This document shows positions 1 to 64,000 of a stretch of DNA of 64,000 nucleotides, piece after piece. The translations under genes and the position numbers were made by a program. The notes beneath the pieces were generated by a model that saw only the letters and a list, made by a program, of their open reading frames with translations, was not told the DNA's origin and searched no databases. The stretch lies in NCBI RefSeq assembly GCF_964355755.1, contig NC_092677.1, positions 12,856,601 to 12,920,600 of the forward strand. Direction: 5' to 3'. Within the stretch, counting starts at the first letter, position 1; each line of letters begins with the position of its first letter. Source of the stretch: Antedon mediterranea (Eukaryota; Echinodermata; Crinoidea; Comatulida; Antedonidae).

Positions 1-140
1 CACCAATCACACTAAAGTGAGATATTTTCCTTAAAGATTAAGTATTTCACTTACCTCAATATATTTTTCCCTTAAATTGTATCCAGTAGTTACATAGGAG
101 ATTTGTTTTTAATTTTAAGGGTAGGCCTAAGTCTGGTGAA
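1..140. mobile_element. Short inverted-repeat element, CACCAATCACACTAAAG family (copy 1)
   Basis: Matches 46228-46400 along most of its length (shared GTGAGATATT, TTAAGTATTTCACTTA, TAGGAGA and TTTTAATTTTAAGGG). The second copy shows both ends as an inverted repeat, GTATTCACCAAT against ATGGTGAATAC. This copy starts at or beyond the window edge. Confidence 0.55.
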
Positions 141-218
141 TTAATACGGCCACAGGTTCTCATATCATATTATACTACTGAAGTTTTTAAACATAAAACT
201 CAGATATACGAGGCTTAC

Positions 219-2438
219 CTGAAGTGAATTGAATATAGCAAATAAGTATTGAAAGAACAACGTGTCTTTGTTAAACGTGATCAAACCGAATACCCATGTT
301 AGTCCGAATATAGGCAGTAAAACTACGGCTGCGCGTAACGTACGTCTGTGTAGATACAAATACATGGAAAACGGTAAACATTTACAAAGGTAGATAAAAT
401 GCTCATTTTATCTGAAAAAAAGTATTCTCATAAACATTTTGACTTTTGTCTCCACTTTACCAGTGGACAGAGTGTGAATTGGTCAGTCTTGACGTAAAAG
501 TCCGTCCAGATTTCGTATGATATAAACGCGAAGTAACGAACCAAATGTTTGTCTGGTCCAAAGTAAAAGGTTTTAAACACGCCCCCATATCTTGCTCTCT
601 CTACTTTATTTCAAATAAATCAAACTTTTACCGTATTTGTTCTCTTTTTGGCTTCGACTTGATTGACTTCACATTAGTGAATGTCTTTAGGACAATTGCA
701 ATAAACATTGTATTTAACTGAAAGAAAAACACAATGTAACTGTCATGTTAACAGGTTATTATAACATGCAATAAAACGCTCAAAATATAATAAGTATAGT
801 ACATTCTTGTAGGCGTATAAAAACATTTTACGGTTAATTATTTAAATGTTCGAAAGTTAAAGAAAATTGTCCCGGAATTCTGTTGGCAATTTATCCTACT
901 CATAGTCAATGTGTATATTTAATGCGAAGCATTAGTTACAACGTCACTCAACTATTGACCAATCAGAGGTCAAATCCATACATACCGATATAATGGCTAT
1001 AACTGGGGCAATAAAGGCCCAGACTGTGCCCTTATCAATGGCCAGCCAACATGCAGTATCCGTACCGTAGCCCTCAAGTCTTACAGCCATGGTTATAATC
1101 ACTATGATTGCAGGAACTCCTATCAAATAGATACTGGATATCAGAAAATAAAATATATGTACACAAAATGTCCTATTACTTAGTACCTATTATAAAAGGA
1201 CACATTTGAGACCCAGCAAATTTTCGATTAAATAGGAGTTTCCCTTGAATTGGAATGTCCCAGAGGAGAGGTTCTACTTCTAGATAAAAACATAAAGCGG
1301 CTAAAACAACCGTTTAAATGCAATGTTATCGCTATACTTTTGCAAGATAAAAAAATGCTTACCCCATCCTATTGGGTAGTAAACATTGAAATGTCTCTTC
1401 GATCGTTGATTCAAATTGCGTACTTTACTGTACATATGCATCGCTTCCACCGCCATCCACATGAACACCACAAGGAAGAAATAATGCATGAAAATGGCGA
1501 TACCAGTGCACACATTCTGAACGGGAAAAAGTGTAAAGGAAATTTTAATTACTTTAATATACATTTGCGGAACTATGGTATCATCCCAAAAATATGTTAT
1601 ATACTGGGATTATTTTAATTAACTTAATTGTCATCTATTATACATATTTATTTGATATGCGCTTACTTTATCATCGGTTTGCTCGATTCCAAATAGAAAC
1701 AATGAATCTGCTATTATCAAGGCGATCACGAGGTTGATGTGAATCGACGTGCATTCATAATTCAATCGTCTGAAACGACAATATCATTATCAGCAATAAT
1801 AATATTGATGATGATAAATGATGACGATGATGTTGATACCATGGAGGAAAGTTATACCTGATTGTGGTATTATCAAGTTACATGTTCCTTAATTAAAGTT
1901 ACAATTTCAATAGACAATTTCCAAGGACATTATGGAAATTACTAAATTTAGACAATATTTACCTAATACTTGGGGAAAACGATCAAATTTATATCACACG
2001 TTACCTACACATTATCTAAATTGGATTGTTGTCTTTAGGTCCACCATGTAATTAAGCTAATAGATTTTAAGTGTCTTCAATATTAGTATCTATAGCAACT
2101 TAATAGTTTGAACATTGGAAGTATCATTTTACAATTTTATTTTTCAATGAGCTAATTCATCGGGGTTTAGTAAAAGAGTTCATTTTCTTTATTATTTGCA
2201 TTAGTTCTGCTAAAGCTTGGTTTCCACTAGGACGCAATGCAAGGACGTAAGCGTAAAGTAGAAGAATTGTCGCTTGTGATTGGTCAACTCACTTTCGTTG
2301 CTATTCATACTAATATCAATATGCCACTTACTTGAAGTAAACTATCATTATAATAAGAGTTATAATTAAAGCGAATAAAGACAGTGAAAGTCCAACGTAT
2401 GTTATTATACTCAATGCGGCCTCATTCACATCACCAAT
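219..2438 (-). CDS. Gene A exons 17-22: seven-transmembrane domain
   Basis: Exons 2332-2438 (TM1, NEAALSIITYVGLSLSLFAL), 1667-1769 (TM2, SIHINLVIALIIADSLFLFG), 1363-1516 (TM3, GIAIFMHYFFLVVFMWMAVE), 986-1119 (TM4, GWGVPAIIVIITMAVR, and the extracellular loop Cys in TACWLA), 632-717 (TM5 and the basic third loop), 219-345 (TM6 FGLTWVFGL and the start of TM7). These are standard family-B2 motifs; the TM3 and loop-2 cysteines of the conserved disulfide are present (NVCTG, TACWL). The rest of TM7 and the cytoplasmic tail lie outside the window. Confidence 0.93.
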
Positions 2439-5400
2439 CTAAAATAAATGAAATCACATATATATCTTAATATACAACTATTTTGTACATGATTTATGGC
2501 GTGTCTCGGACTGGTTTGCGTATCTACGCAAACGATAGGCGTTTTTTGCATAATACGCAATATAATCACCAATTGATTCGAACTAGGTCCTATAGGAAAA
2601 TAGGCCTAAGCGCTTTACCGGATAGGAATACCACTATTATTAAATACAAATATATATTATAACTTAAAATAAAAGATTAAAAAAAATATGACAGGTAAGT
2701 TAGGCCTACTCTACCTGTACATCAGTGGCTTGTAGAAGAATAGAAAAGCTGGTTAAGTGGTAACAGTGACACGTGGTATGGGTTCGATTCACTTTACTGA
2801 CATTGCATCCATCTGATGACCACACCCCTTCTGCTGAGTACCTGAATGTTATTGATAATATTGGGTACGCTTGTTAAATCAATACAAAAGTTCATAATGA
2901 GACAATATGATTCTGTTCTCTTATATCCTGCAACCATCTTTTAGTTTAGATTAACAAGAAATGTCAATTCATAAAGAGATCTTGTCATTTTCTTTTATAT
3001 TTAAAAGGTGAAAACACAACTTTGTACAAAAGCAAAATATCAAGATTAAACACGAACGAAAATAGCAAGATACTTCTATAACGTGTTACAAAATAAATAA
3101 ACACATACAGTTAAAATACATGTTTATGAGTTATCTTACGTTTCGTTGTATTTCCAATAAACACAATGAGTTCCTGATTCTGTTGCATCCTACGTAAAAA
3201 TGATTTTAAAAATCTCGATTAAACTTGTTATTAATATAAGAAATGAATACAATGTTGTATTAAATCAGCCAACAACAATCTTCTTGATACAAAGCAACAA
3301 AAAGACGACGCGCGCGTACAAATCGCATTGTTATCCGTATTTGTACACGCTGGTATTGTCTCTGATGATAGTATGGTAAATGTATAATATTGTATTTAAT
3401 ATCCGGGCCAATATGGAAATAAAAGATGATTGTAATTTAATATTATACTTAATGATAATCATAATAGTATTTTTTGTTAGTAGGTTTGAAAGAATATTGC
3501 ATCGAATATAAATTATTCTTTACCTGATCCAAGTTTTCGAACACAATTTCTATAGGTTCGTCAAAAATCAATGGTTCTTCATTATCCAACTGAACAGTGA
3601 TAGATATCATCCGTCCGTTTACAGTGTACGTTTCATTCCTACAAATTGTACAATTTTAATAAAGGTTTGAATGGGTAAATATCATCATTAATCATCTTGT
3701 TTGTCTACTGTGCATAAATATAGCAAATGGTAGAGCATAGGTTATTAAACTCTGTTCATTCTATTCATTTTCACCAATATTGAGATGGATTTCTGTTTTA
3801 TTTGATAACTGCTATTATCATCATTTTATAATTTGGCATAGTTCATCCTATCTATCCTAACTGTATGATCAGAGAGATGTGCTGGTATGATAAAACTAAA
3901 TGGTAACGTAATGTAAGAATGTTTTTGTTTAACATAGCTAATCAGTATGCCATCAAAAATATAAAGTGTATGGTATGACTCACTCTTCTCCTGTTTCCAG
4001 TAACGCATTAAGATTATGACCAAACTCTGAATATATGACGTGAGATATCGCAATATCATCTTTAAAACAAGTGAAAATTAAAAATAAAATTCATAAAAAA
4101 ATATCAACGTAATAAAACCAGAACAAGATTATTTGAACGTAAAACTTAAATTCTTTAAACGATGCCTAGATGGAAACCATGTATATAACAGTAACCTGTA
4201 AAGTTGTCTGCAACAGCCGTTTTGGGAATGTCAACGCGCACTTGATTTGCTTGATGAACCGAGCCTTCGTACACCAACCCATTATCTACCGATATTATCA
4301 CATCTAAAAGTTGAAAAATTTGATATAATTAAAACAACGATTTTGTAAAGATACTTAACAAATGAAACATTCAGTGCAGTGAGTGTGTTCGTCTAAAACT
4401 GAAAGAACAACAATTCAGCATCAACAATAATATTCAGCAACAACAAGTTAGCAACAATACTATTCAGCAACAACAGCAATTCAGCAACAACAAGTTAGCA
4501 ACAATAATACTCAGCAATAACAACAATTCACCAACAACAGCAATTCACCAACAACAGCAATTCACCAACAACAGCAATTCACCAACTAAACAACAAATTA
4601 GCAACAATAATACTCAACAATAACAACAATTCACCAACAATAATTCACCAACAACAGCAATTCACCAGCAACAATTCAACAACAAAAAGAATTCAGCAAC
4701 AACAATTTTCAGTAAACAAAAACAATTCAGCAACAACTCGAGATGTGGACATACTTACCAAATCCAACACACGACGCAGTGATTGTGATGGTCTCATTCG
4801 AAGCGTCTTTGATACTATTTGCCAAAAGTGATACCGTATCCTCAATTTCGTATATCAAAGTACTTAAATCATCAGAGGAACTCTTAGAGAAAACAAACAA
4901 TACTTCTCTTTATATTTATATACTTTTTTTGACTGTCTGCCAAATATCTGTTTTATTGTTTCTCTGTTCATTTCCGTTTAATCGTAATGGCAATTCGATT
5001 TTTACTTGTCGTTAACTTACTCGTTACTTATTTGAATTTCGTTTTTTTCCATTCTAGATGATAATTTAAAACACGATTTTATATAATAATAAGAAAATAA
5101 GAAATATAAAGAAAGAAACATTACCGTATCTGTTTCATTTACTATTGAATCGAAGTCATCAACAACATCCTGGAAAGCCAAAAAATGCCTTTTATTGTAT
5201 CGTATTCTTTTAGAAAGACTAACTTGATATTAACAAAATAATGTCGCCACTTACTTCAAGCATAAATTGTGTTCATTCTTTATATTACACAGTTTTCAAT
5301 GTTTATTGATTGATAACAGAAAGACCAGACAATATCTAAAGTGTAGTTTGAAGTCAATGATTTTTTTCAAATAAAGTTTTCATGAACATCAATGCAGTAA

Positions 5401-8400
5401 GAATTAATGCAGTAAGAGATAAAAAAAAGAAATATTGAAATATCGAATACGAAACCACTTCTAATACCAACTTCTTCCCAATTAAGTGTAATATTAACTT
5501 CCAATTTTTTTCAACTATTATAAAAGAAATATATCACAACTGAACCTCAACAAACTCAGTCTTCTCATGTTTGCTTCTAAGCTCAGAAGGTGGTTTATCC
5601 GCAATCTTGTTCTTCACCTCCATAGTTGATTCTTTTATCTTTTCATGCTCGTTCATTTTACTATCATCTGGTCTGGTGCCATTATTACCAGGAGGGGCTG
5701 AAAAAATTAATATGACCACGACAGTCACATTATTTTAATGATTTCATGCACAGCCTCATACCTGCTATGCATTATACAACAACAACATACGGTACCCCGC
5801 ACAAAACAAACTTACGTGTTACACTTCCACTAATATTATCAGTATGCAACGGTGGGTCTCGTGAGCTTGGTGGTGGTGGTGGTGGTGGGGATTGGTAATT
5901 GGTCGGTGGTTGGTGGCTGGCATGTGGTTGGTGGTAGTTTGTGATGGCTGTTAATCTTTTCTCTGTAGTAGTTTCGTCTTCTTGATCACCCGCAATAATT
6001 GTACCAAACGTCATGCCAACAGACGAGTATACGCCAACGTTCTTGTACGATCCTGCAATAAATTTGTCAATGATATTCGCAAATTCGAGAAGAACTTGCG
6101 TGGAACTAAAAGAATATTAGAAGGATGCAAGAAATATGGATTACTCTATAGTCTAAATAATAATAGACCGCTTCCGGTGTCATTCAGCCGATTTTCAGTA
6201 CTTGATCTATAATTTGAACAATTATCATGGGCAAATGCTGTGATACAGTGTCACATATGACGCCTACCATCGGCAATAAGCCCTAACGATAACATACCAT
6301 AATACAGCCCCGCATGTGATATTTTCATATGGACATAATATAATACAGATAATGGATTGATTGTCATTTAATTAATTAAATTTGTTTATTATACTAGTAG
6401 TGTGTTAGGTAAAAATGTCATTCATTTTCATCAAAATTAAAGAATATAATTAATCATTCATGTATTAAGTGACTAACCTGTAAAATTGGTATGAATAATA
6501 CCATCTTCACCCGTATCATTCCCTATGCCGCCCGATACATCAGTTTGCAGATGAAGATCGTCCACTTGTAAATCCAAATAAAACAATCTAATAACACCAC
6601 CTGCACCGCCTCCACCACAGTAAAAACTTTTATTTTGATGTTCGTAAGAACTAGAACCACCAGATGCATTTAGATATCCACTCTTTCCAAGTATAATCTA
6701 AACAAAATCAATAATGAATGAAATTAATAAATTATGAACTCATAGATACCGCATTTTAAAAATGTATGTAAGATTTTAAAATGTTAACAGTAATTGGTTT
6801 GTATTTGAACTTTTGGTACATGTTACTTTGCAATATTTTGTTCCTATTTTCAGAATGTTTACTAAGAGACCAGGCCTAAATAGCCTATACAGTAACCGAT
6901 GGCACGGAACTATATTTTTTATGTCCAATATATAGGAAAATTCTGTGACGTGACACAGGAACATTTATTTACAATAGCTTTTGGCAGGAAACAAATTATT
7001 TAAATATAAAAGATTTTATTTTTACAGAAAAGACACACACACACACACATCGATCTTACTGTGTCTGCTATTAGTTGTATCATACCGCCGCTACCGCCAC
7101 CTTTACAATTAACATAATCTTCAATTTGGCCATTCTCGCCGTTAGCACTCAATGAAGAATCTTTATTAAATATAAATAAACAAAATATAATTGTTTAGGC
7201 CTATTCATAATATAAAGTAATTTATTAACTAATTTATCTTTAATCAATCCGTTACTTGAATTCCACTAAAAAGAGAGGAAAAGGAGAGTGAAATAGAAAC
7301 AGGCTAAGAGAGTGGGAAGAGAGATAGAAAGAAAAGGGAAGGAAAGACAAACATATTACATTTACAAACTTACCGATGAAAATGGAATTGCTGGCTGTTA
7401 TTTGCATAGCTCCGCCACCACGTAATCTATTATGTGTATATAGACCTTCGCTTGAACCTTCGCCTGCTGTTGATGTACCTTGCTCGGACCATTCTCCTCC
7501 TTTAAAACAAAGTTTGCATAATTTGTTGTACTTTTTAGCTTTCATTGCAGTAGTTAATCCATTAATAGTTGATTTTAACTATACATATACTATAAACTCA
7601 CCAGCGCTTCCTCCAATTAACGTTTGAGTATAAGCGTATTCAGCACCATATACGTACGATACACTACCGTCAATATACGAGAAACTGGCGCCACCGGTTC
7701 CACCAAAGCCTCCCCCAGACGGAATGTTAGCCAGAAACAACGGGTCACCGGAAGCACCGCCTTCACCTGGACCACCATATTCACCTTTTAAGCGATAAAA
7801 TATTATATGATAAATTGTTAAACTTATTTTTTGTTTTGGACCAACAAAAAAATGGTGCTGGTAGGCTCGGCTGAACTACAGTTTGCGTCGTTTTCCATAC
7901 AGCTGTATTAAAATAAAAGTTCATTTTATATTTTGCTTTCTTTTGTTCTATAAATCACATTTTAATCACAGTGATGAAAGTTAATTTAAATACATTCTAC
8001 CAGACTGAGTGAACAGCAATACTTGGTATTAACACGATAAAACATTATTATTTCACAATGTCTTTAACAATTACTAGTTTAATAGCAAATCAAGGTGTAT
8101 TTTGTCGACTTGGAATAAAGATATTTTTGGAAAAAAGATAATTTCTAATCATACCTCCATAACCGCCAGCATAGTTATCGTCATTGTCGCCATTTTCTCC
8201 ATTTATATTTATAGTAACACTGATAGAAATGTTACCATTCACGTCAAACATGAACGCGTTAGGTCCTATAACTTGTATGTCCAAATCGTCACTAAACTTT
8301 ACTGATTCTGTCATGTAAAAAACCGCAATCAGGTTTTGCCATTCGCGAGAATATTCGTCAACGAAAACAGTGTTTTCGAAAAACCCATTACATTTTGAGA

Positions 8401-11400
8401 TGATTCGTACAGCATAGCCACCTTCAACGTACATTTCTTCAATGTATGTTTGGTTTAGAATACATCCGGTGGTGACATTAACAGCACATGGTAAAAATGA
8501 TGAATTGTTGGTATCATATATTAGTGATTCATTTGATAGTGATGATTCATTTGATATGTCCAAATACCAAATGACGGGGCAATCTGTGTCCACAACAAGA
8601 ACACCATTCGTTATTTCATGGAAATCTAAAAATAAAATAAGACCAATGTTGTATTGAGAAACGGCAAAATAGAATTCAATGAAGATGAAAAGACATTCAA
8701 TAAGAGTAAAAGTTTATATCACGAGCAACGTTTCTTAAAACAGGGCATAAACAAACATTTATTTTATTTCAATTGCATCCAATAGCGTGGAGCCAATTAT
8801 AAATAATAATATATAAAAAACAAATATAACAAGATTAAAATGGAAACATTCACATTATTTTAACATTGGCCTATAGCGTTTGTGCAATTTGATGTATTTT
8901 TCTTGTTGTTTTCTTTTATTGGCTGAATTATTTCAATTTTAAGTGGACCAATACACTTTTTGGAATCTTGAATCTTGGATTAAACATTGGAGCAAAATAC
9001 ACAGACTAAATGACCGACCGAAATATTTGCTTATTAAATTATCGTAGGCCTATTTTAATAACGATGATTAATTCGTTGTTATTCTGAATACGCCTGTTCT
9101 TGTTTAAACACGGTAATTTGGTTATTTTATATTATATTATACTGAATGCTTGCCTTAATTGCGGTTAATAGCTTACAAATCATATTTTTAAATTAAACAT
9201 TTTTTATTACGTCGTAATATCAAATTTTAACTACAAGGAAAAATATAACTTCCTTAATTAATTTACCCTATATTGTACGTATTTTGCATTCGATTTTTAT
9301 TAACAACATTCCTGGAGTGGATTGCCTAGATACAATGAATTAATTCGCGATGATTGGTTTGATGAATTAAATAGCTTAATATTTTCCGATTCTGTAATAA
9401 CATAAAAAGACCATATTAGTTAAAAGTCATCATCGAATAGAAATTTACCGCCTTTCATAGAACGTTTTCTAAAATTGAACCTAATTACTTGTATTAAGAC
9501 AATCACTCAAATTTGATGTGGAATTTAAAGGCGCGTTCACACCGAATCTAAAATATTTCAAGCCACATCGGTTGCGGCGTATGTCACCGTTGAGGCAAAT
9601 ATGAGACAATGTATTTGTAGGCAAAAGTAAGCAAAACGCCTGCGAAGCACAAAAAAACCCCACTTGTTTGAAGCTTTGCTCTTTAGTCTGAACGATAAAA
9701 ACACATGTAAATCACATTGTAATAATTAATTTACATATTATAAATTTAGGTGTCTGAACGTAGCTTATATGAACACATGAAAACTGAATATAGCTGCGAA
9801 AAAACGCACTCCATTATAGAAGAAGTAAACTAAAAAAAGTAACATAGTATGCGCCATTTAAGCCGGTTTTCGACTAGACAAATTTATTCGCGCGCAAATA
9901 AAAAATGTTCATTAATGCGCATGCGTATTAATATTTTTGTGACGTTGAAAAATGAGCGACCAATCATAACTAATGTTAATAGAATAGAAAATAGAATTCA
10001 ATGAAGATGAAAAGACATTCAATAAGAGTAAAAGTTTATATCACGAGCAACGTTTCTTAAAACAGGGCATAAACAAACATTTATTTTATTTCAATTGCAT
10101 CCAATAGCGTGGAGCCAATTATAAATAATAATATATAAAAAACAAATATAACAAGATTAAAATGGAAACATTCACATTATTTTAACATTGGCCTATAGCG
10201 TTTGTGCAATTTGATGTATTTTTCTTGTTGTTTTCTTTTATTGGCTGAATTATTTCAATTTTAAGTGGAGCAATACACTTTTTGGAATCTTGAATCTTGG
10301 ATTAAACATTGGAGCAAAATACACAGACTAAATGACCGACCGAAATATTTGCTTATTAAATTATCGTAGGCCTATTTTAATAACGATGATTAATTCGTTG
10401 TTATTCTGAATACGCCTGTTCTTGTTTAAACACGGTAATTTGGTTATTTTATATTATATTATACTGAATGCTTGGCTTAATTGCGGTTAATAATTTACAA
10501 ATCATATTTTTAAATTAAACATTTTTTATTACGTCGTAATATCAAATTTTAACTACAAGGAAAAATATAACTTCCTTAATTAATTTACCCTATATTGTAC
10601 GTATTTTGCATTCGATTTTTATTAACAACATTCCTGGAGTGGATTGCCTAGATACAATGAATTAATTCGCGATGATTGGTTTGATGAAATAAATAGCTTA
10701 ATATTTTCCGATTCTGTAATAACATAAAAAGACCATATTAGTTAAAAGTCATCATCGAATAGAAATTTACCGCCTTTCATAGAACGTTTTCTAAAATTGA
10801 ACCTAATTACTTGTATTAAGACAATCACTCAAATTTGATGTGGAATTTAAAGGCGCGTTCACACCGAATCTAAAATATTTCAAGCCACATCGGTTGCGGC
10901 GTATGTCACCGTTGAGGCAAATATGAGACAATGTATTTGTAGGCAAAAGTAAGCAAAACGCCTGCGAAGCACAAAAAAAACCCCACTTGTTTGAAGCTTT
11001 GCTCTTTAGTCTGAACGATAAAAACACATGTAAATCACATTGTAATAATTAATTTACATATTATAAATTTAGGTGTCTGAACGTAGCTTATATGAACACA
11101 TGAAAACTGAATATAGCTGCGAAAAAACGCACTCCATTATAGAAGAAGTAAACTAAAAAAAGTAACATAGTATGCGCCATTTAAGCCGGTTTTCGACTAG
11201 ACAAATTTATTCGCGCGCAAATAAAAAATGTTCATTAATGCGCATGCGTATTAATATTTTTGTGACGTTGAAAAATGAGCGACCAATCATAACTAATGTT
11301 CAATTCGCGCGAATAAATTCGGTAACGGAAAACAGGCTTTACGTGTATCTGACGCACGCACCCATACACAAAAGTCATTTATCAAAAGTCTGGACTTGGC

Positions 11401-12627
11401 ATTGGATTAGATGAATTAAGTGAATCGATCTTATTCAGATTAGACATTATCGTTGAAATAATTCGCCCTTGAATAGCAGGAATATTACAATAGAAAGAAA
11501 TTATAAATTAGAAACTAATGTGTTCTTTAATAGTCATAAACCGGAGTGCTTTCATGTGTTCAATACATAATTTTGATCAAGTAATTAACCTTTTTTAAGT
11601 TAATATCACCAAGTAATTAGGCATATCTGTTCGATATGATCAACTCTATCCAAGAGCGCGAAAAACATTTGGGTTGCCAAGATAGTAGTAATAATGATAC
11701 AACTTAATCAATGTTAATAATAATAATAATGCCGCAATTGCAGAAACGTTTCAAACTATTAGGCCTAAAGACATTAATTTCTTATTTCAAGATATTACAA
11801 CTTTTCTTTGTTGCGTTTGTGCTGATAACCAAACTCGTCTTATTGGAGACGAGTTAAGATCTAGTTTTGTTGATAATTGTTAAAACGAATTTATGATAGC
11901 AAATACTAACAGAGGTAGATAATAATGATAATTCATTTTTATCATTGTAGGCAAGTTATTGTTTAATTGAGCACGTGTGTAAAGAGTGAAGTAAAAAAAA
12001 AGATATACATGTATTTGTGAGAGAACGAAAACGATTTTTTACGCTTATCGATTTTAGAATCTACTTTTTAGCTTAAGTTTTTATTATTATTGCAGGTAAA
12101 TGAATTGTATAATAAAGTGGAACATAATGTTTCTTAGAGCTCTTTCTTACACTATCAAACTTTATGTAAAAACAAATGTGATGTGCCCATATATGGACAT
12201 GATGATGCCATATCACTACCATATTTGGGCACATCAGTAAAGATATAATGGTTTACTCACCATCTGACGGTTCATCAAAATAACTTCGGACGATTAAAAT
12301 CTAGAAATATAGGAATAAAGAATAAACTTAAAACTTGATGTTGAACTCTTAAAAAATATTGTTATGATCATGTTGAATTTTAATATCTTTTCATTTTGTG
12401 TTTGATCAAATAAAAATGAATTGAAACTTACTAAAAACCTTAAAAATAAAAGAAATTAATTTCAGGTTATATAGTTTTTATGTGTATTTTTGCACCGTGC
12501 CTTTTAGGCGAGGTGGAAGTAGTCTGCCTGGTGGTTATAAAGATATTAGTTTAAACTTACATTTGAAACAAGGCACATGCCTACTACCATATGAAATATT
12601 GTTGCAATCCTCATCATAATACTGTAT
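219..12627 (-). CDS. Adhesion G-protein-coupled receptor, gene A (3' end outside window)
   Basis: Predicted surface receptor with signal peptide, Gly-rich ectodomain, GAIN-like region, GPS autoproteolysis motif and seven-helix domain. Coding exons in transcript order: 12561-12617 (ATG at 12617; exon to 12627), 12261-12300, 8155-8625, 7602-7784, 7374-7499, 7060-7160, 6478-6697, 5816-6052, 5546-5697, 5125-5169, 4759-4882, 4196-4303, 3984-4059, 3524-3638, 3140-3189, 2715-2841, 2332-2438, 1667-1769, 1363-1516, 986-1119, 632-717, 219-345. All have AG/GT borders, and they sum to 2943 nt = 981 codons without a stop. The exon after TM7 begins (by analogy with gene B, GFFIFLFHC) lies beyond the window start. 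Adhesion GPCRs are cleaved at the GPS and signal through G proteins; ligand unknown. Orthology to a named ADGR subfamily is not assigned. Confidence 0.9.
2213..2320. mobile_element. Fragment of the GACGCAACGCAAGGACG repeat family
   Basis: Segment in a gene A intron with GCTTGGTTTCCACTAGGACG and GATTGGTCAACTC. Related sequence occurs at 15534-15806 and 58340-58430. Confidence 0.5.
2715..5697 (-). CDS. Gene A exons 9-16: GAIN-like region and GPS
   Basis: Eight exons, about residues 479-744: 5546-5697, 5125-5169, 4759-4882, 4196-4303, 3984-4059, 3524-3638, 3140-3189, 2715-2841. The end shows the hallmark of adhesion GPCRs: HCVYW, then GVWSSDGC, then CHCYHLTSF, with two Cys pairs and the His-Leu/Thr cleavage triplet at residues 730-732. 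Autocleavage between L731 and T732 is expected from the family. The stretches before it (EPLIFDEPIEIVFENL and neighbours) have the alternating strand look of the GAIN beta subdomain; that assignment is inference. Gene B keeps the same exon order with length differences only in multiples of three. Confidence 0.88.
4390..4735. repeat. Degenerate (CAACAATTCA)-type tandem repeat in a gene A intron
   Basis: About 345 bp of CAACAA and ATTCAGC/ATTCACC blocks, locally a 17-bp period (TTCACCAACAACAGCAA). It ends some 20 bases before the donor-side border of exon 4759-4882. No coding role seen. Confidence 0.85.
5816..6052 (-). CDS. Gene A exon 8: Pro-rich symmetric exon absent from gene B
   Basis: A 237-bp exon with acceptor TTTATTGCAG and donor GTAAG, entering and leaving in phase 1, so it can be added or skipped without a frame change. 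It encodes SYKNVGVYSSVGMTFGTII, an acidic stretch, a His/Gln/Pro-rich part and a run of seven prolines from a (GGT)n/(CCA)n microsatellite on the genomic strand. It joins in frame NFTG to the following PPPGNNG. The paralogue passes straight from the preceding exon to the following one. Probably a flexible extracellular linker. Confidence 0.7.
6478..8625 (-). CDS. Gene A exons 3-7: Gly-rich repeat ectodomain
   Basis: Five exons (8155-8625, 7602-7784, 7374-7499, 7060-7160, 6478-6697; about residues 33-399). The first, 157 codons, is rich in N-glycosylation sequons and ends in ISISVTININGENG and YAGGYGG. The others hold repeating patterns: LRGGGAMQITASNSIFIG, KGGGSGGMIQLIADT then IILGKSGYLNASGG, and CGGGGAGGVIRL. 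Each unit is a Gly run, then short alternating hydrophobic strands, then a turn of type S-x-L-x-A-x-G-G. This suggests a beta-helix-like or Gly-rich fold, recalling only loosely the Gly-rich region of ALK/LTK. The fold is inferred from the pattern; I do not recognise a named domain. Confidence 0.75.
8666..11298. repeat. Recent 1.32-kb direct tandem duplication in gene A intron 2
   Basis: 8666-9976 and 9988-11298 are almost identical, with an offset of 1322 bases and only a handful of differences (for example GGACC/GGAGC, TGCC/TGGC, seven against eight A in one run). The first copy ends inside a short inverted-repeat element that is complete in the second. The junction has about eleven extra bases (9977-9987). 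No gene is seen in it. Confidence 0.92.
11184..11338. mobile_element. MITE, AGCCTGTTTTCC family, with TTA target duplication
   Basis: Ends AGCCGGTTTTCGAC and GGAAAACAGGCT are inverted repeats, and TTA flanks both sides (11181-11183, 11339-11341). Three-base TWA duplications are typical of PIF/Harbinger elements. A truncated copy is at 9861-9976. Confidence 0.75.
12135..12240. mobile_element. MITE, GTGCCCAAATATGG family (partial)
   Basis: AGAGCTC near the left end, ACACTATCAAACTTTATG, then GATGTGCCCATATATGGAC and CCATATTTGGGCACATCA. It lies in gene A intron 2, 20 bases from the border of exon 12261-12300. The outer right terminus is missing. Confidence 0.65.
12261..12627 (-). CDS. Gene A exons 1-2: signal peptide
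   Basis: Exon 12561-12627 carries ten untranslated bases, then two adjacent ATGs (upstream one at 12617-12615) and a hydrophobic stretch MMRIATIFHMVVGMCLVSN, a plausible secretion signal. Exon 12261-12300 adds ILIVRSYFDEPSD and ends in phase 1. The gene B counterpart reads MMKITVFYLIIVGLCMISN, so start and signal are conserved. An AG acceptor directly before the untranslated bases shows that at least one non-coding exon lies further upstream. Confidence 0.8.
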
Positions 12628-12957
12628 CTAAAATAAAAGTTTCAAATAATTAAACCTAGACTTGTAAACGTTTGATTGCTTTTATTACTTAGCCCGTAAC
12701 AAAATGATATAAATATATACGTGTACTTAAAATTCACGTATAAAGACAAAATGTACAATACCTTATGCTACAATCGATATCATACGAACCATGGTATTTT
12801 AATTTAGATTTGTTCGTTAAATTACCTTATTGATTGAACTGTAACGATAATAAGCTCATACATAATCGAATATTAAAGAATATTATTGTATACAAACTCT
12901 TACAGTATTATCATACCTCATAGAATTACATTCGTATGCATGCATTAAGTATAAAAC

Positions 12958-13400
12958 TATTTTCATTTCATTTCATTTATTTATTTCACTTTACAAATAT
13001 AAATATAAAGTGGAGGAGCCTAAAAGAAAGCAAAGCTTGTGGTGAATAGGCTCCTCAAAACAAAAACAAAAAATAAGATATAAATAAAATAACACAATTA
13101 GAAACTCCAAAAAAAACAAAAAACAATTTAACTAATATCTTTTCTATAACACATAAGTTTAACATGTTTAAAACTAAAATAACAAGAAAAAAAAAAGATT
13201 ATATAAATTATTTAAGAAATATCCAAATATATCAATAATAAAAGAATCAATAATAAAAGAATTTACCAAGAACCTTCAACCAATAATAGTTAATTGACGT
13301 TTAAATAAAGCACAGTTATGAGATTTTTTAAGAAATAAAGGAAGAGAATTCCAGAGTTTAGGTCCAGTGTATACAAGGGTATTCATTTTTTCTATAATAG
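12958..13400 (-). mobile_element. LINE 3' fragment, minus strand
   Basis: Read on the minus strand, 13260-13395 gives YTGPKLWNSLPLFLKKSHN and ALFKRQL, the C-terminal signature of CR1/L2-like reverse transcriptase ORFs. A non-coding tail follows, ending in an (AAATG)n run (12958-12980). 5'-truncated. Located in the 5' intron of gene A. Confidence 0.8.
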
Positions 13401-13820
13401 TCCATGCGTTAAGTATACAGATATTGCTACATATAAACGGAGATGCATAACATATTACTGTTACATATCGATCTTAAATATCGATAAATATCGATTTGTT
13501 GATTTATATACAGATGTTTTATACGATTATTATATATAACTATTATTATACTTCAAATCTCGAAAACAAATTTTTACTTACTTTATCAACAAATATACAT
13601 CCACATGAACATATTTCTAGTTGTACTTTGCCTTTTGATGGAAAATTAAATGCGTTATTGATATAATGCAATAATCAAAATTAAAAGAGTCAAAAGAGGG
13701 AGATTATTATGTTATTGATTGATAAAAATGATCAAATTACTGTAGAAGAAGAATAAGATGTGATATCATTCGATATTGTAAAATATTTGAAAATGATTTT
13801 ATTTTAAATAAAAAACTTAC

Positions 13821-13920
13821 CGTACTGATAATTATGCGTCTTATTATTCAAATAATTGCAAATATCTGTCGCCAGAATTAAATAATGTCCATAAAAGAAA
13901 ATCCTTGATTCGCAAAAGCA
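13821..13920 (-). other. Candidate 5' non-coding exon and promoter side of gene A
   Basis: A donor GTAAGTTTT at 13820-13812 lies upstream of the first coding exon, which needs such a donor. The equivalent place in gene B (29440) has the same GTAAGTTT and similar flanking bases including GACGCATAA or GACGCACGA. Further upstream both genes share a CG-rich block with CGCGCATG (about 14045-14085 and 29617-29650). The transcription start is not visible, so the far border is approximate. Confidence 0.4.
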
Positions 13921-14821
13921 AACGTAAAATGTCCGTGAACAGATTCAGACGTTATAAGCACAGGTACGTATGCCAGTTTTATCGATAACAGATTTGATAC
14001 ATACATATATATTCAACCAACCAGAAACCAGAACCACTATTAACGCGCGCGTGCGCACTTTGATATAACCAAACGCGCATGTCATCAAGTTAATGGTTTT
14101 ATTGAAATGTGGATGTCACTGTTAATTGGCTCATGCATGGAGCTAATAGCTCCATGTCTCATGTAAGCAACAAAACGTAAATGAAGTCTCACTTCCGATA
14201 GCTTTGGCTGAATATTACCTCGTTGAATATTTTAGCTCGTAAACTGATCGATATTAGTAAATTAAATGTTATTATATTCATTCAGGTTATGTCCAGATAT
14301 AAAAAAAATACGTATGCGCTTGTATAATTAAAATTGAAATTAGATACAGGATTGATATATTATCACTGACAAATCAAATAAGATTTAATTTAGTTTCAAA
14401 TAAACCTGATATCTCGTATCACATGTTTTCAATCTATTCTATAGTTTTGGTTAAATGTATGTGGAAAACACATCAAAACACACTTCAGATACACTATTTC
14501 ATTTTTCATACAATACATATGGATCATCGTTGATGATGTCATAACTTTAATGACATTATGGTTCCAAATTAAGCACTGTACATTATACAATTGTGCTATT
14601 ATACACACAGTGCTAAAGCAATAATCTATAATTGAATAGAATACATTAACGTCATGTCTACAGTATGAAGGTGCCACTGTTTATCTCCATAACTCAATAA
14701 TGTTAATAATGACTGTTTAAACATTACTTTGTACAGTTATTAGGAATACCAGTCTATTTGAATGGCTACGTCACAACACCGAGTGTGCTATTATTATATC
14801 TAAAAATTGCTATAGATGATT

Positions 14822-15036
14822 CCAGAATGACGTGACGGTTGTACACTACTGTATATGTTCGGTCCTTCCCCCCCCCCCCTCCTCCTCCTCCAGAATGACG
14901 TCACGGTTGTACACTACTGTATTATGTTCGGTCCTCTTCCCCCTCCTCCAGAATGACGTCACAGTTGTACACTATGTTCGGTTCTCTTCCTCAAGAATGA
15001 TGTCATAGTTGTACACTATGTTCGGTCTTCTACCTC
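14822..15036. promoter_or_regulatory. Four tandem units with CRE-like sites
   Basis: Units of about 45-68 bp start at 14822, 14890, 14948 and 14991. Each has GAATGACGTCA-type sequence, then GTTGTACACTA and ATGTTCGGT, separated by C/T-rich stretches. The eight-base core is TGACGTGA, TGACGTCA, TGACGTCA and TGATGTCA (near 14828, 14896, 14954, 14998). TGACGTCA is the canonical CREB/ATF site. The cluster lies about 1 kb upstream of gene A and downstream of gene B. Confidence 0.6.
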
Positions 15037-15239
15037 CCCCTCTTTTGCCATCAATACAACGGTGCATAATATAAAGAAGAAGCCTATAGACCACCTTCAA
15101 ATTGATTTTCAGTACACATACTACTGTTCGGTAGTCGCAGGAGCAACTTTAAAATATATAAGATATTAAATGTTAATAAATAATGGATAATAAATATAAA
15201 TTACAATTATGGAAAATTAAATTTACTATAAAAATGTTA

Positions 15240-15300
15240 CTCCGAATAAAGTGGGGCAAGCCATTGTCATTCACTATGACTTGTCTTACTTTATTCGGAG
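15240..15300 (+). ncRNA. Candidate RNA hairpin (pre-miRNA-like or transposon remnant)
   Basis: Arms 15240-15260 and 15280-15300 pair along all 21 bases if transcribed on the plus strand, using three G-U wobbles; three further pairs follow one mismatch. A T run (15304-15312) follows. On the minus strand the wobbles become A-C mismatches. Function unknown. Confidence 0.4.
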
Positions 15301-15316
15301 GGCTTTTTTTTTATTA

Positions 15317-15421
15317 TCATATTAAAATAATAATTGTTATACATGTAAATACAAAATACATTGTGATGCAAATTAGGTCGAGGCTACCTTTTGTGCTTCT
15401 TGTAGTATCAGTCGGTTCGCT
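15317..15421 (-). CDS. Tentative last coding exon of gene B
   Basis: After donor GTAAGATT at 16038 the frame needs a phase-0 acceptor. At 15422-15423 a pyrimidine-rich acceptor ending TTTATTTGTAG opens SEPTDTTRSTKGSLDLI, then a hydrophobic run and TGA at 15319-15317. A minus-strand AATAAA follows directly (15310-15315). The tail would be short with an oddly hydrophobic end. Reading through the 16038 donor instead gives about 28 more codons before a stop near 15950. The exact tail is uncertain. Confidence 0.4.
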   Translation of the reverse strand, partial: SEPTDTTRSTKGSLDLICITMYFVFTCITIIILI

Positions 15422-16168
15422 CTACAAATAAAATCAAGAGAAGGTAAGTAAGTTTATATGAGATTCAATACTACTTAAGCTGCTCAGTTTCACTTTGACG
15501 TGTCGCGACGCACGGACGTACTTAAAACTGTATTTGGTTCCCACAGAGACGCAACGCAAGGACGTAAACGCAACACAAGCGAATTGACCAATCACATGCG
15601 ACTGTTCGATTAATCCATCGCTTGTGATTGAGCCAATCACTGTACGTTGCGTTGCGTCGTAGTAGTAGGAACAAAGCTTGAGTGCAACTCAAGTAATTTG
15701 ACAAATCACGACGCGATGGGTTGCCGAACTATCAGTTGTGATTAGTCAACTCGCCTGCGAGCCTTGCGCCTACGTCGTTGCGTCGCGTCCAAGTGGACAC
15801 CAACGTGCATGTCTCATTATGAATTCTTTGTGTTACACAATTTTATATCTTAACTCTATAAACCGCACATGATGATTTTTAGATTTAATATTTAAGCAAC
15901 CTGCTCTCCTACGACCTGTGAATGTGATCACATCAATTAGGTTTCTTAAACCGCATTAGTTTTTGTTTCCATATTGCACACTTGCACAGACATTAAATAA
16001 TTAGTTGTCGCTTCCATTGTAATTACATATAATCTTACCGATGAAGTATTGTCGACCTTCATGCAACGACGAAAAAGAATGTTCTTAATTTGGCCATTAA
16101 GACAGCAATGAAATAAGAAGATAAAGAAACCCTAGAATGAAAGAATAATTAAATTCTCGAGTAAAGAT

Positions 16169-16210
<42 letters not shown>

Positions 16211-19200
16211 AGCTTCTTCTTCTACCAGAAAGTCTATATAGGGCCTTGGCCTATCAGGTAAATCAGGTACCTCCCGGCTATATTAACAAACATCGTATCC
16301 AACATTAAAAAAGGATCTAATGATATTGACAAAGAAACATTATAAGTAAGTCTGATTTATGTGTACATTGTGCGCATGCAAGATGCGATTATTTTACTAA
16401 ATATGTTAAATAAGTTACTTAGCCTATGCCATACACGAACAAAATTTCATTTTATAATTAGACGGATTTTTAAAAAGGCATTAGGCATAATTAAGTATAT
16501 GACTACAATGTTTTATAGGCACGTGTTACATTATATCACTGTTAGAATTTTCACAACGTTTTACGTTAAAAACAAATAAATATTAAATTTGAATTAACAA
16601 TACATGACACACTAGGTAATACAAGAGGCTCACCTGCAGTGAATTACATATAGCAAACAGGTACTGAAGGAATAACGTCTGTTGGCTAAGAGCAAGTAAA
16701 CCGAACACCCAAGTTAATCCGAATACAGGCAGTAAAACTGCGGCTGCGCGTAAAGTACGGCTGTATGGATATATAGAAAAAAAAGTTAAATTACGACGGC
16801 GGGTCAAAAATTATGATCCTGATCCTCACTCGATTATCGGTACTGTATCTCTCCTAGTATCATCGATAATTCTACAATATAGCATCACATGTGTTCCACA
16901 TGTATCGCCTATCATTGTGATACTAGAAAAATATTGTCGTACGTGGAGATACAGCAATGAAAATCGAGTAATGAAGTCGCATTAAAGTTGTCCTATTCTT
17001 ATGTTGTTTTAATATCATGATTACCGTGTTTGTTCTCTTAGTGGTTTCGACTTGACTGACTTCACACTGGTAAATGTCTTTAGGACAATTACCATAATTG
17101 TTGTATTTAGCTGCAAAATAAATATACTGTCATTGAAAAATAAATCGTTTCAATGCGCACTAAAAATGGAAAAGTTTATATATTCATAACATAACATAAC
17201 TATTGACCAATCAAAGGCCAACTACTTTGCAGTTTAAACGGGACAATACCGCCCTCAATAATACTACTGAGATACAAGCGATATATTGTACATAGGTAGG
17301 CCTGTACATACCATAATAATTGTTATCACTGGGCCAATAAACGCCCAAATAGTGCCTTTGTCGGCGGCCAGCCAGCATGCAGTATCCGTACCATAGCCTT
17401 CGAGTCTTACAGCCATGGTTACAATCACTATGATGGCAGGAATTCCTGTAAAATAGGTACAGTACTAAATTATGAAAAAATATTATTTGCAAATGTCATT
17501 ATTTTATGTTATTTCAGTAAGATGGATTTTAGAAAAAACGGAAGGCTAATTCTAGGAGCTGAGGCACATTGTAATGTATTTAAAAAGTCATACAATCACC
17601 CCGCTATGTCAGCAGAGTAAACTGTTTTGTTATTATTTTCACAAGCTACTCTACACAGGTAAGGTAAATTTCGATAGACAGCTTACCCCATCCTATCGGG
17701 TAGTAAACATGGAACTTTCTCCTAGATCGGCCATGAGTCAAGTTGCGTACTTTACTGTACATATGCATCGCTTCCACCGCCATCCACATGAACACCACAA
17801 GGAAGAAATAATGCATGAAAATGGCGATACCAGTGCACACATTCTGAACGGGAAAAAGTATATATCTAAATGTAAACATCCCCATAACAGGTGGTGGTAA
17901 CAATCTAGGCCTACACAGGGACATTCCTTATTTCATAATTCATTCAATAAAAATACTATATAAGCTTACTTTATTTTTAGTTAGCTCGATTCCAAATAGA
18001 AACAATGAATCTGCTATTATCAAGGCGATCACGAGGTTGATGTGAATCGACGTGCATTCATAATTCAATCGTCTGAAACGACAATAATAATATTGATGAT
18101 AATGATGATGATGATGATACTGATGGTACTGATGATAATGATAATAAGGAGGAGGAAAAATTATACGAATGTGTTGTGGTTAATCTTCATATCAATTTAC
18201 ATAGACATTAGTTGAAGTTAAAATTTCAATAGACAATAATTAATGACAATTACAAAATTTAGACAATATTTACCTAATACTTAAGAAATAGATTAGTCTT
18301 TCATTACACAATAATTAACACGTTACCCTATATCGAAATTAAATTATTGCCCTTAGGTCAACAATGCACTAAAAGCCTACAGCCTATTAGATGCAAAGTG
18401 ATCATTTTACCATTAAACCCGTTTTCCACTTGTCAAATCTATCCGAAAGCGTTGACCAATGAAAATGCGTATTTATATACTTTTTGTGACGCGATAAATT
18501 GCGCAACCAATCAGAACTCATGAATGCTCGATTCGCACGAATATAATTATATACGTAGTCGAGCCCTATTAAACAAACTTACTTGAAGTAAACTATCATT
18601 ACAATAAGAGTTGTAATCAAGGAGAATAAAGACAGTGAAAGTCCAACGTATGTTATTATACTCAATGCGGCCTCATTCACATCACCAATCTAAAAAACAA
18701 TACATACAAAATATACTTTCAATTTAAAAACTTAAAGATGTATTGTCCCTTTAAACACAAAAAAATGAAGGTCAAAATATTCTAAATATAAATTGGCCAT
18801 ATCAAAGTAATATTAAAGTTATTCAGTTTAAGTTGAAAGTTCGAGCCAAAAGCAAGAAATCATCGCGAGCGAAAGTAAACAAAGATTTCAAACCACGAGT
18901 ATGCATTATGCATATGCTAATTAAGATTGTTTACAACTCGTCATGGTTGAGGTGTTTTCACACAGATCGCGAGGAAGTTTTAGGATTATGCATACAGAGT
19001 AGCCAAACAAGCGCGTTGCATTATAAGATATGTTTTGATCGAAAACTTTGACTGGAAGTCAAAATTATTTTTTAAACAAAAAAACGTCTGTATTTCAATT
19101 AAATGATTTTTTTTTCGACAAATTTTTGGTGAAAGTTAATAACTATTATGATACTTCAAAATGACCCACTTTTTGTCGAAATATTTTATTTTTCATTTTT

Positions 19201-22200
19201 TTGGAATTCGACAAAGGGACAATACATCTTTATAATTATGTAGGCCTAACTTCTGTTGGTGTTATTTTTAGCCTATCTGTGCATGTAACGCTAGTTTGTG
19301 GCGTGATGTAGGCTTAATTGCTAATGAGTCGAAATAGGCGGCCTATAAAATACCGACAAAAAAAGACAGAATATACCTCTACATCATCAGCGGCTTGTAG
19401 AAGAATAGAGAAGCTGGTTAGGTGGTAACAGTGACACGTGGTATAGGTTCGATTCACTTCACTGACATTGCATCCGTCTGATGACCACACCCCTCCTGCT
19501 GAGTACCTAACAATTGTATTAATAGTACGCTTATAAGTCAATAATTGCAGGTGATGATTGTACATTGCATAGTCCGTTCCATAGTTCTTATCCAATGAGA
19601 AGCATTCTAATATAGACACCGGTTTGTGTCTTTAGGAGGGCCCGCGTCACTATAGTAAACGTTATGCTAAGCATTTAGATCTGCTGTGCACTTTCTAATT
19701 ATATAATAGACCTAAGTCAGAAATGTAGTTAAACTACTTGACGTGTTTATGGATTTTCTTACGTTTCGTTGAATTTCCAGTAGACACAGTGCGTCCTTGA
19801 TGTAGTTGCATTCTACGTAAAAAATATTTTAAATAGTTTTCAAACCATTGTGTATAAAAGAGCATAAGACTAGAGTTTGTATATTTTTGGCTAAAAAAAT
19901 ATGAGTACCCATCAAAACGATCGCAGTTAAACTGGGAAAGTTTGACTTAACCAATTTAAATTAATGATAATTTAAATAGTAATATATAAAAAAACATTAT
20001 TCTTTACCTGATTAAGGTTTTCAAACACAATTTCTATAGGTTCGTCAAAAATCAGTGGTTGATCCTTATACACCTTAACAGTGATAGATATTATCCGTCC
20101 GTTTACACTATAAATCTCATCCCTAAAATATATATACAGAAGCAAATTCTGAGAAATGGAGATTACAAATCTAGACTTTTATGTTATTTGGTTTTAACAA
20201 CTGAAGCCTGTTTTCCACTTGACGAAGTCATTCACGCGAATGTAAACTTTTGGCAAATACGCATGCGTATTTATACTACAGCCAATCACAGATCAGGAAA
20301 CTTTCGACTACCGTGAATAGTATTCGCCAGTGAAAAACAGGCTTAAATCTTTAACTTTTATCCTTCTTTTAAAGCTATAGCTACTTACATTTTTCTCAGG
20401 ATTTAAGTTATTGTTATTAAGTTATTGTTATTCTCTAAGAAGTAATATTGAAATAACTGTCTTGACTTACTCTTTTCCTGTTTCCAGGGATGCGTTTAGA
20501 ATAGCATCAAATTCAGAATATATGACATAAGAAATCGCAATATGACCTTTCGTAGGAAAATGAAGTAGAATTGTTAACGTTTTCAATTTTTTATTTTTTA
20601 AAATTTTTGTGGTTAACTAACCACCTTTATTTATTCAATGTTACATAAACAACAATTACAGAATCTCACATATATTTACATTATTTTCTGCATATTTTTT
20701 GTTATGTTATCTATTACAAAATATATTGCATGTTTAATAAAAAAGTTGTTTAGTTATGAAACGTTTGTTAACTTATTTATCATCATCGTTTTCAATTTTC
20801 AATTAATTTAATTCAAAATAACATTTATTTACTTCCTTTTAAGATTTAAACAATAGGCCCTATTGGAATAAATAGAAATTAACATGGACAAATAACAAAA
20901 AACCTAAGGAAAAGGGGGATCCTAGAAAGATAGCGGATCTTAAGTTGGGTCTGCCTCGGACACAAAACCAATGGACAAACAAGGGGAACAAATCAAACAG
21001 AAAACAACCAGGACATCAAACACTATGGATTCCGACTAAGTAACCAATAAGAAAGAAGGGATGGGAAATGCAAAAGTGAATTAATATTAATAGCAAAGTG
21101 TTTTTTAGCTTATTAGAAAACGAATATTTGTTGACAGCGCTAATTATATTTGGAGGTACAAAATTACCAAAATTGGACCAGTAAATCTCTTATGTTGAAA
21201 ATAGTTAGTTTTATGAGGGGGTATAAAATTATCAAATCTATTTCGTGTGCGGTGATTCTTTAACAATATATAGTGCGTGACGAAACGAAATAGCATATAT
21301 AAGCTCGCGTCACTAAGGGCACAACCTCTGATCCATGACATAAATCTTACTAATAAATGAAAAATAAAGCTTATACTTTACAAAAGTATTCATAACATAC
21401 GAAATCTATTTGCTATAATCGCCTTGGGAACGTTGACTGCAACTTGGTTGGAATTAACAGTTGAGCCATCATACGTATATCTACTATCTATCTGTATTAT
21501 CACATCTGAAATTAAGGTAAAAAGTAATATTCTTTCTCTTCCCAAAAACAACGGAAATATCACACGCAGGTTAGGCCTATACTAATACAGAACAGAAATA
21601 CGGTAGTAAAGTACAGGTAAGTCAGACCTACAACGTGTACGTATCATTGGAATTGAGCAGAGCTCTATTAAATCTGTTTTTGAAAAGCGATTGATTATAA
21701 GAAAACACATTCTATATTTCAAGATTCTAATCATCCCATGCATAATGTATTTGAGGTGTTACGTAGCGGTAAACGTTACCGGCCCATCATTTTTCGTACA
21801 AATAGGTTTCGTGACAGCTTTTATCCAGTTGCCGTTCTAGCAGTGATGTTACACTTTGAATTGTAATTGTTTTTTTATTTTTTTATTTGTATATTTTTTT
21901 CAGAGCAAACATAATTTCTATGTATAATTTATATGCAAATGACCAATAAATGGAACTACTTTTACACTGATGAACTGTCATTCCCAGTCTAAGGCTTCTC
22001 TGATGTATTTTGCCAAGTAGGCCTAAGTATAATAATAAGTGATACGAAGGCAAGGAACTTACCAAATAAAACACTTGATGCATTGAGTAAGATCCTATCG
22101 TTATCATATTTAGAAAAAGCTTTCCGCACCCTTACTGCTAAAAGTGATGAAATGTTATCAACATCGTTAATCAAAGTACTCAATTCCCAAGAACTCTAAA

Positions 22201-25200
22201 AGAAATAGTGAACAAAAACAATTAGGTTTCATTGTAACAAATAATGTTTGTATTTATTGTATCAAAAAGATTGAAGACTGTAGACGTCGTTGATATAATA
22301 AAACCTCTATTAAGGCTGGGGCACCTTCATGGCCCATCAATATCCCCCCTAAATGAAGGATGTCCCATAAATACCGGATTGGCGTATTAATATTCCGCTC
22401 ATCGTTTCATAAAAAATTGTCCTCGATAATAGGGATGTCCCAAAAGGAGGTGTTTAACTGAATGCAAGAATGACGAACCCGTAAAATTAATTAAATGTTA
22501 ACCTCAACAAGAAAATATGAAGAAAGAAAATATTACCATATCTGTCTGATTTATTATAATTGGATTGAAGTCATCAACAACGTCCTAAAAAAAAAAAATT
22601 TACAATGATTTATATATATAATGATTTATATTATCACATTAGGCAATTGAACATTAATTCGAAACCGCCCGGTGATATACTGAAATTTAATTAATTAATT
22701 TGAAATGATTTATATTATTATATATATAATTGTAAAAGCGTTGTTTCCGTTACAATTTAAAAGAAAGTACAAATAATAAACACTTTTCGATTAGAGGACA
22801 CAACAACGACTGAAATTATTCATTATGTAGGCCTTGTGAACTAAAAACATAATTATGAAATAAAGTTAAAACTTTTTAACGAACCGTAACAAATATTTCT
22901 ATCTCATTATCTTCTTTAAGTTGAGAAAGCAGTTTCGTTGAAATCTTTTCCTTTATTTCTTCTATACTTGTCAGTTCATCTGAAATAAACATTATACTGT
23001 CATGCGTAAAGCCTGTTTTCCGCTACGTGAATATATTCGCGTGTGTGCGAATAAATCGTTGACTAATGCAAATGGATGCGTATTCACATTTTCATCTACT
23101 TTTTGTGACGTGAATAAACAATACGCAACCGGCCAATCAGAACACAAGAATGTTTGAGAACATATTTCCTAATGGAAAATAGGATTTAAGTCACTTAAAA
23201 CAGTCTCTAATGCTACTCTTTCTTTAACCTACTACCTTTGTGAAGTCTAACTAGAGCTCACCTTCGGTTATATTTTGGCTGGTAAATTCACCACTCCGAC
23301 CAAAAGAACCCCCTGCGCCGCCTCTGACGTCAGCGTGTAAATTGATATCTTTAACTTGTAAATCCCAGGAAAGCAATCTGATAACTCCACCTGCCCCGCC
23401 CCCACCACAGTAGCTAGTCAGATTTGGCACGAACGAGCTAACACCACCAACTGCGGTTAGATAAGCACTCCTTCCTAATATAATCTAAATTTAAGAAATA
23501 CATTATGCAATCTGTTAAATAGGAACAAATGATGATTGATTTTTTCACAAATTGATAATTTTTATTAGCAAAATCATATGCCCGTTTTTCTACTGAGCAA
23601 GATGTTTTTATTAATTAATTTTAAATTAAAGAGAACAGTATTTTCTTGCCAACAGAAACAGGTCTACATGAACAAAATTATATTTTGATTCCAGTGTTGA
23701 TCGTCTAATAAACGGAATCTGGGAAGCAATTTTTAGCTAACAAAAACGCGATATTTTTTTTTATGAAACAGTTCTTCAGAAATAGAAACTGTTCCTTACT
23801 GTATTTGCGATAACTTGTATCATTCCGCCACTACCACCACCCATAGTGTCCGCTCTTGATTCTATAATGAGTCCGCCCTGACCATCAGCAGTCATTGAAG
23901 AATCTTTAAATAAAGCATGCTAATAGCTATAGAGTACTAAGGATCTGATTAACGTTATACACATTAGGCCTACAGCATGGAAAATAAAAATGACCTGATT
24001 TTTTTTTTTTTATTTCATATTTATATTAATACAAACAAACACAAATTTAAAAGAAAAGACCTTAAAAAATAACCTATATGAATCAAAAAGACGCTATGAC
24101 AACACAAACAATCAAAAAGAGCTTAATAAAATAAAAAAATGACCAGAATGGTCTGGGGAGAATTCAAACTACATTTGAAAAATATCCGTGTTCCATCCTG
24201 AGGGGAGTACCATTGGCAGTCATTTATAAACGCAGCGCAAGCGATGGATGAACTGTCATTGGTCAACTTCATCTCTTTTACAAAATTTGTATTTTTAGGC
24301 CCAACATATAACACGAATTTGTTCACAGATAACATTATGAAAGGAGCAAAGATACAACATAGGCCTACTTACTGATAAAAATAAAATTACTACTGGATCT
24401 GAATTCCATAGCCCCGCCTCCACGTCCTTTATATATGCGCGGGTTATCGCTCCATTCTCCACCTAAAAACAATAACACAAACATGTGTACATCATGGCAC
24501 ATGTGTACATCATGGCACATGTGTACATGGCACATCATGACACTGGCACGTCATGTAGGTCTACTTTATGGCACGTCATGTGTACATCATCATGTGTACA
24601 TAATGGCACAACATGCATCATGGCACGACATGTGTACATCATCATGGCACATCAAATCACGCGTGTACATCCTGGCACAACATGTGTACATCATTGCACG
24701 TAATGAACTTCATGGTACGACATGTGCACATCATGGTACAACATGTGTACATCATGGCACAACATATGACATGTACATCATGGCACGTAATGTACTTCAT
24801 GGCACGTCATGTGTACATCATGGCACGTTATGTGTACATCATGTGACATCATGTGTACATCATGGAACAACATGTGTACATAATGGCACAACATGTGTAC
24901 ATCATGGCACAACATGTGTACAGCATAGCACAACATGTATACATCATGGCACATCATGTACTTCATGGCACCTTATGTGTACATCATGTGACATCATGTG
25001 TACATCATGGCACAACATGTGTACATAATGGCACGTCATGTGTACATCATGGCACAACATGTATACATCATTGCACAACATGTGTTCATCATGGCACATC
25101 AATATATATTATATTTCTGTTTATTCTTTTTTTTTAAAATTGTGATGATGCAGCAGATATTTCGTGTTGTTATTGTTGGCTAATACTTGCTGTTTTGATG

Positions 25201-27331
25201 TATGCTATATAAAAGTGTTTTTGTTCTGTTTAAAAATAATTAATACGCAGTGATTCGTGTATTTGTTTCACCTTCCTCCGTCACATTACTTAATAATTAA
25301 ATAATTCGAGCTTGCTTCTTAGTTTTATGTAAATTATCATGTAAAAGCATTGTTAATTAATACTGATACACAATAAATGAGGGCTTATTATTTTGTTGTG
25401 TTTGTGTATACAACCGTGTATCGATAGTTATAGTGCCGTTCCACCCAACTGTTTGCCTGCTGAACATGTCTTTGTCATGTCATGTCATTAATTATTATGG
25501 TAACTCACCAGCGCTTCCACCAATTAAGGTTTTAGTGTAAGAGTATATTCCGCCATACATAACACCTGTACTGAAACTCCTGAAATTCCTTCCTCCAAAC
25601 GAACCAAACCCCCCACCACCTGGATCGAGACGGGTGTTCCTTCTATAATGACCACCTGCTCCGGGACCACCAAATTTAGCTTTAATAAGAGACCAATAAA
25701 AGATTGATTTAAAATCAAGTAGATTTAGCTTGTATTTATCGGTGCTGTATCTCCACGTATGACAATGTTTGTCCAGTATCATAGGAACATTTCGTAATAC
25801 AGCAACTCATGTGAATCACATAAAGGTTTTGATCTATATGACATTAGCGATATTTGTGAAGAAACATATAGGCCTATATATAATATAATAACAATAAATA
25901 TATAATGCTATATCAGGATATTTTCCTATATTTTTGTGGAGGATTTGTTTTTTTAAAATATAATAAAAATAAATATAGATAATACTGACTCTTTTGTCGA
26001 TTAAGATTTTTTAAAGATAGCTTCTAAAATACCTCCATAACCGCCAGCATAGTTCTTGTCGTTTCTGCCGCCATTTTCTCCATTTATATTTATAGGAACA
26101 CTGATTGAAATGTTACCACTCACGTCAAACCTGAACGAGTTTTGTCCTATAACGTGTATTTCCAAATCTCCATATAATTTCACGGATACATTAAAGAAAA
26201 ACACAGCAACAGAGTTTTCCCATTCCCTATCATATTCATCGAGGAAAACTGTGTATTCGAAGGAACCATTGCATTTTGAGATCATCCGTCCATCTGATAT
26301 ATTTCCAATATATGTTTGGTTAAATGATGGTGAATATGTGGTGTTTTCAGTGACCATCTCAACGCATGAACATGGCAAACAGGTTGAGGCATTAATGTGG
26401 CTCGATGCGTTTGAGTTTTGCAAATACCAAATAGCAGGGTAATCTGTATCCACTATAAGAATACCACTCGCTGTCTCGTAAAAATCTGAAAAAGTACACG
26501 TGAAAGAATGTAATATAATAATAAAAACCCCAATTTAGAAGATACCATCGGGACCCAGCAAAGTGTTCCCTAATGGGCATGTCTCCTGAATAGAGTGTTT
26601 CAAAGGAAGTGGGTTGATAACCATAAGTAAATTAGAAACACGAAGCGAACTATGTACTTGAAACCCCCCCCCCCCCCAAAAAAAAACAAACAATGGAGGT
26701 GAAAGGAAACATCATCAGGAAATATGATTGTATAATAGAGAAATTACGCAATTCGGTTTCTTAAATGAGATTTGATGAAAAAGCAAAATGGGTTACTCAC
26801 CATCTGGTGGTTCATCAAAATAACTTTGAACGATTACAATCTAGAAATCGAAATAAAGTATAAAATTAGTTATTGGGACAAAATAAATTGGCGAAGTGAT
26901 GACAGAAACAAGATAAAAAGTGTTGAACAATTACCTGTTTTAGGCGAATTTGTTCGTGCGAAACGCAATCGTTGACTATTTACTATTTATATTTTCATCT
27001 ATTTTCGTGACGTAAACAAAATGCGCAACCAATCATAACTCAGGAATGTTCGATTCGCGCCAATATATTCGCTATAGCAAACAGGCGTTGTATTGCTTCG
27101 TAGAAATTGAATGTTGAAAATACATTAGTATGCTAATTAGCAAACAGGTGTAAGGATACGTAATCATGTAAATAATTAGTCGACTAATTTAAATTGCATT
27201 TTCACCTAATGATTTCCTGTTTTGTAACATTATGACTATAATATGACGAATGTGAAATAAACTTACGTTAGAAATCATACAAAGGCCTACTATTATAAGA
27301 TAAAATACGGTAATCTTCATCATATTAATGT
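15317..27331 (-). CDS. Adhesion G-protein-coupled receptor, gene B (tandem paralogue)
   Basis: Second receptor, same strand and exon order as gene A. Coding exons: 27267-27323 (ATG at 27323; exon to 27331), 26801-26840, 26033-26485, 25509-25679, 24373-24462, 23800-23903, 23262-23484, 22885-22979, 22537-22584, 22063-22195, 21401-21505, 20471-20546, 20008-20122, 19763-19812, 19377-19506, 18583-18689, 17970-18072, 17687-17843, 17312-17445, 17025-17110, 16634-16760, 16039-16131, and a tentative last exon 15317-15421. Through 16039 the exons total 2697 nt = 899 codons in one open frame; with the last exon, 933 codons. Every exon except the tail has a gene A partner, and length changes are multiples of three. 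Ligand and subfamily unknown. Confidence 0.9.
15534..15806. mobile_element. Inverted-repeat element(s), GACGCAACGCAAGGACG family
   Basis: Left end TTGGTTCCCACAGAGACG and right end CGTCCAAGTGGACACCAA are related inverted repeats, and GACGCAACGCAAGGACGTA recurs inverted near 15770. An internal boundary near 15680 (GTAGGAACAAAGCTT) suggests two elements joined or nested. Lies between the last two exons of gene B. Confidence 0.6.
16039..18689 (-). CDS. Gene B seven-transmembrane exons and start of the tail
   Basis: Exons 18583-18689, 17970-18072, 17687-17843, 17312-17445, 17025-17110, 16634-16760 and 16039-16131. Motifs: FGLTWVFGLL (TM6), LQYLFAICNSLQ joined to GFFIFLFHCCL (TM7 and the start of helix 8), then NGQIKNILFRRC. 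Exon 17687-17843 is three bases longer than in gene A. The join between 16634 and 16131 is phase 0 and gives the family-typical NSLQGFFIF, which strongly supports it. Confidence 0.93.
16168..16207. repeat. (AT)n microsatellite
   Basis: About 36 bases of alternating AT, some 40 bases upstream in gene B orientation from the TM7/tail exon. Confidence 0.95.
18416..18570. mobile_element. MITE, AGCCTGTTTTCC family, degraded copy
   Basis: Left end AACCCGTTTTCCACTTG after TTA, internal TTTTTGTGACG and GCGCAACCAATCAGAACTC shared with 23010-23186 and 26934-27087. The right end is eroded next to the TM1 exon of gene B. Confidence 0.55.
19377..22979 (-). CDS. Gene B exons 8-15: GAIN-like region and GPS
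   Basis: Exons 22885-22979, 22537-22584, 22063-22195, 21401-21505, 20471-20546, 20008-20122, 19763-19812, 19377-19506. The last holds GVWSSDGCNVSEVNRTYTT followed by CHCYHLTSFSIL, with the predicted cleavage between L616 and T617. Exon 22885-22979 is 57 bases shorter than its gene A partner, and no Pro-rich exon precedes it. Several introns here hold short inverted-repeat elements. Confidence 0.88.
20205..20343. mobile_element. MITE, AGCCTGTTTTCC family
   Basis: 139 bp between AGCCTGTTTTCCACTTG and GAAAAACAGGCT, flanked by TGA and TAA. Lies in the gene B intron after exon 20008-20122. Internal GCATGCGTATTTATA matches other copies. Confidence 0.7.
20810..21345 (-). mobile_element. LINE 3' fragment, minus strand
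   Basis: Minus-strand 21120-21300 reads HRTRNRFDNFIPPHKTNYF, then QHKRFTGPI, and after a frame shift NFVPPNIISAVN. This is the C terminus of a CR1/L2-like reverse transcriptase ORF with a frameshift. The non-coding tail extends down to about 20810. In a gene B intron. Confidence 0.75.
23010..23186. mobile_element. MITE, AGCCTGTTTTCC family
   Basis: 177 bp with ends AGCCTGTTTTCCGC and GGAAAATAGGATT, flanked by TAA on each side (23007-23009, 23187-23189). Lies at the position where gene A carries its extra Pro-rich exon. Confidence 0.7.
23262..27331 (-). CDS. Gene B exons 1-7: signal peptide and Gly-rich ectodomain
   Basis: Signal exon MMKITVFYLIIVGLCMISN (27267-27323), then 26801-26840, then the 151-codon sequon-rich exon 26033-26485 ending ISISVPININGENGG and YAGGYGG, then 25509-25679, 24373-24462, 23800-23903 and 23262-23484. 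The Gly patterns match gene A (for example GGRGAMEFRSS, GGSGGMIQVIANT and CGGGGAGGVIRL), but sequence between them has diverged and exons differ by 3 to 36 bases. Intron 2 is only 315 bp here against 3.6 kb in gene A. Confidence 0.78.
24480..25112. repeat. 21-bp minisatellite (ATGTGTACATCATGGCAC type)
   Basis: About 30 units of 21 bp, unit ATGTGTACATCATGGCAC plus three variable bases, in the gene B intron between exons 24373-24462 and 25509-25679. Because 21 is a multiple of three, long frames stay open on both strands; these are not taken as genes. Confidence 0.92.
26934..27087. mobile_element. MITE, AGCCTGTTTTCC family
   Basis: Left end CCTGTTTTAGGCGAATTTG after TTA, right end GCAAACAGGCG. 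Shares TTTTCATCTA, GTGACGTAAACAAAATGCG and CAACCAATCATAACTC with the other copies. In gene B intron 1. Confidence 0.6.
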
Positions 27332-28518
27332 CTGAAAGAAGAAGTACGTTCTATTGTTATTTCCGACAGTAATATTATTACTGTTATATTGACTGTTCAA
27401 TTTTTAAAACGACAATACAAAATCAATAGCGATGGGTACTAATAAAATGATTAGGATAATGATGATGAAAGCCTTCAAAGTAACGTCAGCATGCCAACAA
27501 AGTGCAGTGATAATGTCAGATGATTATTAATTAATAACGATAAATTGTTGGCGGTGGTAATAATACGAAAAGAGAAATTTTGTATCAAATGTTGTATAAG
27601 CCTAATTATTGATGGTAATTTTTAATAATGACAATTTCACTTAATTAATTAATGGATGGCGGTAAAATGAATAAGATGAAAATGAGGGTTGATGATAATG
27701 ATGTTGATAATTACGATGTCATGAGAAGGAAGGTTTTTTTGGTTATCGATTAATTAGTATTAATTTACGCCTCTAAAGCAAGACACATGGATTATCCAGG
27801 ATAACTAACCTCCGTAGGTAATATTTTTTTAACGGGGTCCAACAGATCTCTGAGGTCCCTTAAAAGTTAAGGAGAAAATAGAAAAAGTTAAGGATTTCAT
27901 TTAACCTTAAAACCTTTGTTAAAACCCTAAATATTTTCTTAGGATTTCAGGAAAATATCTCTAAAGTGAATACGCCCACTGGTAGACAAAGATTATCAAT
28001 GTTAAAACGATTTAGAGTACAGTTATAATAAATTAAACAAGAAATATTTCTTACAAAAAACGCTGCTCGCTTATTGAAAAATATTTTTTATTTCAAATAT
28101 TTTTGAATGTGTCATTTTATTGTCACATAATAGTTATTTTACCTGAAAAAATGTAATTTAAAGCAAGAAATACTTAAATTGTCTGTCAGACAATGGTTTT
28201 TGGGTTTCTTTTCTTTTTTTATATGTGAATAAATATTATGTTTTTGTTAAAGAAGTGAATACTCAATTTCTGTCAATTTAGTTAATTTTATTGCTAAGGT
28301 CAAGTCTGGGGGTCACTTCATCACCCTAGATATTTCAAGTGTGAAGTATCCTATTACAAACACAAACTTTAATGGACTGTTTCGATAATAATTCAATGAA
28401 TATCTGACAGTGAATATACCAGAAATGCTTTGGGATCTGTAATTTTAGCATGACATGTCCTAATAGACTCTTTTCCCAGACGTTTTTTGGGTCTACTGTT
28501 CCAGCTGGAATCAATAAA

Positions 28519-28628
28519 TTATAGTGGAGTTTCTATTTTCGCAAAACTGTCGTCCTTAGAACTATAACTGCTGCTTGCTTTAGCTTCTGATTGAGTAGTC
28601 CTAATGGGACGTAGCGGGCTAGAGCAGC
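28519..28628 (-). other. Orphan Ser-rich exon-like segment
   Basis: Minus strand: after TGCTGCTCTAG an open frame reads PLRPIRTTQSEAKASSSYSS, then KDDSFAKIETPL and a stop. It resembles a cytoplasmic receptor tail, but its phase (2) does not fit the phase-0 border of the gene B tail exon, and no other exon lies near. It sits in the 5' intron of gene B. Possibly chance. Confidence 0.2.
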
Positions 28629-29440
28629 AGCGTGAAAAAATAACTATAAATATTATTATTATTTTAACTACATCTGTACATAATAATAATAATGGTGATA
28701 ATATGTGTTTAAACAAATTGGAATCTTGTGTGTACATGAAAATTTACAACAATTCTTGAAACACTGCGATAACAGCTCTGGGCGACTCAATTATCAACAA
28801 AAAAAGAAAATAAAGAATTAGTTACGATAATGTGGCGATGATGAAAACTATATAATATTTAAACTGGAATGTTGACTATTGAAAGTTATGGTAATAATAT
28901 TGATGACTTGACGATGAAAATGATGATGACAATGTTTTACAATGACAATGATTTATATATTTCTTTATCGACCCTTTTCAGGGTATGAAAGAACTTTCTG
29001 TCAACCTTATACAAAGAAATTACTAAAAATGTGATGTCATTGATAACTATGATAATAGCGTGTGTGATATTGATGATAATGACAATGATTTTGATGATAT
29101 AGATGATTATGTTACAACAAAATTAAAATAATTCAACTCTAATAATATACATATAAATAAGTCTTTACAATAAGTAATTAACCCTGAATAAAGGCGTCCC
29201 TTGGATATATAGGGACTGACCTTAGTGTTTATAACAATACATAGTTTGTATACAGACTATATCTTATTATTTATGGATCATACTCCACTTGTATTAAGGT
29301 GACTAAACTTAATAATTATGATACGATTTAAGAAAATTATAATATAGATATATAATACCATTATAATAATATAAAAAAAACATGGCAACTTAAGTATTCC
29401 AAAATATAAACAAATGGAACGAAATATAAAATAAACTTAC

Positions 29441-29530
29441 GGATACTTAATCTTCGTGCGTCTTACTTTATGCTGAACATTACAAGTAACATTATGCCTA
29501 ACGTTCTTGACTGCTTTTCGTCAGCAAAAT
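29441..29530 (-). other. Candidate 5' non-coding exon of gene B
   Basis: Donor GTAAGTTTAT at 29440-29431, homologous to the one before gene A. It would splice to the acceptor CTTTCAG before 27331. A 2.1-kb intron would separate it from the start codon. Outer border not determined. Confidence 0.4.
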
Positions 29531-31319
29531 TCCACTTTATGTAAAGAGAGGAGTTTCATCAATAACCGATTAGCTACCATTTCCTTTAGCCGGCCACTCA
29601 GAAAGGTCGGAATTGGGCGCGTGCGTACTTGAAATGAAAATACGCGCATGATATTAATTATACTTTCGATGTTGATCGATGACGTTACTGAAATGAAATC
29701 TCCGATGCTATAGCAATTAAAATGTATTGTAGGCCTACCTATTCGCGTTTGCAATGTAACATTTACCACCGGTGAGCGGAAGCGGCTGCTGGGAGTGCCT
29801 GTAAATAAAATTAATTATTTACCTTCTTTTAGGCCTTGCCTTGGGCTTGGCCTAAGTCTAGTCTCTGTATTAGTCCTAGTATTCATTGGGCATTATCCTA
29901 AACAATCTAGTACTTAGTGGAATCATCGATCATCAAAGGCCATTTTGTTTAATCAGTGCTAAGCAATTTAGGTATAAAACCTATAGACCTAAGCCTAGGT
30001 AGGCCTACAACGTGACTTTCGGTCTCTCATCACTGGGTATAAGCCTGCCGTCGAGCGCGTACAGTCAGTGAGTGCCGTACTTAGTGGGCCTGGGATCATC
30101 AGGACACCGATACTGAATCCAATATCACTTCATTTGGAATCTACTAATGCCAAGTTAGCACTAGAATAAAATAACACCGTGTCCTGCTTGTCTCTACCTG
30201 CATGTTTTATTCAAAATCACATTTTTATCCTTCTTTCAAAAACGAATTTAAACCGACTTAAATGAAATTTTGAAAGTGTCGGTTAGAATTTAAACGGGCT
30301 TCTGATTGGTTAAAAGTGATCGTCTTACTTAAGCAGTACGCATGCGTAATGATAATTCAGTGTAGTCGTTAGAGGGGGCTAAACAGAAATCTAATAATGA
30401 TTAGATATTAAATGACTTGATTTTTTATCCATTCTTGTATTACAATTAAAATATTACATCGGTGACTGAATCGATGTAAATTGTCATGCAATCTGTAAAA
30501 CGTTATATTTAAAAAAAAAAAAAAATCCTTATTTGTGATATCTAAAAAACGACACACTAAATTGATTGCTTAATTTTTGTGCTGATTTTATTTAATACAT
30601 TTAAAAAAAACCGGTTTTAAACAAATGATTACATTTAATAAAATACAAAACTAAAACTACTTAATGCTGAACATATTTGCACCTATAAAAATATTTTCAA
30701 AGTAAAATAATTATTTCAATATTTGGTGTTAATAATGGGATACATATGCAATTTGAGTATACTTTAGTTTGTGGCTGTTGTGGCTGTTGATTGTTTGGTG
30801 TAAACTCCGAAGTTTTGCTAGCCAATGCAAAATGGGTACTATTGAGATAATGAGATTAGGCTATATACAGCATTAACAACAATGTTACAATATATATGTA
30901 CAATTTACAAGTACTGACTCCAGACATTTGATAATTATTGTACTGTGATTCTGTTTAAAAGAGAAACAAAAAATAAAGATTTAACAAGAAATTATTACAT
31001 GTGATAATGAACAAGATTATTAAATGATATTATTTGGGCATTACTTTGATTTTAAGAAAGGCCCATTTCAAACAGCATTTATCATTATACCATGATTATA
31101 CTCTTATACATTTTACGTAATATTTCTAAAACCAAATCAAGGTGTTTTTCTTTACATTATCAAACAAAACATTTACATTTTTTTAAAGCTTATATAACTA
31201 TGATACTACAGATGCCATCTGTATTCTTTTACCATACTGCCTCATGTATAGTCCCACCTCAAACTATACTACAATTACAAAATACCACACAGGCTCAGTT
31301 ACAACCTTACCCTAAAACT

Positions 31320-31858
31320 CAATATGTGGGGTTATACCGGAGTTATGTGGAGTTATACCAGCGATGTGTGGGGTTATACCAGAGATGTGTGGAGTTACAC
31401 CAGAGATGTGTGGGGTTATACCAGAGATGTGTGGGGTTATACCAGAGATATGTGGAGTTATACCAGAGATAAGTGGAGTTATACCAGAGATGTGGGGTTA
31501 CACCAGAGATATGTGGGGTTATACCAGAGATGTGTGGGGTTATACCAGAGATGTGTGGAGTTACACCAGAGATGTGTGGGGTTATACCAGAGATGTGTGG
31601 GGTTACACCAGAGATGTGTGGGGTTATACCAGAGATGTGTGGAGTTACACCAGAGATGTGTGGGGTTATACCAGAGATGTGTGGGGTTACACCAGAGATG
31701 TCTGGGGTTATACCAGAGATGTGGGGTTACACCAGAGATGTGTGGGGTTATACCAGAGATGTGTGGGGTTACACCAGAGATGTGTGGGGTTATACCAGAG
31801 ATGTGGGGTTACACCAGAGATGTGTGGGGTTATACCAGAGATGTGTGGGGTAATATTA
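31320..31858. repeat. 21-bp minisatellite (GTGTGGGGTTATACCAGAG type)
   Basis: About 25 units of 21 bp, with a few 18- or 19-bp units, for example where GATGTGGGG replaces GATGTGTGGGG. Alternation of TTATACC and TTACACC gives a higher-order pattern. Open frames in three registers are by-products. Confidence 0.95.
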
Positions 31859-32376
31859 GAGCCAGTACAGTTTAATTATAATTTAACTCTTTGCTTAAAA
31901 ATTCATTCATTAACAATAATTATATTAAAAATAATATAATTATATTTATAATACAATATAATGAAAAATATATCATAATACCATTAATATAGTAATTCAT
32001 AGAATAAAAACAAATTATATATATTATTAAATTATGTAATATTCATATATATATATCTATATATTAAATTTGTAAAAACCATTTATAAAACACTTGGGTG
32101 ATAAAATTGAGTTTAAAATTGATTCTATGGTGATTGCACATACTCAGTTTTTCAATGTTATAATAAAAACAATTAATTTTAATATAAATTCATTATTTCA
32201 ACAAACAGGTAATTAATGATACATTTCCGACTCATTCAAGCATATCGATGAATGCATTTTTTTTAAGGTGATGGTGAGAGCTTGGGAATTAATACGATAT
32301 CGAGATAAGTTTTATCTTACCCATCATTAATCACCAAGCATTAAATAAAAAGTTTATCAAGATTTTTTAATATAAG

Positions 32377-32433
32377 TTCATTTAAATGTAAAAGGCCTAA
32401 CAAAATTTATTAGGCATTTTACATTTAAATGAA
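32377..32433. repeat. 24-bp inverted repeat with a 9-bp loop
   Basis: Arms 32377-32400 and 32410-32433 (TTCATTTAAATGTAAAA and its complement) pair with a single mismatch. About 2 kb downstream of the sorting nexin stop codon. Could be an RNA hairpin or a collapsed inverted-repeat element. Confidence 0.7.
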
Positions 32434-33686
32434 TTTAATATAAATTTAATATTAATAAAATATCACAAACTAAGATGTAATTAGTATACCTGTTTGGATG
32501 AAAAAAGATTGAGATAGGTAGGCGATTGGGCTGGTTAATTATTGGTACTAGATCAAACAATTTAAAAAATGCTATACTTATATGAATTTTTGCCTAAATT
32601 TTGGTAGATAATTTTGTCACAAAACAATTGGAAAAAAAACCACAACATATACCTATTCTAATAATTGTGTTTTTAAAGTACAAAATGGGTCATTTTCACT
32701 TTTCACTTTGGTGGTGCCTACAAATGACCAACTTTTTTAAAGCACCAGGTATTCACAACTTTGAAACAGCTGTATTTAAACATTCATAATTCCATTTTTT
32801 TTTCACCCTTCACACCTGTGTTGAACTATCTTGTTTTTTCTTTACACTGAGGAATTACTTACAAATAATGTTCAAAGAGGATAATATTAATATATGTAAA
32901 AATGGAAAGAGAAAGTGTAGTTGAGATTAATTAGTATAATTAAGAATCAAAACACAGGATGCAATGCTACATCCCAGCTGATATCTAGCCAATATTTTCA
33001 CATACTTCTAAACCACATCCTCAAAATATATCTGCCAACTAAAAAGTTACATATGTAATGAATTTTTAATTGAAATATTAAATATTGTACTTTTGATTAT
33101 CATAATAATGAATCATTAAAAACTGAACATAAAAATGTATGTTTTACATGTCACATACTACAAAAAAGCTTATGGTGGGTAAATAACATGATATAAGCAA
33201 ATCTCTGTAATGTATCTCCACATATGTCAAGTATCGTATGCCCATTCTGTAATACAGTGTCACACATGGATCACATGTAGCAACTATATTACAGGTTAGC
33301 CTATGATACAGGTATCGAAGTCAGTGTACTGTCAGAAGAAATTGGTTGTTTTACGAGCAAGATGATATGCGACATCCTTTGAATGAAAATCTTTCATTTG
33401 AACTTCAATTGCACTTTCACATTACGAATACAACCTTTCTTAAATATACAACCTACAATCTGTCCACACTATACAATTACACCCACAACTTCACCGTACC
33501 CTTTATTGTGAACTTACCAATATGAATTTTACATTGAATTTTAAATTGAGATTGGAGGCTTATATGTCAACCAATAATTTCTGGTTCAAAAAATGATCTC
33601 TTTCAGTTGAAGCAAATCATTAATGTTCATGGTTAATTTCAAATCTAAAAACCTTCCTTTTTGTTGTTGTTTATTATTTGTGAATG

Positions 33687-34000
33687 ATACCCCTTTTACA
33701 CCAAAATTCCGGAGTAATCTCCAGAGACACCCCAGGGTTTACGACCATTCAAAATATCGAGAAACTCCGGAGATACCCCTTTTCCATTTCCTTATGCAGA
33801 ACATCATTTGAATAAGTCACACATCTACACATAACCAAACATCGTATACTCTATCTCTAACAATTTTTTTCAATCTTCTATCGACTAAAGCCGAAGTATA
33901 GTTGTTATCTCGGGACCGTTCTATGGCCACCACCAGGTAGGCTTACTTCATTAATCGGGAAATTACCTCACTGAGTTTTGCTTTTGGTGTGAAAGGGGTA
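33687..34000. mobile_element. Inverted-repeat element ending in TACCCCTTTTACACCAAAA
   Basis: Left end 33687-33705 and right end TTTTGGTGTGAAAGGGGTA (33982-34000) are inverted repeats with one mismatch. About 314 bp, no coding capacity. Confidence 0.6.
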
Positions 34001-34474
34001 TTAGGCAAGATGGGGTTTTAAATGCTGATAGCTAACAGCAGGTAATGGGACGGCTTTCATGTTACCAAGCACAGAACATTTTTATCAACAGTGGCATAGG
34101 TAAAAGGTTTGAAAGCTGCAAACTGCCATGCCAAATTTAGCCAACGATTATATATAAAAATACACTGTTTCTTAATATGAGATGTTGCATTCTGGGAGAT
34201 GATAACTCAGTCAAGAATGGGCGACATCATCAGCACCAAATTTCTAGTGGCCCTAATTAGAGGCTAAACCACCCTGTTTTCTGTAATGAACTACAGTGTA
34301 TAGTAAAATGGCCAAACCATCAGGTTTCATTTCGATATATAAAATTTGTGCTCCAATTATTTTGTTATTACTATTTATACACTATAGTATTCATTCTATA
34401 TGCTTAATACTACTACAAAACATGAGGAACATAAACACGGTATATGGTATAAAAATCTGTTGATATCTACAGCA

Positions 34475-37400
34475 CTAAATGTGGGATAAACTTTGTACAA
34501 CTAAGTCTTCAAGTGTGGGCATTTTTACAGGACCAATTTCATCATCTATATATTTTGATAACGTGTCTTCAAGATTGCGCTTTTCTGCACCTCTGCGCCA
34601 CCTCATACCAATAACAGTTTGTAGTAACGATATAAAAAATGGGTTTGATTCGTCTTCTCCTATACACTGGAGGGCACACTCGGCAAATGCGGAGGCATGC
34701 GAATCCCCGTCTTCTAAAGAGGAATACGCAACAACCAATGCACATAATGTTCTAATAGTGTCCTGATGCTTTTCTCCAAGCATTTTTTCTTGCAGATGTA
34801 AAGCGTTTTGTAAAAATGGTATTGCTTCTTGGAAGTCGTTCGCGCTTATGTACTTAAAAGCCGTTTTGAGGTCTTTGTTGTAGAAGAAATCTTGAAATTC
34901 TGGACAATTTCTAATCTCTTCGAAAGTGTAGATGTGGGTTAAGAACTGTTCGAACGCCCGACTTCGCTCTGCAATGAAGTGGTGACGGTAATTGCCAGTG
35001 ATGGCTTTCTTTGGGAAGGCAACATGTTCCATAATATGAGGGTACTTGCGTTTTAATACTTTATTAAGAAGGTAAAATTCAGTATATCTTCTGTCAATCA
35101 GCGCTTGAGATGTGTCCTTTCCAATTGAACGTTTAACAGCTATTGTATACAACTAAAAATAAAAATACATAAAATTAATTGAAAAAAACATGATTTTTTT
35201 TTTATAAACAGTGGTGTTCATAGTCTCTGACTGTAGCTTACCTAAATAAAGTAAACATTTTTAGCTTATTATCCATGTCTCAAAATAGCGTGGTATTTGA
35301 TGGCATGAATCATGGACTACACCATTTGGAGAAGTGTGAATTTTGTACTTTTAGAGTCCTCTTTAAGGAGAATAGGCATTATAGGTTTATCCAGCTAAGC
35401 TATGCAAGAAATATGCGTTTCAATTAATGTTTTAAACAAACACAATATAACACAGCTCCTGTACATTTAAAACTACCTTGTTCATTTTGCAAGCCTCATT
35501 TTAAATATTTAAAACCTAAAATGTCAAAAACTGCAGACTAATTAATCTAAACCACTCGATCTTGAGAAAATTAAAAAACGGAGAACTAATTGAAATGATT
35601 TTATAATCAAAAGGACATATAGTTTTTAAAAAGTTAAAAATAAAGCAATGTGATTTGCAAAATCTGTTTCCTCGTTGGAAATCTGTGAATTTGTTTCGGA
35701 AATCATGTAGCGAAGGTCCTTCTGATTAATTAATAGCTTTACAGATCTTTATACTTATATACATTTAATAACAAAATGGTTTATATTGGTCGGAATTAAT
35801 TGAACAGGAAAACCATCATGAAATAGACAATAAAACCAGCTGAGAATGAATTAATTTACAGATTTAGGGAAAAAAAAGTGATATTTTATATAAAAACAAT
35901 AGGTATAGAACAATTTTTAACATAACCCTTGTTTCATAGCACTCAACAAGATTCAGTTATCAACACATTTTCAATGTCATTTTTTTTAAAGTAGAAGATA
36001 ATGTCATTTGTATTAAACAGATTAAAAAATAGACATTGCCTATACCACTGTTTTGGAGGGGCATTTTTAGCTCAAGTTTTTAAAAAAATTGTGTTCTTAG
36101 TTTATCCAGGTAAACTAGGCATCTATCAATATTGTATCAATCACTGCTAGAATGTTAAGAATAAAAAGTAAAGATATATAAACTACACGATTTGTTCGTT
36201 TGATAGTTCATCGTGTCCATCATAAAGACTTCCTTCTAATTGATATTATCTAGACAGTAGGAAATGCAGACTTTGCCACTCAAGGCGCTTAGTTTATTGT
36301 CTTCCGTTGTTGAGATGGTTTTAGAACAGATAGTTTCTAATTTTGGTCGATATAAACAGTTGCATCCTCTTTAATTAAAACAAGGCTTCGATAAGCTTCA
36401 GTTAAATTCAGATTTATTATGCATACAGTACATGCATATATATTAGTATTAGAAATACAGCAGAACTAGCTGCCAGGTAGAACCCCTTTTAAGGGGCCAC
36501 CTTCACATAAACCCAACAGAGTGTCGCCTCAAGAGGGGTTACCCCTGAATAGGGTTGGCTGTATGTTTACTATTGATCCTCATTGGTTTCACAAAAGAGT
36601 CCTCTTAATTACACAAACCAAAAGTGGTGTTGTTGTCTATGAGTGCTAGCTTAACTGGATAAACCGACATTGGCCTATTTTCTCCCGAGAAGAGAGCTAC
36701 GGATTCTGATTAAGAGTGTCCCATAAGAGGGTTTTTTCCTCTGATTAAACTTAGAGTTTAGGAGATGGGCTTATCACACAATTGGTGGGCTTAAACCGAA
36801 GAACTAAAATACTGGGGTTTGACCTTTATATCCACACAAAGGAAACACATGAAAATCACTCGTACTAAAGTCACTATGGTAATAAAATGAATTTATCTGA
36901 TTTTTAATAGCCCTACAGTAATATATGCGACTTACATCACAAGTATACACTAATCCAAATTGCTTAGTTTACAATGTGCTTATCAGATGTAAATAAGATA
37001 ATGATTTTTTTTTTCAAGCTTTGATTGGCTTCTGACAATCGGTCATTTCAATTAACAAATAGGCCTTCAGATTATTGTGATTATCCCATATGGATTTGTT
37101 AATTAGTATGCGGAAAAGCTAATGTGAATGATTTGCAGAAATATCTGGTACGGTTGATATCTTATATCTATCTTATCTTTGATGTTAATATATTAAATCT
37201 AAGGGCCTGTTTCTGCTGCATAAAAATAACCGATTAAAAAACGGTGTGAATAAATTAACTCAATTTTCTTGGGAGCAAAAACAGGACAATTTTGTGGTAA
37301 CCGGTTCCAAGCAAAAATAACCGGTTAAAAACACCCATTCAATTCACCATTTAACCGGTTATCGCTGAGCCATTTTAGCCGCAACAAGATATAACGGTTA

Positions 37401-40400
37401 TTTGATTGATAGCTGCTGACCTTGAGTGAACTACACTACAGTAACGTTTGAATTAACCGCCAGGACCAATTGTATTTTGGTTAATTTTAACGATTTTTGT
37501 CAACGACCACCCACTGATTTAAACGGTTATTATTATTTTGGGGTAAAAATTTTGCAGAAATGAAGTCAATATAAAAATTACATGTTTTAAATAATCGGTT
37601 TATTCGGCGCTATGCAGCAGAAACAGAGCCTAAAGAAACGATTGGAGTAAAATTAATGTTTAAAATTAATTGATAAACTAATAATAGTAAATAAATGAAA
37701 GAACGAATAAATATATAATAGATGGAAATTAAAATATATAGATGAATGAATGAAAGGATGCATAAATGAACGTGTAAGTTAATAAAAATAAGTATTATAA
37801 ATGAGAATAAAAGATATGCAAAAATAAAGAATGAAAAAATAAACATATGTTGTAATATACAGTATTATTATTATTAAAATAAATAATATAAATTCATACT
37901 ATCAATTAAAATAATGCATATCTAAAAACATACACTATTCATTATTAAAGAAGAAAAAAAAAAAGAAAAAAAAAACTACAATACAATTGCGTTTTGATTG
38001 TGGTATTATTTAATCATGCAGTTTAAAGCCATGTGCTCTGTTAGATCAATTCGATATGAGTACCGAAAGGTCAATTTGGTGCTGCGAAGGGGTGCAGTTT
38101 GAAACTTAGCAGTGTTCCGTTGAAAGTCAGAGGTGTAAGAAATGACAAGTGATACGAGAGGGTTCATGTTGTACCGGCTTCCTGGTAGATACCAGATTGC
38201 CCCGTTGCACCAATTTCACTTTGTAACATATGCAGTGTGCCTTTTTAGTTGGAATTTTTTGACCTGGTTTAAAACAAGGTTGTGATCTCTAACCATGTTA
38301 TACTAATCCAGTCAGGAAACTGTTTAGTAGCCGATAACTATACCAAAGTGCTACTGTTTTTTAGGTTAAAACTGTGAACTTTTATTTTATTTATTGGTAA
38401 ATATTCAGCAGAATGACCAACATGAGTGTCATATTGGCTTCATAAATATAAATGAGTACACATTGTCTAACTTTCTATTTATCTCATAGATTTTTTCTAC
38501 ATATTTACAGTTTTGATTCTTTATTAAGTTTAATAATGATAATTAAAATATCTATTGAAAAAAAAACATACCACAAAGCGTTTATGGCCATCTCGCATAG
38601 TCTTGGCTGATGCAACTTCAAAACTTGTTCGTCCTTGCTGAAATTTTGCAATTTTACCAAGATCATATTCTTTTGGCGGATGGTTTCGTATTCCACCTAA
38701 GCAATCAACTTCTGCAAAACATTAAAAGAAAACAAAATATAGAAGATTTATTGAATCAATTTGTTGCAAACAGACTTTGAAAAAAAATGATGTCAAACCT
38801 ATTAAAATATAAAAATAGTTTTCTACGTTACCAAAAGTAAGGCTATGAAGTCATTCAACCTAATGGGGATGCCTTCCACAACAACCTCAAATTCAAATCC
38901 AAACACAGACAAGGTTGTGTAATATTAGCAATAATAATATATGCATAGGTGACATTTCTGTCATTTTTTTATTTGATCGCGTCGATCTTCATCATCATGA
39001 CACATAAAGAAATTGCAAAGTCTCTATTGGTGATGGAACCAAAAGAGCAACATGCAACATTGGTATGGTTAAACATGTTTCTCCCCGTCTATTATCTTTG
39101 GTTCAAGTGCTGATCTAGGCTTACAAAGAGAAAACTTAGACAAGACATCATATTTTCATAAGACATTATTTTTGAAGGCTAGAAATGTGGTTTTTAGGGC
39201 ATGAGTCAAAAAGAAAATTATGAACATATCTTGATGTCTTCAAGAAATCAGATAATTCAATATTACTTCTTAGATCCTAAAGATAAGAAGCTAAGGTCTG
39301 ACAAGTCCTTCCTGTGTCACTTGACAATTATGCAAATGATGTGCCTATTTTAAGAAAGATTCATACTTATCATGCAAGCTGTGGTTTGTAACACAGTTTG
39401 AAAATGCAAAAATCGTGAGTCAATGAGAATGATGGTAACTAAAACTCGCGCTCGCAACAGAACATGTCTACGGCACCTGTTAATTGTGAACCACACTATA
39501 TTTCGGCTAATGAGGTTGTTATGTATATATGTCAGGCTAGACTGTCAACTGTATAAGTAATTCCGGCTTGTCCTCGCATGACCCGGTTTGATTTCTCAAG
39601 AGGGAAGTTCGGGTCACGGAGTAAAGCTGGGGGTGCGCCTCTTGGGAGTTTCTTATACCCTTCCAGAAGACCAGTTGCTGCGATACGGTTCTCCACGCAT
39701 TACTAATGACAGATTTACATGGGTACATGACAGCACTCGTCAAGTCTGCATCAATGGCTAATATCAATTTAATGATCTATAGTCGTAATAAATATATGAT
39801 GGAGCGAGAAATCGGCAAAGAAAGCTGGGAAATATCACGATAACATTCTCCAGTATATCATGTACTTTATGACTTAATTCTAAATATCTTGTACATCTAT
39901 GATTATTGTCAATTCAATTACATTAAGTTTTATGAATGTGGTAGAGTAACACATTACAATGATTATCATCATTACTCACACATAGGAGGGGTACTTTATT
40001 AATCCTTGGAGTTTCTATGCGTATCTTAAAAAAAGTAGCAATATAAATTTTTTTTTATTATTGTTGTAATTAGAATGATGAAGTAAAATTATATATATAG
40101 TATTTTTCATAAACAAATCCGATCAGTTTATTAATTCCAAAAAAATTAAAATCATCTGTATTTATGTACAGACATTGAAAATCTATGATATTGACATAGA
40201 TTAAAATCATAAGATAAGATTTATCTATAAAAAGTGATATTAGAAAAGGACATGCAAAATTTGTTTTTACTTGGTTACATTTATTCCTCATAAAACTCTT
40301 AAGAAATTCTTAAAATGAGAATTTAATGATGAAACTATGTAATGATTGAAACAATTAAATACACCCACTATTATATGATAAAACATGAATCACTAGGAAA

Positions 40401-43400
40401 ACCCCTTTTACGTAAAAAAAAAAAAAATTTAAACTGGACAATGACTGTTGGGTCAAAAACCTTATGACCGCCGCCCTTTAAATCCCTGGCGACCATTACA
40501 CACATACTGACCATAGTGCGTGAACGAATCTTTACACTTGTATACCCTAATTGAACGACACATAATATTTCTTAATTAACAAGTGTTACTAATCAGTTAA
40601 ACATGTGTATGACACGATGTTAATTAGTCAACGACATAAAATCAGGTACGATCTCACTGTGCATTGATTATCATTAGATCAATCTTGTGGCATATAATTT
40701 TAAATATTGAACACTACAAATGTATTAAAACATTTGAAAGCAAGGAATTAGAAAGTTATAGACTGTCCGAAATTTTATATTTACAATACACTAATAAAAT
40801 TCAATATCTTATATATCTTTAATTATTCATTAAAACTCATTTAATTGAATATGCCTAAAAAAGTGAACTTTGTACCTAACTCCTCCATACTCTATTAATT
40901 ACAATGTCTGAATCCCTTTCTAGATATGTTAATAATTAAACATTTCTGTTTGACCTGCAATCAGTAATAAGTTTCCATCCTCCGGAAATAATGTTGATAG
41001 TATTTCATTCAAATTGGGAAAATTTTTGTTAATTTTTAATATCCTATCATTAACACTAAAAGATATAGTTGTAGGGGTCATAAGATAAGCAGGCAAATTA
41101 GGGCAGAGTGGGATTTTTGGATTTGTTTAACTGGTACTTGCTGTTTCGTGTTTCATTAGTAAAATATCAAGATTTTTCAACATCTGCTTATCAACAATGG
41201 TGAATAGGTTTTCTTTAAAAAGGAAAATGTAACTGGGTTGCAGATTTTAGTTATGATGCTTCTCTTCCAAACCTAGTGGGTACGGTTTAAATCCTGTTTG
41301 AATCAAATAGAATATTTCAAGAACATTTCATAAATCACATGTTAAAAGTATTCATGCTTATTTTTTTTTTTATCCCATTTCCATTTTTGTATTGTATTAT
41401 TATTTTGTTGTTTTTTTGTTGATCTGTCATGTCAATAAATGGAAATCTGTTGGTAAGATGTTTTCTCTAAATCATAGAAATAATTTTTCAAATTCAATAT
41501 TTTCACTACAGATATGCAATTAAACACGTCTTAGGTGTTTTTTAGATAAAAATATTTTTCTTCAAGAAGTTAGCACAAGATTTAAAAGCGCTACTTGAAT
41601 TAAACGAAAAATTATGCTTATTAACTTCACCTCTAATCAAATCGAACAGACCTACAAAACAACAATTAAAAATTATACCTAATTACTGTAACAATGTCAG
41701 GTAACCACTTTTAAATAAAAGCACCAAATTGGCGTGATCGTAGCGGAAAATCAAATTGATTAGTTACAAGATGTTCCAATTGTTTTGATCCTATAGGAAG
41801 ACAAAGCTGTTTTCTTTTGGCACTTTTGGTCGAATGTAATCAGTTATATTTCCTGTTGTACCTATGTCTAAATGTAGTCTAATCAAGCGCTAATGTTTCT
41901 CTAACTAGCTTTAATGCATTATCTTTTTCTGGAAACCAAACCCAAAAACGAAAATAATAAATTATGAAATTATCGTTTATCATTAAGGTAATTTACAAGT
42001 GTGGTTTTTAAAATTGTTAATTTAAACATCTGAATGAATTGCTCTTTTTTTTTTAAAGACAAAGACATGAGTCCATCTGTCAAAAACAGAAAACTCAACA
42101 AACTTTTAGCAGAATCTAACTCAGCATAAAGTTTAATTTCAAATGAAATTGTGGAAACATTCAAAACATGCACTGATTTCTTAATGTCTTTTAATCCTTT
42201 GAAATGAGAAATTAAATGTTTAAAAACTGATAATTTCTTATCGTACAGTGCAATTTAAAGTTGTGAAATATTGTATTAAAAATTAATAATTCATGGTCAA
42301 TTCAATAAAAATATAAAATCATTGCAAATGTTATTTCAGATTTCATGGCTATTTAGAATGTTTCATTATGTGCCTCCAGCATTTTTTATTTTTAGTTCTA
42401 AATTTAGTTCGGTTCATCTATTAAACAAAAAATTAATTAGTCAAAAGATATTTGACATTAAGAGTTTTAATATAACTTATGAAAAATAAAAATATTTTAA
42501 ATGTATATATTTATGTCATAAAATTTCATATTGTAATAACAATAAAACTCTTTTTAATAGCAAAATATAAATCTAACAGTTTACATAGTTATGATACATC
42601 GTTATGTCTGTTAATTACTAATTTTAAATACATTATTGAAAGCAACGTCTAAGGCCCTACTATATAAGACCCACTATCATCAAGAACATGTGAGTGTACT
42701 AAGGGGGACAAATTGGGCAGCTTCCAAAAGTTTTCGATGTTTGCCAAGTTGTGGTTATAAATAATTATGAAACTTAAATTTACACCGCACCCACACATCA
42801 AACCACATGTTGGACTTGTACAGCAAAAAAGCCAGATGCATGTTTTTCTTGTGTTAGGAAGATACAGTCTATGTGTATGTTGAGCTACAAGTCTATAAAA
42901 GTTTAATACCAATCTTTGTTTTTGGTTAACTGCTAATATATCTTTGCTGCAATGCTATTTCTTAAACTAAAGCCATGAACCTATAGTTAACATAGGAGTA
43001 CAAAGATACTCAATCCCAAGAAGATACCCCCACCCACGTCTCAATCACCTTCCACTCTGGGACGGTTTGTAAATGTAGTTTAAACAACCTTCCCAGTACA
43101 ATTCGATCATTTTGATATACATGTCTATGGATGAAAATAAGTAACAAGTAAACAACGATGCATAGCGATTACTTTCACTTTTAATATTATAAAGATACTA
43201 CTTACTTGAGAAGCCGCAGAGAAAAAGATTCTTAAAGAACAACCGGATACGATACATTGCTGTTGATGATGTAGCGCACCAAGACTAACCAAAATATAAC
43301 GCTCCTCGCTTCCACGTTAAAAAGCTGCCAGAGACACCGATAAATTGTCAACCACTTGATAAATGATAAAACTACCTTTTGTCTTTGAATTTTCTAACTT

Positions 43401-46400
43401 TTTTAAATTTATGTTTTCCAACTGCTGCAATTTCTCCCAAAATTATCTTCTTCTGCTAAAGTTCTCTTACAGTTTCTTCACATTCAATATTCCATAGAAC
43501 TAACAGCCATCTAAGCTTGACAGTAAGGATTCTTTAGTAAACTTCTTATTACTGGTAATGCCCGCTTTGAAGATTTATACTGGTTTTCAAGACTAGCACT
43601 TCCTATCGTAGTATGGGAACAAGATACTACACCAAGTATTTATCTCATTAGTATACACAACAGAGATTTTCACCCTGGCTGTCCTGTTCCCACGATTAAA
43701 TTCATGTCGTACTGTATCAAAAAACGTTTATATACACTCGCTGCCAAGTTCTTGACTCGAGTTTGTTGATCAGGGGAGTTTCCTCTCATTTGGTGATGTC
43801 ATCAGACATGCAAATTAGCTGGCAGGAAGGACTCGATCAGAAGTCACTGGAACATTTGCAATATTGGTTAGCAACAGAAATGATGTGAGTAACGAATAGA
43901 ATAACATGCCCACACAACAGACTTTGATTAGATATTATATGGTGAAAATTCTATGGGTTATGTGTTCAAATCCTATGATTACTGTATGTGTTCAAATCAT
44001 ATGGTTGTAGTAAATTATGTTTGTGTTCAAATCATATGCTTATGTGTTCAAATCCTATGGATAGGTGTTCAAATAATATGGATATGTGTTTAAATCCTAT
44101 GGCTGTGTCCAAATCCTATATCTGTGTTCAAATCCTATGGATATGTTTTTAAATCCTATGGCTGTGTCCAAATCCTATATCTACTGTATGTGTTCAAATC
44201 CTATATCTATGTGTTCAAATCCTATATCTATGTGTTCAAATCCTATATCTATGTGTCCAAATCCTATATCTATGTGTCCAAATCTTATATCTATGTGTTC
44301 AAATCCTATATCTATGTGTCCAAATCCTATATCTATGTATTCAAATCCTATATCGATGTGTTCAAATCCTATATCTATGTGTTCAAATCCTATATCTATG
44401 TGTTCAAATCCTATATCTATGTGTTCAAATCCTATATCTATGTGTCCAAATCCTATATCTATGTGTTCAAATCCGGTGGCTTTGTGTTTAAATCCTATGG
44501 CTGTGTGTTCAAATCCGATATCTATGTGTCCAAATCCTATATCCATGTGTTCAAATCCTATATCTATGTGTTCAAATCCTATATCTATGTGTTCAAATCC
44601 TATATATATGTGTTCAAATCCTATATCTATGTGTTCAAATTCTATTGTTCTGTTTAACTATGTTTATGTGGTTACATTCTATGTTTATGTGTTCAAATGT
44701 CTCTTTCTGATCAAGTATTATCAAGTTGTTGTCATTGCCAACACAATGGTATTACCTAAACAATGATTATACCTAAATCTGACAAAGAGTTTTTATTTCT
44801 ATTCCTTAATGTTTAGTTTGACAAAGAAAAGTGTGATGTACCCAAATAATGGTATGGATATTTCCAAATATAGTAGTGATATGACATATTATATTTTGTC
44901 ACATAAAGTTTGATAGTGCAAACAGAGCTTAAATATTACTATAATTAGATATTGACAGTTTGGACAGGAAAGGGGTTTGGGGGTGTAAAGGTAAAGGTAA
45001 TTATCTTAGTCCTCAAGCTTAACTGGAAACTGAGGAGATTCGGATTAGGCCCTCTACGGACCCACGGCAGCCAGCCTACCAGATCAGCACACCGGGAGAC
45101 GATCCCCATCTCTTTTCGAATATTGTACCAAGTTCTTTAACGTGCACTGTTAAGTACACAGGACCAATGGCTTTACATCCCATCCGAAGGACGAGGCAAT
45201 GAGAGTAAATGTTTAGTATGCATTTCTTATGATAACATTGTTTAATAAATTAATTTTGATATACTAACTGTAGTATTAAAGCACAAAATAAATACAAACA
45301 TTCATGTAAATGTTGTCTAGTTGTTTTCATTATAATTAACGGTCTGTAATATACAGAAAGGCATTCTTGAATAAAAATTGGTATTAATGTAAACATTTTG
45401 ATAGTAAAAAAAAATGTTTATGTTTCAACGTAAAAGACCTTGTAATGAGCTAATTTTGACCTAAAAATACATCGCCTTGAATTATGTCAACAACCTTGAG
45501 ATAACTTTACAGTTTTAATACAGATATTGTGATTTTAATATCTGATTTGAAATGTAATATTTGAGATACACTATCAGTCATATAATCTATAGTTTCATCA
45601 CAATATATCAGATATAATAATCTTTTAAATTAAAGTATTAATTTATTATTTTATAATCAGATTTCATACAATAGGCCCTTGACAAATTAGTTGTGTATCC
45701 TTTAGTTAACATCCTCCATATCAGCTTCAAGGCATTAAATAATGTATAAAAAATCTCATTTTGTATACACTTCCTTTTACACTAATAATAGACAATAATA
45801 CTGTTACTATATAAAATTTTACAAAAAAACAATATTTTTGTGTGGGCAGAATATTGTTTATTGTTTCATTATATTTTCTTCCCTTTTTAATATTACAACA
45901 ATGGTACATTATTTATAAATCATTTCTAATTTGAATTAAAACATTTTTAACTATTTAAAAGCCTATTTACATTTACCTTGGAAACAGTAGGGCAAGGGTA
46001 TTCACATTTATAAAATTATTCTATTTAATTTCTAAATTAAAATATTTCGCAAAATGACTAAAAGTAGGAAACAATTTTACATGCTTTGTTTAAAATCATT
46101 AATTAAAAATAATCAAATTAATAAAAATGTTTTCTGTCATAAAAATTAAAAGTAATGGAGGTGGGGAGTCTTTGAAAAATAAGAAAAAAGGTATACAACC
46201 CATGGAGGAAGGAATGGTCTATAACAATACCCGTGGCAGTATTCACCAATCAAACTTAAGTGAGATATTTCCTTTAAATATTAAGTATTTCACTTAACTT
46301 AATAATATATAATATTACTTAAATTGTATTCACTTAGATAGGAGACTTTTTTTAATTTTAAGGGTGTTTCCTTTAGCCTAATGGTGAATACAGCCACTGG

Positions 46401-49400
46401 TCCTTTTGGATACAGTTTTAAAACACTCATTTGGGACACCTCTTTTCAAAGGAAACTCTTAACAAATGGACACTTTCTCATAAACAAACAGGCAATATGT
46501 GTCTCAACATTACATTGAAACAACCCCTACCCAATTTTGTTGTGTCTCTAATAAGCGATTTCCTTAATAATAGGGGTTCTGATATACTTGAAATGTACAG
46601 CGAAACATATACTGTATGCAAAAGTGCTAAATATAACTACCAATATATTTAATATGATCAGATTAAGAGGGGTTGATATCTATCATTATCACTATCAGAT
46701 TGTTAATTATTTCTATTGTCGAGTCGTCCTTTTGGCATTCTAAAACCCGTTGGCGCGTGTCACTTTACATTGCCTATGGGCAAATCTAAATATAGTTCAC
46801 ATTTTCTCAGTTATCATAGTGTACTGTATTTGTCGTTCATGCTTATAATATGCAATAACTTGACGCCTACACACAGGTATGGTACCTTGAAATAAGACAG
46901 GGTTTATCTTTAACGCAACACCACAGCTGTGAAAATCGCATGAAAACAACTTGGCTTATCAAATAATCAAATTATTTCGATTAGATTTAAATACTAGGTG
47001 TGGTCTTACTGGCGTTTCCTACCGCACATCCGTAGACATGCGCTTGTTAGAATGATCAGTTTCATTGTAACATACAATTTAATGAGGCCTGACCCACCCA
47101 CTTGCTGTACATGTGATGCATAGATAGTTTGTCCTTATAGTGAACTTTTGGCTATTACGGCAAATAGGTTAATTATTGGTAACATTACAATCAGCATGTT
47201 CACAAAGTCACCTGTTTAGAATTAGATAATTATAGTGTCATTGGTTAATTGGTAGGATTCGTCATTGTTTTCACTAGCCTGTTGGGCAAGTTACCTGTAG
47301 ATTTTACTAGCCCTAATGGCATGTGAACTTCTTGCAGTACATCAAAAGTTCAGAATGTCTACATATTTAACTAAGTGTCAATTAATGGTAAATTGTAAAG
47401 GGTGGGTGGGCATGTTTAAATCATTTATGTTAAAAACAACAAAAATGTATTGGTTGTCTAAATGTCTCACTTGAGGGCGTCCTGGTGCCGGACTGATCCA
47501 TTATCCGACGGGGGTGCGGAAAAATTAATGTTATGAATGTTCTTCTTTTCGTAATGTTTACCTCTCGTCGGAGAGAGAGGCTTATGTTGGTTTATCCAGG
47601 TAAGCAAGGCACGATATAGACTGTACATTTCTAACATTTTTAAAATAACTACTATCACTATTTCTATAATTGTTCTATTTTCCAAATAATTTTTAATTAT
47701 ATATATAAAAAAAAAGAAAGTTAATTACACAATAAAATTTATGGACATTTTCTGTTTAGTCACTCAATATAATCAGCAACGATTCATTTGCCATACGTTG
47801 ACTGGGGGAAAGACTAATTATACACACGCAAACGGGATACTGATTGTTGTACATCAATGCGTTACATTACACACCTTCATTCACCTTTGTCATATTCTCT
47901 AAGGTATTTTAATTAGTATTTTATGTCATATTGTCATTCCATTTAATTGTGATACGTCATGGAACAAGGTGTCAGCCCCTTTAGGGTGATGTATAGGTTG
48001 ATAATTCTTGTAATTGTATAATCACAAAATTGGAGAAATAACAGCAAAAAGGGTTTGGACGCTATAATAACACCTAAAGCTCTGTCTACCACTAAATTTA
48101 TGTGAAAAATGTGATGCGCCCATGGACATGATGATGTCATATCACTACCGTATTTGGGAATATCACTACCATATTTGGGTACATCACACTTTATTTTGTC
48201 ATACTAGTTTGATAGTGTAGATAGAGCTTTATATTACTAATAACTGAATGAACTTTAAAATTATTATTATTATGATTTTAGAATAAAGTACAGTATCACT
48301 TTATGATAATATATTTCTATTATATTTAATTCTATGAATGTATACCAACAACACAATAATAAATACAAATAATAAATTATTTTGGAATTAAAAATGAAAA
48401 TATTGGTTTAACAGTTCTCTTTTAAAATTATTTAAATATATATTTATATATTAATAATTTTATTTCTTTCATCTTTATCCAATATTGTTTTATCTTATGA
48501 AAAATATTTTATGAAGAATAAATTATATTTGAATTGAATAACATAATTTACCAGGTTAAATTTCAAATAATGTGTGTAATTTCTTTTTGTAAATCAATAT
48601 ATATCAAATTGTAATCTTTACCCTGTGAAAATTGTATTCATAAATCAATAGAAGGTAACAGTGCACGAATTAATAACATGATTTAGTTCCGTTTCGATCA
48701 AAGATCTGCAACAGAAATACCGTAAATCTTCTAAGTTTAACCCTGGGTTATTATTCTTTGATTTTTTTTAGGGTGTGTTACTATTAGAAGGTGGGTTACT
48801 ATTATTAATCTTAAATTAGGCACCTGAAAATAGTAACCCACCCCAACTTTTCCAGTCAGCAAATCACAGCAAAACAGTTTGAATAAATAATTTGTTTGAA
48901 CTCTAACTTTATTTTATAAACTTAAAAACACTCCCCTCCCCACTCCCGAGATCAACATGCATTATCTCCTTGTTTTCAAAATACGGCTGCATCATAAATG
49001 ACCAGTCTTCCTCAATGTCATTTTGTCAACAGTTTTTGTGACTCTAATATTAACCCCCATGGGTTACTATTAGAAGGGGGTTACTATTAGAGTGTGGGTT
49101 ACTAATATTAGAAGATTTACGGTACATAAGTTATCTAAAGCTTCACACACAAAAAAATGTAATGTGCCCATATATGAAGTTGATAATGTCATATACTAAT
49201 ACCATATTTGGGCACATCACATTTTTTTTTGTCAAACTAGTTTGATAGTGTAGACAGAGCTTAAGGATGGAGAGTTTGCTAACAAAAGTTAAAAACTATT
49301 TGATTGGGCACTTTTCTTTGTCTTGCGTTTGTGATTTCTTTCACTGGAATATCATTTAAATCAGCAGAATGAAATTTTTAGGTTATCAATTACAGCCAGA

Positions 49401-50311
49401 GTTGTTTTAATACAACCAACAATAAAGTAACCTGGGATTTTTATGTAAAGTCATGTTATTGATGTTGCTTCTGGCGCCAGGTGTGTAGCAAATTGATTGG
49501 TGGATAAACATTTATCTCAACCCACCAGTCAGCCAAATAAAGTATGATGTCATACAAGAATGGCAATGTGAAGTCTCCTGCAAGAATTTTTGAACGGTGT
49601 GGTGGTATACAGAGTAAAATAAAAATTGACATTGCACATATTGTTTGTACCAGGGGTATTTCACAGTGTATATCAGCAGTCATTCATTTTTAGCATTTTA
49701 GGCATTCATAAATGAGACACTGCTAAGTATGCTTACTTAATTGCAAAATAAAATATGAACAGGTCTATAAACAAATTGGATGTTTTATCACTCATATCAG
49801 CATAAAGCCACCACACCGTCTTTTGTAATGTGTAGATGATCATAAAACCCTGTTGCTTCCCACCCACCTAATACTAATAGAATTTTAGGTTGAAACAAAA
49901 TAAATGAGTGGTATAAAATAATTATATAGAGACATATTTTATTTTCATTTAATAATAATAAATCAGTTTTTGCACATTGGATATTATTTAATATTTTTTA
50001 CCTTTTTTATTAGACTGCTGAGTAGCACCTAGGGCTGTTTGAAACCCCAAAACGGCTGTTTCACTGTTCGATCGTTCTCTTCCTTGTATAGAATCCTTTG
50101 ATTTGTTTCTAGCCCAAAAAATGTCATCGTCCGCACTAGCAACCGACGGCGAAAACGACGAAGAGAATGAGGGTTCATGCTCCCCGTGATGTAACGTCAG
50201 GCGTCCAGTGAACTCTAACAGGAAATCTTCATCTTCAAGTTCACTCTCAGATGCTGAGCTAACGGGATCATCAATTTTGATATCGCATGCAACTTTCTTT
50301 CTGGATGCCAT
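34475..50311 (-). CDS. PX-domain sorting nexin, SNX20/SNX21-like
   Basis: Three coding exons: 50002-50311 (ATG at 50311), 38572-38711 and 34475-35152 (stop TAG). Phases 1 and 0 match and give 375 aa, close to vertebrate SNX21. Residues 1-103 are a low-complexity acidic and Ser-rich N terminus (SSASESELEDEDFLLEF). The PX domain starts at TSFEVASAKTMRDGHKRFV and runs through YTIAVKRS, then DRRYTEFYLLNKVLKRKYP with the RRYTEF phosphoinositide-binding motif, and ends at ECPEF-like NCPEFQDFF. The last 110 or so residues (AFKYISANDFQEAIPFLQNA, KHQDTIRTLCALVVAY) look like the TPR-type PXB region of this subfamily. Family role: endosomal sorting through phosphoinositide binding. Introns are 11.3 and 3.4 kb. 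A longer start is excluded because upstream bases contain no in-frame ATG nearby (TTG ACT precedes). Confidence 0.85.
37203..37630. mobile_element. MITE, PIF/Harbinger-like, with TAA target duplication
   Basis: 428 bp in intron 2 of the sorting nexin. Ends GGGCCTGTTTCTGCTGCAT and ATGCAGCAGAAACAGAGCC are inverted repeats, flanked by TAA at 37200-37202 and 37631-37633. The interior is rich in AACCGGTTA-type palindromes. Confidence 0.8.
43206..43257 (-). CDS. Candidate alternative first exon of the sorting nexin
   Basis: In intron 1, minus strand, ATG at 43257 opens MYRIRLFFKNLFLCGFS and reaches donor GTAAGTAG at 43205 in phase 1, exactly the phase required by the acceptor of 38711. The joined protein would read GFSK then VDCLGGIRNHPP, replacing the acidic N terminus by a short hydrophobic and basic one. 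Seen in sequence: ATG, open frame, donor, phase. Inference: that it is used. Confidence 0.35.
43935..44660. repeat. 21-bp minisatellite (GTGTTCAAATCCTATATCTA type)
   Basis: About 30 units in intron 1 of the sorting nexin. The left part is more variable (CCTATGGCT, CATATGGTT, AATATGGATA), the centre homogeneous. Open frames on both strands are artefacts of the 21-bp period. Confidence 0.93.
44831..44930. mobile_element. MITE, GTGCCCAAATATGG family (degraded)
   Basis: Contains GATGTACCCAAATAATGG, GTAGTGATATGACAT, ACATAAAGTTTGATAGTG and the end CAGAGCTT. Lies 170 bases from the minisatellite. Confidence 0.65.
44975..45215. repeat. SINE-like dispersed repeat, copy 1
   Basis: Shares a core with 63004-63313: TTCTTTAACGTGCAC against TTCTTTAAAGTGCAC, then GTACACAGGACCAATGGC against GTACACTGGACCTATGGT. 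Similar core sequence is, to my knowledge, widespread in marine invertebrates. Confidence 0.55.
46228..46405. mobile_element. Short inverted-repeat element, CACCAATCACACTAAAG family (copy 2)
   Basis: Ends GTGGCAGTATTCACCAAT and ATGGTGAATACAGCCAC form inverted repeats of about 17 bases. The interior matches positions 1-140. In intron 1 of the sorting nexin. Confidence 0.7.
47466..47615. mobile_element. Degraded element, TTTATCCAGGTAAGC family
   Basis: Right end GGTTTATCCAGGTAAGCAAG and the interior GGGCGTCCTGGTGCCGGACTG resemble 54249-54452. The left end is not clear. Confidence 0.45.
48074..48231. mobile_element. MITE, GTGCCCAAATATGG family
   Basis: Terminal inverted repeats TAAAGCTCTGTCTACCACTA and TAGTGTAGATAGAGCTTTA, interior GATGCGCCCATGGACATG and two ACCATATTTGGG-type units. 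Confidence 0.8.
48720..49122. mobile_element. TA-flanked MITE ending CCGTAAATCTTCTAA
   Basis: 403 bp. Ends CCGTAAATCTTCTAA and TTAGAAGATTTACGG are perfect inverted repeats, TA on both sides (48718-48719, 49123-49124). Subterminal GGGTTACTATTAGAAG motifs repeat in both orientations. A TA duplication fits the Tc1/mariner-type superfamilies. Confidence 0.8.
49135..49263. mobile_element. MITE, GTGCCCAAATATGG family
   Basis: Ends TAAAGCTTCACAC and GTGTAGACAGAGCTTA, interior AATGTGCCCATATATG and CCATATTTGGGCACATCAC. Lies 13 bases from the preceding element. Confidence 0.75.
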
Positions 50312-50628
50312 AGTCAAGATGTGATTAAGAATATAGGCATTTTTTTAAATCATACACTAACGTAAATTTAGTTTAAACATTTTGAAACCACCCAAAAAAA
50401 GCTAGTTAATTTAAGCACGGCAGCTTAGACGACGATCCCATTTATTATTTTGGTAGCATATATCGCATCCTGTCTAAGTCTATTATATTAAAAATGAATT
50501 GAGTGTGACAAACGGATCCGATAATTTATCGAGGGCGGTATTTTCATTAAGTTGTTTACAGTTGCCTGGTCACAGTTTTTGACAGTTTCTTCCTTTATTA
50601 TTATACAATTTCTAGGGGCCTAGCAATT
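50312..50628. promoter_or_regulatory. Head-to-head intergenic region, likely bidirectional promoter
   Basis: Only 317 bp separate the start codons of the minus-strand sorting nexin and the plus-strand WD40 gene, so both promoters must lie here unless non-coding first exons extend outwards. No clear TATA box in either direction. A pyrimidine-rich stretch ending TTTCTAG at 50615 could be a splice acceptor, in which case the WD40 gene has an upstream non-coding exon. Confidence 0.5.
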
Positions 50629-53600
50629 ATGATACAGGTTGAAATTGACCCATTAGCCTTAGAAGTTACAAATGAGTTAAATGAAGAGCAACGATGTAAA
50701 ACTGGTACCTGGGAGCATGAAGATTTAGCTCAGGTGTGTGCAGCCTGAATGTCATACAATCACACACTTAATATTCTACACAGACAGTGCACTGACTGTG
50801 TCTTGATGACCAACAAAGAAGGCCTACTAGCACGAGCCTATTTTCTATAGTATTATGTAGATAACCAGACCTAGCCTATTACTATCTATATTCTAGGATG
50901 AGGCACTGTAAACCGTGCTATCTGCATGGTAGGCCTATTGGAGGGTATTGCCCAAATTGACAATGAATAAAATAAATTTATTGTTTTCTATTGGCACAGG
51001 GAGCCGTCTGGAAAAATTAAATTCCCTACCACTATCTACTACTAACTAGCTCTAAAAGTATATCTATTATACTATTGAGAAATGAATTTATATTTATTTA
51101 GAATATAGTTTGGTCATCTTGCTTTTACTCTTAACTTAGAGAAACAAACATTTTTTCAAAGAAAATTATAATTTTTTATTTTGTTTTGTTTCAGTTGCGC
51201 TACAAAGTCTTACGTGGACACCGAGAGGGAATCAATTCCGCAAATTTTTGCAAGAATGATGCCTGTCTAGTGACGGCATCAAATGACAAAACATGTGCAT
51301 TATGGGTAACTTCATGGCTGTGTACCGTATATTTCGGTGTATAAGTCGCACTTTTGACACGCAAATTTGACCTCTAAATTAAGGGTGCGTCTTATACACC
51401 GAACATAAATGCCTCACCACACAGAGTGTACATATCGTCACCTCGTTGGCTAGGCTAGGCCTAGCTACAGTGTACTAATGTAACGGCAACCTGCTTCTGC
51501 CTAGTTTTCAAGGCATTTTAGCGTGATGTTATACTAAATATGATGAAAAGATTTGTTTATTATGGAGCTGTTTTAGGCGCTCCGATAAAATTTCATTTGT
51601 AAACGTTTACGATTGGAATAGTATTTATTTATAGTTATACGCACGATCGCCGACCGCCGTACCCCCAGCGCAAGCCCTTCTTGGCGGCCACATGTTGTAC
51701 AGTATTCGACTAGTATATTCTCCAGGTGATTATAGCATGGACCTAGCGTACACACTTCTCGGATACATAGATACTAATCGAATACGATTGTCCGTGAAAA
51801 CGTGCGCCCTCTTGAAATGATCGAGCAAGGCTAGCCCACACACGTGCGTGTTACACACACGGTCATGCACTCGATGTTGCGGGTGCGAAACTCATGAATA
51901 ACAAGTTAGAAACAACTTGTTGAGGCTGGCCGCGGCCGAGCCTAGGTAAGAAAAAACCTAAATAAAGGACGCCGTTGTAGATATAACAAAATATATTATT
52001 ACAATAAGATTGATTACAATATATAAAAAAACATTGTTTTGATGAAATATAAGGTGCGTCTTATACATCGACGATATAAAAAATACCGATATTTTACTCT
52101 CAGTTAGGGGGTGCGTCTTATACACAGGTGCGACTTATACACCGAAATATACGGTATTTTCCTTCCCCAATTCAAAAATAATGAAAAGATATATAAAATA
52201 TTTGGCAAAACAATTTTAATCCTTGAATCAATAAAAAATCTATTATACAGTTTAATATTAATATTATTTCACTTTCATTGTTTTTTTGTCAGAAAACTTC
52301 AACAGGTGATAAACTACACGCCTATACAGGTGCAAGTATGCAAATTACCCAATGTCACATGTCTCCAGATGATCGACTATTAGCAGGTGCATGCTGGGAT
52401 AAGAATTTGTATGTTTGGGATTCAGAAACTGGCCAAATATTGGTAAGGTAACAATGATCTGTTTGAATTTCAACTTTATATAAATTTAAGAAGTATATAT
52501 GTATCAAGGAACACCAACCTAACCATAATCTGGTATAAACCTATCCTGAAAAATCATGGTCCCAGTCCCAAATTGGCCTATCCCCTTCCCACTTTTAAAT
52601 TTAGAAAAAATACAGTGCAAAAGATAGAAGATCACTTCTATTTCAGAATAATAAAAAATGGCCAAACTAATACAGTATAGTATTTTTTTTATACAGTTTT
52701 GCATTACTTTTTAGAATTCCACTCTAATTCAATGACAACGCTAATTTCCTTTTGTTTCCCAGTGGAAAGGCTCACATGCAGGCATCGTGATTTGTTGCAA
52801 TTTCTCGCATAACAGCAACTTAATCGCCTCAGCGTCAGATTTAGATTTTCAACTTCACATTTGGGACATCAGAGAAAAATCTTCAGTTCAAAATGTTAAA
52901 GGTACATTTTTTTTATTTACAATTTTAAATCTAATCTGATCTGATCAACCATCATAAAAAATATCTATATCATAATAACATTCAAAGTGCAGTACATGAG
53001 GACACCTTCGAGACCCAACAAAGTGTCCTCTGAATAGAGGTTGGCCTTAGTGTTAAAACATTACTGGCCGTTTATTTCATAGGAAAGTGTCCCTATAATA
53101 AAAGTGTCCCCTGAATAGAGGTTGGCCTTAGTGTTAAAACATTACTGGCCTTTTATTTCATAGGAAAGTAACCCTATAATAAAAGTGTCCCCTGAATAGA
53201 GGTTGGCCTTAGTGTTAAAACATTACTGGCCTTTTATTTCATAGGAAAGTAACCCTATAATAAAAGTGTCCCCTGAATAGAGGTTGGCCTTAGTGTTAAA
53301 ACATTACTGGCCTTTTATTTCATAGGAAAGTAACCCTATAATAAAAGTGTCCCCTGAATAGAGGTTGGCCTTAGTGTTAAAACATTACTGGCCTTTTATT
53401 TCATAGGAAAGTAACCCTATAATAAAAGTGTCCCCTGAATAGAGGTTGGCCTTAGTGTTAAAACATTACTGGCCTTTTATTTCATAGGAAAGTAACCCTA
53501 TAATAAAAGTGTCCCCTGAATAGAGGTTGGCCTTAGTGTTAAAACATTACTGGCCTTTTATTTCATAGGAAAGTAACCCTATAATAAAAGTGTCCCCTGA

Positions 53601-56600
53601 ATAGAGGTTGGCCTTAGTGTTAAAACATTACTGGCCTTTTATTTCATAGGAAAGTAACCCTATAATAAAAGTGTCCCCTGAATAGAGGTTGGCCTTAGTG
53701 TTAAAACATTACTGGCCGTTTATTTCATAGGAAAGTGTCCCTATAATAAAAGTGTCCCCTGTACTCAAATTAACACCTAGTCTATCTTAACATAAGGTTT
53801 ACTAGTCTAAAAGGTACATGAGCGAGTACAGCCAGGAATGTTAAATTGCATGTTTAGTTGTGGTGCAGTATCACATCTCAATTTGAAGGCTAACATTTTT
53901 TTAATGTTTTTGTCATACATTTATTTTGATTACACATTACACGCCATGTTGTTTGTTCTGATTATTATTTTTGAGAACATGTTATACTAACCTGCTATCC
54001 CTGTGAATTATGACCAATTAGAATCTTCTTCCTGTCTCTAATCGTATGCAGCAGGCCTCAATCTTAATTAACCCTAGCTCAGCACCTTTTAGATTAGGAA
54101 CTCTTTCCTTTCAGGTAGTAACATTATTGGTGATAAATTTCTGCAATGATTTCTTCAGGTTTTGTAATGGGTCAAAGTGCCAGCAGGAGTTTCTTATTTA
54201 ATTTTCAAATTGATGGCCCAAAATTATATTTTACTTTCTTAAGTTTATATCGTGCCTATAGCTTACCTGTATAAACCGACAATAGCCCATGCTCTCCAGA
54301 TGACGGTGACGGTACGTTCCCACATGAGGGCGTGGTTGCGGACGGGTCCATTATAATGCAGGGGTGTTCTAGGAACTTTTCACTTTCGTATCTAAGCCCT
54401 CCCTCTGGAGAGCACAGGCTATTGTCGGTTTATACAGGTAAGCTAGCACTCATAGACTACTAACACCACTACTGGTTTGTGTAATTGTAGACAGATAAAT
54501 TTATAGCCCCTTTAATTCTGATACCATTTTACTTTCTTTCCAAAGGCCAAGATTTTCAGGGCCTCTTGCCTTACCCTTAACTAACACCTACATCCCCCGT
54601 TCATTTTTGGTTGAAGTTAAGTTTTTTATCTACCCTTCAACCTCTCTTTAAAAGTACATTTGGCTTTTCTTTATCTATGAAAATATATATTGTATTATTT
54701 TATATAGTGAAAACAATTTCTTCTGGTTTCGATTAGTGAGAGATATAGTTCTTTCATTATTATATATTATATTATCTATGTCTTTGGCATTAAGAAGAAA
54801 GTACAATGATACATCAATTTGTTGTATTGTCCATGACCGCTTGTTGCCCGGTTCTCATTAATATATTCCCTGGTCAACTAGTTACTAGGTCAGAGTTCTT
54901 CGTAATGAATAATTGTAATATTTTTATTATCATAATTATATTAGTTTGTTAATTAAATAGTAGGTTAAATGAAGTTCAGGGTGCATTTGAGGATAAAGCC
55001 TGTGTACAGTAGTTTATATCCAACGTAATCTGTCTTTTGTGAAGATCAGGGTGTAATAACATAAGTGGTCTTTAACCTATGATTATCCTCTATCAATCCT
55101 CATGATAAAACTTGTTATAAAAGTCTATCTAGAGCATCATGAATTAATTGTTTGTTTTTTTTTGGTTTTTTTTTTTTTTTTAAATTTTATTCGGTATATA
55201 AAAATATATTACAAAACGACAGTCAAGGACTGAAATGAATTGTATTAAAAATTAGTTAAAATTGCTATAAAAATAGAAACACCATATTAAAATTAGATAT
55301 CGTACCATAAAATTAAGAAACAAACATGAATAAAAAACCTTAAAACATTCACTTATTACATATCTAAAAAAGAGCTAGTGGTGCCTATTAATTATATCCA
55401 CCATGGTGGGAACTGGAGACGACCTAAGTCTGCTGGTTTTACAATGAGGTACTTCAAGAAAGCGGTTGAATCTGAGAGACCGAGCTGGCTTATGAAGAGG
55501 GGGAAGTATTTCTCTAAACAGCTCGGATTTTAATAAGCCTTCCCCGAAAGACAACACCAGTTTGTTTCTTCTCTCAACAAGAGTAGGTAAACCAGTAACA
55601 GACAATGCATGATCATAGAACAAATAGTTGTTACCTAGCATGATTCGCAATGCTCTCTTTTGTACCTTTTTAATAGACTTGGACATATCCTTAGTGATAG
55701 CGCCATGCCAAACAGGGGCAGCATATTCTAAAATAGGTCTTATATACGCCATATAAACAGTCAACAGATCATTAATTAAGATTCCAGCTTTCTTCAAAAT
55801 GCACAAGGAAAATAAACGTCTAGAAGCTCTAGAATATGTTGATATTTTTTTTGACACTTTGTCCAAATTTAAGTCTAAAGTTCTTTAATCGATTTAATTA
55901 AGCCATTTTGTATGTTTATGTGCTTTTTATTCTATATTTATATCTTACGAGTTTTAAGGAATCCTGTAATTGGCGATTTTTCGCTGTTGGATGTGGTTGA
56001 AATAAAAATTAAAAAATAAAAATAAAAATATCATTCATTGTCATATTCTCGATTTAATTTACATTAAATTTTATTAAATTGGATAAACAGTTTTTGCACT
56101 TTTTTCACAGAAAATGTAGGTTCAGGTCATTCGTTCTTTTTTGTTTTCCAGTTAGTGAATTTTAATTTTACTGCGAAATATTAACTAATTGATGAAATAG
56201 GAAACATAAAATTGAAACATTAAGGCTAAAAAGTACAAAGTCTGAGAAGAAAGAATATCTTTAGGCTAAAGACAAATTAACATGGAGACAACAGAAAATT
56301 AAGAATATAAATTTAATGTTAGTAGAAAAGTACTTAAGTTAATAATGAGCATGATAGGAAAAGAATGTTTGGTTGGAAAATTAGTCGGAACTAAAAGACA
56401 GCCCAGTACTTTCTGGTTTAGACACTGTATCCTATAATTCTGGCCCAAATCCAATATTTTGTTCCCGTGTCTAAAGCGCTTTAATATCTTATCTTATCTT
56501 GTATTCCTTACTCAAAATGTAGGCATAGCAGTGATGTAACCACAAGAAATAGAGTGGTGAAGTTTTTGCAAGAAAAGGGAACAATCTCTATTCAAGCCAC

Positions 56601-59600
56601 AGGGTTCAATTCAATTCAATTCAATTTTATTCGAGCACATAATTAACAATACAATAATGGACGGTTGTAATATAAACTTAAAAGTAAAAAAACAAAAAGC
56701 TCAGGATGACCCAATAAAACCTTACGGTTTATTTCCGTTGGGGTCCTATAACAAAAAATTACCGGTACACTCCATAACATTTAAAATACATTAAGACATG
56801 ATGTATTAAAATAAACTACCTTAAATAAATACATGAATACTTTTAAAATTTAGTTAAATACACTATTACTATAAAGCTAGAAATAGGCCTTAGGTGTATA
56901 TCAAAGGCCTCAGTAAAAAAGTCAGAAACCTTACCAACGGACTGGTGGCTACGGCCATGCAGAGAAGTGTTATGTTTGTTAGCAATGTGGCAGTCCTTCA
57001 TCACTTTATCAATATATTAGACGGACTTGGTAGTTGGAGGGTTGGGAGGTGTGTGTGTGTGTGTTCTTACCACAATTGATGTATTTATTATCCTCGAAAA
57101 ATTTCATCTGGCTTTAAATGAATATTTTATAAATAAATTTTAACTTTTTGGTAAACCAATTATTATAAAAAAAAAAATTATTTATAAAAAAAAGTCTTTA
57201 TTATAAACATTTTTGAAGTTGAGTATCTTGTGTATATTATGATGTATTCGTATATTTGAATGAACTCACTTATTATAGATATCATTGGCAATTTGCCTGA
57301 AATGAGCATAAGAAATTAATATAATATTTGTTGAAATAGTTTTGTTTTATACAGAAGTTTGTTTTTCATACACCTATTTTGCTGCTCAATTGTTGACCTT
57401 TTGTCACCTATTTCTTATGTATTAATCTTTTACATTTTTTTAACGAACATCAATCAGCTGTATGACATGATATGAAAAAGATTATTCATGATTTCAACAG
57501 TTTTATGAATCAAATTAGGAAGGATACTTCAGAGGACCTTGCCAATTTTTTGTATCCATCATTAAACATACTTTTAGCTTCAATAGGTTCATATTAATAC
57601 CATGATAAAGGAAGTCAACTACAAATTGTATCCAACTTATTGGCTTCTTGTCGGTATGTCTTTTTTGATTGATTGATTATTTCATAGATTCCTTAATTTT
57701 GGTGGTTAGTTGATTGATGGATTTGTTTTTGGTTAGTTGGTCAGTTTGTCCCGTTAGTTGATATGTGAGTTATCAGTTAGGTGGGGTGGGGGGACTGATA
57801 AAATCAGCTCTGTGGTCATGCTACGTTGTTGTTGTCAAAACAGTATAGACTACCTGATAACCACATAAAACTCCTAGAAAGTAGGAAGCCTTTTGCCATT
57901 CTTCCCCTGACTGTTATTAGGTTGATAGTGGTGTAGGATTGAGCTTGTGGGTTGGTAGTTTGATAATATCAATACATTTAGTAATACCACTTTCACACTG
58001 ATTAGCAATAGGAAACCTCCAAAGAGTTAACATACTCAGGCATCAACACCAGCATTTTGTATGGTGTGCACCCCTTGTGTGTGTACAGTAAACTCCTGAG
58101 TTTTGGTAGGCGGTGTATAAGCTCTGTATACGCTATCAAACTAGTTTTAAAAAAAGGGTGATGTGCCCAAATATGGTAGTGATATGCCCAAATATGGTAG
58201 CGATATGACATTATCATGTCCATATATGGGCACATCACATCTTGTTGTCACATAAAGTTTGATTGTGTAGACAGAGCTTTAAGCTGGTATCATTTTGTTT
58301 TTGATATTCCACCTTTTTTTAATTTAATAATGAGCCCTAAAGCTTGGTTCCCACTAGCACACATTGCAACTAAAGGGCGTAGCAAAATGCCAGTAATTTA
58401 ACCAATCATGACGTAATGGATGATCATAAATAAATCTTTTCATTGTATGTAGTGATCAGATCTTGCCATTTCAAAATGGTTCATCAATAATGTTCTGAGT
58501 GTTACACTCTGGCGTTCTTAATGACCCACTTGTCAGTGAGTTGATCTAAGCCATGCGTACTCTGTTTGCGGAGGAGGACCTGCCAATTAGTTGCTGAATT
58601 ACCTAGAAATTAATAAGAAAAATGGCAACTCATTCTAATTAGGAATGATGAAGATCGGCAGATTGGGGGAAGTGCCTTAGGCTAAAGCCCACTGTTTCAC
58701 AGGTCCTAAAGTTCTGTGTACACTATCTAGTTTGACAAAAAAAAATATGATGTGCCCAAAAATGGTAGTGATGTGCCCAAATATGGTAGTGATGTGGCCA
58801 AATATGGTAGTGATATGACATCATCGTGTTTATATATGGTCACATCACATTTTTTTTAAACATAAAGTTTGATACTAGTCCAGACAGCTTAAAAGCTAAA
58901 TTGCATCCAACTGCACTTCCATACACAAATAATTGCTACGGTGATGGATCCTACATCATGTATTGAAAGTACAGTGATCCGATAAAACAAAACAAAAACA
59001 CATAAATAACCCCAAAAAACAGTTAATTACAGTAGTCTATGTGACTATAACTGATTTTTAGAGACAATTTATAGCAATATACGCCCATGGAAAAGGAGGT
59101 TGATTCAACAAGTAGGGGATGATTTTTTGTGGTGTTGAACGAGGGTTGTTCATTTCTAAGCCGGTTTTTAAGACGTATTTACTACCACTCTCGTTGATTG
59201 ATGATGTACAGTGTTGGCTAGGTAGGAACTCACACTTAGGCCAATAACCCTTTTTAATGACTGTAGTGATTATCTTAGTTGGTTCCGAGCTTTCTCAGGC
59301 GTATATATATATATAACTCCACGCGACGTACACTGTCACTGAATGATAACTCATACAAAAAGTATATTTAACTCAACTAGAACTTTTATTCCTTGTAATT
59401 CGATTAATACATCTTTCTACCACTACCAGTCAAGCCTTAATATTTTCTTTATCATCTTTCCGTTTATCTACTCTGATCTTATTCTCTCTTCTTCTTAATA
59501 TCTATTACATTCCACTTTTATACTGGACATGCAAATTTTAGGCTTCAGAGGAGAATAACATTTTCCCTCCTAAAATTATACGATTTTGATTGGCTAATAA

Positions 59601-62600
59601 TATAAGGCGGACCTGGTCTAAAGCATCCTTATCTAAACACAGAGAATCACAACATAAATAATATGACAATGACGATATCTTCCTTACAATTATAAATTGA
59701 AGTGATAACAATAACATACAACTTTGTTTATTAATAATATAATTCTCTTATTATGCTATTATATTAAATAGTATTTGTGTTTAAAAAAATGATGTTCTTT
59801 ATATTTAAAGAAAGGAATAATTATTAAATGGATGAATAACTAATGTATGGATTGATATAATCAGTTAATAAATACATTAATGAACGAATAAACAAGAAAA
59901 TGACCTTTGGAAGGAAAGGGAGAGATGAATGAAACAATGAATAGATAGGAATAATGGATAGATGATTGAATAACAAATTATAGAATTAGTAACAGGCCAA
60001 ATCGTGAAATGTTGGTGAAGTGTAGAGGCCAAAAACGAAAAGACAAAAATTACTAAGAAAAAAAAGAGAAAGTTAATTTTTATTATAGGCAAACAGATAA
60101 CATATTTGACTTATAAACCATGGTGTTAACTTTTATAGTTGTACCAACCTATTTGGTGGCAGTTTAAAATGTTTTGTCCCCACTTTCTCATTGTTTGCTT
60201 TATTTGTAAAATGTATCTGAATAAATGGTAATAATAAATATGAATAATATGATATAACTGATAAATACTTTGATGAATGGTCGGTTACAAAATTGAAGCA
60301 TAAAAAGAAACAGACAAAAGGAAATAAACAGTTCATGATAAAAAGAGGTCTCCATATTTAGGTATCACAGTGTGGGCTTTATACAAGGATAAATTAGATT
60401 CAAATTTCATGACTATAATGAACATTACGCTCTGTTGCATGTAGTGAAACATTTACTCCCACTCCAATCACGTTCACCAATTTATGATTGACTGTTTGCC
60501 CGGCTTAATAATATCAAGTGAGAGGTGTGAAGGGCGTTTAATACATGGGAAGGCTGAGACCAATACATTTTTAAATTCATCGTTTGTTATTTTTCCTAGA
60601 TTACGAGCAACTTCCCAATAAAATTAAACAATGTGCTACAATTTCAGACTTTAAAGCCTAACTCATCAAGCATTTGATCTTAAAATATTAAGTTGTAATT
60701 GTTTATATTATTTATATTGTTTATTAAATGCAGCTTATTCTTAATTGGTGTATTTCATTATAACTTTGTTTTGTTTTTAATTATTTTGTACTACTTAGTT
60801 TTGTTTTTTTGTATTGTATAATAATGATGGAGTAAGAGCAGTTTTCTGTTTGGGCTCATGCCTACTACTTGCTCCTGGCAAGATGAAATGTAAAATATAG
60901 TTTTAAGAACTTTTGCCGAATAAATATTATTATTAATATTATTCTCCGTTACAACAGTTGATCTTAGTGTATGTGAGAACAATATCTTTATTCACTATAT
61001 CTAAACACTATTTATATCATCAAAGACCATGAGGCATAATAATATAGTTTGTAAAGGATGTCGGCTAACAGCAGCACGCCATTGGTTAACTGGAGACACC
61101 AGCGTAAAGATGGTACGGTAGCCCACTACCCTAATTATACGCAGGAAATATCTCATTAAAGGATTTATATTGCATCCAAGTTGGTACCGTCAAAGCAAGG
61201 TTATATGCCTTACTGTGCATCAACGAACCAATTAGAAACATTTTTTTTATATAATATAGATACATGTCAATAGTATTACGGTAGTATAGAAGGATTAAAC
61301 AATTTTTTTAATAACTCATCAGTCAACGAATGATTTATTTTTGTGGTTAGGAAAATACGTTTCGTGAGAACCAAAAAAGTCAAGGGAATTTTATTGGATT
61401 ATTATTCAAAATATACCAATTATGTATGTAGTAAAAATAATACACACTTTGTGCTAAGTATATTAATATTAAATCATAAATAATATTTTAATTATTATAT
61501 ATTTATGATCATGATGAGTTTAAAAAAATATCAGAATCACAAAATACAGAGAACTTACTATAGGAATCGCACAGGCGCTTGAGTAAACCTCTGTAAGTTC
61601 AGTAATACAACCAAAAAGAGGATTAAAAGTCTTGCTTATAAGGCCTCAAATCTGTGTAGTAAAAGACCTAATCATAATGACATTGTTATTTTTCTTTGCT
61701 TATTCTTTTAATCATACTCATTGCATCATTCAATAACATTATTTTATTTGTGAACCATCTATCAAAAAATAAATTTAAGGAAGGAAGATGTCGTCTTATA
61801 AAAACGCAACTTAATTATTTCCTTCTAGGTCATCATGCAAGTACGATAACCAGCTGTAAGTTCTCTCCAAACGATGACAGAGTAGCAACAACGTCCATGG
61901 ACAAATCAACTAAAATATGGGACAGAATCAACAACCAAACAACTATAACAATAGGGTTAGTGGTAGTTCTGTTTCAAACCAAATGGTGTAAGGGTCACAC
62001 CTACAACAATTGTTTACACCCTGCCCACCCTATTTAATCTATCCACTAATTTTTCACTTGCGTGATGCACCACAAACTGAAAGTATTTGATAATTGGCAA
62101 CTTTCGGACTTGTGTCCCCTTAATAGAGGTGTCCCAAAGGAGGGATACGCTGTACATTAGAACCCTATTAAAGAGACACCTTCGGGACTTACTAGTCTGT
62201 CTGTGTCTCCTAAGTAAGGGCGTCCCAAAGGAGGAGGTTCTACTGTATGTGAAAGTGATCATACGTTTTGCTATATCATTGCTAGGTTCCGATAGGTTAA
62301 GCATTGCTATCAAGGCTTTTACAGTTTCTGGCCGTTGAAAACCTCCATTCCAATATCACCTTCAACATAACCGTTATGTTATCTGCTTTCATTCTTTCTA
62401 TTAGGAATCATACAAACATTGTATCTTGTTGTTGCTTTACAAACAATGAACGACGGATATGCACTGGATCGTGGGATAAACAGCTCCATGTGTGGGATAT
62501 ATCAACCGGAATATTCCGTAGCAAAGGACCAACAACTTTCACCAATGGACATGAGGGATCCATTAGCTCTTGCTGTTTCAGTAAAGATGGTTAGTTTCAT

Positions 62601-64000
62601 ATCATTTTAAAATACATGCAATTTTGTAGTACAACAATTTTTTGTTGTTTTTTATTTGGAGGTTTGTATTTTTCATGGTTTTCACAAGCGCCTTGTGCAG
62701 TTTGTGGAAATGCGTGCTTCCTTAATCATTATTATCTTTATCTTATCATTATATAATCAGTGTATTTTACAATAATAGTGTTAAATGTTGTGCTGAAAAT
62801 TTTGGTGAGTTGGAGGCCTAGCACTATTGAATACAGTTACAATTGTTGAGCGTGTATACCTGTAGGTGTTTAATTCCTAGTATCAGTGAGGACATTGTTT
62901 TCATATTTCAGGTACAATACTCGTTTCTGGTTCCTACGATCAGACTGTAGTGGTTTGGGATGCTGATAACTGTGGACAAAAAATAACCCTAAAAGTAAGA
63001 GTTGAATTGAATTGAAAAACGTTATACTGGGCGACCTCTTCAGTCAAAGACTGGTCTCACAGAGGGCCCAGCTATTATCAGTGGCTGTGATGTACTAGTA
63101 CATTGGGGTAACCCCCTACTCGTCTCGAAAGATGTACTAGGTTCTTTAAAGTGCACATGAGCTAGATGTGTACACTGGACCTATGGTTTATAGTCCTTAT
63201 CCAAGAACACTTGTTCTACCACCAGAACCATAGAGCAAGTGAGTGATCCACAAACCCTTGCCGATATTATGCCTAATTAATTGCTGTCTTAACCGCTAGG
63301 CCACTCACTCACCAAGTGAATGTTTCTTTATGAGAACTGAGTGGTTAAGGCATGAAAAAATGTAAAATTACAAATATACAATAGTAATGTGACTTAAAAG
63401 ATACTAAGTTGCTAGTGTTCGATAGGGACTATGAAGAATATTTCATTGGGCACAGTTAAAAAAATGTAGAACAGCTTTCAAAGAATAATTTCTCTTTCTA
63501 TTCCCTGTTATATTGACTTAATCTGATTTCAAGAGAAAGAAAGTTATAAACATGTTATATGCTATAATGATTATTTACCATTATATTTATCTAAAAACCA
63601 AACTCTTTATGAGATCATTTTTGATATAATTTATGAATATGATAATAGGGTTATTTATTTATCACCCAGGTTTTAATAACATATAAAAGTAGAGGAATTT
63701 TAGGAACAAGTTTGTAGACAATTTTGAGCTTATGTTGTTTGGTGCCTCCTATTGTCAACACTTATTTCAATAAAAGTTTTTTATCAATAGAGGGCAGAAG
63801 TCAAAAATCATTTCTATGTAATTACTGTACTTGTTACCATATATAATTTTTAAATTTTTATTCTGATACCAGGTATATATAGTCACAATTTTGAGTAATT
63901 TTTTTTCAATTTAGGGTCATACAGATTGGGTAACTGATGTTGATTTTAGTCAAGACCAGAACTGGATTCTGTCTTGTTCCAGAGACAAGACAATCAGACT
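50629..64000 (+). CDS. WD40-repeat protein, WDR88-like (3' end outside window)
   Basis: Eight exons: 50629-50733 (MIQVEIDPLALEVTNEL), 51195-51305, 52293-52442, 52763-52901, 61829-61955, 62405-62589, 62912-62994 and 63915-64000 (open at window end). Phases 0,0,0,1,2,1,0 all close. Seven WD repeats: LRGHREGINSANF...NDKTCALW; ITQCHMSPDDRLLAG...LYVWD; HAGIVICCNF...LHIWD; HHASTITSCKFSPNDD...TKIWD; HTNIVSCCFTNNERR...LHVWD; HEGSISSCCFSKDG...VVVWD; HTDWVTDVDFSQDQ...DKTIRL. Seven repeats fit one beta-propeller, a protein-binding scaffold. WDR88 is my closest recollection by overall layout; the propeller itself is certain, the name is not. Intron 4 is 8.9 kb and full of repeats. Confidence 0.85.
51325..52154. 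mobile_element. Non-autonomous DNA transposon, TA-flanked, in WD40 intron 2
   Basis: 830 bp with inverted-repeat ends CCGTATATTTCGGTGTATAA and TTATACACCGAAATATACGG, TA at 51323-51324 and 52155-52156. The motif GGTGCGTCTTATACA recurs at 51384, 52052 and 52109. It begins 20 bases after the donor of exon 51195-51305. No transposase frame. The central part is CG-rich. Confidence 0.85.
53023..53760. repeat. 81-bp tandem array, nine units, in WD40 intron 4
   Basis: Units start at 53023, 53104, 53185, 53266, 53347, 53428, 53509, 53590 and 53671. The unit opens GTGTCCCCTGAATAGAGG and ends CCCTATAATAAAA. The inner seven are identical as far as I can read (GGCCTTTTA, AAGTAACCC). The first and last share GGCCGTTTA and AAGTGTCCC. 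Confidence 0.95.
54249..54452. mobile_element. MITE with about 45-bp inverted ends, TTTATACAGGTAAGC family
   Basis: Left end GCTTACCTGTATAAACCGAC continuing AATAGCCCATGCTCTCCAGA; right end is its inverse. The centre is CG-rich. No coding frame. A left-end relative lies at 36648-36700. Confidence 0.8.
55150..55890 (-). mobile_element. 5'-truncated LINE, reverse-transcriptase C-terminal fragment
   Basis: Minus-strand frame 55866-55375 (163 aa) contains YIRPILEYAAPVWHGAI and KVQKRALRIMLG, which mark the region after the catalytic core of CR1/L2/Jockey-type reverse transcriptases. The catalytic motif is absent. The end near 55157-55182 is a poly-A (poly-T on the plus strand). Insert in WD40 intron 4. 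Confidence 0.88.
56609..56770 (-). mobile_element. LINE 3' tail, minus strand, with (GAATT)n end
   Basis: Minus strand ends AATAAAATTGAATTGAATTG, the usual terminal microsatellite of CR1/L2-like LINEs. The upstream part is non-coding. Confidence 0.6.
58118..58281. mobile_element. MITE, GTGCCCAAATATGG family, two internal units
   Basis: Ends TAAGCTCTGTATACGCTATC and GTGTAGACAGAGCTTTA, interior with two 21-bp units TGTGCCCAAATATGGTAG / TATGCCCAAATATGGTAG. Confidence 0.85.
58707..58892. mobile_element. MITE, GTGCCCAAATATGG family, three internal units
   Basis: Ends TAAAGTTCTGTGTACACTA and AGTCCAGACAGCTTA. Three direct 21-bp units start near 58749, 58770 and 58791, so the element is growing inside by unit duplication. 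Confidence 0.85.
60560..60955 (+). mobile_element. LINE 3' end, plus strand
   Basis: 60605-60675 reads LPNKIKQCATISDFKA, a typical reverse-transcriptase C terminus, then a non-coding tail with GCTCCTGGCAAGATGAAATG and GCCGAATAAATATTATTATT. In WD40 intron 4. Confidence 0.75.
62085..62260. repeat. Dispersed repeat, GGGACACCTTCGGGAC family
   Basis: Repeats AATAGAGGTGTCCCAAAGGA and GGGCGTCCCAAAGGAGG. Related pieces at 1198-1275, 22300-22460, 26545-26600, 36470-36560, 46420-46580 and 52995-53060. In WD40 intron 5. Confidence 0.6.
63004..63313. repeat. SINE-like dispersed repeat, copy 2
   Basis: Starts at TTGAATTGAATTGAAAAACG, shares its central core with 44975-45215, ends TAACCGCTAGGCCACTCACTC. 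In WD40 intron 7. Confidence 0.55.

Follow-up and report, generated by a model that had tools for sequence, protein, structure and literature searches.

Two tandem adhesion GPCR genes (A and B), both on the minus strand, were found in the crinoid Antedon mediterranea within a stretch of 64,000 nucleotides (NC_092677.1, positions 12,856,601 to 12,920,600, to be referred to as the window). Rebuilt from the raw sequence, both genes are intact. As judged from sequence, they are probably ordinary adhesion GPCRs whose N-terminal fragment holds an uncatalogued, Gly-rich, β-helix-like module that is shared across kingdoms, and we give this reading a probability of roughly 0.78. The sensor looks new for the adhesion GPCR class, while the module itself is not new to life. 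It seems to be a new kind of sensor rather than a new domain, as the module is also present in bacteria, archaea and phages, though absent from the family libraries that were searched.

Organization of the two genes

The chain in both genes runs from a signal-peptide-like exon through the Gly-rich ectodomain and the stalk/GAIN region to the GPS (HLTSF) and the 7TM domain (Table 1). Exon models were obtained from a frame-by-frame comparison of A and B and a listing of splice sites, with gap exons placed by eye, and the products were assembled from them. For gene A, 19 exons encode 869 residues, and two additional 5′ exons bring the totals to 21 exons and 902 residues. Gene B gives 866 residues from 21 exons, with the last TM7 exon (16131-15946) being additional. 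There are no stops in either product. AG/GT sites are present at the internal boundaries, and the shared exons are phase-matched between the copies. The 5′ exons of A (at 12617-12261) were located through their similarity to B, and they rule out a gene A without a signal peptide. The last TM7 exon of A (GFFIFLFHCCFNGEIKNIF) falls outside the window, about 311 bases to the left of its edge. Each gene starts with a hydrophobic leader, includes the whole 7TM domain and ends with a short tail.

The initial annotation had stated that the exon models of both genes close in phase and that the fusion to the GPS and 7TM is genuine. The rebuilt models agree with the first statement, and assembly from the exon coordinates gives one continuous product per gene. 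The fusion holds at the level of gene models in two copies, each with its own signal-peptide-like exon.

The two products share 61.9% identity over 885 columns (BLASTP). At the DNA level, 2,311 bases of A align to B (blastn), 1,673 of them within modelled exons. Exons E3, E4, ST1, G1 and G2 are too diverged for such an alignment, and the longest one (1971-1357) is 58% non-exonic.

Table 1. Features of receptor genes B and A, given as positions in the window.
Feature	Position	Strand	Basis
Gene B	27323-15946	-	rebuilt exon chain
B exon SP, MMKITVFYLIIVGLCMISN, hydrophobic signal-peptide-like start	27267..27323	-	hydropathy
B exon N2 (IVIVQSYFDEPPD), phase 1 at end	26801..26840	-	exon model
B exon E1, N-terminal domain; terminal SGNISISVPININGENGG opens the Gly-rich module	26033..26485	-	exon model
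B exon E2, Gly-rich module	25509..25679	-	exon model, HMM
B exon E3, Gly-rich module (GRGGGAMEF)	24373..24462	-	exon model, HMM
B exon E4, Gly-rich module (GGGSGGMIQVIANT)	23800..23903	-	exon model, HMM
B exon E5, Gly-rich module (SAYLTAVGG ... CGGGGAGGVIRL), phase 1 at end	23262..23484	-	exon model, HMM
B stalk exons ST1 (22979-22891), ST2 (22584-22537)	22537..22979	-	exon model
B GAIN-region exons G1-G5 (22195-22063, 21505-21401, 20546-20471, 20122-20008, 19812-19763)	19763..22195	-	exon model; phmmer alignment to ADGRL3 starts here
B GPS exon, CHCYHLTSFSILLQ	19377..19506	-	Pfam GPS, E 7e-14
B 7TM exons TM1-TM6/7 (18689-16634) and last exon (16131-15946)	15946..18689	-	Pfam 7tm_2, E 1.1e-56
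Gene A	12617 to slightly beyond the left edge of the window	-	rebuilt exon chain
A exon SP, MMRIATIFHMVVGMCLVSN	12561..12617	-	similarity to B
A exon N2 (ILIVRSYFDEPSD), phase 1 at end	12261..12300	-	similarity to B
A exon E1	8155..8625	-	exon model
A exon E2, Gly-rich module	7602..7784	-	exon model, HMM
A exon E3, Gly-rich module	7374..7499	-	exon model, HMM
A exon E4, Gly-rich module (GGGSGGMIQLIADT)	7060..7160	-	exon model, HMM
A exon E5, Gly-rich module (SGYLNASGG ... CGGGGAGGVIRL), phase 1 at end	6478..6697	-	exon model, HMM
A stalk exons ST1 (5697-5546), ST2 (5169-5125)	5125..5697	-	exon model
A GAIN-region exons G1-G5 (4882-4759, 4303-4196, 4059-3984, 3638-3524, 3189-3140)	3140..4882	-	exon model
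A GPS exon (HLTSF at 2759)	2715..2841	-	Pfam GPS, E 5.1e-14
A 7TM exons TM1-TM6/7	219..2438	-	Pfam 7tm_2, E 1.3e-59

The receptor portion

The GPS (PF01825) is above the Pfam cut-off in both products, and both match 7tm_2 (PF00002), with TM7 being completed by the last exons. The Pfam GAIN family is unmatched in A and B. A weak Pfam match of A to Dicty_CAR (E 6.7e-4) is below the cut-off of that family, which was rejected as an assignment for the 7TM domain. In phmmer searches of the PDB, the GPS-7TM portion of B is nearest to ADGRD1 (E 1e-71). The alignment with ADGRL3 (E 3.7e-70) starts at query residue 123 of 548, within the GAIN region, and that with ADGRF1 likewise begins within this region. 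The GPS sequence is TCHCYHLTSFSILLQ and contains HL|TSFSILL; we take HL|T to be the GPS cleavage consensus and TSFSILL to be of the tethered-agonist type. In B, the hydropathy profile shows a hydrophobic first exon, and about 610 residues precede the predicted cleavage site.

Receptors with 7tm_2 are a large family in this genome, as at least 160 exons match it. The ectodomain of B, on the other hand, has 8 matches there at E ≤ 0.01, all of them exons of A or B.

Between the two copies, Ka/Ks is lowest in the 7TM domain (0.29) and E1 (0.32), followed by E2-E5 (0.40), the GAIN region (0.45) and the GPS (0.49), and highest in the stalk (0.73). The values for E1 and E2-E5 indicate that the Gly-rich exons are maintained as protein. 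Ks is much lower in the 3′ part (0.11 for the GPS and 0.28 for the 7TM domain) than upstream (0.64-1.01), which suggests gene conversion across the 3′ half of the genes.

The Gly-rich module

The initial annotation had described the ectodomain as a series of repeat units. The Gly-rich strings that it quoted are all present, GGGSGGMIQLIADT at 7101 in A, GGGSGGMIQVIANT at 23841 in B, and CGGGGAGGVIRL at 6619 in A and 23409 in B, as well as SGYLNASGG in A, to which SAYLTAVGG corresponds in B. They are not equal repeats, however, but parts of a single module of about 230 residues in which several segments are Gly-rich. From the N terminus, a strand pair is followed by GPGAGG/GGGGFG, YGG..IGGSAGG, and then strands headed by GGGAM, GGGSGG and CGGGGAGG. 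The Gly content of this stretch is about 23%. A DNA pattern for GGG-x-GG is found 10 times in the window, compared to a mean of 0 in 100 shuffles. Five of the sites are simple G/T or G/A repeats, and the other five (6597, 7085, 7700, 23387 and 23825) fall in Gly-rich exons.

No Pfam family is found in the first 370 residues of A and B, and the ectodomain of B is unmatched in NCBIfam. Sequence searches of the PDB give two matches to the B ectodomain (E 0.14 and 0.63), which we take as chance, and none to a 38-row profile of the module. The family PF21722 (Gly_rich_2) was rejected as the identity of the module. It has no matches in the genome at E ≤ 1 in an exon-by-exon search, which weak matches can escape, and neither A, B nor three bacterial modules match it in Pfam scans. 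For A, PHROGs gives only one match, at chance level (E 0.079), and tblastn of the B module against phages and plasmids gives none. A search of viral contigs with the A/B alignment found 113 pattern stretches and confirmed none; it says little, because both patterns used fell outside the Gly-rich core.

Such an adhesion GPCR ectodomain is undescribed in the titles and abstract openings covered by our literature searches, mostly of open-access papers. Among the papers combining 'adhesion GPCR' with 'glycine-rich', none is about ectodomain types by the same parts of the text. One of those retrieved (PMC12716839, eLife 2025) concerns the GPCRs of choanoflagellates and their kin, and the retrieved passage that names 'glycine' is a citation about its role as a ligand.

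The initial annotation had considered this pattern to be unlike the known adhesion GPCR ectodomains. This part stands, as the profile searches (Pfam for A and B, NCBIfam for B) find no described adhesion GPCR domain and the PDB is unmatched by sequence. Its suggestion of a new module is not supported, as the same module occurs in 40 stretches of prokaryotic DNA, in 13 of 20 viral contigs (more diverged there) and at a giant locus of the same genome (see below).

The module in prokaryotes and viruses

Relatives were collected with a DNA pattern of the core, GGGSGGxI ... AxGG ... GGGxGGx(I/V), used in a stricter form for prokaryotes. The strict pattern gave 40 prokaryotic stretches (L029-L068) on 38 contigs, two of which contributed two stretches each. 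They come from Myxococcota, Verrucomicrobia, Lentisphaerae, Planctomycetes (Phycisphaerae), Kiritimatiellae, Elusimicrobia, Bdellovibrionales and orders of Bacteroidetes, as well as Proteobacteria, Patescibacteria, an Auribacter and one archaeon, with Spongiibacter also among the sources. By eye, most of the open frames are colinear with A and B well past the pattern; L039 is frameshifted and L064 is masked upstream. An HMM was built from 36 of the 40 stretches (without L039, L055, L064 and L065, which are frameshifted, cut or second copies), and an alignment (A3) from 37 (without L039, L046 and L064).

The 36-row HMM scores B at 70.1 bits and A at 68.1 bits. The best of 4,000 shuffles (2,000 whole and 2,000 in blocks of 20) reaches 5.0, and the reversed sequences score -16.7 and -17.4. 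As the relatives had been chosen with the pattern, a second HMM was made from up to 140 residues preceding it. This HMM gives 30.1 bits for B and, more weakly, 12.2 bits for A. The highest shuffle scores are 7.5 (B) and 4.4 (A), all block shuffles are negative, and the reversed sequences are at -13.5 and -15.9. The reverse search is weak, as a two-row HMM of A and B lists 12 of the 36 bacterial modules at E ≤ 10, the best at 11.4 bits.

Pfam gives nothing at E ≤ 1 for the bacterial modules L041, L034 and L035, and NCBIfam nothing for L041. Four module-bearing genomes have 1 to 12 matches each to profile A3, and these are frequently arrayed in tandem within a long frame. Six matches are located in a single frame of 3,351 residues, while L034 is a single module. 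The module is patchy even in the phylum of genome G003, where 4 of 96 genomes (G003 counted) match at E ≤ 1e-20.

The pattern also gave 20 viral contigs, with the motif inside an open frame in every one. Thirteen of these frames match the 36-row HMM at E ≤ 1e-5 (E values for 20 targets, with several near copies), the best at 46 bits, and the viral copies are therefore more diverged. The other seven miss this threshold; one is absent at E ≤ 10 and L025 scores -3.3 bits. The presence of the module in all 20 contigs was accordingly rejected.

A giant locus in the same genome

The Spongiibacter module (L034) has 33 matches at E ≤ 1 in the Antedon mediterranea genome, all of them at C2:36362599-36452427; A and B are absent from these matches. 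Between C2:36350001 and 36460000, in a region analysed from 36330001 to 36460000, 58 stretches of the module are present, each on the minus strand. By our grouping they represent about 30 modules (14 in single exons, 14 split and 4 others that are partial), with frames reaching 2,069 residues. Downstream of the modules are teneurin-type EGF repeats, VWD (Pfam) and a laminin-G-like stretch just below the Pfam cut-off (26 versus 27.6 bits). They are followed by a transmembrane segment with a cytoplasmic tail. The best 11 of the 33 matches are 33-41% identical to L034.

An HMM built from the 14 modules that have more than 60 bits and at least 150 model positions, among the 58 stretches, gives 27.7 bits for B and 19.2 bits for A, where shuffles reach at most 4.7, and 139 bits for the best bacterial module. 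These scores indicate that the module stands by itself as an extracellular domain of the animal, the receptor copies being its diverged members.

Predicted fold of the module

The AlphaFold2 model of the Spongiibacter module, with 37 rows, consists almost entirely of strands (pLDDT 93.4, pTM 0.92). Exon E1 of the receptors alone, with two rows, reaches a pLDDT of 31.6, too low for a fold to be read from it. A Foldseek search of the PDB with the bacterial module finds no match at E ≤ 0.001 (best E 0.58, best probability 0.14), and BFVD gives three (a Bathycoccus virus protein and two phage proteins).

The 109 chains from Foldseek were compared to the bacterial module with VIA-align 2, a method with which middling Z scores are common. 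The overall predicted fold of the module is nearest to those of EtpA (secretion domain, Z 11.9, 3.8 Å over 175 residues), the 4wa0 adhesin (Z 10.0, 3.5 Å, 147 residues), bactofilin (6rib, Z 9.9, 2.5 Å, 99 residues) and Awp14 (Z 9.6, 4.3 Å, 180 residues), as well as tapirin and the alginate, pectate and PL6 lyases (Z about 7-9 at 3.6-4.5 Å for alginate and pectate lyases). With these parallel β-helices the sequence identity is at most 18% and the Foldseek probability at most 0.14, the likeness being one of predicted fold. The β-helices of hexapeptide-type acyltransferases are left-handed. These enzymes and their kin also have Z scores of about 7-10, but were not adopted as the fold because the rms distances are 11-13 Å. 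We read the predicted bacterial module as a compact β-helical solenoid of the right-handed type with long, unusual Gly-rich loops, the handedness being that of its matches.

Comparison with known systems

The receptors share with ADGRD1- and ADGRL-type proteins a GPS with HL|T, a tethered-agonist-like TSFSILL and 7tm_2. The N-terminal domains are different, with pentraxin in ADGRD1 and lectin, olfactomedin and HRM in ADGRL, compared to the Gly-rich module in A and B. The prokaryotic modules are colinear with that of the receptors, but they often form tandem arrays in long frames or stand singly (L034), whereas each receptor has one copy. In the giant locus, about 30 copies precede the EGF/VWD/laminin-G-like and transmembrane portions, and 7tm_2 is not among the matches listed. 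PF21722 is likewise Gly-rich and extracellular, and A and B are set apart from it by the unmatched profile. The glycine-rich domain of ALK/LTK is another Gly-rich extracellular segment.

Alternative explanations and origin of the module

The exon chain, the GPS and 7TM domain, and the homology of the module are established at the level of sequence. It is very unlikely that the Gly-rich exons encode a separate secreted protein beside a short adhesion GPCR, with the fusion as an artefact of gene modelling. The stalk is indeed the least constrained part (Ka/Ks 0.73), a stop follows shortly after the E5 donor in the open frame of both copies, and a signal-peptide exon ahead of the stalk that is unlike that of B would escape the similarity search. 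However, both tandem copies retain the order SP-N2-E1-E5-ST-GAIN-GPS-7TM with its phases, E5 is followed by the donors CAG|GTTAGT and AAG|GTGAGC in the two copies, and the exon coordinates leave only 780 bp (A) and 282 bp (B) between E5 and ST1. We also find it hard to credit that the likeness to the bacterial module reflects low-complexity Gly composition and not descent. Composition-preserving shuffles reach at most 7.5 bits, compared to 30-70 for the real B, the landmarks are colinear along the module in the 36-row alignment, and the part outside the selecting pattern matches too; these observations stand against the high Gly content, the weakness of the two-row A/B profile in reverse, and end-to-end searches that are empty or do not have A and B among the listed matches.

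The module may have reached the receptors by shuffling within the animal or by a separate transfer. A phase-1 intron lies on either side of E1-E5, as is typical of extracellular units that have been shuffled, and these exons probably joined the receptor together as one block before the tandem duplication. Horizontal acquisition from a bacterial source, independent of the giant animal locus, appears unlikely. It would agree with the module tree, in which A and B are placed beside a Lentisphaerae module (97/65) among PVC-group bacteria, and with the higher scores of A and B against the bacterial HMM than against that of the giant locus, the two having been trained on different numbers of rows. 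But this tree is mostly unresolved (12 of 60 inner branches are starred) and was set aside as evidence of origin, the A/B branch is very long (1.97), and the grouping of all animal modules in one clade is not rejected (p-AU 0.277). The module exons are also split by introns, and the phase-1 intron between E3 and E4 coincides by eye with those of 2 of the 13 spliced modules in the giant locus (GNLLLQ|GNIIVN and DLAQID|GTIQAN). A 14th module has no compatible chain. With one internal intron coinciding by eye, intron positions were rejected as proof of shuffling. As for the binding partner, the receptor module might bind the like modules of the presumed giant EGF/VWD membrane protein (C2 36.33-36.45 Mb). 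The roughly 30 copies in one locus that ends in a transmembrane segment are consistent with such putative homotypic binding, which we nonetheless regard as quite unlikely.

Proposed mechanism and implications

For ordinary adhesion GPCRs with this module in the N-terminal fragment, the following mechanism can be proposed by analogy. The precursor would be cut at HL|T in the GPS, and the module-bearing fragment would stay bound and hold a putative surface ligand, which may be matrix, a glycan or a solenoid-bearing protein. A pull on this fragment, or its release, would expose the tethered agonist beginning with TSFSILL and activate the 7TM domain. The solenoid is most likely the grip of the N-terminal fragment, with the GAIN/GPS portion as the release point. 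More tentatively, a surface β-helix of the prokaryotic type may have been captured as the sensor of an animal receptor, giving a new class of adhesion GPCR ectodomain that could read microbial or matrix surfaces or bind like-with-like to the presumed giant module-bearing membrane protein.

The type of ectodomain largely sets what an adhesion GPCR can sense. The module extends the list of these ectodomains and reveals a domain family that has been missed by annotation pipelines, and it bears on how an adhesive solenoid of the bacterial type may be coupled to a tethered agonist.

Divergence between the two receptor genes

The copies of the tandem adhesion-GPCR genes A and B were compared over positions 219-8625 and 16634-27323 of the window. 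At synonymous sites their ectodomains have diverged far more (Ks 0.64-1.01) than their GPS (0.11) and 7TM (0.28) regions. The intron between the 7TM exons TM2 and TM3 can still be aligned. On the basis of these sequence features, the 3′ half of the two genes looks as if it had been homogenised by gene conversion.

The two open frames with a common stretch (see table) both lie within intron 2 of gene A, and are perhaps copies of a mobile element. The first of the repeat tracts lies mostly within the intron between E2 and E3, the exons of the Gly-rich module, in gene B. The 225-residue open frame resembles a sorting nexin, presumably of the SNX20/21 type.

Open frames and repeats in the window and in the giant locus
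Feature	Position	Strand	Remarks
Two open frames	window 9481-9711 and 10803-11048	minus	share near-identical stretch (WGFFCASQAFCLLL...)
Long repeat tracts	window 24363-25137, 31056-31939, 44077-44766		several frames open; units CVHHGTT, GVIPEMC, SNPISMC
Open frame, 225 residues	window 34475-35152	minus	sorting-nexin-like; PX and TPR-like parts
Open frames	window 61681-62610	plus	WD-repeat-like stretches, by eye
Reverse-transcriptase-like frame	C2 36445809-36447128		inside giant locus

The Gly-rich module elsewhere

A giant membrane-protein locus in the same genome (contig C2, 36330001-36460000; stretches L073-L085) contains about 30 Gly-rich modules, together with teneurin-type EGF repeats, VWD and laminin-G-like units, and a transmembrane segment with a tail. 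Its longest open frames reach 2,717 residues.

The BFVD matches to the predicted fold of the module include giant-virus proteins of Bathycoccus virus, Orpheovirus and Pandoravirus, some of them named collagen-like. These proteins resemble the module at the level of predicted structure.
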